From Cloeon dipterum (lineage: Eukaryota > Arthropoda > Insecta > Ephemeroptera > Baetidae): 64,000 bases of DNA. The notes beneath the pieces were generated by a model. That model saw nothing but the letters and a program-made list of their open reading frames with translations, ran no database searches and was not told the origin of the DNA. The DNA is taken from positions 22,062,501 to 22,126,500 of the forward strand of contig NC_088787.1 of the NCBI RefSeq assembly GCF_949628265.1, in the 5' to 3' direction. Every line of letters starts with the position of its first letter. Positions within the stretch are counted from its first letter, which is position 1. Of this stretch, positions 1-64,000 are shown in pieces. Both the position numbers and the translations under genes were made by a program.

Positions 1-166
1 CGGAGGCAAGTGGCCCTTGAGTGGGCTGGGTCCCTGTGCGGCCTGGTGCGCCCATGTTATCCGTTCGCGGTGTTATTGGGACCCGGGTTTCAGCATTCGT
101 GCTAGTGCAGTGCGCGCCCTTCCCGGTCCTCCGGTCCTCGGACAGGGATAAAAAGAGCAAAAAAAA
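1..166 (+). mobile_element. SINE-like repeat, 3' part, cut by window edge
   Basis: Bases 1-166 match 27744-27909 with about five differences, and both end in an A-rich tail after GATAAA. Sequence similarity stops right after the tail, as expected for two retroposed copies sharing a 3' end. The 5' part lies outside the window. No coding role is proposed. Confidence 0.75.
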
Positions 167-1869
167 TGTGACTTTAGAAAAAACGACACTGCTCTCTTTA
201 TTTAATCCGCCGATTTATTTAAAAACAATAATTTTTCATATAAGGTCTACAGAAATAGAAGTTTTAGTAAAATTACTACTTATCCGTCGTTAAGGAAGAT
301 TAATATTTGGTTGAGCCAGTGTCTCCCAAAGCAGATAAAAGTTTGCTGGGGCACAGGGTTTTTGATTAAATATTTTATTTGTGCCATGACTTCGTTCTAT
401 TTGTAAATTTTCGTGTTTTTGAGAGTAATTTGTTTAAGTTGATTGTCAACAAAATTTTAGACTCTTGAACTCGTCTCGTCAAATTCAACTTTCCTGTTGA
501 CGTCAAAGTGGTAGTTCAAAGGTACCTAGAATCGAATTTTAAAATGGAACCCAAATTTGATAATAAATGTAAGAAAATTTTTAAATTTGATGAGTGCAAA
601 AAAATTGGTTAGGAAAGTCTATATCTATTGTATCGTTTTGCTTCATTTTATTGTTATTTTTATTTAATTTTTTTTAATAAAAACTGCTAAGTTGCTGATT
701 ATATGGGCTCTCAAAAACTGTTTGAATACTCAAATCTCAGCTTCTGATGATCAGATTTCAAAAACCACACAGCTAGACTAGTCTTATCTTAGATAGCCAA
801 AGCAGTCTAAGGGTTCCACCCCTTAAAACCCTATTTGCACCCTAAAACGTGATTTTTTTTATAATTTTTATTGCCTGGCTCGTTGTGCAACGGAGTTGAG
901 TGTCAATCACCGTGAAACCCCTGCATTGCATCATGAGATGGGAATGCGAGTAAAATGGTATGCATTTTTTGTAAACATGACTATTAGAATCCAAGATTTA
1001 GTTGACATACTGTTTTTGATCGACGGCCTGCGAAAGAAAAATACATTTTTCACCAAATCTCGTCTTCTAAGCACCAGATTAAAAAAAAACTGCACACCGT
1101 TCAACTCGTTGTGACCTTCTCTAGATTGCTAAAGTAGTCTAAGAGTGTCAATCCCTTCAACCCCAGTTTCACCTTGTCTAAATTGTTAAAAATGCATTTT
1201 TCACAGGTTGGAAGCTATTGAATAGACTAATTGGGCTTGTAAACTATTCAAAATCGCTTAAATTCTATTTGTAAAATCATCCCTTTCCTCACCCCATTAA
1301 ATGGAAGTGCTTAGACCAATACAAAATCGGTTTTAATGAGAAAATTAATGTTTTTGGCGTTACCATCGGTATCAATATTCTCCCTTTCAGCGTGGCCAGG
1401 GATTAAAAATTACGGCATATTAAAAATAACGAAATATTGCCCATTGAATGCTCATTAAACTCACAAAAATCGGAAATTCTGGGAGTTTTCAGTTAATGAG
1501 AGCCACGTTTTTGCACGAACAAATCATTGCTGAACCCTAGTACAACTTTCTGCTGCTTTGGGACACGTTGGCTCATTTCTAAATTTTAAAACTTAAAAGT
1601 TACCAAAAAACTGTTTGCATGCTGCAAGTAAATATTAACTTTACCGAAAATAGTTAGCAATTAGTGCTATTGTTTCGCGTGAATAATTGAGCCGAAAACA
1701 GCAGCCTTTTCATTGTTCCCATAAAATTGCATCCAATGGCAAAAAGAGCGCTGTTTGCGCGGGATCAAAAGCCAGGCAATGTCCACTCGATTAATAATTA
1801 AACGCGTGTTGGTCTAGCCCGTGAAAATTTGGTATGCAATATGCATGATGAAAGTGGTGGATTGCGCAG
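167..1869. other. Non-coding stretch with remnants of an inverted-repeat family
   Basis: No gene is supported. Segments near 745-850 and 1085-1170 contain degenerate copies of the terminal sequence (CTGCAC..TTCAACTCGT..) of the inverted-repeat family seen at 3727-4152 and 7401-7812. The rest is AT-rich. It may be an intron of the gene whose last exons follow at 1870. Confidence 0.5.
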
Positions 1870-2852
1870 GTCGGAGCAAACACTCGAAACAACGGCACAA
1901 GCATAACGAGGTGGTCGGAGCAGCCAACAAGGATTTCACCACCAACAGATGGGATCGCGGTGAGTGCAAACAATTGCTTAATTATACACGTACGTCACTC
2001 TCACGCCGAGAGATTATAGTAGTTAAGAGTCGGCACTGTTTCATTAGATACTCCCCGCGTGCCCTTCGCAGCAGCGCTCCAGCGGTCGGGATTAACGCAA
2101 TTATTGGAGCGGCGCATGATGCATTTAATTTCGGCCAAATCCCTGCCAACGAGCCTCTCTTTTGGCAAATTGCGAATAACGCGATTTGAAAACCTGTTGG
2201 ATTGATCACTCAACGCCCGTGTAACCTTTTTTACTGCTAATAAGTGTTTTCCAATTGATTTCTTTTGGATGTGGGGATGTATGGGGTTCGTTTGCCTTGC
2301 TATTCTGCAGTAAAACCATTTTGAATTAAAAATGCATTAAATTATATAGCTCTTGCCGTGCTTTGAAGACCTTATCTTGATGCCCCATTACGCCTTTATG
2401 AGAATTTGTCTCTCATTTTTATAAATATATTATAGATAATTCGATTCTGACTTTTTAACTGCCTATTCTGAAATTGCACGATGTAAAAAGCATTTAACAT
2501 TCGTCTGTACAAATCCTTTATTGTAAATTGTTAAAGCTGACCTTTTTACTAAATTAAAACCATGAAAACTCGCAGAAATATAAAATGGAAACTTTGTTTC
2601 AGGGGTAAATTGAAATAATTTTTAATCATAAGTGTTGGCTTCATCTTTTTTTAACAAACTCATTTTAACGTGGGAAAAAACTCGATAGTATTTTTCGGTG
2701 TTGCAGGTGAGTCGAATTGGGACGACATGGGCCAGGACGAGAACCCTGACATCCCGTCGGAGGGACTGGCCATGGAGGACGACTGCGCGTTGTCCCGCGG
2801 CGCACCCTTGCTGCTGGCATCGTCGTGTCTGCTCGTGTTGTGGTTCCAATGA
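1870..2852 (+). CDS. C-terminal two exons of a probable GPI-anchored surface protein
   Basis: Two exons are predicted, 1870-1959 and 2707-2852, joined across a GT..AG intron with matching phase (one base of a Gly codon, then two). The joined tail is hydrophilic (RSKHSKQRHKHNEVVG, then DDMGQDENPDIPSEGL) and ends in a short hydrophobic run (APLLLASSCLLVLWFQ) at the stop codon. A hydrophobic extreme C-terminus preceded by small residues (CALSRGA) is the usual layout of a GPI-attachment signal. An AATAAA follows at 3062. Upstream exons are off the left side, so the family cannot be named; a proteoglycan core or receptor-like protein is possible. A type I membrane anchor is less likely because no cytoplasmic tail follows. 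Confidence 0.5.
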
Positions 2853-3061
2853 ATATAACGAGAGGAAGAAACAAACACCCCCGAAAAAGACTCGCAAATT
2901 GGACTGAGTTGGACGTTGCACCTTAAAAATAGCGCTGTTTGCACCCGTTCTCTCTGTGTATGTGTCAAGCCAAGCGAGAGAGTGCTTTTCGCTGCTGATT
3001 TACCTACTAATTAATGATGACTTATTACGCCTGTACATATACACACATTTACGCCGCGAAT

Positions 3062-3067
3062 AATAAA
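3062..3067 (+). other. Poly(A) signal
   Basis: AATAAA lies 210 bases after the stop at 2852, on the same strand as the predicted GPI-type gene. Confidence 0.5.
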
Positions 3068-5659
3068 TAAGGCAGCTCGTCTCGCGAAAACACAAACACA
3101 TTTCTTTGTTCTATTTTCCGAAAGGGACCAGTGCTTCGCCGGCTGGAAAATAAGATGGACTTTCTAATTTGATTTCAGTTTTGCTGCTTTCTGAATAAGA
3201 CGTTGATTTTAATGTCAACAAATTATTTAGGCTTGCAAATTAATAATTAGATGACTATCAAAGGTTTAAATAAAAATGACTTGCTAAATGTTACTTTTAA
3301 AATAAAGGAAGGCATATCTTGCCACAATTAATTTTTCTGTTTTCAAATGTAAATAAAAATAAATAGGTGTCTTGGCTTGAATTTGCAACGGAATGCTTAA
3401 AAGGAATGGTATTTAAGACGTTACTCACTATAAATGCTATTTTAGACGAGTTTGAAACTAATTTGGATCTAAATGATTTTATAGTGTTTTTATCAAAAAT
3501 TTCCTATCACGATTTTCTTGAAAAAATTATTTTACGCGGTTTCTACTTTTAAACGGATTTAAAATCAAATTTTATTTTTCATTTTTCTTTGAATCATGAC
3601 ATAGGTCTAGACTAAATTTTAAACCAATTGAATGCCCAGAACCATAATTATTTTTCGTCATTATTATGCTCTCGATGTCTCGATAGGTGACAAAAAATTT
3701 TTGCCAATATTGTCACTACAAAATCTCGGGTTCTAACCGTTAGAATTGCAAAAAAACGCTTACAGTTAGACTCACCTTGACCGCCCCTAAACAGCCGTAG
3801 GGTTTTGAGGGTTATCAGTTATCAACCCTCATCCCCCTTCCACCAAATAAATTGCAGTAACGATAAAAATCGTGTGGCTTTTCACTTTCATAAACCTATT
3901 TACGAATCAAAAATCTTTCAAATTATTAATATCTACCCCAAATTACCAACTTTTTTCCCTTAATAGAAAGAGAAAAAGTTAAAAATCTAAATCTAAATTG
4001 CATTGCATTCAAATTTTACCAGGGAGGTATAAAAAGGCTAATTGGGGTTGGCGGGCGATCAGATCACCCCCAAAACCAATTTGCTATCTACGGGAGGTTA
4101 TGACGAGTTGAATTATGTGCAGTTTTTGTAATTCTGATGGCTCTCTAACCCAAGATTTGGCGATGAAAGAGTTGGCCTTGGCAATATCATTGTTCCAATA
4201 AATCATCTTTATCTTACTGAGTTTTCACTCAGTAATTTTGTTTTAAAACACAATTGAATCCCAATACTTAATCGACTTCGCTTTTTCTATACGTCTGTAT
4301 AATCGCACAGCTTTTAAAAAGATCGTATGAAATACTTAATCCACAAAAAATATAATTTAGTAAATTACGCACAATTAATAGTAAAAAACGTCTAAATTGG
4401 TTTATAACTGTTTGAAAATAACAGCACTATTTATATAATAAATTTTTAATCTCTTATAAAAATACAACGTTCATAAAAAAGTAGAGACGATTTTGCGTGA
4501 TTTGTGCTCTTTTGGTGTCTTGAAAGTAAGTCAGACGCACAGTAAAAAATATTCACTCTTCTTAAATTTCCAACTCACAGATATCTAGCTTGAATTTTGT
4601 ATACAGACAAACGAAATAGGGCATCTAGAACGCGGCAACACTTGGAAAGATCAACTGGAATTATCGCACAACACGGACCGACGAGGCGCAGCCAGACGGG
4701 GAGCAGGAATGGAAATAAAGAATCGTGCGGCGCAAGCAACGTTCTACCGCTTGTCCCGAGAGGCGTTTGGCCGGGATTCAATTTAAGAAGGGCATAAATC
4801 ACGCGGCTAATGCGGCCAAATGAATGCAGCAGGTAGAAGCAGCAAAGGAGAGGAAATAATAGCAGCAGTCGTCGTGGAGAACACACAACAAGGCGAAATC
4901 AGATTTGCGGCCGAGATAAATGTGTGTGCGTGCGCGGCTTGGCTCGGTGGGCGGCTTTAAAAGGTGTTTAGCTGGTAATGGATCTGCCTCGTGGGAAAGC
5001 GGCGTGTCTTGCGCCTTTGAGACGTTTCTGTTTGCGTGGATGTGCGAAAAGTGCGCCCGCCAGAATTAACGCTCGCCTAAATCAAACACGCGCGAGGCGC
5101 GAGACCGGCCGAATAATTCCCAAAAGCACCCCGCATGAATGAGTGCGAAGCTCCCTGTGCCACGCTGATGGTCATTTAGATAAGGGTTTGCAGCAGCGCC
5201 ATGCCGGCGAAGAAGAAGAAGCTATTATTGTGCGAGCTCTCGCTTATTTATCGCCTTTAGTGAGACGCTCCGAGCACCTTTTGTGCAGCTTCAGCTGCTC
5301 AAACTTTGCACATTTCCTGCTTAATTAGCTTGAATCAAGGTTTTAAGCCCTCTGTTCCTTTGTCGATTCGATTAAATTTTCATTCAAATCAAACGTATTT
5401 GGATTGTGCTCAAAATAAAAAAAATAAAATACTAATCGGAAGAAACCTGGTTGTGATTTAAAAGAGAAGTAATTTCTTCGTTTAACATTTTTATGATGTA
5501 CTAAAAAATTTGTTTTTTTCATTTTCTTTTGGGACTTGGGACCATTCAGAAAATTTAAGCGAAATCGCTGTAATATGCTGGAGGCCGTGACCAAATAATA
5601 TTGCAGTGCGCAGAACATGAATCTCTTTGGCGAACTTATGCTCCAGTTTTGAGTGAAGA
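3068..5659. other. Intergenic, with one MITE-like element and a GC-richer block
   Basis: Holds the inverted-repeat element at 3727-4152. The block at about 4590-5330 is richer in GC than its surroundings, with open frames on both strands, but none shows a recognisable domain or splice-consistent continuation. It could be a promoter or first-exon region; nothing proves it. Confidence 0.4.
3727..4152. repeat. MITE-like element with long imperfect terminal inverted repeats (family X, copy 1)
   Basis: The left end (from CGGGTTCTAACC..AGAATTGCAAAAA) and the reverse complement of the right end (GGGTTAGAGAGCC..AGAATTACAAAAA) align over about 85 bases. A related copy lies at 7401-7812 and fragments lie near 0.8, 1.1, 23.55 and 23.71 kb. 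No transposase frame is present. Confidence 0.65.
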
Positions 5660-5836
5660 ATGACATTTCAAGATGTTTTAAGCAATCTAAAAATTACATC
5701 AAGGCAATTGACAACTGAAGTCGTCCAAGATGTTGAGGACGAAAATGCAGAAGAAGATGAGGCGGTGCAGCAAGAAAAAGCAGTAGTTGTAAATTACCCC
5801 CTAATAGCAGAAAATCTTAACTTTCATTCTTGCTAG
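5660..5836 (+). CDS. Short acidic open frame, doubtful
   Basis: A 58-codon frame starts MTFQDVLSNLKITSRQ and has an acidic middle (QDVEDENAEEDEAVQQE). Its composition is more protein-like than the surrounding AT-rich sequence. A possible donor follows the Val-Val codons (GTT|GTAAAT). No domain is recognised and no partner exon was found, so it may be an exon of an unmodelled gene, a pseudogene scrap, or chance. Confidence 0.18.
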   Translation: MTFQDVLSNLKITSRQLTTEVVQDVEDENAEEDEAVQQEKAVVVNYPLIAENLNFHSC

Positions 5837-7400
5837 AAAATTTCATAATTAGTTTGAGCTCTTATTACATTCCTCTCGCAAATACTAAGATTGTTTTGAT
5901 GATGGTGGAATATTGAATTTTTGGTTTTGTCAGTGATTTTTTCGCTCGATTTCGGTAAATTTCCCTCCTGGCGAAATAAATCATGATTTTCAATATGGGC
6001 ACAGTGCCCGCCGCTTGATTAGTATGCAAACCATTGAACCGATTTTCCCAGAAATTTTAACAGCAACCTGCGAAAATATTAGGTCATTCTCAATTTTCAG
6101 TGGATATAAACAGTAACGATAAAAATTGTTTTTCAGAATTTCGCTGCACGTGTCCACTTATTTTTATATTATTATTATTTCAGTAATTTTTTGCTGACGT
6201 TTCAAAGCAACGTAGTTCACTAAAAAAAATTCAACCACTGAACTTGATTCACATCACGGCAGACCGTAAAAATCCAATAAAAGCCTTGTCCGGGCCTATC
6301 AAGTAATCTCCTTTTCCCCACTTAAAAGAAAAGTAAATAGTCTACCGCGCACATTTTGATCTGCGAAGATGTCACTTTTCCAATATGTTAGCATCAATTT
6401 ATGGCGGAAACGTTCTCCAATTTACTCACCCTCTCCACTCCTGATTCAACAACAAAGTGCACATTACACAGACTGCAATAACGAGAGAGTAATGCTCATT
6501 GTTTCGCACCCCTAGACCCCAGACGGTCTAGCTCTCTCATTCTCCGCCGCTCGAAATGCAATTTTTTCCGGGCACGTCGCCGCCCGCCTGCCCGCCTCCT
6601 TCACTCTGCCAAGTCGTCGGAGCACCTTGCATATTGGCCGGGGGAAAGGGGGTAGTTTCACAGTAGTTTCCCCATTGTGCGTTCGACTACCTGCTTCTTA
6701 TCCAGTTTGAGAAGGAATTATTTTGCACCGACGCCGCTTGAAAGGGAGACGGAAAGTGCATTAAAATAAAAAGGGTCCGTTTGATTGGTTATTTATATAT
6801 ATGTATAAAAACCGTCCCGCGCCTGGCGGGACAAAGGCCGGTATGGAAATGAGAGGCACTTTACTTGGCACAAAAGGCGCTGATTTAGATCAGGGTGCGC
6901 CAGGTTTTGCTCGAAACTAAAATTCCAGAAAAAATGCTTACCAAAATGTCATGAGTTTGAGTAAATTTACACCATAAATAAGTTTTCTTATATTAATTTG
7001 CATCATATTTTTTTAAATATTGATTTTTACTGGATTTACACGACACTTTTAGACGATTTTGAGATCTTTGTAGCTCATCTCCCCGTGGTAAAATTTCAAA
7101 AATAAGTAATAAGTTATGCTTTGGATTCCTCTCGCCGAACCCGATCCAACTATTGCCAAATTTTGGCAAAGACACTACTGTTAATAATGGTTTCTAATTA
7201 AATTTTTGGAAATGAGCTCAGGATTTCAGAGTTTTAAAACAGTGCTTAAAGTTGTTTCATAACATTTGAGAACTTGTGTGAATATTTAAGAGTGGTGTTC
7301 TTTTTCGTTTTCAAGATATTTCTTTACAAACCCTAAAAAAACACAAATTTTTCGAGACTTGTTCGTGTTTTGCCTTTCCCAACATTGTTAATTCCCATTC
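5837..7400. other. Intergenic, no feature seen
   Basis: AT-rich except around 6500-6700, which is GC-richer. No open frame with a domain, RNA gene or clear repeat was recognised. Confidence 0.4.
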
Positions 7401-7812
7401 TCGAATAATAACCATCAGAATTGCAAAAGATACCCAAATTTAGACTTACTTGTCTTGACTTTCCCTGACCAGCTGAAGGGTTTAAGGGTGTTTAAGGCCA
7501 CCCCTTTCCACCCCCTGCTCAATTTATAAGAGCAAAAATGTGCTTCCTCAAGGCTTAAATTAAACTATCCAAAACTTGTAAGTAAACTCTAAATTACCAA
7601 CCCATACCATATAAAAAAATGAAACAGTGCAATTTTAAATTAAATGCAAAAGAATAAACAAATCCAGCGTCATAAAAGATTTAATTTTCAAGCGGGTGGC
7701 TATGAAGCAATTTGGGGATGGAAGATAAACACCCCTAAACCTAACTGCTAGTCAGGGGAAGCCAAGACGAGTCTAACAGTATGCAATTTTTGCAATTCTG
7801 AAAGTTAGAAGA
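7401..7812. repeat. MITE-like element (family X, copy 2)
   Basis: The left end (ATAACCATCAGAATTGCAAAA) pairs with the reverse complement of the right end (CTAACTTTCAGAATTGCAAAA), and the similarity runs on for about 80 bases. The internal pyrimidine-rich CACCCCTTTCCACCCC block is shared in diverged form with copy 1. No coding capacity. Confidence 0.65.
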
Positions 7813-7846
7813 GTTAACAGTGATAGTGTAAAACAAGTTAAAAAAA

Positions 7847-8089
7847 TATTGGGTATAAATGAAAACAGGCTTCATCCTCGTTGTTCTCTAAATTAGTCAT
7901 TTTAATTCTCGACTATAGTTTCGACGTCAGCCAGTACGTCCTATTCACGAGGCCATTTGGTCTTTGGAGCTAGGCTCAATTGCCTCATGAATTGGAAGTA
8001 CTGGATGACGTCGAAACTATGGTCGAGAATTAAAACGACGAATTTAAAGAACAACAAAAATGAGGCCTGTTTTCATTTGTTCCCAATAT
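7847..8089. repeat. Hairpin (snap-back) MITE-like element, 243 bp
   Basis: The two halves are nearly perfect inverted copies. The left arm begins ATATTGGGTATAAATGAAAA and the right arm, reverse complemented, begins ATATTGGGAACAAATGAAAA. The arms continue through GACGTC to a centre near 7960, about 95 bases each, with about ten mismatches. It lies 34 bases after family X copy 2. Confidence 0.8.
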
Positions 8090-9106
8090 AAGCACAACCT
8101 CGAGCGGTCACCTATTTCAAAAAAAAAAAAATTAAAAAAGTTGAAATTTTTTACGAGTGTTGGAGCGGAACATATCGAACACTAAAGAGAAAACCACTCT
8201 GATATTTTCACACAAGCTTATAAATGTCATGTGACAGCTTTTAAGCACATTTACAAAATCCTGAGTTCTACTTCAAAATTTTAAAATTGTTAAGACTTCA
8301 TTTATATACACAAACCTTTTTTAAAAAAATTTCGCACATGTCGTAAAAGTTATGTCACTTTTTCAGGCATTCCGATTCCAGGAAGAAGACGGGATACCCT
8401 TGCCAGCCCTTCAATCTGACTTATTATCGGTGCCAGCTTATCGAGAAAGCAGGTTTTTTTTGCATCGTGCGTGCGACACTCGGGCCTCGCGGAACAAGGA
8501 CAGCATTTGTTTGCCCCGGAGACAAATGGCGCACGGAGTGTGTCTGCAGGTCGCTGGGGCATCTTTTCGGCCGAGACTGATGATGCGGCGCCGGCCCCGC
8601 GCTCTCTGCTGATTCAACCCTTTCCTCGCACTCGACTCGCACGTCGCCGCGATCTGCTTGCTTTTCCCCCCGCCGCCGCTCTGCTTGCTGTCTGCATGCG
8701 CAATAGTTGCCTGCCGCAAAAACAGGCGCGCGGCACAAAAGCCCATCGCATTTGTCTGCGACGAGCAAGACTGATGCTCCTGCTTTTCGGTTACAACTGC
8801 AAAAATTGCTTTTGAGATTGGCCACTTTGAAAAACATGCTTTTTGTTTAAACCATATCCATCACTTATTCAAACACAAAAACTTTTAATTGATTACAAAT
8901 GGTTCTTAAGATATAAAGATTTTATTTTAATTGTTTTGATATATACGTCAAGTTACTAATTAAATTAACTAATAATAAAATAACTTACTTAAAAAGAAAC
9001 AAGCAAACACATAGTTAATTTTATAAAATTTAAAAAATTATCAATCGCTGCAAATTACAAGAGCGTGTTATTTACATTTTTGCCTTTTAAAATTAACACC
9101 TAATAA

Positions 9107-9178
<72 letters not shown>

Positions 9179-11228
9179 CTGTGTGTGTCTATGTAACTTA
9201 TTTATAATTAAATCAGAATGAATAAAGTAATCTAGAAAAAGCCTTTGAATTTAAATAAGACACACGCATCAGCCCTGCAATTTTCATAATGCGTTTAGTT
9301 TTTAAATATTAAGTTCTTTCTTATGAGATGTATTTATATATAACATTAAAAAAATATTGTTAAATTATCATAATTTTAGTTCCTATTAAAAAATACACCT
9401 TGTTCAATAATATATGATGTACTGTAATGGGGGAATCACATTGAGAATTAATAGGCCGTTGAAGTTTATTCGTTACTAGTTCTCGGTTCTGACGCAATGG
9501 CGGGCCACTGCAGTCTAACAACCCTCAACAGCAGCGCTCTGACAGAGGGTAGAAGGGTTGGAGACTCCTACTAAGAATGGCGGGATATATACGAAAATCT
9601 TCCCCCTTGCACAAAGTATTGAAATATTACATGGTAATTTTACGTTTCTAGTAATTGTTCAAATCAAAAATGAAGAAAACTCTATTATTTTGCAGCAGGA
9701 AAAAATGTACAAAAAATAAATCACAAAAATAGATTTCAGGGGGGTCAGTTAAAAATGGTCCATAACAAAATAAAAATCTGATACACTCTTACACTCTTCA
9801 AATGCTTCTTGTAAAAAGTAACGAAAGCTATAATATGAAACTCAGAACCCGGCTATTATGATTTATGATCCCAAGAATTTTCAATGCCTTGCCAGTCAAT
9901 ATAAAATTAATTGACGAAGACCAGGAATTTATGAAAGGTGTCAAAAGAATTGTGTGCACCTATCAGTTTTACGACATGACAGAATTCTATTCATGTGACT
10001 TCACATTGTAACTACATATTAATAATCTCTAGCTTGTATATATTTAGGATAAGTTGACGTATTTTAAAGAGTCGCCCTTGTAAATATTGGCTCTAAGGAG
10101 AGTGATAAAACTAAAACTAAAAACTATGCATTTCAAGCATTTCTATTTACCTCTGGAAAAAATGTATGGAAACCATTTCGGCTTACGTTTCTCGCTAAGT
10201 TGACTGACTTCTATTTTAGCAGCCGATAATATCGTTTTTGTGAATAATTTCTACATTCTACATTGTGAAAAAGCTTAATTAGAATTGAGAAACAATTAAA
10301 TTTCAGAATTTGCCAAATTACTCAGAAAATAAAACGGGGTTTCAGTTAATTTTTCACTTGATTTCGATACTTCTCATCGCGATTTATCTAACGGTGTGCG
10401 TATTTAGAGGCAAAATTCCGTAAATTGTGAATTAAATCGTGATTTTACAGTAAGGAACAGTGCTCGCCGCTTGATTTGCATGTAAACTTTGCAGCCGATT
10501 TTCTCATTGTCAGTAATTAAAGCGGCAACCTAGGAATATTTTGGCATTTCCGGCATATCCCAATTTTCGAGAGTATTTAAGGCAAAGCTATAAATCATGA
10601 AATTATTTTACATAATTTTTCAGTACTGATCCACTTCAAAAATGGTGGCGGAAATTCTTGGTTTAAAGTGAAATGCGTGTAGTTTCTCGTGGATAATTTG
10701 ACGAACTAGAGAAATCATTGGTATAATTGTATTTTTTATTTCTTCATTCCTTTGTCCTGTCTCCTGTTAGCAAGAAGTCGTGCTTTCCAAGCCCCGCTTT
10801 CGTTTTGCTATTAAATTCTGGTAAAATACTGCTAAAGATTCGGTGAACTAACAATTAATAGAAATAATTTTAGGTACATAATGCTAAAAACCGGTTCAAA
10901 ACACCAAGCGCAATTTTTATCACTGTGATGTCACTGCATGATCAAAGGCGGGAGAAGTAGAAGTGGGAGATGTGGGAGTGTGAGGCGAGAGGTGAGAACA
11001 ACAACACTCGTCGCCTTCACCTTCACGGCTTCACGCATCACAACAGCTAGCAGCTACATGTGAGCTGTGAGAATTTTTACTACTTTCGCTCATCAATTAA
11101 TTGTTCTACGTTTGCGTGATACAACAAATTCCATTATATGTGAGAACATCACGAATTTTTGGAACTTAAATCTTCTAATTTCGCGTGAACAGGTGATAAG
11201 GAAATTCTTTGTGCTTGAAAGAGGAGAG
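8090..11228. other. Intergenic; GC-richer block and AT microsatellite
   Basis: 8350-8820 is GC-richer, with overlapping open frames on both strands that I do not accept as genes. 9111-9171 is an (AT)n run. 10930-11060 (GAGGCGAGAGGTGAGAACAA and following) looks like a 5' leader for the gene that starts at 11229. Confidence 0.4.
9111..9171. repeat. (AT)n microsatellite
   Basis: About 30 uninterrupted AT units. Confidence 0.95.
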
Positions 11229-11419
11229 ATGACTTTGAGGGAGCGTGACATATCGCATTTGTTTATTAGAAGAAAGGGTATGTAGATATGTGAGCTGCAT
11301 TTTCGCCTAATATTTTTAAAATAATGCGTATTGTTTTAATTTTAAATAAATGCCGCTCTATGTATGTATTAAAACTAACAACAAAATATTTTCCGAGATG
11401 ATGTGTTAGCCGGCATAAA

Positions 11420-11503
<84 letters not shown>

Positions 11504-13297
11504 GATGAACCGTGTGTGATAGATACCTAAAGAAAATTAACAGAGCTGTTTTTATATAACGTTTTTTATTATTTTTAGGCGAGGATGTGTTTGACAGTGA
11601 CGAATCGTACGTTTCATTTGATGACAGCAGTGAATCTGACGATTCCTACCGAAACGCGTGAGTCTTTTTCTTTTATAACATTTCTGTCTTTATGAAATAA
11701 TTATTATGTGCTCTACGGGACTAGAATCTTGCGTATTAAGGAACTGGAGAAAATTAACAAAGGATTAGAAAGCCAGAACAAATCACTGAAAGAACTTGCC
11801 GTTGAAAATGAGGAAACAATTAAAAAGCTGCTCAATCGAGTGAAGGAATGCGACCAGAAGGCGCTAATTGAGTATGCGAAATTTTCAATCATATTCGATA
11901 TTTTCAATCACGTTGAAATGAAAATTTTATATTTTAGGCACAAAAAGCTTTCGAAATTGGAAGAGGTTGTTTTAAATCTGCAGACGGAAAGGGATGAGAT
12001 TTTAATTTCCTCGAGAGATGAGGTAGAGAGGAAAAACACTGCGCTGGCCTCGCTGCAGACCCAAAATGTCGCTCTTCAGGACGAAAAGTGCGGACTCACT
12101 CAAAAACTCAGAGACTGCCAAGAGGAGGTATACTCAAGTTAATTTTGTTTTGACGCTTAAAAAAATTGCATCTCACGCAGTTGCAACACTTACAAGCCAG
12201 CTACAAAGCGTGCTTGACGCAAATCAACGAGTCCGACAAAATTATTTGCACGCTCCAAAACGACCAGAACAGCGAGATCACAGAGTACAAGAGTCGGATC
12301 CAGTATTTGGAGGAAAAGGTTGCCAATCTGCAAGCAAAACTGGAAAACTGCGCTCAAAATTACGACGTACAAATTTCAATTTATGCAAAATGTAATTAAT
12401 TACTTTAATTAATCGCAGGTTCAGATGAACGATCACTTATCATATATCCTCTCTAATGGAGTTATAGCGCAATGCATACAATTTACTGCTTTGTTGATCT
12501 CCATGTGCGAGAAATGCGCGCGAAGGCCGCTGAACAGGTATATGAAATTCACGTTTGTGCTTTATTAATAATTAATACGTTTGCATGATTTAATTTCCTA
12601 GAAATCATTCCAGATCCAACAGTTTCATTGGCGTGAAGCAGGAAACTGAAAAGAGCTATTTGGAGAGTCAAAGCAGGCTGTCAGAAGGCAATTCCCTAGC
12701 GATTGAGCTGATGCAGGAAAAGAACTGCCATCACACTCATTCGTTCAGGTATTTTTTTCACCAACGCAAATCATTCTTAATAAAATAATTTTTGTTCCAA
12801 TTTCAGTGAACCTGTGACAAAGGAAAGGCAAACATTCCAAATACAAAATTTTTCCCTGAGCAGGTTCTTGCTTTTCGCAATAACAATGTGCTGCTGGAGT
12901 GTGCTTTTTGGGTGTTGTAATCGTAAGTCTATTGTAGAGCATATTGAATTTTCACTTTCGATTGGAAGTTTCTATGTTGGTCTCACCAGGTAATAAATTT
13001 TCATTGTGGTCATAAGCTGTAATAATTTTTTCAATATTTGATCCAATTTATGTAACTATTGCACGAATCAGAATTGCAGCAGGGGAAATCAAAGAAAAGG
13101 CGCATACTGAATGCAATGAATGATTAAGTTAACCTTTTTACTTTCAATTCGCAGACCGGTTTTTGCTGTGTCATTCACGTTGGCTCGACTCAACAAAGTG
13201 GAACAAGTCAGTACAAGTGAAAAAGGGTTTCATAAAATTCAATTGCACGATCATTTATAAATTGATTGAAAATCATATTTTTGGGGGATTAAAGTAA
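11229..13297 (+). CDS. Coiled-coil protein with an acidic N-terminus and a late membrane segment
   Basis: Nine exons give a continuous 391-residue frame: 11229-11277, 11579-11657, 11725-11871, 11938-12127, 12181-12366, 12419-12537, 12602-12748, 12807-12922, 13155-13297. Every junction has GT..AG ends and compatible phase. Residues 1-43 are charged and rich in Asp and Ser (DSDESYVSFDDSSESDD). Residues 44-215 are heptad-like and rich in Lys, Glu, Leu and Gln, typical of a long coiled coil. Residues about 326-343 (FLLFAITMCCWSVLFGCC) form one hydrophobic span near the C-terminus. This layout fits a membrane-tethered coiled-coil protein such as a golgin or a nuclear-envelope tether, but no family signature is visible. 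The last exon is the least certain: a coding-like exon near 13397-13451 (LKQLEQRDIMHHK) may give another C-terminus. Intron 1 carries a long AT repeat. Confidence 0.72.
11423..11501. repeat. (AT)n microsatellite in an intron
   Basis: About 38 AT units in the first intron of the coiled-coil gene. Confidence 0.95.
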
Positions 13298-14525
13298 ACA
13301 AATAGCAAAGATCTTAAACTAGTAGTATTATTTAAAAATTAAATGCGGATCCACTGATTTGGGGAACCATCTCAATACTTAATTACCTTTAACAGTGAGA
13401 GGTTGAAACAACTTGAGCAGCGCGATATCATGCACCACAAAATTATAGGGTACGTAGGGTACATAAAATATAATTTACTTTGATTTAAAGAGAAGAAACT
13501 ACTAAAAAAGGGTCGTTTTCTTTAAATCCATATATTAAACTGCAATTTTGCTATCTTATCAATGTTGCCAATACCTTTGTGGTGTCTGTTGAACACCTTC
13601 ATGCATCTGTAATCTTAACTTCTATGTTGCTGACTGTCCCAGTTGCTTTTGCAAGCTATATGCCATTATTCTCACACGTACGTAGAAAACTAATAGTTTT
13701 ATAGTTATATGGAGATTTTAACGCATGAAAATTGATTATCTTTTCATTACGAGGGAAATTATTTCGTGTTTAATGGTAAATTTAAAGTAGATATTTTTTA
13801 TTTTAATAAAAAATTTGTTTGCGCAGGATAGTAATAAAAATTATTGCTATCGTTTTTGTAAACATTTTTGTCTCAAAGTAATACATACAGAAGACAGAAT
13901 TAGTTTAATTGGATACCGCATGCGCCATCATAGTATATTATTTATTACTATGTGTAGCAATTAAATCGTAATAGACTTATATGAGATTTTGTTAAACTGT
14001 AATTTATATTTTCTCAATTATTAAAACAACAATCAATCTGATCAAATTTTGGGAAATTTGACACTTGACAGGAAATAATAAAAGTTCGTCAAGATGGGAA
14101 TTTAAGAAGCACTACTTTTATTCACAATTACACATGATACATTATACATGATATATATATATATATATACTATCAAAAAGATATCTTGAGCTCAAGTTAT
14201 ACAACACAATTGTTGCAATTCAATTAAATTAATCTCATCCTTTGTAAATCAAATTTATGATATTATTTCAGAGGCCGCCTGCTCAAAATTTTGCTCAAAC
14301 ACTTTCAGCCTTATATTATGTATGTATTATATATACACGCACACACAAATAATTGCCACTATGGGGGTTTACTGTGTAAAACTAAAATGTGTGTACATTC
14401 AATTTTTATGTTGAAACAATACATTGCTGATGTTACTCCGTTTTCAGCTTATTTTCGAGACAGAATTAAAGCCAAATGACATTTATTGGCCCTCTGACAT
14501 ATTTTACGATGCACTGAGCAAAGTT
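13298..14525. other. Intergenic between convergent genes; one possible exon
   Basis: 13397-13451 (+) reads LKQLEQRDIMHHKIIG after an AG and before GTACGT; it may be an alternative last exon of the upstream coiled-coil gene. TTTATT at about 14116-14121 would be an AATAAA for the minus-strand gene that ends at 14526. The rest is AT-rich. Confidence 0.35.
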
Positions 14526-17489
14526 TCAGGAAACAGGAGCAGATAAAACACCCGCAGTTTCTTTTTTGCGGTTCATTGCGTAGTGGATCGTAATCTTCTT
14601 CATTCTTGAGCAAAAAATCACTTTGCATTCCTCGTCTTTGCACTGGGGAGCGTGCTCCAAAGCCAGATTTATGCTCTTGATTAATGCTAGTCTTTGACGC
14701 ATCTGCGAATATTTCCAGTAAATTTAGAAAAATAAATTATTTCAACTTTTTACAGCAGCACTGAATTTTTTTATTTGAGCATTAAGAATAAAAACAAAAT
14801 CTAAGCTGGCTCAAATATTTTTTTAATTTCAATCTTATCTCTATCTTGTTTTAACATTCTTGCAACTGGTCAAACTGGTTAAAAATTGGAATTGAATCAT
14901 CAATTTAACATTTCCAATTAATTTTTTAAATTATCTTTGCATCTTACCATCTTATCTTCTTTTGACGCGGACAGATTCTCAATCTTTGGAGTACTTCCCA
15001 TCGACTCTTCCTTCTGCTTCCCGACGCCCTGTCCTTGCGCATACTGCTGCAAAGCGATTTTCTGCTTTCGTTTTGAGCATAAAGGCACCAGACAATTTGT
15101 GTCGTGGCATTGCTCGGCGTGACGGTATGCCACACAGATAAAGTACTTGCAATCGTTACAGCTGCCGCAGTATATGAAGTGGAGCAACAACTTGGACAAG
15201 CACAAGCAACCGGGTTCTGGGCACGCCACTGAGTCACAGCAGGATGCGTGCTTAATCACTCGCACGCCGCTCTGGATGGCCTGTTCCCATCCATCTGTCT
15301 GAAGTCAGATTTGATATCAATAATAAGCAACAAAAAATTATTCCTTCAAAACAGCCTACGTGATATATTTTGGCCCGCGTAGGTGCTGGCGAGCTCTCTG
15401 TCCCCGAATAGGTATGCGAAGCGAACTGCTGACCCCAAGAATTCAGAGTCTGGTGCTGCGAAAATAGAGATTGAAATTAAATTGGTATATCACCTCTCAA
15501 GACACACACCTGCGGACTACCAGACCAGCTTGGCTGCTGTTGATGACGATTCTGAGCTACATGCTGCTGTGCGTCGAGCTAAATAAAGAGTCAAAATTTT
15601 GAACTTATCCTCAAGAAAAATTAAAAAGTAGGTTTAAACCCCCTGTAATGAATATTTTTAAGCCTTGAAATAATTCGTGTTTTTACTAGAGGTCTTAGTG
15701 GTCACGTGGTCATAGCCACCTTGACTTTGGCTAAAGGTAGTCACGCCAGTCGCCGATCAAGTCGTAAAAAAATAAAAACAGGAGGAAATTTGGTCTCCGG
15801 CCTTTTAGGTCATTAAGCACCATCAAACTTCACTTTTTAAATTTTGTCAGCGTAAATTTTGTCTGGTAAAAATTTGGCTTAAAACAGGCAGCCAGTGGCA
15901 CCGCCTCAAAATTGCGCGGCTGAGACCTTTAGTGTTTACTCAAGCAACTGACCTGCTGGACTTGATTCTCCCACCTTGGTAGCTGGTTTTCCTTCATCAT
16001 GCTGCCTTGCAGCTGCTGCACAGAGTCTAAGCCACTTTGTTGCTGCTGAAGGGTGCTCACATTTTGTAGTAAACCATGTGAGATGTCATATTGCTGTTGT
16101 GAATCCAACTGAAAATGAAATGCGGTCAGCCGCCAACTACAGTGATTTTGGCTAAGATAAGCTGTGCCAGCCACTGGACAAAAAAAAATCGCAAAATGGA
16201 AAGCTATGAAGAAAAAATTTGTTTCGGTCCCTCCATAGGCCGTTAAAACACTGTCAAACTACATATTTTTTAAGTTTTGCTAGCTGCGCCAGCATCCGGC
16301 TTATGCTGTTGAGCCAATCACGCTTACAACTTTGCGCCTTTTTTACTCAACATACCTGCTGAATTGTATTCTCCCAGCTTGGTGGCTGGTAATTCATCAT
16401 CGTGCTACCTTGTTGCTGCTGCTGCTGCTGCAGTACATAGCCATAGCCCATTTGCTGCTGTTGAAGAGTACTAATATTTTGTCGAAAGCCATGCGACATG
16501 TCACACTGCTGCTGTGAATTCAACTGAATACAAGCGAATGAATAATTAGTTTTGTTTCGTAATAGAAATTTTGGGCAACATAATTGACATTTATATGCTA
16601 ATTCTATATTGCACAACACACAATTCATTGTTACAGCTAAATTAAATAGCATGTTGTGTATGTGTAAATGAAGAGTGAAAATATAATATATCCAAGCTGG
16701 ATCTATTGAAGCCCATTTTTTTAAAATAAAGTGCTAGTTAAATACGATTGAAATTAAAATAATAGACAAACAAAAACATGTTTTCATTGGGGGGAAAATA
16801 AAAACTCGATTTTAAATTAAAACTTGACACTAACCGGCTTGACTGCTTCAGGAACATATGTCGAAAGTGATCCTGCGTTATTTGAGCGATGCAGTGATTG
16901 CAGCGTAACCCTCGAGGCCACCTGATGTTTCTGTTTCAAAATCATTTTGATTTTTATGTAGAGAGACCTGGGGCAATCATCCTTCTCCAAGCACTTCTTA
17001 AAGTAGAATCTGCACAGTCTTATTAATATCTTGCAAGGGGCACATCCCCCACTGGCTTTGATCTTGCACGTTTGATTGTGTAGCACCAACCACTTTCCCT
17101 TCCGGCAGAAGAACAGAGTGCACTTCGCGTCTTTGCACTCGAGAGCGTGCACTAGACCCTATGTCAATAACAACATGATAAATTCAATCAGTAAAAAAGG
17201 TATTTTTCTCTGTCCAGCTTTTACAATAGAGATGCTATTTTATTGCGTGTTTTTGAAGAGAGATTAAGGTTATATTAAGCGCATTCATATAAACAAAAAC
17301 AAAAAGCTGGGAAAAATTCTTCGGGATATTATTGCAGCTATAAAAACAAAAAACTGCACTTTTTAGTAAAGTGTTGATCTGTTTTATTATATTTGTTATT
17401 TTTACCTCCATTTTCAATTTCTCTGGCGATTCTGAAGCTGATTCAGTCCCCATTCCGTCAGTTGGAAGCATCTGCTGTCCGTCAGCCAT
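14526..17489 (-). CDS. CBP-derived paralogue with three TAZ modules and duplicated Gln-rich exons (gene A)
   Basis: Eight exons, all joined in phase 0, give 474 residues: 17489-17406, 17158-16835, 16523-16356, 16108-15953, 15578-15510, 15455-15360, 15298-14948, 14702-14526. Exon 1 is MADGQQMLPTDGM followed by an acidic Ser-rich stretch. Exon 2 is a TAZ2-type finger whose first two zinc sites fit (HALECKDAKCTLFFC; H-x3-C-x7-C-x2-C), while the third has lost its His and last Cys. Exons 3-6 are related Gln-rich repeats ([LN]DSQQQ..SHG..QN.STLQQQQ..WEN..QQ). Exon 7 is a second TAZ2-type finger (HASCCDSVACPEPGC.., HAEQCHDTNCLVPLC). Exon 8 opens a third (EHAPQCKDEECKVIFC) but stops early; the -1 frame continues it. 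TAZ modules bind transactivation domains in CBP, so a nuclear docking role is likely. There is no KIX or acetyltransferase domain. Confidence 0.7.
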
Positions 17490-18224
17490 CTTCGTCGGCT
17501 ATCCAAACAAAATTTACACAATTTGCTTGATTTTCAATTCGATCTTGTACGTTAATCACTTAGATGTTTACCTTTACCACAAGCACTAAATTGCTTATTT
17601 GTTACTTAAAATTGAAATGTATTTTTCAATGTTATCCAAATGCCCGAGCGCTGTATTCGAAAAATGGAAGTGTCTTTTAAAAATATCTATGTCAGCATGT
17701 CAGCAACGTCGGGCAGGGGTCGCCAGGGGTGTGCAAGAGGTCGGAACCCTGCCGTGACGTCTTCTTGGGTCTCTCACAAGAGCTTATTTCATTAGCCATG
17801 TTTATAGATAGGGATTGATGGCTTTAACTAGCCTGTCCTCAAAGAAAGGAAGAAAAGAAGAAAGCGACCTGGTTACACCATACCATACCAATTTATTGAT
17901 GACAGCGACGAACGTACAAGTATCCAAAAAGGAAGGTCTCGCGCTTGACTGAGGGAGGCTTGTGAGGTGCCTTTTGTGTATTTTCCTGAGTTTTTCTCCC
18001 TCCGCTCCTCCCTGCGGGCGCCCGAAAATTTACGTCGTTAAACATATCGGTACAAAATATTTTTTATTGTAATATCGTCAGATAAAACCCAAATCAGGAG
18101 ACGCGGCCTTTGTGAAAAATATTAACCCCTAAAAAATATAGGCTTGCCTGCTCGCGCGTCGCGAGTGGTTTGCTCGTACATTTATTGCCGTTTCACGTTA
18201 ATCTGTTCAAGAATTAGCCTGCGA
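17490..18224. other. Upstream region of gene A, non-coding
   Basis: Probably holds the gene A promoter and 5' leader. GC-richer around 17700-18010. No domain-bearing frame was found. Confidence 0.35.
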
Positions 18225-18640
18225 TCTGAAGTAAGTTACTGGCGAAATGTGCGTATCTACTCTGTGAGGGCTTGAGTACATACAGAGGAGCAAATTTACG
18301 AGGTTTGCCTGAAATTCCGCGAATTGATTTTATCAGCACTAAATGTCCAGACGAAAACTTTTCCTGGTTGTGCACTTTGTTGTAGCGTTTCTTATTATTG
18401 AAGTTATTGTATGTTTGGAAATTTTTGTCTAATAAAAAAGTCGGCAGATCGTTAGCCTGTTTGTTTGAGATGAAACGAAGTTTTCGTTGCTATTTTCCCG
18501 TTGGGGGGTACACGTGGTACAATCTTAATGCTATACAAATTGCAAAAATCCTCCATTTCCTGTGAGGTGAAATACGCAGCTAGATGCTTGTTAGAAGATA
18601 TCGTTCGTACAAATATTCTGTCACAAAGGACGAGCGAGAG
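18225..18640 (-). pseudogene. Decayed LTR-retrotransposon integrase fragment
   Basis: Read on the minus strand, about 18640-18470 encodes residues resembling the end of an rve integrase core (FTSQEMEDFC..YSIK, then a Pro- and Asn-Gly-containing stretch). In a different frame, about 18485-18225 encodes the downstream chromo/GPY-like tail (GHLVLIK..GKPRKFAPLYVLKPS), typical of Ty3/gypsy-like Pol C-termini. The frame change between the two parts and the lack of any reverse transcriptase or LTR mark it as inactive. Whether it came from an LTR element or an errantivirus cannot be told. Confidence 0.6.
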
Positions 18641-19867
18641 GCAAGTTTGCGAGGCCCTAAGCTGGCCATCGCCGCCTCGGCCGCCGGAGCCCTAGAAACG
18701 GGGACGCGTCTCCCACGTGTATATAGATATTCGTTCCGTTATAGGACTCTTAAACTTTTGTTTCTGTTTGTGTCTTTGGTATGCCTCATTACGGGCAAGG
18801 GGTATGCGCGACAAAGAATGCTTAACAATAAGAAGTGATTTTATACTTATGTATGTTTATTGTGTGCTGGTTTGCTACATGCCGGCTGCTCAGGGCTGCG
18901 AGGAGTGAGAGAGGGCTAGCTCCACTGCTTCCGCTGGTCCGTCCGTCTTTGAATATCTTGTCTCTACCGCACTCTGTTTACTCTCCTCCCCCTCCTCCCC
19001 CTCCTGCACCCCGAGCGCCAACATACATTCAGTTACAGTATAATATTGATAGCTTCCGTCAGGGTAGACCTACCCTGACATCGGAACGGGGTTTGGTTTT
19101 TTATTATGTTTTTCTCGTTTTTACATTTTTTGTAGTTTATTTGACAAAAATTGTGTGGTTGGTGTATCCTAATCTTTAATTTTCATTTCAATCTGATTGT
19201 ATATTTAAACCCTAATTAAGTATGTGTGTTAATGTGTTCAAACTTGAGTCCAAGTAGTGAGAAATGTTTACGCTTCTTAGATATGTCGATGCCATTTTTT
19301 CAAGTTCAGTTCACCGAGTTCACCTTGTTTTAAATCTAACATATTTACAAATTGCAGGTATATTTAAGTGCCTCCTCTTAATTATTTAGCCTGTCAATGG
19401 CATTTATTTTGTAAAACGATGTTACGGTATAAAGTGATATAAAATTGATAATTTTTCGTGAAAAAATTCCTTCAGGTATTTTGTTATTCAAAGGGAACAA
19501 TTCATTCTGTGCCTCTGACCAGACCGATTAGTCAAATTCCTGAGCTTTTTACCTGGGGGCTGCGCGGAGGCTTTCAGTTCGATTTCTCTTCATTATTCTT
19601 CTCCCTCGCTGGGTGTTTCTTCTATTCATAAAATGTCAATGCGAAGTCGCTCGAAAATCGGAATCCGAGCAATGCCGTAAAGAGGTTTTTGTATAACTCT
19701 TCCCGTGGAAAGGAAAAATATATATTAAAACTTGAAAACATGGAAAAGAACACGAAAAGAAAAATTTTTGAATACGCTTTTGTCCATCCCAATATAAAAA
19801 ATTCTCTATTCTACGTAGCGACTAAATAATTATGTACTACCTAATAAAGTGAAGGTTTTTATAGGTG
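18641..19867. other. Intergenic; possible flanking retroelement sequence
   Basis: No accepted gene. A near-palindrome with 10-bp arms and a 2-base centre lies at 19058-19079 (GTCAGGGTAG/CTACCCTGAC). A pyrimidine-rich tract lies at about 18985-19005. Frames at 18501-19179 lack domains. Confidence 0.35.
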
Positions 19868-20378
19868 TCATTTTGCTCCCAGTTCTTTTTCTTTTTGCTT
19901 CCTTAAAAAATATTCATTGAGAAACGAGCAGAGGAACACAGGACAACTGTTCTTCTGCTGGCCGTGACTTTTGGCGTGGTTCTTGCATTGAAGTATAAAC
20001 CGCCTACACCTGTTGCAACTCTTCACCCTGCAGCTCTTAAGGTGCAACACCGTCTGGCAGTCAAACTCTTCGCAATGCTCATCACTGCACAAGCTAGCGT
20101 GCACTAGAGAACTGTTGATGCGCTCAAAGGATTGTTCCATAGTCTCCTAAAAATGATAAATTAACTATTCAAAAATGGTTATTCCTCAATTTAAAATGGC
20201 AAAAGTTGCAGGTTTATCAATTCATAAAAGTATCTTGATCAAAATTTAATGTATCCCTTACTATTAACACGTTTGAACTTTCATCCTGTTGCTCTGTTGG
20301 GTCAATTTCTACTTCAGCCTCAATATCAAAATATTCGACCACTTGGTGAATACGTTCCTGCTGGCCCCTATCCTTCAT
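19868..20378 (-). CDS. Small single-TAZ CBP-derived paralogue (gene B)
   Basis: Two exons (20378-20262 and 20146-19868) joined in phase 0 give 131 residues. Exon 1 starts MKDRGQQERIHQVVEYFDIE and is acidic. Exon 2 is a TAZ2-type finger. From its splice acceptor to the first zinc-site Cys there are exactly 20 residues (ETMEQSFERINSSLVHASLC), the same spacing and phase as the nejire TAZ2 exon. Site 1 fits H-x3-C-x4-C-x4-C; site 2 is shortened (HLKSCRVKSCNRC). In site 3 (HAKSH..CPVFLC) a His stands where CBP has Cys, which could still bind zinc. It ends in a Lys-rich tail. A more distant upstream exon is possible because the Met at 20378 is not strongly marked. The role is inferred to be docking of transcription-factor peptides. 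Confidence 0.68.
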
Positions 20379-21660
20379 CGCCTGTTTGTTGCTGTAGGCC
20401 AACTACTTGGATCACTGGTCACTGTTCCTATCGATGGCAAAATCGGCAAAATCATCAGTGCTTTGGGTATTTAAGTGTTGCTTCTCATTAGAATGAAAAT
20501 CTTGTATCTCACGATCCTTACCACACCCACTTTGGTCGACAGAGAGAAAGAGATATCAAAAAAAAGGAACATGCATCTTAAAACTAGAACATCCCTCTGC
20601 AGAAAAATTAAAAGATGATGAGAGTTGCATAATGAATCGTGTCTTTGTTCGCTTCTACTGCATTGGTAAAAAATAACTGTCATATTCGAAATCTCATAAA
20701 TTCCTGAAATGTGATTCTTTTCACTGCCTGCAACAATTGAGAATTTTCCCCAGCAGGAATGTTACTACTAGAATGACGACCTTTTTTATGTAATTTCCTC
20801 TCAATTTGATAAAAAAAATTAAACATTAAAAAATGCTTGATTATGATTTATTAAGAAAATACATAAACGGCATATTATTCATAGCAACCAACACCTAAAA
20901 TGGCAAAAGCTTAAAATTTTAAATCATATAGTTTTAATCGTTTAAAACTGAAAGCGGTAAAAATATTTACGATGTTTATAAGAAGCAGCTTGAAGTTCGA
21001 GACATAGGTGGTTTATCAAATTCATGAAGATTAGTACACATGGTGTAATAGAACAGTGATGTTTTTAATGAATTTTAAAAATTAAATGATTTAATTAAAA
21101 AATTGATAATATGAAAACAAATCGTCAGGATGAAAATTTAGCAAGATTAAAAAATATCAACTAAAACTAGAGCGTCATATACGCCAAACTGTGAGCCGCA
21201 CAGCGTTGGTTATGAGTCAGCTAGAGAAGGTAAACCAAATCTTCTCTGCTCTTATATATATATTTGGAAACGAGGACGCTTCTGTGCCTATTTGTTGGAT
21301 TTATTTCTTATTTCATCCATAAAATTTGTTGCTTCACAAAACAAAAATAAATTGTAGAATAAGTGCAATAAAATACCTAAAAATTATGTGAGTGGATGTT
21401 GTGCTATAGGTATAAACTCAATAAAAACATGTGTGTAAGCCAAAGCATAGATTTTTACTGATCTTGTAAGGTTTTTTAGTTAAATTGGCTTGAGACTAGG
21501 TTTGACACGTAATTATTCGAAAAGATAATAATTTATTTTATATGTTGTATCACTATGAATCGGATGACCGCAGCGAACCCTTGAACCCTTCCTGTTGTTT
21601 TTGCTCTTCAACGTACCTTATTATTGCACACGCGCGCGTAAGCTTTCTCTAAATGCAGTT

Positions 21661-21960
21661 TTAACAACTGGGTATTTTGAGTTGTTTTAACTGCATCATC
21701 AGGGGGACAAGGTCTGTTAATTCTAAAAATGCAATGTGCGTTTTTACGACCTTTTGCATTTCCGTTTGATTTTGCCCTGAAGCAGCTGATCTCGCCCATG
21801 TTTTCACATTCTCTACACAATTCGTTAGCCTTGCAATACTGTCAGTGATTTCGGTCAAATCTGTGATCTTGACTTCCGATCCTCGATTTCACCCACAAGA
21901 AATGCAGCGCGAGCGGTTTTCAAGTCGTCTCTCAAAGCCTAAGTGTTTTGTTTCCGATAT
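21661..21960 (-). pseudogene. Frame-broken coding fragment, family unknown
   Basis: On the minus strand two adjacent frames look coding. The first is LRDDLKTARAAFLVGEIEDR. The second, in another frame, is a helical stretch (DLTEITDSIARLTNCVENVK ... KTHIAFLELTDLVPLMMQLK) ending at a stop. Joining them needs a one-base change, so this is either a pseudogene or two exons with an unseen junction. No domain is recognised. Confidence 0.25.
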
Positions 21961-22109
21961 CAATTAATGCAACGGGATTCACATTCTAACTTGACATAAT
22001 CATCAGTTGAACGGCCAAACTCAATGTTTAGCCGTTCCACCTTGAACTCAAATTAAATTGAAAACTCAAATCTCAAATCTTAATCAAGTTCACACAAGAA
22101 AATCTACTG

Positions 22110-22672
22110 ATGAACGGTCAATCAAATTTCTTTAGCGCGCAGTCCAACAAATCAGACGCGGAGTTTAAAAATTTGGAGCTGCCGACGCCGACACTTTGTG
22201 AATTCAATAAAAAATTGTTTTCAATTTTGGGACACCATACTTGCGATACTTGCATGGTGTTATATATTAAAGAGGAAAGATACTGCAAAAGCCTGGAAAA
22301 TGCTTGTTGCCAATGCATAAAGTAATCCCTTAGAACTCAGTTAAAGCCTAAATTGACTTTAAAGAAGCACTGTAATTTTTTGAGAAAATTGTTTGCAAAG
22401 TTACCATGATTTTCAAATGGTAATGGCTGTCTCCTTACTTGAAATCCGATTTAATTTTGAAACCAAGAGTTTCCCCAAAAAGTGGCATACACCGTTGGAC
22501 AGATCTCGACGAGAGGAATCGAAAATATGCGCAGAAAACATGTCCAAGCACTGTAAATTTTAGAGAAAATTGTCAAAATTTGAATTTTTATTGTAGGAAG
22601 GTCCTTTTTTACTATTGCAAATTATTGGCGCAGATAATCACTTCTTACTATGGTCATAGACAGCTAAAATGA
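22110..22672 (+). CDS. Possible small Cys-rich gene, two candidate exons
   Basis: A first frame (22110-22322) reads MNGQSNFFSAQSNK ... HHTCDTCMVLYIKEERYC..ACCQCIK, with clustered Cys. A second (about 22439-22672) reads LKSDLILKPRVSPK ... CQNLNFYCRKVLFYYCK to a stop. A weak donor (AAA|GTAATC) follows the first. No known finger pattern fits. It lies head-to-head with the broken minus-strand fragment at 21.7 kb. Confidence 0.22.
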
Positions 22673-23482
22673 TAAAATAATAGGTTATGAATCGTTTATA
22701 ATTACTTAATTATTTTATTTCATTGTGATAAGGAGAAAATATTCAAGGCTGTGCAAGACTGGACATTTACGCATCAAATTGCTATTTTTAAACTCCCCCA
22801 TTACTGACAAATTTTCTGACTTTCTTACTACATTTTTTCAGGACACTTGGCTGCCTCATAAAATTCCATTTTAGATTTATTCATTCCGATCACACTGTGG
22901 GTACGTGGAGCCGTGACAGAAATGCATCTTTTAATAGCTTAAGTCTTTTATTCATGTCTCGTGGTTGAGGTATCAGTAATCAAGATCAAGATCAAGGCTG
23001 TGAAATTACATAAATAATCAAAATCACATTTACAACAAATAATTATAACAATAAAAACATAAAATTACAATTATGACACTTACCCCGTAGTGCGGATCTA
23101 ATTAATTCGAGATCAAAGTTTCTAGAACAACCTCGCACGAAAACTCATCCTAGCCAGAGAGAGAATATTGTGTTGCGACTGCTGTCGTGCGAGGCTTAAG
23201 GTGCAGTGGGGGGAGAGGGTGCAGTAAGGGTGCACTGCTTGTCACACACCTTAATACTGCCACCTAGCGATACAGGTTAAATGCAACACGAACACTAGTT
23301 ATTAGGAAAGTAGTGGCGAGGAGGCATTTTTGGTGAAAGTACAGCGCATCCCTACAATTTCACACTTTACTCATTTTATTCGATAAATTTCTCATGCTCA
23401 TATACTTTTGCTACTATATCATACTACTTTTACTCCAAATATGAAATCTAATAGAATTTGAAAAGATTACATCACCATGTGG

Positions 23483-23485
<3 letters not shown>

Positions 23486-23523
<38 letters not shown>
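23486..23523. repeat. (CT)n microsatellite
   Basis: About 18 CT units; GA on the other strand. Confidence 0.95.
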
Positions 23524-23525
<2 letters not shown>

Positions 23526-23547
23526 TATTCCGATTAGTTCCTTTGTT

Positions 23548-23770
23548 TGCACCCTAACCTGGCTATCTAGGGGCGATGATAACGAGTCAACCGGTCCGCA
23601 GTTTTTCAAATGCGATAAATAGAAGCCGATATTTGGTAAAAAAGACGTCATTTCCCACACATATAGGACACCACATAAGAATGAAAAAAATATTCCAACC
23701 AATCTCGGGTTCTAACTTTCACAATTACAAAAACTGCATGTCGTTCGACTCATCTTCACGTTCCATCTAA
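23548..23770. repeat. Family X element ends (right end, then a left end)
   Basis: 23548-23620 (GATGATAACGAGTCAACCGG..GCAGTTTTT) matches the right end of the 3727-4152 element. 23705-23768 (GGGTTCTAACTTTCACAATT..) matches its left end. The order suggests two elements abutting, or a rearranged copy. Confidence 0.45.
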
Positions 23771-24145
23771 AACCAAGATGATGCGATAAACACTCGATTC
23801 CGTCGGGGACTGAGAATGCAAACAGCAGAAAATCGAAGAAAATTTTTTTTCGTGTGCAGGGTGCATAGTTTAGGTCTTTTCCCTTTCTTTTGCATGTCAT
23901 CGTTTTATTTTCAAGGAAAATTTTATTGCATTTTTATGTAAATGTATCGGGACTAAAAAAAACTGGAATATATTTACCTGTCAAAATTAAATTCTCTATT
24001 AACTGATCCACATATTGACTTTGTAAAAACTTCAAGGATGAATATTTGACAGGATTTAAAAAAAATAAAACATGGCGAGTAAATTTTGTGTAAAAATAAC
24101 AGAGATCTTAATCTTTATTCTAAAACGTTCATTCATTCCTTTAGG

Positions 24146-24672
24146 CTAGTTTTTAATGTCTGCTGATGCTGCTATGTTGCTATTCTTTCTTGTTTCTTCT
24201 CGCTTAATTCTGAAAAATAGCATAGAAAAGAAGATCAGAAAAATATTAAGAACGCAAAAAGAGAATATTGCCGAAGAACGAGCCGCCCGTCCTTTCATAA
24301 AAATAGACGCAGGTACAAGGTATTTTTCCGCATTAATATATATCTAGAAACTGAAAAAATTAAAAAGTACGATGTATATCTTTAAACTTACTCTTTAAGA
24401 AATTTGCGTAGGTTGATGTACCTGTGATACATTTCTGGGGTGTTTTTCATGATCTCTGCCGATCGCAGAATTTTCTCTTCAGAACTCAAATCGTCAGACT
24501 GCAATACTTTCAAAAGGGATTCAAATGCCATCTGGTATCGTAAGATTTCCGCGGGAGCCAGCGTCCAACTCACTCTAGTCCAACTGCTAGGCTCCAGATC
24601 AGTGGCCAGCTCCATCACTATCTTCTCAAGCTCGTCAGCGCCCATCATTCGCAGTTTCTGTAAACTGTGCAT
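24146..24672 (-). CDS. Small protein with a KIX-like region (gene F)
   Basis: Two exons (24672-24392 with a strong GTAAGT donor, and 24209-24146) give 114 residues in one frame. Residues about 30-95 can be laid on the CBP KIX domain. A Trp near the start (SSWTRVSW), a helix (APAEILRYQMAFESLLKVL), and above all the last helix (AEIMKNTPEMYHRYINLRKF) parallel KIX helix 3 ([20 protein letters not shown]). The loop between helices is shorter than in KIX. A basic tail (EIKREETRK) follows, as EEKR follows KIX in CBP. The intron is not at the CBP position. It lies on the same strand within the run of TAZ/KIX genes, which supports the reading, but similarity is low and a chance helical match is possible. 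Confidence 0.42.
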
Positions 24673-27480
24673 TTTTTCAACTGTGATAATAAGGGATTGA
24701 TCTGGGAATAAATACCTCAACTAAATTTTAATTCAAATTATATCAATTATAATAGACGCAAACCCATCAAATTTTCATTTTTTTTAAACTGCATCATCAT
24801 TATATAGTTAAACGTACACATCTTTCTTAAATTTTGGTAGCTCACCAACTGCCTCTTTTTAAGAAAAATATAAACTTCGAATCACCGTGAGGGTATATAT
24901 TTCAGAATTTCACTCAGTTAAAAACAACGCTTCCCCTTAATTTTACAATTTTTAGAGTTTATATACATTTAAAATATACAATGCACCCGATTCTCATCGA
25001 TATTTTATGCATCATATAGTGAGGCTAGCTATCCCTAGTGACCTTAAGAGGACCCTGGTCGCGTTCTTCTTGGCAAGAATAATTTTATTGTTTTGATCTG
25101 CAGCTTTCCCAACGCTGGATATTCGATCTCATTACTCTGCTTCTGGCTTCTTTTACATTTTACTGTATTTTTGTTGTACCAAAATTATATAGTTTCCTTA
25201 GTCTGAGAATATCAATTGAAAAGAACTTTTAAAATAAATCAATACCTCAAAATGATCGTTAGAATTCATAAATTTACCATAACCTACCTTTTGAAGTTTG
25301 AGACGTTGCAAAACTGGAATTATTTTCCTTTATTGCTCTTTGCTGAAACAACTGCAAAACACGTGCACAGGGAAGCACAGACGCCGCACAAACACTCCCC
25401 CTTCCAAGCAGCTGAAGTCGCGTAGGGGATTGTTGTTATCGTTTACCCCATCCCCTTTTGTAAAATGTTGACTGAGTTTGACAAAAAAAATGTCGCATTG
25501 TCTTACTAGGCAAGCTTCATTTTAAACCAAAAATACGAGATCTCAAAATAATTAATTACATTTTCAAAATTCATAATGAAAAGACATATTAATATATATT
25601 TAATAAAATATTTTTTTGCAAGTTTTAATAACCTTCCAAGAGCTTAGTGCTTCGTTGGATTTCCGGATTTCCTTATCTTCTCGTTTTATATAAAACGTCG
25701 AAGACTGAAATCTTCAACCAAAAATAATGTACCGTGGACGAATAAACACCCTCGACTCTCTCGCCAGGCGAAATTCCTGGTTTTCCTTTCATCATTTGCC
25801 CTGCTCCACGCTTTGTTTTTACTAGTTGTCTATCAGCGGAGAGGTTCAGCGGCGGGTTTTGAGTTTCTGCGGACGGAGATTGTCGTGATCATCGAGGAGT
25901 TAAATTGTCGGCTTGCTTCCTTCCTACACATCCAGCAGTGGAGGAGGGAAAATCGTCATTTAGGGACAGCAAAACCCAGAGCATTATAAATGTATGAACA
26001 AAGTATTATTATAGTGTTTCTGGAAGCAATCATTAAATAAAAAACGATTTAAGAATTTGATTTAATAAAATTTTATTATTTTATTAATACAAAAACAGAA
26101 TGCTTTACAATATTTATATCACCATCAAGTATATCATTTCGACAACTCGAAATCACATACAAATTCAACATCGAAGTGAATCGAAGGGTCCATTTAAGTT
26201 GATGCACAACATAATATAATCACAGCAGCAACCAATCTCAGTATATCTCTTAGGATTGTAGCAAAATTTGCGAGTTGCAAAACTCGCTCAGCAATTCATG
26301 CAAAATTTAATAAAACCAACTCTTTTGTTGGGGATACTGGCGATTGGTGCAGCCAAACAGAGTTCAAAATACAATTTGTAAAATCAATTAGGGAAATGTT
26401 TAAAACAAGTCTTCCTTCTCTCGATGTTCGACACAAAAATACAAATTATAATATGTACATGCAGTTTGTAAGTTTTGCAGTCTTTGACAATAATTAGCGA
26501 TTATATCACACTTAAAACCATGCGACTATTTATTAACCAGAATCTTGTTCGTCACATTTTTTATATTGAAAAAGGGGTGAAAATAACATAATAAATTTCA
26601 TAAAAAATATCCTGGCATGGTAAATCACGGACTGATTTTCTTATTTCCCTCTGTTATAAAATAACAAAAAAAAAATGTTTTGTATATTTATCTGTTGTGT
26701 TCTGAATGTGGGGAGGTGTGGAGCATAATAGTAGTTGCTCTGCTGATCCGCAATAAAATCACTTTGAATCTAAATCAGCTCAGGAAAACACCCTTCACCG
26801 CAGTTGGTATACTATATTTTTCGGTTCCGTTTATTTATACCGACATTCCCTCATCAGAAAATAAAATGCCTAAACGCATTTTAGAAAATTATGGTAATCA
26901 TCGGAAATGCCGGTCGAAGAAATGCATTTATCCAGTCTAAGGAAGGCAAAGGAAAAGAACCAAAGGAGCAACCAGCTGTGGTTAGTGTTACTTCAAAACC
27001 CAAGGACTCCTATTTTTTTGATCAAAACAAAAAAGGGCAACTCAGATTTCGAACCAACACAGAACCAAATTGGCTGCCTATGCGGTTCCATATCTTTTGA
27101 CTTTCTAATTCTGGAAAAAAGACCATCCTGTTACATACCAACCACGGTATGAGGAGTTTTACCTGAAGCTACTGATCCACCTTGACCAGGATAAATATAT
27201 ATATCCTGAAATAATACTTTTGAACACTTTGCAAACAAACTAACTAACCTCATGAGACAGAATCAGTTTCGCGATCGTTGTCCCGGTATTTTTTTAACGC
27301 TACTATGAACTTGTGAATTTTAATAAAACCAAACACAGACCCCTTTAAAAAATCTGCAAAATTAGAAAAAATTAAAAAAATCAAGACTCAAAAGCACTAT
27401 ATTTCATCTTCTCAAAATTAAATTTTCATACTTTTTCTCACCACGGAAGCAATTATTAATTAATTTTCTTGTCCAAATTC
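24673..27480. other. Intergenic, no gene supported
   Basis: 25330-25430 and 25740-25990 are GC-richer and could be promoter or leader sequence for gene F, but no splice-consistent first exon was found. Open frames at 26680-27152 (+) have partly protein-like composition and no domain. Confidence 0.35.
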
Positions 27481-27909
27481 AGCCCGTTGGCTCGCATTGT
27501 TAAGGCACTCTCAGGAGTGTCAAAGCAATGAGAGGTATTTGAGCAGTTCGGAGATCTAATACTGGCTACCCAATGTCAGAAATGGCAAAAAGTGGTTAGT
27601 TTAGTGACTCGAAATGCTCAAATTGCTCAACGGGCTGGGAGGCGCACCGGCGCCGACTCGCTACTTGCTGGTTTGCACCTTTCCACCATGCGTGATTTGG
27701 CTTCACGGGACGAATGTCTAGCGTTTCAATGCAGTCCTCGGTGCGGAGGCAAGTGGCCCTTGAGTGGGCTGGGTCCCTGTGCGGCCTGGTGCGCCCATGT
27801 TATCCGTTCGCGGTGTTATTGGGACCCCGGTTTCAGCATTCGTGCTAATGCAGTGCGCACCCTTCCCGGTCCTCCGGTCCTCAGACAGGGATAAAGAGAG
27901 CAAAAAAAA
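27481..27909 (+). mobile_element. SINE-like repeat with tRNA-like head and A-rich tail
   Basis: The start (TTGGCTCGCATTGTTAAGGC) resembles a tRNA D-arm and RNA polymerase III A box. A weaker B-box-like segment (GCAGTTCGGAGATC) follows about 55 bases on. The 3' part (27744-27909) is about 97 percent identical to bases 1-166, and both copies end in an A-rich tail. A 100-codon frame inside is attributed to the repeat, not to a gene. Confidence 0.65.
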
Positions 27910-29658
27910 GACAAGAAAATTAAAGAAGAAATTGCGGCTGTCTGAAATTTATTCTTCCCATTTTGTACAATCTTCTTCTGTCTCTTTGGACTGCTCAGAA
28001 ACTTTATTTAAACAGGCGAAGCTCTCCTGTTCCAGTTTGAGCTGCCACACTTTTCCCGGATCCCCCGAGCATGTTGTAAAGACCAAAATCCATCTTTAGC
28101 TTTTCTTTATGGTTTGAGTCCATCATTTCGCCAAAGTGCGGTAGCGTCCACCACTGTGAAAGATCGTTTTTATGGTGCTTTCATTCATTTATTGTTGCTC
28201 TTTTGTTCAAGTACATATTTGCATTGTTGGCTATAGCAAGTAGTAATACATAGTTCATTTGGGTTTTTGTTTGTGAAATTTAGCAACAGATTATCTCTCT
28301 ACAAATTTGCAATGAAGTCAGGACCGATGAACAGTTAAATTTCAGATTTTTACAAATTTTCTCGTAAAATTAAACCGCTTATTGTCTATGATTTTTTCGC
28401 TTGATTTCGATTTATCTCGTTGCTGTCCATCTATGATTGTGTGCAAATAATGAGCGAAATTTCTATTCTGGTTAAGTAAAAATCATTATAAGGAGATATT
28501 TGGTTAGCATATGCAAGCTTTGGAACTGATTTTCTCAAAAACTTAAACGGCGCAACATGGGAAATATTTAGCTTTTTCCCCATTTTAAAATAGTATTTCA
28601 TGTAAAGGTAAAATGGGATATTTCACAAATTCACAATACAGCTTCACTTTAAACCAGCAAACAAATATCCTCAAAATTAATTCCATTTCCTTTTTATTAA
28701 CTTCTTGCATTTGTGCTGCTTTAAAAACAATTGTAATTTTACTAGGGCTGTGGTACACTTTTTGTGTAAAAAAACACATGTGCAAGTTGAGTTATACTTA
28801 ATATATAACATAGAGTGCTTATTATCAAATTATTATGCTTAATTAACGATAATTTAAGAATTAAGTTGTTATATATATTATTCATTTTCTCTTTTCAAGA
28901 AGAATTATCTCGAGGATGTCTTTGAGAAGATAGAATTTTATTCCTCATTTGAAGCGCCCTATTTCTCGACTTCTGCAGTATGTATTTCAGGTATTTGGAA
29001 GCTGAAAGTGACATTTCTGCAGTATATAGATGAGGCGAAGAAAAGGATTTCACAATTTTAATTTTTATCAAAACCTCTATATATAAGAAATTTTCTGCAA
29101 ACGCCAGCATTCTGACTATAGTAAAAACAGAGCCTCTCGAGTGTATTGAACCCGTATAATTAGACATTAGCCACTGGTCTAGACGTACTCACCTTTATTA
29201 CCGGAGGCATGCATCTCTAGTAGGTCAATTTCCAAATAACTCAGCCGGCAGCGTGAATTATTAGATTAAAACACCCTGGCATTCAATTCTTATCATTCCT
29301 CCGATATAGTAATATAAAGGAAAAAACACGCACCTTCGGCTAGAACACACTGCCATCCAATGCAAAAGAAAGGAAGTAAAGTCAAATTTTTAAATTTACT
29401 TTTTTATTCAATTTTTTTATACGAATAACAGAGCAGCGGAAAATTCATAAATTATGGTGGAACAGCCACTTAAATACAGATAAGTATTTGAAAAAACTTC
29501 ATTATATTATATTTTATTGAATTTATTATACATCAACCGGCCCTTGATTTTTATTTATACTTTCAATACACTTATAGCATGTTTACAGTCCAAAGAGCAA
29601 ATAGGACAAATAAATATATATCACTATTAAAATATATTTTCAGAACGACAGCTACGAA
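27910..29658. other. Intergenic, no gene supported
   Basis: AT-rich. Frames at 28585-28801 and 28895-29167 have no domain and no convincing splice partners. 29500-29658 probably contains the promoter of the ankyrin gene. Confidence 0.35.
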
Positions 29659-31644
29659 ATGGATTTTTTTCCACTCGCACCATCCTTTTTGCAGAGATGT
29701 CTCTTAGTGGATAGACGCGGAAAAAGAGGAAAGTTATTAAACAGAAGGTAACTTTTAAGAATATATTTGATTTTAAAAGTTAATATAAAAGTTTTACAAT
29801 GTAGAAGCTCTTTTGCGAAGACAATGGACTCGTTCATGAGCGAGCGGAACATAATTCACTTCATCGAAAAGACAACAAAAGGTCTGACCCTGCTGATGAT
29901 CGCAGCCAGGGATGAGAACCTGGAAAGCTGCCTCGCTCTCTTGAAAAGTGGAGAAAGTGCTGAAGTGAGGACAAACTTTGGCGTGACGCCTCTTCACTTC
30001 GCGGCCTTGAACAAGAAAAACGGAATCGAAATCGTCTGGCACCTCACAACCCAGGAGAAACAAGACGTGAAGCAAAAGGACGTGGATGGCGAGGAAGCGA
30101 TTTTTTACGCAGTCAGGGTGGGAAACTTCAGGGTGGCGCAGATCCTGCTTGAGCTGCGAGAAAAGACAAACAATAATCTCTTGCATTTTTGTATAACTCA
30201 AAATAGATCTGACGACGTCGCTCAGATAATTCACGCGTGGAACCCGAGTTTAATTAAAGAGGTCGACTCAAATAGGAGAAATGCCCTTCACCTGGCAGCT
30301 CAGTTCGCCGACCTGAGAGTCTGCAAGTGGCTGATTGCCGCGGGCATCGACGTATCATCAAACAGCTTTTTAGGGACAGCCTTGCACCGCGCACCGTTAA
30401 ATAAAAACCACGGATTGGAATTAGTTCGGTTTTTCGTCTCAAAGAAACTAGACTTAAATAAAAAATCAGAGAGCGGATTTGTGCCTTTGGATGCAGCTCT
30501 TGCAGAGGAAAATATTGACATTGCTTCGGAACTGCTGAGACTCGGCGCCACTTTGCACATAAAAGACCATAATTTTTTGCTGCATTGCGTATTGGTCAAC
30601 AAGCTGAATTGCGTCAAGTTCATTCACGGATTCGATAAAAGTCTGATCAGAGGTGAAGCCGCACTTCACATAGCGGCGGAGTTTGCTGATCTAGAAATGT
30701 GCCGGTGGCTCGTGGAAAACGGCGTCCGAACGGATTCTTTGAATGGAAAATGGCAAACCTCAATTTTGCATCACGTCGGCTACAACAAGAGGCATGGAAC
30801 TCAGCTAGTTCGGTATTTTTTCCACTTGGGTCTCGACATGAACAAGCAGGACTTCTATGACTTCACTCCTTTAAGCTACGCTTTGGGAGACAAAAATTTT
30901 GATGTGGCAGAGGAAATGCTGATATATGGGGCCGATTTCTACGCGATAAACGATGGCATGAACATTTTCCACGTCTGCATAATGGAAAACAATTTAGAAG
31001 GCGTCCAATTCGTGCTCTCAAAGGAGCCAAAAATAATGAATTCACTCGGGAAAGATGGGACGAATGCCCTTCACATCGCAGCGGCTTTCGCAGATTTAAA
31101 AATGTGCCAGTGGCTGTCATGCGGAGAGAAATTCGATGTTTTGTCCCTGAGTAAGGAGATGCGAAACACGGTCCTTCACTACGTCGCAATGAACAAAAAG
31201 TTTGGAAAATCACTCGTCCCTTTTTTCGTTTCCAAGGTAGTGAATGTGAATGAGAAAAATATTTTCTCACTCTCGGCCTTTTACGTTGCCCTCTATATGG
31301 AAAACATCGCCGTGGCTGAGGAATTGTTGAAGGCTGGTGCAGACATGAATTTAAAATCGAAGCGCAACAACAATGTCCTGCAATTCTGCGCTCGTAATAA
31401 TAAAATCGTGAGTGCCAAATTCGTGATTGGATTAAATGAAGGGCTGGTCAGGGAGCCGACCTTAGGAGGGGTCACTGCCCTTCACTTGGCGACGAAAACG
31501 GTGGATTTGGAGTTTTGCAAATTTTTGGTCGAAAAAGGGGCCGAAATATATGCCAAAGACTTTCTTGAGCGTTCGGTTTTGGTATATGTTCCGAGAAAGA
31601 ACAAAGAAAAGAGGAACTTCCTCTCCTTGGGAGTTGGAAATTAA
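29659..31644 (+). CDS. Ankyrin-repeat protein with a four-ankyrin higher-order repeat
   Basis: Exon 1 (29659-29747) and exon 2 (29805-31644) join in frame over a 57-base intron to give 642 residues; the ATG at 29824 would give a 606-residue form. Nearly the whole protein is ankyrin repeats (NALHLAAQFADLRVCKWL, TPLHFAALNK, ALHIAAEFADLEMCRWL). They are arranged as a block of four distinct ankyrins of about 126-137 residues. In order the block reads: ALH.AA.FADL..C.WL; LH...NK..G..LV.FF; a PL..AL..EN.D.A.ELL unit; and N.LH.C...N....V.FI. The first unit starts at 30280, 30658, 31063 and 31474, and a diverged block precedes these. Ankyrins mediate protein binding; no signal peptide, membrane span or effector domain is seen. 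It may have further 5' exons. The family is unassigned. Confidence 0.9.
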
Positions 31645-31698
31645 AGAAGCCTGGAGAAGCTGTATGATGACTATTTATTTTCTCTCATTAGGTTTGAC

Positions 31699-31704
31699 AA
31701 TAAA
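31699..31704 (+). other. Poly(A) signal of the ankyrin gene
   Basis: AATAAA, 55 bases after the stop codon. Confidence 0.7.
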
Positions 31705-33360
31705 GTGCATTTGTTTTAATTATTTTTTATATTTTCTTAAATAGTGGAGCAGTGTTGGAATATATATTAAAGAAGAGGAATACATCAACGCATTCCAAAA
31801 ATTGTTTATTTTCTCAATCTATCATCGGAATTAAACCAGGCAACGTTTCTTATAAACAAAAAGTTTATTTAAGACCCTCTATCCAGTCAGACAAAGCCAG
31901 CCGGATTGAGCTCATAAATGCATAATCCATTTAAAGCATCACAAAATAAATCACACTTAAAACCTTTTTCTATTACGTGTACGCGTCATGCAGAGAGATG
32001 GAAACCGTGCCGACGAGCAGTCGCGGGTTGCATGCCATTCCACCATTTATTTGAAGAAAGTCGAAAAGTTATTTCTATATAGGCTGCCGAATTTCAAGCT
32101 CACAGCCTGCAATGGATAAAAACGCCTAGCAATAATGGGGTTTGATTTTCATCAAATAGTGAAACTTGTTGCAGGAAGATTACGAGGGATTGAAAGTAAA
32201 ACACGGTCAAATGAACATGTCAAAATTGAAAATTCAAATTTGATGTTGATGAAAATGACGCAAGGGAAGTAATTATTTCCTGAATAATCTGAAAAATTAT
32301 CTTTAAGATAGGTGTGGTGCGCATTACTCTTTAATTAAAGCTCATCGTGTTCAAATCAACAAAATAAGTAAAAAAATCGCATCTTATTGGACGTGCAAAA
32401 TAACAACCGGCACTAAAGAAGTGTCTTGCGGCACAGTTTCCTTCCTTGTTTAATGCCTGTGTGATAGGATAATTTTGGTTCAATCACAAATTTTTTTAAT
32501 GAGAGGAAAGGTTTCTATTCAGAAAGCCAATAGAGGAATGCTCCACTGTTGAAATGAAAAGCATGCGTTATGTTTCCTCGTTGGTAATATTCACTTTAAT
32601 ATATATATATATACTACTGATACTCGCAACGCACGAGGAAACACAATGTCCGAGAAAATATTTGTCTTCGCCCGCAGCTTTCTTATTTCCATATTTTAAA
32701 TTGAGTAGAATAAATTATTTGTAAAAACTCAGAATTACTGCTGTTTTCGTAATCAAAAGTAATATTAAAAGTTTTGGCATTTCAAAATAATTGTTTTTTT
32801 CGATCAGGCCAAGACAGTCTTGTTGGTCAGTGCCCTTGAAGCAGTGCATCAAGATCATTTTGAGTAGTATCGTTATAAAAAATTCACTTGCATTATTTTC
32901 ATCATTTTCCTTCATCGTTTGTTCGGAATTTTTCTTCATTGATCATTTAAGTCGAATCATGGGCTGGAATGCAGTCAAAGAAGGTAGTCATGGTGAAGAG
33001 CGATATAGGGTCGTCTTCATCAGGTGTAGCGGGAGGTGGAGAGAATATGTTTAAGAATTTCAGCCATTATCGCACATTAAAAGTACTAATTTAATTTTAC
33101 TAGAATAACCGTGGCCATTTCATTCAAGCAAAACTTCAATATAAACGCATAATCTGCGTACCTTTTGAAACTGTGCCATATACAGATCTCAGGCTCCCAA
33201 GTGGACGTCCCTACTCTAAAGCAGTCCTCCCAAATTCAAGTGTTTGAAAAAAAAATTAAAAAAATATTATTTTTATAATTGAAGAAACACTGACAAAACG
33301 AGTTGTTCGGTTTTAAAATGCAACTGTAGAAAATTAAAGAAATGCGGCTTTTGTTTTAAG
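31705..33360. other. Intergenic, no gene supported
   Basis: A minus-strand frame at 32715-32939 (starts MKKNSEQTMKENDENNASEF) has somewhat protein-like composition but no domain or splice partner. A short AT run lies near 32600. Confidence 0.35.
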
Positions 33361-33366
33361 TTTATT
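33361..33366 (-). other. Poly(A) signal of gene D
   Basis: TTTATT on the plus strand, i.e. AATAAA on the minus strand, 20 bases past the gene D stop at 33386. Confidence 0.6.
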
Positions 33367-33385
33367 CCAAGTCAATGCAACAATA

Positions 33386-35895
33386 TTATTCGATTCCGTC
33401 CATGACCTCAAACTTATCCTGCATGTTCATAAGGGTTCGCTCAATCACGTTAGGAATTGAAGACCAATCAACAGCAACATAAATCTTCAACTGATCCAGC
33501 TTTCTCTGCTGTACCAAAGCTAGAGAGACAGGTAAAGATAGCATACCCATTTACAATCCACCACTGCAATTGCAGAAATGATTTTGATGCTATTTTTCCC
33601 AAAACAGAAAATAATAAAGCAATTATAATTCGTATGGAAAAGTAACATTTTGTACCTGTTGGTTTAGATTAGGCAATGTCATCCTCGGTTTTTTTGGAGG
33701 TAGAAGACCCGCCATTGAGGGCAGTTGGTCAATATTTCTTTTGTTGTACTTTATTGTAAAGGGTAAATTACGCCTTGTAGCTTTGATAGATCGTTCTGGA
33801 ATGGAAATAATTACAATGAGGATTGTATAATGTGTTGAAGATAACTAACAATTAAGACCATTTAAAATTTAAAAACAAATAAAAGTGTTTCCATTATAGT
33901 TTGAAACATTTTTTTCTTTAAAATAAGGGTCGCAAATTGACAATAAATTCCACCAATATCTTGGGGATCGGTTTTGTGTTAAGAAAAATGAACGATATTC
34001 TTACCTTGATCACTTTCCATGTTGTAAATCTTGTTCGCAATTAGACAATGATAGTCATGCTGCTTGCAAAGCAAATATATGAGCTCAATTTTGTAATTTT
34101 TATTTAAATCATGACCCACCTTACTCGTAGCCATTTTAAACATCTCAAGTTCAATTTTCGCAGCTTGTCTTGCAAACTCACTCATTCGTATGTTCCTTGG
34201 GATCACCAGTTCTAATTCATATGGAGTGGAAGCGAGAACAGTAAATCTGAAAAATCAAATCCATTACGTAAACATTTTAAATTAAATTCGGCTCCACTCA
34301 CATTTTCTGGACAGTGTAATCCCGAAATTCTAGCCTGACCTCTTTGTGCCACTCCTTGCCTATTGGCATAGGTCCTGCCTCGATATCTGAAAATTAAAAG
34401 ATGTAAAAAATACAACCAACTCAGCTTTTGGATACACTGACCTTTCACTTTCCATGGGGTTGGCTGCTGCATCAGTTTCCGTTTTATCTTGGCGCAGAAG
34501 GCCAAAGGAACCCGACATTTGTCCCCCATATCGCAGTGCTTGACGTGGCGTTTGCACGAACGATCTATTATCCTGCAGGTAGAACATTTGTTTTGGTCTC
34601 TGAGCGTGCAGGCCATCCTGTGCCGCAACACCACCTTTGTCTCCTGACAAATAGGGGTGCATGGCTCTTCGTTGCACCGGAAAGAATGCGTCACCCTCAA
34701 AGCGAACTGCTCATGTGATCTCATCTGCAGTATAAAAAATAAATTAAAATGGTTAATATTAGCAGGGTTTGGAAAAAGGGTGAGCGCAGTAGTTAAATTA
34801 ACAAAAAGACTTCTGAGCAGGTTTTTTTCTGGAAATAACGCCCTTTATTAATTGTTTGTTTTGAAAGATACATGGTATAATACTGAATAACAGGCGCACC
34901 CCCTACTATCTTTGAAATATTTATAGAAAATCAAATAATTATTTTCCCAAAAAATATATTGTGTTCACAAAATGGGCCTATATACTGGACATTTGATTGA
35001 ATTGATTGAATGATCAAATTTTTCTTCAGGAAAATAGATAATTTAAATGGAATATATGAAAAACCTGATGGAAAAATCCTATGTACTAGAGAAGATCCCA
35101 TTTCCTCTCATGCGTGCAAGGTAAACTGTAATTTTACGAAATCCATGTATGTTGCACACACTTTGTGTTGCTTAAATAAATCGTAACCTTGCAGCCTGTT
35201 TCAACCGGTTATAATAACAATAAAATATTCTTTTTTGCTAGATATTACCTTTTGGATGGCATAACACAGGTCCAAATTTGTTTTCATTAATGTCATTATA
35301 ATTACCTAATCATATAATAACATTTTTAATTAAATGGTGTCCTGGTTTAGATTTTACACACTGAAGTTTCCATACTTTCACTATATTGCATTAGTGTCGT
35401 TTTCAAGTGTGAACAACACATATTTTTTTAGCTTAGGAATTAATTTATTAAAAAATCAACACTGAAAATATTTATGATTTTTTTCTATTTGATTAAAATT
35501 TTCAAATATTACTGAATAAATATTTTGAGGTTTTGATAACTATTTTCCAAGTCACAGAAGATTGATCAGAACTACTTTAGTTGAAAGCTTTGCCTCTAAT
35601 AGCTGAGACTTACAAATTTTGAATGATTTTGTAGTTTCAAAGATTAAGTAAAAAATAATGAAAATTCACAATTACTTTTTTCCCTCTAGGAAAACCAACT
35701 GTGGGAAAAAACTGGACGGGTATAGTTAAATTTTGTGAACCCTGATAGTAAGATCAGACGTATATAAGATTTAGAAAAATTGGCAATTACCATCTTCTGT
35801 TGTTGGTTGAGCCATCCATTATCATCAGCCGGCTGCTGTTCAAGCTTTGCCCTTGTCAGAACGTACTGTTGCTTCTGCTTACCAGGTTCTTGCAT
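33386..35895 (-). CDS. CBP-derived paralogue with TAZ2 then KIX (gene D)
   Basis: Seven exons give 305 residues: 35895-35791, 34724-34442, 34386-34302, 34246-34120, 34059-34005, 33795-33656, 33508-33386. Exon 2 holds a TAZ2-type finger: site 1 HSFRCNEEPCTPIC; site 2 HRMACTLRDQNKCSTC with the exact CBP spacing; site 3 HVKHCDMGDKCRVPLAFC. Exons 3-5 encode KIX: GKEWHKEVRLEFRDYTVQKI matches [22 protein letters not shown], and HDYHCLIANKIYNMES matches [16 protein letters not shown], keeping the Ile-Tyr. The KIX introns fall in the same codons and phases as in nejire, and the helix-3 exon is 55 bases in both genes. The 60-base intron 34119-34060 has no stop and keeps frame if retained (325 residues). 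A basic Pro-containing region and an acidic tail follow. It is probably nuclear and probably binds activator peptides. No catalytic domain. Confidence 0.85.
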
Positions 35896-36828
35896 TTCTG
35901 CTGCTTAAAATAAAAATATTACCAATTTAAACCATTCAACTTAAAATATGGTCAGCTTTGTCGTGGAAATATAACATATGCGTGAGCACCGGGCAGACCG
36001 ACAATGACTGATTTCAGGATTTTCTCTCACAATAACGTTGTTGAAATGTTGAGGCAATGCGTATCAGTATTCATTGATCAATTTTCTATTATACGAATAA
36101 CAGGTTGTGGGGTAAGACCTTTATCTTTATAAGGTATTCAATATATAAATGTTACTTGCATGCCTTGCTTGTTTCTCATTTCACGACAGTTTCTTGTTTA
36201 TAGGGGAGGAGTCAAAGATCCTAGGGAAGAACTCAGGGTTGGCGCCCTGAGCACAACTAGGATTGGCTCATTACTAACACATTTGGGCGCAGAGGGCGCG
36301 AAAGACACGTCGTCGAGAAATTACCCGTGTTTTTCACGGAAAGAATCACTGATATGATTTTCCACTATTTTGCAATTTTTTTTTTGTATCAGCTAAAATT
36401 AAATGCGTTGTTGCGATATGTTTTTTTCGTAGTTTTATAGAAGACATTTCTGTAAGAGTTTACAGGGAAAAACAGCTCATTGCTTTATAATCCAATTAAA
36501 TTTCAACTGAAAATATTTATGACACAATATCCTTGTGTAATCTTGTAAATATTTAGCACCTAACGAAATGCAATTTATTTGTAGATTTTTAAAAATAATA
36601 CATGTTGGACAGCTAAAATAAAATTATTTTGAATGTGCCACTGATTTAAAAAAAAGTTTTTCCAGTATAAATATATTCAATAAAATTGTACACATCCTTC
36701 TCCTATTTATAGCACAGCAGGATCTATTCGGTGTTGACTTAAACAAGCGCTGAAAGTGATTGAGAAAGAGCTAAGAATTTTTTTATTCTTTTTTTCCCTA
36801 GAAAATAAGAACAATATTGGCATGGTGT
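35896..36828. other. Gap between genes E and D
   Basis: Holds the putative gene D promoter and leader, and the 3' end of gene E (TTTATT near 36780 would be an AATAAA on the minus strand). No other gene is seen; frames at 36160-36357 lack domains. Confidence 0.4.
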
Positions 36829-39800
36829 CTACTTCGAGTCAGCCAATCTGCGAGCTCTTAATTTGGCGCGAGGACAGGTGATGCGGCTTGTGGGTAGAGT
36901 CGCTTTATGAGCTTCAGCTTCTTGCTGCACTACTGTCTCTTTTTCCATCTGGTCATTGGTACTTTTGTTGGAAAACCTGGCACTGACCCGTGCCACTTCC
37001 CCTTTAATAAATGAGCAATAGGGCATCGGACAATCGGTCTTGTTGCACCGTCTCACATGGAGGCTACACACTGCGAATGAAGGCCTGCACACCTTGTTGC
37101 AGCCGCCCTTTTCCCTGTACTCGCAGACTCTGGAATGTTGCACGAATCTCTTTGCTGGATCGCATCCACGCTTTTTGCAGTTTGAGTCTCCGCATTCAAT
37201 CGCGTGCTCCAGATTAAGTACATAATCTTCGATGGCAAACACTTTCACTTTCTGAAAGTAGATTAGTATTAGTAATTGCCATCATTGTCCTTCCCTATTA
37301 TGAGATTTCAAAAAATCATGCAATCACAATTTTGTTTTGCAAGAATTATTGGCCTTTGAGCAAAGCAAACAAATTAATTTTGTAAATGTTTGTGAGTCGT
37401 TGTAATTATACAACAAGTAATGGTGAAAACGTGAAAACCAATGATATTTAATCAGAAACGAAGAGAGTCTGCATTCATAATTTCACAATGAAAAAATAAA
37501 TTCTCAATTAAATATATGTTGGATTTTTAATTTATTTCAAAGTTTTTTCCAAAAATTTCTCCGCCCGTAATTAAAAACTGTTGCTTGAGAAACTTTTGAT
37601 CAGTAAATCATGTTTAAATTACAAAACTGTACACGCTTGATGTGGAAGAAATGCATGTTAGAGCGAAAGGATTGCGGGGTTTCCTTGAAAGTAAAATTGT
37701 AGACTATCTTAATAGAAACAGTTGATGTGCTTGTGACCCGTTGGAAGAAACATGAATTTTATTAATTTATTTGCCTTGAATTCTTTTGATTTAGTTCTGC
37801 TAATTTTGATAAACCATTCCTTTAACCTCCTCATGTCAACATTTAATACTCATATTTGCAATTAACTAGGGAAAACAGCAACGTGACTTACGCTATCAAT
37901 CTGTTCCGTTTTGTTGGGTGCGTGGGAAACAAGTATGATTTTGCTCTCAGAATTATCGCAGGGCTTATCCACTTCCTTCTGTCCCTCTTGCTGATCAGGC
38001 GGAGCAGGAGTAACCTCATTCTGTTCATGAGTTGTCGGGGCCTCAGGTTTAACCGAAGGTGTATCAGGTCGTACCTCTTCGAGTTTTACTGTTGAGGTCT
38101 CTGATATTTCAGGTTGTGTCGTGGGGGCCTCAGGCAGGGCCGTCAGATCTTCGGGCTGCACCTGTTTTTCCTCACTGGTAGATTCATTGACATCCCTGCG
38201 TATTGCCATCTTAGATGCCACAGTTTCACCTAATGCACTCAAATCTTTGGCAATCTTCTGCACTTTCATATCTGTATAACAAAAAAATTTAAATTTGACT
38301 ATGATTTAATTTTAAAAATCACTCACTGCATATATACTTGTGAAAATTTTCAGCAAATAGGAAGTAATATTCACCCTGCAAGCAAAACAAAAGCAATTTT
38401 AGCACCTGGTAATCTGTTAAGCGGTTCAAATCTAACCTCTGAGTTTGCCTTTTGATAAGCGTCTTCTTCCAAAGTATTAGTAGAGAAAATGAAATCTCTC
38501 ACACTAGAAAAATAAGGTCATAGCTATTTTTTGACTGTTGAAATCACCACTTACAATCCAGCCGCTAAATCATCCCTAAAATCTTGAGTAATCAACATTT
38601 TCCACTTGTTTGAACCTTTTGCAGACCCTGCAGAAGTCCCTTCAGACGAGGACAAGACACCGTCAGTTGAACCCTGCTCATGTATTTTAGACACGATTCA
38701 AAACAAATAACTAGCAGTCATTTTTACTTACATTTACTCCATCTGAAGTTAGATTGCTTGTTTCGGCAGAGTCGGTGCTCGCCTCAGTCGACTGCTTTTC
38801 CTCTCGAATGAATGCCGCTTTCCTCCTCAAACGAGTTGGTCGGCCTCGAGCACTGGCTCTATTTTTCGGCAGTTTCGGCACATTTATCCGTGAGACAGCT
38901 GATTTATTCACTCCTGGCGCTGCTGGTACGTGTTGTGCTCCGGTAAACTGTTCAGCCAAAACTGTTCAAACACATTTATTTGAAATTTAACTATCCCATT
39001 TTACAGTACTAGCTGCTTACGATACAACTTGTCAAAGAAGCTGTATTCCTTGACTGGCTTTTCTGGTATTTGGCGCATGGAGCCAGGCAATAATCTGCGT
39101 GTAATGTTGCAAAAATGCACTGGGCACCATTTTAGTTGGCATGTGGACACGTGGTTCAAAAATAATTCCATTGCCTCGAAACTCAAAGATCCGCACTGGA
39201 AAAGGAAAGAGAGAATTATTTGTTCACTTACTTTCCGTTTTCTATTTGAGAAGATAAGCAAAGATTTGAAATGTTACAATGTTATATTTCATTAAATGGA
39301 AAATTTAAAAGTTTAATCTATTGTTAGGTGAAGTCCTCAAAAATTTAGCAAAATAATTAAATTCCTAGTATTTCAAGGAAATAATAATTATTAATTGCTA
39401 ATAATTTAAAAGCAACATAAATTAATTATAGGATTTTTCAGCCGAGTTTCATCGACACACTCCAATCTTTGTGTCATTAACCCACTAAACAAGGCAGTAC
39501 ACACAATGAAATTGAAACGAACTTCATTCTCTAGTTATTGCTTAAAAAATTTCTCACTCTAACAAATTTTGGCAGCTTTGACTTCGCATGACGAAATCAA
39601 ATCAAGAAATATTTTCTACTTTTATTTTGTTTGTCTTAAGATAACTCGCTACTGTGACGCCGAAACTCTCAAGTAGCTAGTACAAAATCTGTTTCAAATT
39701 CATCATGGATTTATTGCTGACCAACAATAAATTCAAGCACTCTTCTTTCTCAAGAATCTTCCAGGATTAAAATGGGGCATACCTCATATAACTCCTGAAG

Positions 39801-40315
39801 TTTCCGAATATTTTGCCTCTCTTGGCATTCATCAAATTTCCTAAATAGCTGAGTTTCAAGCTCATGAAGCAAGGAGAGTTTTTCTTGCTGCAAAAGTTCT
39901 TTCAACTGCAGGAACATGTTTGAGATTATTCCCCTCATCACATTCCGTGGTTTTCGAGGCTGAGACCGATTCATCGGCTTCCTGAGGTTCAACTGACTAC
40001 GCTTGCTCCTGCAAAATTAAAAGTCTTATTTGTCTTATTACATACAGTATATACAGATTAAAACATTTAAAAGAGCAAATTGTTAAATGGAAGGTGACCT
40101 TTAAATATTAAACATTCAGTTGCTAAGACCTAATATCTAGCTTCAAATTGTTATTTTTCAAGCCAGATTGGAAGCTTACAGCGAATGCTATGGAAACAAT
40201 ATCAAAATTTTTAGCAGTTACAAAGTGAGCGATCAAATTGTGGCCGAGCGTCAAAACACTATCATGGCTTGATCACCTAACATTATGACATTAAAACAAC
40301 CTACTGGCTCATCAT
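36829..40315 (-). CDS. CBP without its enzymatic core: TAZ1-like, KIX, TAZ2 (gene E)
   Basis: Nine exons in one frame give 559 residues: 40315-40305, 40008-39783, 39195-39021, 38961-38732, 38673-38555, 38503-38437, 38375-38327, 38271-37892, 37251-36829. Residues about 40-110 resemble TAZ1 (EKLSLLHEL..FDECQER..LFLNHVSTCQLKWCPVHFC against CBP LNHMTHC..CQVAHC); the first zinc site has lost its His and one Cys. Residues about 234-302 are KIX (NKWKMLITQDFRDDLAAG; ANSEGEYYFLFAENFHKY). A Glu/Pro/Thr-rich linker follows. Residues about 420-505 are TAZ2, with HAIECGDSNCKKRGC, HSRVCEYREKGGC and HVRRCNKTDCPMPYC. Domain order equals CBP with the bromodomain, RING/PHD, acetyltransferase and ZZ removed. 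The KIX introns and the TAZ2 exon start share phase with nejire. The 11-base first coding exon is the least certain part. Confidence 0.84.
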
Positions 40316-41719
40316 TTGTTCCGGTTTTGTCAGCTTCGTCCAGCTGAAGATCCAAGCATTAAGATTTCTTTCTGATTAAAAAAATCAGTCGTGAAGGAAA
40401 ATCTCCCAAAGAAATTACACAAAGAAGTGCGATAGTAAGTGCCGGAACCTCAGCAGTGTTAAAAATGTAAACAAAAGGTAACAATCATTAAGTGCTGTGA
40501 CAGACTACGATTGCACTGCACATGCGCGTGCCCAGCGCGTGCATAACAAGGGACTACTTAGGACTTGTGTCAACTGATGGCGCTGATGCTTTCCAGCGCC
40601 ATCACTTGGCGACCATGACCACCACAATTAACGCTTTGATTTTTTTTCGAATTTTCCGCGCTCATTATTCGAATTATTATATAATTGACCCAGCAAAATT
40701 GCAATGACGTTTATGTTCAGCGATTGCCATAAAATTGGTTTTACATATCAAATTCAGGTTTGAAATTGAAAGCCTAAGGAATACTTTAATAATGACCATA
40801 AGTTGTTTACGGCCGGTAATAAAAAAATGTATAAATAAAGAAGGATTTTTAATTGTGAAATTGCTGTATATGCCTCCCAGCATTGCTTATTGGCGTGGTG
40901 GCTAGACAAGTTTAAAAACTGCGGATGCAATTTTGGCAGGCGCCGGTGATCCCTAAAAAGAGATTGCGATTGCAGGTCTCTGCAGCACCATCCTCAGCAC
41001 AGCTTTTTCCACTCCAGCCAATGGCGGATTGCGATCTATGTATCCACTAATAGCTCAGGGTAGACACCCAGAAAACAATCTTATGTGCAGTTCACTCATT
41101 GATTGTTATTGTTTTTAAATAGAATTAAGGCGATAGAAATAAAAAAATCCATTCATGAGATTTTCCCGTTTATTTGTTATCAAAATAAATCATATATATA
41201 TTAGATTTGGAACATGAAAGGAATTCAGACGAGTTCTGTTATTCTAACTAATTTTGTTGAATAACGTTGTAACTATGTAAAAAACCATTGCTTTGTTTGC
41301 CTGTGATTCTAGGTAAACATGAAAATTAAACAGCACTCTCATAACCTTGCAATCTCTTAGCATTCACAGGGCGTTGGAGTTTTTCACAAGCATTGAGAAG
41401 TCTGATTATAACAGTAAAATCCATATGTTCTGATATTGTTTAAAATAACGCCCAAGAAATGCATATGATTCGTTCCAGGAGGAGGAAGGAACTAGTTGTG
41501 CCATTCATTCTCAGGAAATAATGTCATCCCTCAATCAATGGCATCTGTGGCAATTCAAGAAGAGTGTTTGCAGATTGTTTCTTAAAATTACTCATTCATT
41601 CTCAAGTGTGTCTGTCATTTTGCCCGGGAATTTAAAAAGGTAATGTTCATATTTATGGTCAGGATTAACGAGAAGTCTTGACTTAGATGGTGCAGAGTGC
41701 GGGCGCGGCCGGCCCTCAG
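40316..41719. other. Gap: gene E promoter side and UBE2Z 3' side
   Basis: A short perfect hairpin lies at 40576-40603 (GATGGCGCTG, 8-base loop, CAGCGCCATC). TTTATT near 41170 could be the UBE2Z poly(A) signal on the minus strand. No other gene is recognised. Confidence 0.4.
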
Positions 41720-44290
41720 CTACATGTCCTCTAAGTCTGAGAGCTCAAGGGGCTCAGGAATGCAGTCCCCGTTGGGGCTGGGGGGCACGGGCTGCGTGGG
41801 GTTCGCCTGGTCGCCCCACTTGGCCTTGAGCTTTTCTCTGATCGGCGGCAGTCTCTGGGCAAGCACTTTGTACACGAACTTGCCTCTTCTCTCTCCAAAA
41901 GGATCCTGTGGACACACAAATACGCAATGAACACATCTGTAGCTTACTTTATTAAAAGGGGCAATTTTAAATAAAGCTGTAAAGAAAAAATCTTAGCTTG
42001 GTACATTGTTTAAACTGGGAAAGAGCTTAAATATGCCAAAATTGTCACTTAAATCGGCTCAAAGTTCACTTATCAAGCGTCAAGCACTCTCTCAATTAGA
42101 AAGGGAAATTTACCTCATAATTTGCAATACCATTGTATAGATAGCAACGAGAAGGGATCAAAATAAAGTAAATTCGGTGCTTGACAACATGTTCTTAGCA
42201 ATTTTGATTCCTCTTGTCAAGATCTATTCAACAGTGTATGTCACTTTCTGGGGAAACTAATTGTTTTGAAATAAAATCGGATTTCAATTGGGGAGACAGT
42301 TCTCACCATTTGAAAAGCATGCTTGCTTGGCAGCCACTTTTATAAAAAATTTACAGTTGAGAATCAGGTTAATTTTGGCTTCAACTGAATCCTAAGGTAT
42401 GAGTTCATATATTATGACAACAATAATTTTTTCCAGGATTTTGCAGAATAAATCATCTTTAAATTGCTTTGAGTGAGAAAATAACGATTGCCCCCAGTGC
42501 CTTGACAATTCATCGGTCATTGGTTTCCATATATGAGAATCAACTTACTGAGGGGAAACTCATCAGATCAGTAAAAATTACCTGCATGACGGCATTGTTC
42601 ATGTGGCTATTTTTCTCCGCAGTAGTGACATAGCTATCATAGTAGTTTAGGAACGTCTGCTCGATCACATCCTGCAGTTGCTTGGGGATCGCAAGAAAGC
42701 ACTCGTTTTCCACCATGCCAATGACGGCCACCCTGAGCGTCTCATGTCGGATGATATCGTTGTATTTGGCATTGTCCCCCTTGTTCCTCTCCTGCGACAG
42801 CATCAAAATTAACTCAAAATAAGGCTCGAAAAAATCCATGAATTCCTGGAAACACCGCTTTTAACTACAACTGCCTATGAGATGTATAAAAAAGGGAAAA
42901 CCCAATATTAAAAAAAAAAAAAATTCAAACAAAAGTCCTAAGGATATAATTCCTTCCTATTTAACTGTAGCATCCTCTGACCTTAAAAAGAAACCAACAA
43001 ATTTAACAAACATGGGAAAATTAAATTTTATTAACATCCAGAGTGTTTTTAACTGTTGTTTTTATTTCCCAGTGTTATTTAAAAAAATATCAATTTACCA
43101 GTTGGGTAAGCCTTAGTGTTTGAAGCCATCAACAGATGGCGCCACCCAATACTTTTGATTTTAAGGCACTCGCGCTGCAATTTCAGACTGAATCCTGCTG
43201 TTGTGCATTTTGCTTTAAGAATTATTTCTTTCCACGTGCTGAAAACAAAAATCCGTTAAACCAATTGCCGTAGAATCGTGAAAAACTATTTTTTGAAAAA
43301 AAAAAAATATTTCCCCCGTTTCTTGGGCGAATGGCTGGACTGATTTTGTTCTTAGCACATCTAAAGTAATAATTCTACAAGCAGAATGCACAGCAGCAGG
43401 ACCGAGATAAATCACAGCGGAAGTTCATTTAAATCGGAAGATACGACTGGCACATCTATTGGTGGATTCAAACAACAAATAATAGTGCTTACGCAACTCG
43501 AGAGTTGTAATAAATACTTTTTAGTATCTTAACAGGAATTATAAATTTAATCTTCATTCATATTTAAATGGCCAAAACGACTCATTCCAATTAAAAAATA
43601 GAATAAACATTAACATTGTTATCAACTTGGCAAGATTTGTTCCTTGCAGAGCTATTTAGTAACTATTTTTTGGTAATCTATAGGGGATTTTGCGGGCAAA
43701 CCAATCCCTTTTAACCAGCTGACAGACAATTGTGCTTCATCCAAACAGATTGTAGGGTTTACCTTATCAAACCCTGGTTCGTTGAAGTAGGGGTTCTCAC
43801 TGAGGAGGCTCTGGATTGAGATCAGAACGCTCTCGAGGCTTTGTGCCGGGCTCCAGGCAGGCCCCTCCCATGTGCCCAGAATGCTGAGACACACCTTGCC
43901 ATTGGAGTAGAGGTTGGGGTTGAAGCGCACCGTGCCAGCAGCGGTGGTCATGAACTTGACCTTGGGCGCCTCGATCGGGTAGTTGGGCGGAAAGCGGATG
44001 ACGAAGTAGAAGAGGCCACCCTCATACGGCGTGTTGTCTGTGCCCGTGATGACAGCATGCACCATCGTCATATCTTTCTCGTCAGGCACCACGAAGATGC
44101 CAGGCGGGGGGTCCTTGTAGATGGCCATTATGTCCCTTTGGGAGGAGCAGATTTCGATTTCGAACAATTCTTGTCAAGCGTTATCAAATTCAAATCTTTA
44201 CCTCTTCACCCTGATCATGCATTGCTGCGAGATTGAGACGTTGTTCAACGTAGATGGATCCCACGACGTTTGGTGGAATTTTGCTGCCAT
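41720..44290 (-). CDS. UBE2Z: UBE2Z-type ubiquitin-conjugating enzyme E2
   Basis: Four exons (44290-44202, 44135-43763, 42791-42582, 41905-41720) give 285 residues with exact phase. The UBC fold begins [20 protein letters not shown] and contains the HPN-like turn and active-site region [18 protein letters not shown], where the Cys of KVCLS is the catalytic residue. It continues [20 protein letters not shown] and the UBE2Z-specific [10 protein letters not shown]. The C-terminal extension [10 protein letters not shown] and [10 protein letters not shown] also marks UBE2Z/USE1, the E2 charged by UBA6 in vertebrates. Length is shorter than human UBE2Z (354) mainly at the N-terminus. It lies between nejire and the CBP-derived cluster on the same strand, and has no evident functional link to them. 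Confidence 0.95.
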
Positions 44291-44858
44291 TTTTCGTTTC
44301 CTCCTGCAACTGCAGTGCAACAACTTTGTGTTACTAATGTAAAAGGCATATCGGTAAAAACAAAAATTGAATCATAACATGTTTTGAGTAATAGTGAATG
44401 AATTCTGTATGTAAACAAGCGCATAATTGTTTATAAGGACAGTGATATTGTACATATTTTCAATTTTCATTTATAATATAATGCGATGCAAGGGTGCACA
44501 ATATGTATGAACGTATGTATACATAAAATTAAACCCGAATTGCCAAAAAATCTTCATATGTATTATCCAAAAGCAAGAAAATTTAATAATAATACCGTTT
44601 CAAATGGCAGGTGAGTGGTAATGGCAAGGACGAAGGGCTTCCTCCAAAAATGATATTTCGATTGCTAGGTCTCAAACCGCCTCGCTCGTGTTTACAATTT
44701 TACATCTGTTCAAGAATTGGTATAGTCAGTCGACAAGCAGCAACAGTGGTCTTGCACAGCGAGAAAGGAGAAACCGGGAGAAACTGAAGGAGAAGGGAGA
44801 AGGAAGGCTGCAACAGACGGCCAAATAAAAATCGATATTTTCTGACGATATCGATTTT

Positions 44859-44866
44859 TATCGATA
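44859..44866. promoter_or_regulatory. DRE-type core promoter motif upstream of UBE2Z
   Basis: TATCGATA, the palindromic DREF-binding element common in insect housekeeping promoters, with two near-copies just before it (ATCGATAT at 44831 and GATATCGAT at about 44847). It lies about 570 bases upstream of the UBE2Z start codon. A distant 5' leader exon would fit. Confidence 0.5.
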
Positions 44867-45160
44867 ACTTTATTTTTTTAACAATTTATAGCTGCAACGC
44901 CATTGGTCAGTGGTGATTCAACTCAAACGACAGCCAATTGGCGACAACAAGTGGGCGCGAATAGTATTCGTGGAGCTCAATTTTGAATGTGAACGCGCTA
45001 GACCGCGGTCAGGGTTCAAAATAAATTATAATTTCATTATTAAAATTATGCAATGAAGAAGGAATTTAGCAGCTGCTGTCCTTTGCCTGGAAATTATTAT
45101 TTTAATTAAAGCTGATTTTGAAATACCGGAAATAACTTACGGAGCGTTAAGGAGGGTTGC

Positions 45161-45555
45161 AATATTGTAACGTGTTGTATCGATTGATTTTGGCATTATT
45201 TGACGAAATTGACACGTAAATTATGTAAATTATACAGACAGACGAGTAATTTATTTTAATTTTTGTATTTTTTACTTTTTCTCCTACTATCTATTAAGTT
45301 GAGAAAAAACTGTCATATATGGCATCCCTTAAGGGGATCGAACCCTTGACCTCTGGATTAGTAAATATTTGTCGGATTTATTACACAAATACGAAATCTT
45401 TTGTTGTTTGCGTAGCGGTATGGATAACGACAAACGACAAATATAAAAATAGAGATAGCAGGAGATAAAGTAAATACAAAAATTAAAATAAATTACTCGT
45501 CTGTCTGAATAATTTACGTGTCAAATGTCAATCAATCTATACAACGTTACAATAT
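45161..45555. repeat. Inverted-repeat element with long arms and a tRNA-like insert
   Basis: The left arm (45161 to about 45298) and right arm (about 45440 to 45555) are inverted copies over at least 110 bases. They share AATATTGTAACG, TTGACACGTAAATTAT and CAGACAGACGAGTAATTTAT. The central 140 bases contain GGGATCGAACCC, the reverse complement of a tRNA T-arm/B box. There is no transposase frame, so a non-autonomous transposon is likely. Confidence 0.7.
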
Positions 45556-46440
45556 AATTCATCATACAAAGCTCTCATACGCTCAAATTTTCCAAATTTT
45601 ATTTCTATCCTTTTTATCTTTTCCTTACCTAGAACCAACCGTGAAGGAAACCTCTCGTAAACTGCGTGACGCGCATTCTGAATTTGAAGTGGATAGTGGA
45701 TATATGCACTAAACAACTCTGAAAAAAATAATTATACCCTACCTCAAATGCTCAAATATGGTCTGAATATCGGGGAAGGGCTTTCCCGGGTTGCCACTCA
45801 AATTTCTAAGATAATTAGCTGCAAAGTTTGCAAACTAATCAAGCGGTGAGCACTGTCACCAAGTTTTAAAATCATGATTTATTGATTCAGAAGGGAGAAT
45901 TAGCTCATTTAATTCGCACGCCGTTGGATATATCGCGACAAGATAAATCGAAATCAACTGAAAAATAAATAATAACAAATCAGTTAATATATGTAAAAAA
46001 TTGCTAATTATTTTTAAATTCAATCTACTTTTTATGAATCTGATCTGTAAGTTTGTATTATTTGTTGAAGAAAAATAAAATAAATAGACGTGTTAATGTC
46101 ATGCTATATTTCGCAAAATTAAAAGCGTTTGAGTATAGCAATATTATTTGTTTTTCAAAACAATTTTTGGGAAACTTTGTATTGCAATTAAAATAAGATT
46201 TCAAGTAGGGAGGCAGTCCTTACTACTCAAAATCCATGAGCAAACACCGCGGCAGCTTTTCTCAAGAATTTTAGTACAGTCTGAGATCAATTTTGGACTC
46301 TAATGAATCTGTAGGAACTAGTAATTAATACATTGGCAACAAAGATTTTCTAGAGTTTATGCAATATTAATAAACCTCTTTAATGCTGATCCACGTTCAC
46401 GATTTCAAGGGATTTGGAATAAAACGTTCAGATAAACTTA

Positions 46441-47456
46441 CATATTTCAAGGTTTATTATAAAATCATCGAATGCTCATTCAGATAATGGCTACAGAAGA
46501 CAGCAGTATCAATAATATGTCCAAGTTGTTTGTGTCTGTGTTCTCTTATAAAATATCTATGAACTGGGTAACAGGCGCGCGCAAATCAAAGCCTAAAAAT
46601 ACCACAAATCATTAATAAATAACAACAATTATTAGTCCGGTAATGATGAGACGTAATAATAATTACAGGGGTAATTCAATAATTACATTATTAGCAAAAG
46701 CGGTTGCTTCCTTTCTTTCCTTAATTCTTTGTCTCTCTACCTCAAAAGTCAGTAACCTTGTTAGCACTTGCATAATTATTATGTACAATTCAATTAATCA
46801 GTAAACTCAACACTTTACACTGTACATTGAGCGCGATTCATTCATTTTCGAACAACAAACCGTCCAAGCGAGCGAGTCTTGATTTGATAAATTAAGAGAG
46901 GAGGGCAGCGGCGGGGGAGGGGGGCGCACTTGCTTCGATGCCGTACTAAACAAAGTGGTCAAGGGTTGGAATGTGTATTTCGCGTTTGTGTTTGTGTGTT
47001 TTTGTGTGTATGTGTGTGTGTGTGTTTGTTTGTGTTAGTGTGTGTGAGTGCAGGAGGTCAAGTTTGACACATCATTGTCATCAACGTCCAATAAATTAAA
47101 AGTAAATACAGATGAATTGAGAGGTAGAGGTCCGTCATCATCATTATTGTGCAACTCGAGATAATTGCCACAGGCCACTGCAGTAAAAGTCGATCACAAC
47201 CACTTGTTCGTATATAAACGTTAGAGAAAGTCCTCCAGACACAATCAGTGTACGCTCAGAGATGAGATCTTGAGAGAGAATGAAAAATGGGCGGCGGGGG
47301 TGTAAGAATAGCTGCTCCGCGAGGGAAAAGGGGGTTTGAAGGGGTCCAACCAAGGGGGCACTAATCGTGTTGCCTACGCACAGCCATGTTTGCGTCCGCT
47401 TCGGGGAAGCGCGAGTAAAATCGGTGCTAAAACGCCAGTGGTGTCAATGTCGGGGA
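46441..47456 (-). other. Probable nejire 3' untranslated region
   Basis: Follows the nejire stop codon. Contains a TG-rich simple repeat (about 46985-47050) and TTTATT at 46453-46458, i.e. AATAAA on the minus strand, a plausible poly(A) signal giving a 1-kb 3' UTR. Confidence 0.5.
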
Positions 47457-48087
47457 CTACAGCTGCTCGACAAACTTGGTCAGCTGGTCCTGCGGCGTGA
47501 TGGCGTTGGCGTCCGAGACGTCGCCGCCGCCGCCCAGCCCGCCGAGCTGCTGCGGTGACTGCAGCGGCGGCATCTGGTGCTGGCCGGCCTGCAGCTGCGA
47601 CAGCATCATCTCTGAGGGGCCGGTGTCTCCGCCGCCTCCAACGCCGCCTCCCATGCTAGGGTGGGGGCTGTGTGTGGGTGTGTGGTGCGGGTGCGGCGAC
47701 GGCACGGGCTGGCTGCGCGGCGAGGGGATGGCGTGCGTGCGAGGTGAGGGGATGGGCCCCGAGCCTCCCCCGGAGCCGGCCGCCCCCACGGATGGGGGGC
47801 CGCCTGTGCGGGGCGACGCGTTCGGCTGCGGCGACCGGGCCACGTTGGGTGGAGGCGAACGCACCTGCATCAGTTGCTGCTGCTGCTGCTGCAGCGGCGG
47901 AGCCATCATCTGTGGCGACATGGGGGGCCGCACCTGCTGCCCCCCGACACCACCCTGCTGTTGCGGCGTCGGGAACTGCTGCTGGCTGTACTGGTCGGTG
48001 CCGCCGAAGCCGTGCTGCTGCCCGAAGCCCATTTGCTGCCGCTGCGGCCGCTGCGTGTATGGTGGCGCCGGCGGCTGCTGGAACCCA

Positions 48088-48124
<37 letters not shown>

Positions 48125-51100
48125 GCTGTTGACGTAAGGCCATCATCTGCTGCTGGCTCCGCAACCACTGCTGCTGGCTCATCATCTGTGGAGACGCCAT
48201 CTGGTTACTGCCCATGCCACCTTGTTGTTGCTGCTGCTGCTGCTGTTGCATGTGCATTCGTTGTTGTTGCTGCTGCTGCATGGCGCCCGCGCCCATCTGT
48301 TGGTGTTGTTGCTGTTGCTGCATCATTTGCTGTTGCTGCCCGGCCTGGGGCATCCCTCCACCCTGCTGCGCTCCCTGCTGCAAGCCAAACTGCTGTTGCT
48401 GTTGCTGCTGTTGCTGCTGCGGCTGCCCCTGCGGGTTTTGGCCCTGCTGCTGAGGGGTTTGTTGTTGGTACATCTGTAAACGAGCGGAGGTTTCCTATTA
48501 AAAACAATAGTACCGTACAAAAATAAAATGAAATGACAGGTGCATAATTGCTTCCACCATGTTATCAGTCCGTTAAGATTTTTCCGGATTAAATTTAGCG
48601 AAAATAATCCTATAGTCAGGAAACATAAACAATGATCACGAATCGCAACTTCTTGGAATACCAGCAGGTCAAGAAAAAAAGGATTTTTTGGGGTCCATAT
48701 TTCTAGTGTTTGCCAAATATGCCAACTAAAAACTTAATGTAGCGCTTTTACTTGACCTAACCCAACCGGGAATTTGTTCTTCTCTTCAGCGACTAAGTCC
48801 ATGCGCCCATGCGCACTGCGCCAAAACTCAAACTCTTGAATTTTAGCGTGAGGATAGCAACCTTTTAGAGTTTGAGTTTTAGCGCAGTGCGCATGGACTT
48901 AATTATTGCTAGGGCTGTGAATTAAAGACGATATTTTTTATTGTGTAGTCAACTAATTTCAGACTGATCATGTTCTGAGCTGATTTAGTAGATTTTTTAG
49001 ACATCTTTTTGCCAGTATCAACCAATTAAACCAAAACGAACTTAATATTAATACCAACCAAATTTAGCCTTTCTCCTAAAACGATTCCAATTCAGCCTGG
49101 ATATTTGTAAAATCAGCAAAAATTATTTAAGTCCAGCTTAAAAGGTCCCTAGTGATTTATTTCAAAATAAAGATTGACAATAATTCAAAATTTAAGACAT
49201 AAACGTTCGGTTTTCAAGACAATACCAAAAAATTATAAATTTGGAATTTCGTGATTCACCAACATTTTAATTCTAAAAATTTACGTTTTTTAAAATATCG
49301 CCTGCGTCCGTTCCACCTCTAGTATTCAGTTTATTTGCCTCAAACTTGTTTATTGTTCACTCAGGTGATTTTTTTCATTGACTACCAGTTCAAAATTTTC
49401 ATTCTGACATTGTTTTAAAGTTAAGCAATGGGCGATTTTTTTTACTTAATGTCATTTTATGACTAAGTTTTACTTCAAACTGGACGATTTTTCGAACATA
49501 TAAGAATTATTTGATGGGTATTATTTTACCATGTAAGTGACTAAAGGCGATTCTTCATCTTCAGTTATTTTTTTCCAATTTAACAGCACATATATTCTTA
49601 AATCTAATGAAATTTGCTGTATATTCATTATTTTAATGTTAATTATTAAAATGAAAGAAAATTTCACAAAATTTTGATAAACATGGCCAAAATTGGAATT
49701 AGAACTGGAATATTAATAAATAAAATATTTCTTAACTTGTTAAAAATCCCAAGTCGCAGATATTCCCAGGATAAACACATCAAAAACATTCAAACTATAT
49801 GGATAGTATCGAAGAATAAAAAAATGAGCTTTATTAGTAATAAATGTGTTTGATACTTCTTTAATTTCTGTATATTCTGAAGCTTCGCTATCCTCTGATC
49901 ATTCATTGTAGGAAATAACTTGCTCATCTCTGCTTCCAAAAACTAGAGTAAGATAATACAATCCTTAAACTCTAGTTATCTTTTTCGGGCCGTAAAAATC
50001 GACCAATCTCGCTATCAGAGAAAGCCTAAAATTTTAGAATAAAAAATATATTAATATCTTCCCGTTTGCAGGGTTCAATCAACTCGCAGAAAATCTTAAA
50101 ACTGATTATCTTGGCCATGTTTTCTTATTTGTTATATATTTCGTTTAATATTCAATTATGGTCCTTTATAATAAATTAAAGGCGTAATACTAAAAGTCGT
50201 CTTCGGAACTCAAATATTATGATGATTGTTTGGAAATGTTTGAATGGTTCTTCTAATTGTCAGGCAAAAAAGCAAGTTAGAGCAGAATAAACCTAACTGA
50301 GATGCCAATTTTTTCTTTCCCATCAAAGTAAACTTACACCCTTCAGGATTCCAGCTAAAATTCTCAAAACTTGAACGCGATAAATCTGAAATAAATTTCA
50401 TTTGATTCTTTTGAGTCATTCTAACTTACATATTTATAAAACCAAGAGCTATTTAGACTACTGTTTTTTTATTTTTAATATCTTTCTGAAAAATGGGATT
50501 TTTTTCATACATCATTCTTTAACTTATAAGGTGCAACCACGAAAAATTGAGCCTGATAGCTGTGGTTTTAAGTTTTAAGAAAAATGAAATCATAATAAAA
50601 ACATTATAGCTGATGTCTGGGATATCTGAAGGACCCCATACTAATCTTTGCGTTGAGACAAGTAACCTTAATCCCTTAATCCTCAAATGTTAAGCAAACC
50701 AAAGTTTCAACTCAAATCCATTTCAAATAAATAACAAACTCACTTGTCGCTGCTTGATGAAGGCCGCCATCAGCTGCGGGTTCTTCTTCAGGATTTGCAG
50801 GATCTGCTGCTGCTGCTCGGGCGTGTTTGGCGACTTGAGGGTCTGCAGGAGCAGCTGGAGGGCCTGTTTCTGGTTGGGGTGCACGCCGGCCGGCTGTCCA
50901 GGGCCAGCCTGGGCACCCATGACCCCCGGTCCGGCGGCTCCAGCCATCTGGGGCCCGGCGGCGCCCATCATCTGTTGTTGCTGCTGCAGGTTTTGACCCA
51001 TCATCTGGTTGGGCTGCGGCTGCTGCTGGCCTGGCTGCTGCATCTGCTGCGGCCCGGCTGGTGGCCTGATGCCTCCGGGCGTCTGCATGCCAGGCGCGAA

Positions 51101-54100
51101 CCGGTTCTGCCAGTCCATGCCCATGCTCGGCAGGGGCGACTGCTGCTGCATGCCAGGGCCCTGCGCGCCCATCTGGCCCATTGGACGCTGCATCTGCGAC
51201 GGCGGCGGCATGATCGTCTGCTGCCCTCCTACCGCGTTCGGGTTCACCTTCCCATATGAAAGGGGTGCATGCTGCCTTGCTGCCTCTTCCTGGACCTGTC
51301 GCAAAATAACATGGTATGTTTTTATTAATTTAATTTTGGAGTATTAAGTCGTGGATAGATTTTTAAGTAGATGAATATTCGATCCATTGCTTCAATTTAG
51401 AAATATGACTGCTTTATTTCAAACAAAATTAAGACACATGTGGAAGCGGCTACCTCGCAATTGTAAAAAAAGGATACAGTAAAATCATTGTTGCCAATGT
51501 ATAGAATAAACAATTAAACTAACTGACTATTTATCATAGCCAAAAATTCTAGTGATTTTCAATTGCTGCCTTGTATCTATCTACTTTTTATTGTTATTGT
51601 TGTTTATTCTTGCCAAAGTCATACACATAAGACAATACATAAAAATTACAGCAAGAAATGGCATACAATGCTAGCAGAATACTGCAAAAACGATCAGATA
51701 CATTATATAAAATCACGCCGCACTGAGCCAAAAGAACTTATGACTTTTAAACATAATAAAAGTTGCTTATTGTATTCTTGGAATAATCTGCGTTCGTTTT
51801 TTCCAACGATTAAGTGATATCAGCCATTACAAGCTGAGAAAAAATTAAATAAGCTTTTATTTTAAAATATTCCTACAAAATTGTATTATTTGGTTTCATG
51901 AAAACCTGAGTAGAAAAAAGGGCCTAGCAATTGTTATGTACAACAACATGTTACCTAGCCTCAGTGGATTTTTATTTAAATTTACTAGCACTTAAGGAAT
52001 CTTTAAATTTGCTGCAAGCACAAGATTTTTTTTCTCTCTTGTTAATTCTAACTTATTATTTATGCCTCTAACACCATATTATACATCAAAATATAAATTA
52101 AAAGAGTGAAAAGGCACTTGAAAAAGCGAGCAGGTCGCTAAAACGTCGGCAATAAACTAAAATAGCAACAAACTAAGGTATGTTTACTTGAAAAAATGTA
52201 ATACACCCTACAACACGCCAAACTATAATTTATTTTAAAACATAATATGATTTAATTAATTCCATAGAAAAATCATTATCAGAGAAAACTGTAGTTTTTT
52301 TTATTATTTTAATGAAGTCTCAAGCCAACAAAGCCAAAACAATCAGTGAACGTTGATCTTCATTAATTTCTTGGCCACCACTTTCTACCATTATCTAACA
52401 AATAAAAACCTAGACTGACCTGCTTGACAACTTGAAGGACGCTGGCTGGCGGAGGTTGGGCGCCGGGCTTGATGCCGTGGTGCGGCGACTGCATTCCCAT
52501 GATGGCTGCCTGCGGGGTTCCTGGTCCCTGGTGCGCCATTCCCATAACGGCAGGCGCTGCGCCCGTCGGCGTGACCGACATGGCGCCGCGCGAGTTCTGC
52601 GTGGTCATGGCCATTCGGCGCCTGATGAGCTGCGCCTGCTGCAGCCGCTGCTGCATCTGCTGCTGCTTCAGCTTCTGCTTGATGTTGGAGCAGAAGGGGA
52701 CCGGACACTTGGTCTCCTGGCAGTGTTTGGCATGATAGCAGCACAGGGCTATTAACTGCTTGCATATGGGGCAGCCGCCGTTCGTCTTGCGCTTGCAGAT
52801 CTTGGTGTGCTGCACCACTCGCTTCATCTTCTGGCAGCTCGGCAGCCGGCAGTTTGCGTCTCGGCACTGACACGCGTGCACCAGAGACTGGATGCACCGC
52901 TGAATTGACAGTTTCCGTGCCTCCTGAAACGATGATTTCACAATTAGTTGAGGTTGAAGTCTTTCAAAGAAACATATAAAATAAAAATTAACACGCATTG
53001 ACTTATCTATCAGAAAGGAACGAATATAATAAATTTATGACTTTGACTAGGAAAACTCTGGCGTTATGGTAGTACCAGAAACCAGAATACAAAAATACAC
53101 ATTAGAATAGTCAAGACTTGTCTTGCTGAAATTACCCTGACGCCAGAGTTACAATTTTAATCTGTTTTAACATAATAGTCTTGTCTGATCTCAGGGATGG
53201 CTCCTAGAAGGCTCCCTTGATTGATTGGAGAGTACAAAATAACGATATTCTGAACGATAACATTTTTGGCGAATATTGTGTTACTGAAAAATAAAGAATA
53301 TGAAATTTTTCTATTTTTCCTCACCTGATAGTAAGCTCAGAAATTATACTAATCTAATTAATAGAGAGTCAAAAATGACCCACCTATCGATTTGTCTAAC
53401 TAAATATCACGGTTAAATAAAACCTTTAAATCCAAATTCATTACCGCAGGGGATTCTGAATCAGCCATAGTTGAAAACGTCCGTCTTTACACATTACTGC
53501 GTAAAATCGAAAAGAGGACGCGAGTGACGAAATCTAATGAACCTTTCCACTCGCCCTCCTTGTGATCTAACGTTGCGACACTCAAGTTCACTAGCTCAAA
53601 AATACCATCTAATGTGTTGAAAAGTTTATTTCAAAATAAGAAACTCTGCCTTCTCTGGGGACTGATTTCTGACGACTGCAATCTCATGTCAGAAAAAAGC
53701 ATAATTTATTATTATTGATTTTAAATAGCTCTTCATTGAAATGTTAATAATGGTCTCAATAACTCGAGCCACCTTTAAGAATCGATTTCCTGTGGTGACA
53801 TCCCACCTTTATCTTTAAATGGCATCCATGACAAAATTGTTAAAATAATCCAGCACTGTATTTTACGTAGACCAGAACCACATAGATCACACTGTCAGAA
53901 ATTTTTGATATAAATTTAAGATTTGTAGGAAATTCGAGTAATAGAGCAAGTGCTGCGGTAGTGAGCTGCTCGTATTTTCCGTTACGGCATGGATTACTGA
54001 ATGCCTGGTTTTGTCAATCGCTATAGGCGGATTTGAGGGCAGACCAGGATTTATATCTGCACGTTGTCGGATTGCGAGAGTTACGCCGAGCATTGCGTCG

Positions 54101-57100
54101 CACACATAAGTCTAACCGACATGAAATATAATTTTTAAAGAAAAAATAAATATTTTTTCTGGGCCGGCGGAGTGTAACGAGTATTTGGATACTCGTTTAG
54201 TTTATTTGATGAAGATATTGTTTCTGCCATCTGTTAGAATGATTGAGAAATATTTGCATGTCTTGATTTGTGAATTCGTGATATTTTGTAAACCGGCCCG
54301 GGGCTGATGCTCAGCTCAGCATTAGGAGAGCGTGGCTGGCTGAGTGCAGCACTCGTCCGTCAAAGGTGGCTTGGCCACGATGGGCCAAGACCACGTGAGG
54401 GGTCACGCATTGAATTGCGGATTAGAACCGTTTGAAAGTTGACTGTCAATCTACTGAAATTTTTGAACCTGGCCAACTGGCTGTGTGGTACGCCCTATTA
54501 GGACGACTACTCTGATTTAAGATGATTTATGATGACGACGAAGGATTGGAAAGCTGATATTTTGTACAGATGGATCTGTAGCGTTTATGTGCAAGACTCA
54601 ATTTGAAGATCATCGGTTATGTTGAACCATATTCCGATTTGTTAAGTATGAATGTTGAATGTAATGAACTAACACCAAGGTTATGATTTGCTAAAACGTC
54701 ATGGTTAAATTGACGTGTTTCATAGAATTTTTTATAAATTCTGATGTTCGATTGATTATTGACACCTCAATGTGTGTATGTTAAGAATGGTCCAAATAAC
54801 TCAAACCACCTTTAAGAATCTGTTTCCTGTGCTGCCATCCCTCCTTTTTTCTATTATAACAAAGGGGCACGATTTTAAAGTTAAGTACGCGTTATTCAGT
54901 TTTCTTTTTTAAATTTACACTAATAGGGTTATAATTATTAGGAATTAATTATCCGCGCGGAGTAGAGCCATTCAGTATAGTAAAATTAAGAGAAAACTTG
55001 TGTAAATTTTTTTTAAGCAATTTCAACCTTTGGAGCTCCATAACTCGCACATACCGTTGAAACAAACAATTTTAATCTCGACTCATTTGGTACTACAGAA
55101 AAAACACACGTCTCCAACTCAATTTACCGCAAAATTTCAAACCCTTTTTAATAAGTCGTCTCTCGATTGCGTTACATACCTGTGGGTTGGCCTGCTTGGC
55201 GTCGGCAGGCGATGATCCATCATCAAGATCGAAGCCTAGCCTTTCCATCTTGTGATTGTGGCCTTCTTTTAAGTAACAAGGGACGCACAGATCGTAATCC
55301 TGAAAGAAAAAAAACACGTGGGGCGATTAGGAAATTAAATACTTGACGCAATGAATTAAGTTTCACTATAGAACGTTACTACTTACATCACATTGAGTGC
55401 AGTGATACCTCGTCTCAACGTGGTTTTTACAATTATTACACGTGTAAACGAAGCGATCTTGACCCTGGTTGTGTAGCTCATACAACATAGCCATTGTTGA
55501 GTATTTTGCTCTACGCAGCGAAGAGAATTCGTAGTGTCTGTCACGAGCCATGGTCAGGAAGGCATCACGGCCGTCCATAAGTTCACAGTTGATTAGAGGA
55601 TCTGGGTCTTGAATAGGCTGAAATTGTATTGTTTATTAAAAGGTAATCAACAAAATATTTGTCTATAATTAGAATAATTAAAAAAATAGTAATATATATA
55701 AAATAATTTTTCTTTGGCCAATTTATAATTCAATTATTTTATCCCAGCTTGGGCAGCTGTCAATTTATCTACTTTGATAATATGAATTAGCTTGACTTGG
55801 AATATATAAAAATAAACACTTCTTTATTAAAAAGTTTCAAATCTTGCGTACTAACCTGCAGACTAGCTGCTGACTGGGCAGAATGAAGCCTTATCACAAA
55901 GAAGACCTCTTTGTGTTTCTCCATTGTGGCGAAAATCTTAGTTGAGAGGTCGTTGCCAGTTTGCAGGGAATTTGACTTTTTGCTATTTTTGCGCTGGTTG
56001 GCCTTTGACTTGTTGGACTTTTTGGCCTTCTTCTGGCCCTTCTTCTTGCCGTCGGGGCCGGCATCACTTTCATCAGCACTGGCGGCAGCTGCGGCGGCCG
56101 CTTCAGCGGCCTTGGCCTGCTTGCGCTTCTCCTCTTCCTCCTGGTCCAGCTCTTTAATGCTCTCTTCGAGAACGTTGGGCCAGAAATCGCCTTCAAAGTA
56201 GGGCAGTTCGGCGGCTGAGCTGAGCTTGTCCTCTAGCGCCTGCTTCAGGATGTCTTTGTAGTCAAGAACAACTCTCTCGATGATGCCCTTGTCCAGCATC
56301 TTCTTGTACCACTCCTGCAGCCTCTTGGGCTTTGGGATCTTCTGCTCTGGCGGGTGACAGTGGAAGATGTAATCATCACCCTCCGAAGGCGGACACGCCC
56401 AAATGTGGGCCATCGTGTAGCCGAGTTGCTTCACATAGTCCAGATAGCCAAGCAGGATTTCGTGGTAGACGGCCGTCCTGAACTGGCGCGGCTTGAAGAA
56501 GTGCACAGAGTCGAGGTAGGCAATGTACACCCTCCTCGTGTTCGGGTTTGGACACTCGGAGCCATACTCTTGCACATGCATGCCGAAAAAGCAGACATCC
56601 ACGCCGTCGATCTCTTCAAATGCAAAGAGTGCTTTGGCTCGGTAGGGGAACTGGTCGGGAAGATCTCCAGGATCTACAAATCTGGGAATTCATGGTTTTT
56701 GTTAGAATACGTCCTCCAATTGGAAAGATTTTTTTCCAATTTTTCGTGACACAAAGTTAGACGGGTAATAAGATTTGAATGTAATTTAGATATGATGAGG
56801 GTGATCAACCATAACTTGCATAAGCAGCTTTGTGTGTGTCTTTCTAAGTTTGGCAATTTTTGTTGACCAATCAACAAATTGACTAACCCATTCAAACTTT
56901 GTATCATCCATGAAATGAAAAAGCCAAAACATGAAAGAAGAAATACCTTGACTTCATGCCCGGCTTCACTTCCACGATTTTATCAGAGCTGGACACCACT
57001 CTGATGGAAACCTCTCCGGCTCCGGCTTCCTTCTTCTTCAGGAAGTTGTTCACTCGAGCTTCAATGTAGGTGCCGAGTTTCGTTATAGGAAGTTTCTTAG

Positions 57101-59379
57101 CATTGAACTTGTTGTCTTTCCGTTTTTTGCCTTGTTTGTTAAGACAATGAGAGCACGTAAAGCTGCAAAAATAAAAAAAAAATCAATATTTTTAAAATAA
57201 TAACCCAAATCGACATAAACACACCCATTGGGCCAAATATTCTCCATGTGCAGCTCGCAGATCTGATGCAGTTTGCGCCCGCAGTCAAGGCACTCAACAA
57301 ATGCCTCCAATTCGAGATTATCATTCTTCATTTCTATAAACTGGTCCTTCTTGATGATCCTGCAGAAGAGAAACTCCTTTGGTCGAGACAAACCAACTTT
57401 TTGGCAGTAAAAAACTCACGTTTGTGGCTGCGCCGGGTCATCCCCCAGGGTGACGGAGTCGCCAGGAATCTCATTGAAGCACTTTTGGCAGTAGGTGTAT
57501 CTGTTTGCAGCAATGCCATATTTCAAGCTGATGTCCAAAGTATCAATTGCAGAAGCAGGCGAGGAAACGCGAGGGAGTGCAAGGATGGCCAAAAAAGCAG
57601 GCAAGCAAGGATAGGTTAGAATCACAACACAAGAGGTAGAAGCAAAGAAAGAAAAACAAAAGGATGAAAAATCAATGCAACTGCGATGGTTTTAAGTCGG
57701 AATAAAAACTCCAAATTAAAAATTACAGTGCCTTTGATGAGTGAATATATGAGCGTATTCCATCGCTGCTCATGCAATAATTTGAAAGAGGGGTATCTTA
57801 CCTGCTTTGATAGCTGAAATACTTGGCATCACGCGGTATTGTACAGAGCTGCTTGCCATAGCAACACAGCACTTGTGGGTTGAAAGTGTACTTTCGCCCA
57901 CAGCAGTATCCCAGACTTTGCATCACAGGATCGATTTCCACCTCGAACGTTTCGGAGAGCTGCAACGGCATGAATTTTTTAAAACTTCTACCCAAGGAAT
58001 GTTCCATTATCCATTTTAGAATTAAATTTCAGATAATGTAATTCCAACTACTCTTTGGCGCCCTAATTCAAGGTAAAAATAAAAACTGATTTTTAACTAT
58101 GATCTGGGCTTCAGATGTCAAGCCAAAACTAGTCGGTTAATGAATAGCTCTTGGCAACATGGAAACAATAATGTCCGGTGTTCATTATTTTAACATTGTA
58201 AAAGATTCACCTTTGTGCAGTATCGATAGACTTTGGAGGTTTTCCTATTATACAGCCAGGCGTTGTCGAACATGAGCCACACATCGTCCACGTACTCCCA
58301 CGGATCCTGGTACATGCCCGTGTCCAACTTGCGCTTTATGGTGGACAGGTCCATCGGTTTTTTGACGATGTCAAAGTAGTCAGGTATGCCCAGGTTCTGG
58401 GGATCGACCGGTTGTCTAAACGGATTCGACTCTGGGTCTAGTCTATATAGCTTTTCCAGCGTGGGCATAAGAGCTTGTCTAAGCTCCTCAGGCTTGAACA
58501 CTGAAAGGAAAGATCAATTTAATTAAACGGAATAGATATTGCGAATATAACACTAGGAATTAATTTTACACAGAATCGAGGCAAAGAGTGGCATTTTATC
58601 AAGCTGTGGCAGGCCTTTTGGTTTCATCAGCATTTCTATCTAATTTTGGCCTTATAAATTTCCCTCGTACAAGGGAACCTTTGGTTCGTTAAAATATTCC
58701 GCCTCAAAAATATAGGCTTTCATGAAACTAGAAGAAAATTGAGTCTTGACGACACCAAGGTTACCTTGTTAGCAACCTGATTTTACAAATCCACAATTCA
58801 TAGCACTTTGAAATCATTTTAAGACTTGATCTGCAGGAAAGAAAAAAATACTTACTGCACTTGCGTTTCTTGTCATGCGAGCCTTGCGGCTGGGGAATGG
58901 GCTCTGGAGGGAGGGAAGGCTTCATCTCAGACGTGTCCATGGACATTGGTTCGTCCTTGACCTCCCGTTTGACTCCAGATGGACCTGCATTTTCGTTGTC
59001 GCCCTCCTCCATCTTGTTGGACTCGCCATCAGGGTCAGGTTTGATGTCTTGTTCGCTCTTCATATCGCACTTAAGGTCCTTGCCGGTGGGGGTGTCATCC
59101 TGGTGCTTGCCCTTGCCCATGCCGCCGCCGCCCTTGCCCATGCCGGCACCTCCCTTGCCAATGCTGTTATATGAAGGCGTTTCTGGCTCGGAATTGGCTG
59201 TAAGGGCGGCTGTGATGGCTTGGTGTTGTGAGGACATGGACACCGTCCGCAGGGGAGCCTTTGGAAGTTGCTTCAGCTGCGGTTGAGCTGCCACCTGGCT
59301 CTGCATTTGCGGCTTCTGGCTTCCCAACAGGTTATGCTGCTGCTGTTGTTGCTGCTGCTGTTGTTGCTGCTGCTGTTGT

Positions 59380-59414
<35 letters not shown>

Positions 59415-59568
59415 CTGCATTTGCTGCTGTTGCTGCTGCTGGGAATTGATCAGATTATTATTGAACTGCTGTTGCTGCTGCTGTTGCTGGGCAGCTGCAA
59501 ACTGCGAAGGGGCAGTGGTGTTTGGCGTAGCCAATCTACTCTTCATCAAATCTGAGAATTGCTGCTGC

Positions 59569-59605
<37 letters not shown>

Positions 59606-60034
59606 GCTGCTGCTGCTGTTGCATGCCAGCCATGGGTTGTTGCTGCTGGTTTTGCAAATTGAAGTTGTTGGCACCCTGTTGCTGCTGGTTGGGAGTCATG
59701 CCTCCCATTCCCATGCCCATTGTGGGCTGCTGATTTGGTACAGCTCCTCGCAAGAATTGCATTCGCACGCCAGCTCCTTGCATCGTCGGTGGCACTCCCA
59801 GCATCTGTTGTTGTTGTTGTTGCTGCTGCTGCTGCTGTTGTGCTTGTTGTTGTTGCTGTTGCGGGGGCTGGGGCGCGTTCGCCACGCCAGAGGTACCAGG
59901 GTTCAACTGATTCATGCCGGGAGAGAGGCTGCCAAGGCCGCTCGTCGTGCCAGCGGCAGCATTGACGGTTTGCAATTGTGCACCTGCTGCCTGAGGACCG
60001 GTCGGACGCACGCCTTGTTGAGATTGCTGCATCA

Positions 60035-60067
<33 letters not shown>

Positions 60068-63000
60068 TTCTGCGCTGCCGTTTTTCCTCTGTTGGTGAAA
60101 AAGAGAAAAATGCACATTTGAATTAGCAAAAAATATTTCTCTTAATACATTCATGCAAGGAAATTCCTGATGCAAAAAAGGAAACAGCACCATCCTGCAG
60201 TTCTTTTTATCAAATTGGTCAATGTTACTATAAGAGTTATAATGGATATAGTGACTCATTTTGACGAAGATGGAAGCAAGAGATTGTGGTGAATGTCGCC
60301 ACTACTCAGCAGTTGTAACTTCCTGACGTTTCTCAAGTAAGTTCCAGAACATCCAATTTATTTTTTCCAAGATGTCTTTAATTAATTATTCTAGTTGAAT
60401 CACAAATAATCACATTTCCAATTGGTTGATGTACTAAAAATTCTGACAGTAAAAATACACCTGTTTTTGTCCCGATTAATTTTATACTGATTCAAATGGA
60501 CTCCAAATTGTGACAGGAAGTTTCAACCCCAGATTTCCGGACCCCTTGTTGATTTTGTGAACTGAAGTTAAAAAAGAGTAGAGTTACTTGTCGTGTTTCT
60601 ATCATCGGACACCTACTCCTACAACTGGTAACCCCAACGTGACGGTCCACGGGCCGCTGGCCCTGGACAACCCGGACAGCCTCGACCGGCAACTCTAGCC
60701 GTCGCTCCGGGCCGACCTCTGACTAGATATCACACACCACCGTTCTGATCCCAAGATGTTCGTCCACCCACCACTCTCACTAATGCTTCTACCGACGCTC
60801 GGACTTCTGCTGAATTTTCACCTTAAGGGACACTGAGCCTGGACAACCTGGGCAATCTGATCACTCGACAGGCTTTTCCTTTCACCCAGCTGACTCATTC
60901 CCAACCGCTTCCACGTCCATCTACAGCCGTCAGATAATATCTCACCTCCCACACCGGACATTTTAGGGCACTCCACTCTCACGCTTCATTTCAGTAACCT
61001 GGACTCCTGGCTACTATTTCGAGACCCCTTGTTGATTTAGTGATATGAAGTTAAGAAGTAGTTCAGTTACCAGCTGTCGAGTTTCAAACAACCAACACCT
61101 ACTCCTACAAGATATGATCGTTTAGAAGTACCAATCCATGCTTTGGCACTCATTTGACAATCATGGTAAAATAAAATATTAACACAATTTAACAGGCCTT
61201 GTAAAGATATTAATTCTTGTGACCTGCGAGTTCCAGCTCAAAAGTCAATGTTTTTATAAAAGTTTTCTGCTTAAATTCAGAGTCAGGAATTCAAATTTTA
61301 ATTCTTAAAGTTCCAAGGGGATGAAGATAAAGCAGCAGCTATTTCCAATCAGGCTTATATGATTTTCACAAGAGACCTTCGTCTTCGTGCAGCGGAAAAA
61401 AGTCACCTTATTACATCATGGGGCTCAAATTGAATCTGACGTTACCCTCAACACGTGCACTGCAAGTCAGGGGTGAGAAAATTTCACTGCGCTGCAGTGA
61501 GAAAATCTCACCCCGCCATATTTCAAAGAAGTTTTTCGCACCGCGCAGCAGCGACATGCGGCGGGGTGGTATTTTCTCACTGCAGCGCAGTGTCATTTTT
61601 TCTCCCCTGACAATATTACCGGTGGCGATTAAGTCTGGCGGACATTTTCTACAAAGAGACAAGTTGGAAATCAGACTTTTCCTTTTTCCACGGCCCCTCC
61701 ATATGATTTTAGTATTGCTATCATAGTTTAAGATGGATGACGCGAGTGCCTCTAACAACGATTTACAACATTACAGCAGCAGCAGAAGAACTCAGCTTCA
61801 CAAAACTGACATCTAAATTTCCCTTATGGCCGCCAGAGGTCCTCGCCAGAAAGCTTGCAGGAAGGATGAAAAAATTTGAATCTGAGAAAATAATGAACAT
61901 TATGTGCTTTTCAGAGGGATGAAAGATGAATTCTGCCAAAATGTTAATTTGTTCCAGCGTCAAGCACTTAAAATGTAATCGGAGCACCCTTATGAGTTCA
62001 GGTTAAAAAATGGCGCTGCCTGTCAACCAACCCTGAGCTCTGCGGAATCAAAATGGAGTCCTGGAATCCATTTTAAGGGAAGGAGCAGTGCTTTCAAGTC
62101 CAGAGCTACCGGCTTTGGAGTAATCTCAATTATCTGTCGCTAGGGACTAAGGACAGCTTTCAAACAAATAAGAGAAGCTGAGATGCTAAAAAAATATGAT
62201 ACTTTTTTACCCATAGGTGAATGAGAGAAATAAAATCTTACAATTGAAAGTAAAATAAGATGATCACCCCTCTAAGTGATATGAAAAGACGTAAAAAATG
62301 TTTGAATGACTGGAGCAATTTCTTTAGTGACATTCTAACAGACTTTATGAACAGGTTAGTGATATTTTCATTCAAATAATGCAGAAAAACGAAATTTCCT
62401 TGTAATTTAACAAGAGAGCTTTCTTTGTTTTAACCTCAGGTTTGGCTACTTATGAAGCCCTTATCATGAGCTGAAACCTTGGTTGATATGAACAAAAGCC
62501 GAATAACATACGATGACACAGAAGTCAAAATTACAATTAGATTGGATCCTGATCAAGAAAACGCTAGACTTCAAAATAGCAAAATTGGAAATCTCAAATA
62601 ATTGGTCAAAAATCATTTTATAAGGAAGAAATTTCCATTTTAGATGGAATTCATAGCAATTGCAAGCACCAAATCTTAACTACTCATGGCACTTGAGTCC
62701 AATGAGTTTGATCTAATCAAGTATTATTTTGTTTCGGTTTTCAAATTCCTAAACAATGTCTTCATACTATCAGCTAACAAAAATATAATGCCTCTCACGA
62801 ATACCCGCTGTCTTAAATTATTTCATCCTAGTTAACAACTAATCAAATGGATTATTAACAATTCCTATTGATTCCCCATATTTGATTAATTCAACCTAAA
62901 AAGAACGCACCTCCGATATTACTAGTTTGTACTCACCAAGCTCCTTTTGAATCTTGTAGATTTTCTCGGCAAGTAGATGATAATACTCAGACTGTAAACC

Positions 63001-63881
63001 AAACAAAAAGACGAACAGAGTTACTTCTCATTCCTAGATTACAAATCTAAAATAACTCACCCTTGAATTTGCCATTTCATACATGTCACCTTCAACTTTT
63101 CTGGCATAGTTGACAAGATTATTCATTCTCTTGTCCATCATTGCTTGGGGATCCGGAGTAGGAAATATTGCTTGAACTCTGTATAAAAACATAAGTTTGA
63201 AAATGACTGAATTACCAAAAAATTCTCTACTCACAGTTTATGAACTAGGTGATTTCGTAAATCTGGCGTGACCGACTGGTGCCACTCCTTTGTTCCTTGA
63301 ACAGGTGCTGCGGTGACTTGACCCTGCAGACCGGATAGGCGACCGTCGACCTGTTGTTGCTGGTTCATAAGGAACTGCGTTACGAAAAAACGTTAGTGTG
63401 AAAACAATGAATCACACGAATCATTGCTGTTTTCTTCAATTTAATTTGAAATGAAGTTAAGAAATGACAAGACTCACAGTTCCAGCAGAGAGGGGGTCGC
63501 TGGGCGCAACGTGTCCCCCAAAGAGGGCCTTCTGCATGTTAGTGACCGCAGCGCTGGTGGGCTGCTGTCCCTGCTGCTGGTTCTGCGGCTGCTGGCCCAC
63601 CTGCTGATCGGGCGGGATGCCAAGCAAAACGTTGACATTGGGTGGCGCAACAGTCGCGTTCTGTCCTGCCAGCATTCGCACTTGCCCGGTGGCCGTGGGG
63701 GCCCCGGGCTGGCCCATGGTTGAGCCTTGGGGACCGGCGGCGGCGGGCTTGCCAGGGAGGCGGTTGCCTCGGCCCACCTGACCTACGATCGTGTCGTTCG
63801 GCGGCATAGAGATGCCCAGAGCGCCGTACGCTCTTCTCATATCACTTGCGTTTGGCTGCTGTGTTGGCTGAGCTGCCACAG
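47457..63881 (-). CDS. nejire: CREB-binding protein / p300 histone acetyltransferase, N-terminus off the window
   Basis: Sixteen exons, 3' to 5': 47457-48473, 50744-51295, 52420-52923, 55180-55299, 55387-55617, 55856-56681, 56947-57162, 57225-57359, 57420-57500, 57802-57959, 58211-58500, 58856-60088, 62937-62991, 63061-63178, 63235-63374, 63478-63881. All phases agree and give about 2025 residues. Domains, counted from the first residue seen: KIX 161-245 ([19 protein letters not shown]); polyglutamine and acidic linker; bromodomain 650-745 with acetyl-lysine-binding YNRK; RING/PHD 799-890; acetyltransferase about 900-1290 with the catalytic-site HIWACPP and EWYKKMLD and a Lys-rich autoacetylation loop; ZZ about 1275-1315; TAZ2 1336-1430; NCBD 1625-1680 ([17 protein letters not shown]); polyglutamine tail ending KFVEQL. 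It is the nuclear coactivator that acetylates histones H3K18 and H3K27. TAZ1 and the start codon lie past 64000. Confidence 0.97.
48793..48902. repeat. Strong hairpin in a nejire intron
   Basis: Arms 48793-48836 and 48867-48902 pair over about 35 bases (AAGTCCATGCGC..ACTGCGC, AAAACTCAAACTCT) with one 8-base bulge (an extra CCATGCGC) and a loop of about 30 bases. It is transcribed within the last nejire intron. It could be a small MITE or a hairpin RNA. Confidence 0.7.
53445..53468 (-). CDS. Possible alternative first coding exon of a TAZ2-only nejire isoform
   Basis: Inside the intron between the ZZ and TAZ2 exons, the minus strand reads ATG and seven more codons (MADSESPA), then GTAATG. It is phase 0, as is the TAZ2 exon acceptor at 52923, so splicing gives MADSESPA followed directly by [10 protein letters not shown]. 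The product would be 698 residues: TAZ2, NCBD and the Gln-rich tail. Gene A also begins MAD and has ASESPE before its TAZ exon. Sequence upstream (53470-53600) is GC-richer, as a promoter might be. Confidence 0.4.
53743..54848. repeat. Direct repeats about 65 bp long, about 1 kb apart, in a nejire intron
   Basis: 53750-53815 (ATGGTCTCAATAACTCGAGC..) and 54787-54848 (ATGGTCCAAATAACTCAAAC..) share CCACCTTTAAGAATC and TTTCCTGTG. They could be ends of one element or two solo copies. No coding sequence lies between. Confidence 0.55.
60539..61113. repeat. Diverged direct repeats with GC-rich filler in a nejire intron
   Basis: 60539-60627 and 61022-61113 share ACCCCTTGTTGATTT, TGAAGTTAA and CACCTACTCCTACAA. 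The filler holds two related segments (CTGGACAACCCGGACAGCCT near 60661 and CTGGACAACCTGGGCAATCT near 60840), so it is itself a decayed tandem repeat. Confidence 0.55.
61466..61611. repeat. 146-bp near-palindromic element in a nejire intron
   Basis: The left arm starts GTCAGGGGTGAGAAAATTTC and the right arm, reverse complemented, starts GTCAGGGGAGAAAAAATGAC. The arms pair for about 55 bases, including CACTGCGCTGCAGTGAGAAA. Both strands have accidental open frames. Probably a small MITE. Confidence 0.7.
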
Positions 63882-64000
63882 CTTTAAAAACAAATTTTTA
63901 TAATTATCAAGAAGGAATTCGATATGAATTATTGTAAAGAGAAAAAATAATATCACTCGATCTCGCCCTATAAAGCGGCTGTTTTGGCTCCTCGGGCCTC
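63882..64000 (-). other. Nejire intron sequence at the window edge
   Basis: The sequence upstream of the 63881 acceptor is AT-rich, then GC-rich at the very edge. No exon can be called. Confidence 0.5.

Follow-up and report, generated by a model that had tools for sequence, protein, structure and literature searches.

The window, i.e. the entire stretch of 64,000 nucleotides that was analyzed (C2:22062501-22126500 of the Cloeon dipterum genome, which comprises 190 Mb on 10 contigs), contains nejire (CBP), the parent gene, and five small genes, A to E, which are located on the same strand within 33 kb downstream of it, as had been proposed. The models of the small genes were confirmed at the positions assigned to them by a sequence-only reading, with GT/AG at every internal junction of the spliced models. 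All models are open except for the last domain of gene A. The following features were identified:

47457-64000, minus strand: nejire (CBP), running on beyond the window upstream
C2:22126848-22127671, just upstream of the window: nejire TAZ1 exons
within 63374-62937: nejire KIX exons
58190-58513: nejire bromodomain
57083-57415: nejire PHD
55787-57182: nejire HAT
within 55366-55632: nejire ZZ
52923-52420: nejire TAZ2
within 50723-51343: nejire NCBD
36829-40315, minus strand: gene E (NCBI LOC135936769), nine exons in the spliced model
40315-40305, 40008-39783, 39195-39021, 38961-38732, 38673-38555, minus strand: gene E, exons 1-5
38503-38437, 38375-38327, 38271-37892, 37251-36829, minus strand: gene E, exons 6-9
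39021-40008, minus strand: gene E, TAZ1-like part, two exons with a phase-0 joint at the place of the nejire TAZ1 joint
38327-38673, minus strand: gene E, KIX, spread over three exons whose introns have the nejire phases 2, 0, 1
36829-37251, minus strand: gene E, TAZ2 exon; by eye, all 12 zinc ligands are there, with one extra residue in one spacing
33487-35895, minus strand: gene D (NCBI LOC135936770), seven exons
35895-35791, 34724-34442, 34386-34302, 34246-34120, minus strand: gene D, exons 1-4
34059-34005, 33795-33656, 33519-33487, minus strand: gene D, exons 5-7
34442-34724, minus strand: gene D, TAZ2 exon, matching p300 TAZ2 in PDB at 4.9e-9 and nejire TAZ2 at 7.9e-7
34005-34386, minus strand: gene D, KIX, split into three exons with the nejire phases 2, 0, 1
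24146-24672, minus strand: gene C, exons 24672-24392 and 24209-24146
19868-20378, minus strand: gene B, exons 20378-20262 (uncertain) and 20146-19868, one TAZ2 with a shortened loop
14449-17489, minus strand: gene A, three TAZ2 copies
17489-17406 and 17158-16835: gene A exons, the latter being the first TAZ2, third zinc site lost
16523-16356, 16108-15953, 15578-15510, 15455-15360: gene A exons, Q-rich, the first two similar by eye
15298-14948 and 14702 onward: gene A exons, second and third TAZ2

The nejire exons gave Pfam matches to Bromodomain, PHD_P300, HAT_KAT11, ZZ, zf-TAZ, Creb_binding and KIX, and the exons for KIX, bromodomain, PHD, HAT, ZZ, TAZ2 and NCBD are open within the window. 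HAT_KAT11 was matched only once in the genome (one of two candidates), in nejire, and not in any of the small genes, which agrees with the initial assumption that these genes lack a catalytic domain. The single Creb_binding match is likewise located in nejire. Between nejire and the cluster, a UQ_con gene (43.65-44.17 kb), UBE2Z-like by eye, and open reading frames without assigned identity (41.7-42.9 kb) were observed.

Gene D combines TAZ2 with KIX, an order which is swapped relative to nejire. The start of its fifth exon and its entire last exon were set from the RefSeq protein P0001, and the protein of D matches the entry 'uncharacterized protein LOC135936770 isoform X2 [Cloeon dipterum]' at 100% identity. 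The KIX domain scored above the Pfam cut-off (2.7e-9; 9.4e-11 with the RefSeq splice), and no Pfam TAZ match was obtained for TAZ2, neither with our own model nor with the RefSeq splice. Gene E consists of a TAZ1-like part followed by KIX and TAZ2 and matched Pfam zf-TAZ above the cut-off (5.6e-13). Its RefSeq isoform skips 18 residues within the eighth exon. The TAZ1-like part reached 32 bits against the TAZ1 exon profile; its third zinc site is, by eye, absent. In the KIX domain of E, about 20 residues of the middle are gone, and inspection by eye revealed His at what we take to be the Tyr658 position. With a Pfam E-value of 0.11 this domain lies below the curated cut-off, as does the KIX domain of P0005, the relative of E in a second assembly (0.0014). 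Hence, of the KIX domains suggested earlier, those of two of the five genes stand, D above the cut-off and E below it but with the intron phases of nejire, while A, B and C gave no Pfam KIX match.

Gene A matched Pfam zf-TAZ in three stretches (2.6e-14). The reading frame shifts inside its third TAZ2 (14.45-14.70 kb). The TAZ2 of gene B matched nejire TAZ2 at 2.7e-5 and 1.4e-5 in two comparisons; its third zinc site carries, by eye, His in place of Cys, and a Pfam TAZ match was not obtained. For gene C, no Pfam match was found and neither TAZ nor KIX was detected. A classification of C as a KIX gene was rejected since its Smith-Waterman score to nejire KIX was equalled by 3778 of 5000 shuffles. 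The corresponding score to nejire NCBD was reached in only 7 of 5000 shuffles and that to an NCBD profile in 19 of 2000, without a Pfam Creb_binding match; gene C may at best be regarded as NCBD-like. The assumption that all five genes bear TAZ or KIX modules is thus valid for A, B, D and E (4/5) but not for C, and the zf-TAZ search on the spliced models recovered E and A above the cut-off while D, B and C remained without a match.

The gene structures point to the origin of these modules. KIX introns are situated at identical places and in identical phases (2, 0, 1) in nejire, D and E, which indicates that the copies arose at the DNA level as partial copies of nejire. A retrocopy origin is ruled out by the retained introns. 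The TAZ1 domains of E and of one array gene (see below) are split in phase 0, immediately ahead of the cysteine that also follows the joint in nejire, and the TAZ2 exons of nejire, A, B, D and E all begin in phase 0. The distance between the start of the TAZ2 exon and the first zinc cysteine amounts to 17-21 residues in nejire, B, D, E and the second and third copy of A; in the first copy of A it is 8 residues. Judged by these features, A, B, D, E and the array evidently derive from nejire, and the KIX intron phases and the phase-0 starts of TAZ2 bear out the notion of non-enzymatic CBP relatives that originated by partial duplication. Tblastn searches with the nejire exons for bromodomain, PHD/RING region, HAT and ZZ detected only nejire itself in the window and 22 fetched regions. 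The copied parts seen are docking modules and one UBE2Z-like piece near C3:34.30 Mb. Since 1390 bp around the nejire TAZ1 exon are repeated 12 kb upstream at 87% identity, recent copying has also taken place elsewhere.

The five genes had been taken for a local family, a view which had to be abandoned because 48 exon-level matches to Pfam zf-TAZ were obtained genome-wide and a large array exists far from the window. Iterated exon profiles, applied to the window and the 22 fetched regions, revealed 59 distinct TAZ places on three contigs, the two of nejire being counted and gene B not. Six of the 59 places scored below 24 bits; three of them are TAZ2 copies that were confirmed separately and three come from the profile search alone. 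More than half of the places (33/59) are located in one 92-kb array (C2:6.784-6.876 Mb), 15 Mb away from the window, which is a tandem array including very recent duplicates. The one array gene that was read encodes TAZ1, a linker and another TAZ1, and P0003, the relative of an array gene in the second assembly, is 57% identical and has two TAZ stretches. Half TAZ domains occur at the array places 6830859, 6836749 and 6842638, and frame breaks were found in g3782 (C2:3782664) and at 6814164. Further TAZ2-type copies lie at C2:31.98 Mb (one of them 60% identical to nejire), C1:29.50, C3:7.33 and C3:6.87 Mb. At C3:34.304 Mb, a nejire-like KIX (23.9 bits, which is below the cut-off, and 25.5 bits) adjoins the UBE2Z-like fragment. 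In protein searches of limited sensitivity, all relatives disclosed came from C. dipterum (2 of 179 scored candidates for D, 2 of 7995 for E, 1 of 839 for the array protein). Two family proteins are labelled 'histone acetyltransferase' in UniRef, which calls for caution, as the domains they contain do not bear this out.

Genes D and E have open frames and canonical splice sites and are annotated in RefSeq, both under the title 'isoform X2', which is a database name only. In the second C. dipterum assembly, relatives of D (P0002, 77%) and E (P0005, 78%) are present on 2,327,155-base contigs. Of 519 aligned residues, 77 differ between E and P0005 (9/73 in the TAZ1-like part, 5/48 in KIX, 9/87 in TAZ2 and 17/51 in the tail), as does one of 18 aligned cysteines. 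Among equally many replacements without constraint, approximately 4.6 stop codons would be expected and none was found, an argument which is weakened by the fact that an annotated protein cannot show stops. A block of 19 residues is absent from both relatives, in P0002 inside TAZ2 and in P0005 at the start of KIX; these gaps may reflect true deletions or, alternatively, introns that were predicted there and conceal lesions.

The zinc ligands of the TAZ1-type copies are under constraint. In 37 such copies, 357 of 362 ligand cells are as in nejire, compared to 444 of 1498 other cells. For a stricter set, 36 of the 59 places, each reaching 50 bits and 47 codons or more, were aligned, and nejire, its near copy and two identical rows were then left out. 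The remaining 32 copies gave 312/316 and 403/1302, respectively. Within eight recent TAZ1-type pairs, the ligand positions differ in 1 of 78 cases, the other positions in 78 of 323 (P=1e-7). Across 28 array-type copies, a one-ratio omega of 0.56 was estimated, and the free model (lnL -2855.3) fitted better than the model with omega 1 and kappa 2 (lnL -2870.2), from which it differs by two extra parameters. This omega value indicates weak constraint.

Partial DNA duplications of nejire gave rise to separate genes composed of the docking modules TAZ1, KIX, TAZ2 and perhaps NCBD. The cluster downstream of nejire represents one branch and the TAZ1-TAZ1 array on the same contig the largest one. The products lack the acetyltransferase, would have retained the zinc-binding fold and would most likely bind activation-domain peptides, either the ligands of nejire or a diverged subset of them. 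We infer that the genes are expressed, that their products bind ligands and that they compete with nejire. A role as competitor or adaptor is plausible by analogy with the C. elegans genes cbp-2 and cbp-3, for which a similar role has been suggested. The reading that docking-only products bind activation peptides and, by competing with nejire or bridging partners, tune CBP-dependent transcription is the one we favor, with chances that we consider about equal for and against.

Close copies often show a pairwise dN/dS near or above 1. The most rapid change was observed in a clade of array-type genes (C3:5135516, C2:6830366/6836256, C2:6842144 and C2:3782664), the last of which is frame-broken. 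For the four copies, three exons showed 100 minimum changes at 487 sites compared to 28/380 in introns and upstream sequence (P=2e-8) and 11/169 in introns alone (P=6e-6). The excess persisted when the frame-broken copy was omitted (85/487 versus 19/380, P=5e-9), and in the pair g5135/g6836 the replacement rate (0.158) exceeded the silent (0.090) and the non-coding rate (0.026). In clade I, one of three pairs revealed an excess (replacement 0.131 versus non-coding 0.048, P=0.001), the other pairs none, and in clades II-V there was no exon excess, non-coding change being equal or higher. Since the signal is confined to the fast clade and one of the three clade I pairs and does not extend to clades II-V, diversifying selection is indicated in a part of the family, not in the whole. 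It is conceivable that docking-only proteins, above all those of the TAZ1-TAZ1 family, serve as decoys in a genetic conflict and intercept proteins of viruses, symbionts or selfish elements which hijack CBP via its TAZ or KIX surfaces, and that this drives the fast change of the surface on a preserved zinc core. The exon excess, the rates in g5135/g6836 and the tandem array with its very recent duplicates are in line with such a role, as is the binding of E1A to TAZ2 of CBP/p300, which is stated in the abstract of PMC10475075. However, most of the other clades lack the excess, the fast clade includes the broken gene g3782 and a pathogen ligand is not known. As an explanation for the family this has a small chance of being correct. 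The fast clade suggests that a conflict-type role may have been added. The more far-reaching picture of a mayfly birth-and-death decoy family, in which tens of TAZ proteins without the enzyme, whose surfaces diversify under selection while the zinc core stays fixed, shield CBP or its activators from a viral or selfish hijacker, is improbable.

Alternatively, the copies could be nejire fragments that were duplicated by chance and are drifting to pseudogenes. The broken frames of the third TAZ2 of A, of g3782 and at 6814164, the half TAZ exons of the array, replacement rates in clades II-V which do not exceed the non-coding rate and a pairwise dN/dS near 1 in many pairs would fit such a decay. 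Nevertheless, it is an unlikely explanation, since zinc ligands were maintained while 70% of the other cells changed, omega 0.56 fits better than omega 1, and D and E possess open frames, canonical splice sites and annotated relatives in the second assembly. Among testis genes, tandem duplicates of a general regulator that are short and evolve fast are common. A reproductive role, in which fast-evolving relatives of CBP with docking modules only would be active in testis or ovary and specialize gene regulation in gametes, would fit the tandem duplication and the fast exons, but is doubtful as the sequence holds no pointer to gonads.

The coexistence of one enzyme and dozens of docking-domain copies constitutes a natural experiment on activator sharing between a cofactor and its possible competitors, and the accelerated exons raise the question of what drives the change of CBP docking surfaces. 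CBP is dosage-sensitive and usually encoded by one or two genes per genome. Among the literature matches listed, there was no report on an expansion of TAZ or CBP fragments in mayflies or other insects, nor did these matches show accelerated exons, a TAZ1-TAZ1 array, the new orders of modules or a family on this scale. The main texts of Almudi et al. 2020 (PMC7250882) and of PMC11491810 do not mention TAZ, CREB, nejire or p300.

With CBP/p300 (nejire, KAT3), the small mayfly genes share the modules TAZ1, KIX and TAZ2 together with intron positions; unlike CBP/p300, no HAT, bromodomain, PHD or ZZ was found in them. The plant BTB-TAZ (BT) proteins also have TAZ without HAT, but in these proteins it is paired with BTB. 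HAT-less partial CBP copies as such are already known from nematodes. According to excerpts of two articles (PMC10320766, PMC10743222), the C. elegans genes cbp-2 and cbp-3 are incomplete paralogues of cbp-1 without HAT, were once called pseudogenes and are linked to cbp-1, all three genes lying within 160 kb. In the same excerpts, cbp-2 is described as comprising the first zinc finger and KIX, whereas the two sources disagree on whether cbp-3 retained the first zinc finger or KIX, and RNAi of cbp-2 or cbp-3 altered some reporters. The mayfly genes are likewise HAT-less partial duplicates linked to the parental CBP gene, and the partial copies of the two animals presumably have separate origins. 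By contrast to the three cbp genes of C. elegans, the 59 TAZ places of the mayfly are spread over three contigs. They include genes based on TAZ2, one gene with the TAZ2-KIX swap, one with TAZ1-KIX-TAZ2 and an array of TAZ1-TAZ1 genes, and the exons of one clade are accelerated. The mayfly family extends the case of cbp-2 and cbp-3 to an insect and to a far larger scale.

CBP-derived sequence also occurs outside the cluster of genes A-E. The positions concerned, on the contig carrying the window (C2) and on another contig of the same assembly, G000 (C3), are:
C2:22138619-22139530, additional copy of the nejire TAZ1 exons, 12 kb upstream
C2:6830366-6834225 and 6836256-6840114, near-identical tandem segments, about 5.9 kb apart
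C3:34303758-34304709, UBE2Z-like fragment directly before a nejire-like KIX

The exon copy (1390 bp, 87% identity) is partly repeated itself. Since the tandem segments, which belong to the array of TAZ1-type copies, are nearly identical, their sequences mark the pair as a very recent duplication. A divergent TAZ1-type subfamily, distinct from this main array, is located at 30.67 and 31.70 Mb of C2.

For two TAZ proteins of a second C. dipterum assembly, P0003 (relative of a TAZ1-TAZ1 gene of the array) and P0005 (relative of gene E), the UniRef label is "histone acetyltransferase"; contrary to this name, no HAT domain was found in either.

Further features were detected in the window:
29752-31641, plus strand, ankyrin-repeat open reading frame of 630 residues (Pfam Ank_2, 3.3e-59)
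1-166 and 27744-27909, repeat of about 166 bp, inverted copies also upstream of the window
22267-22627 and 42177-42463, second dispersed repeat (75-90% identity), also upstream of the window

The ankyrin-repeat frame lies inside the cluster, on the strand opposite to its genes. The two window copies of the first repeat share 97% identity, and its sequence looks like that of a mobile element.

The UBE2Z-like fragment on C3 is 51% identical and has a stop codon within the part read. At this site, two neighbors from the window are found together in swapped order as a dispersed copy.
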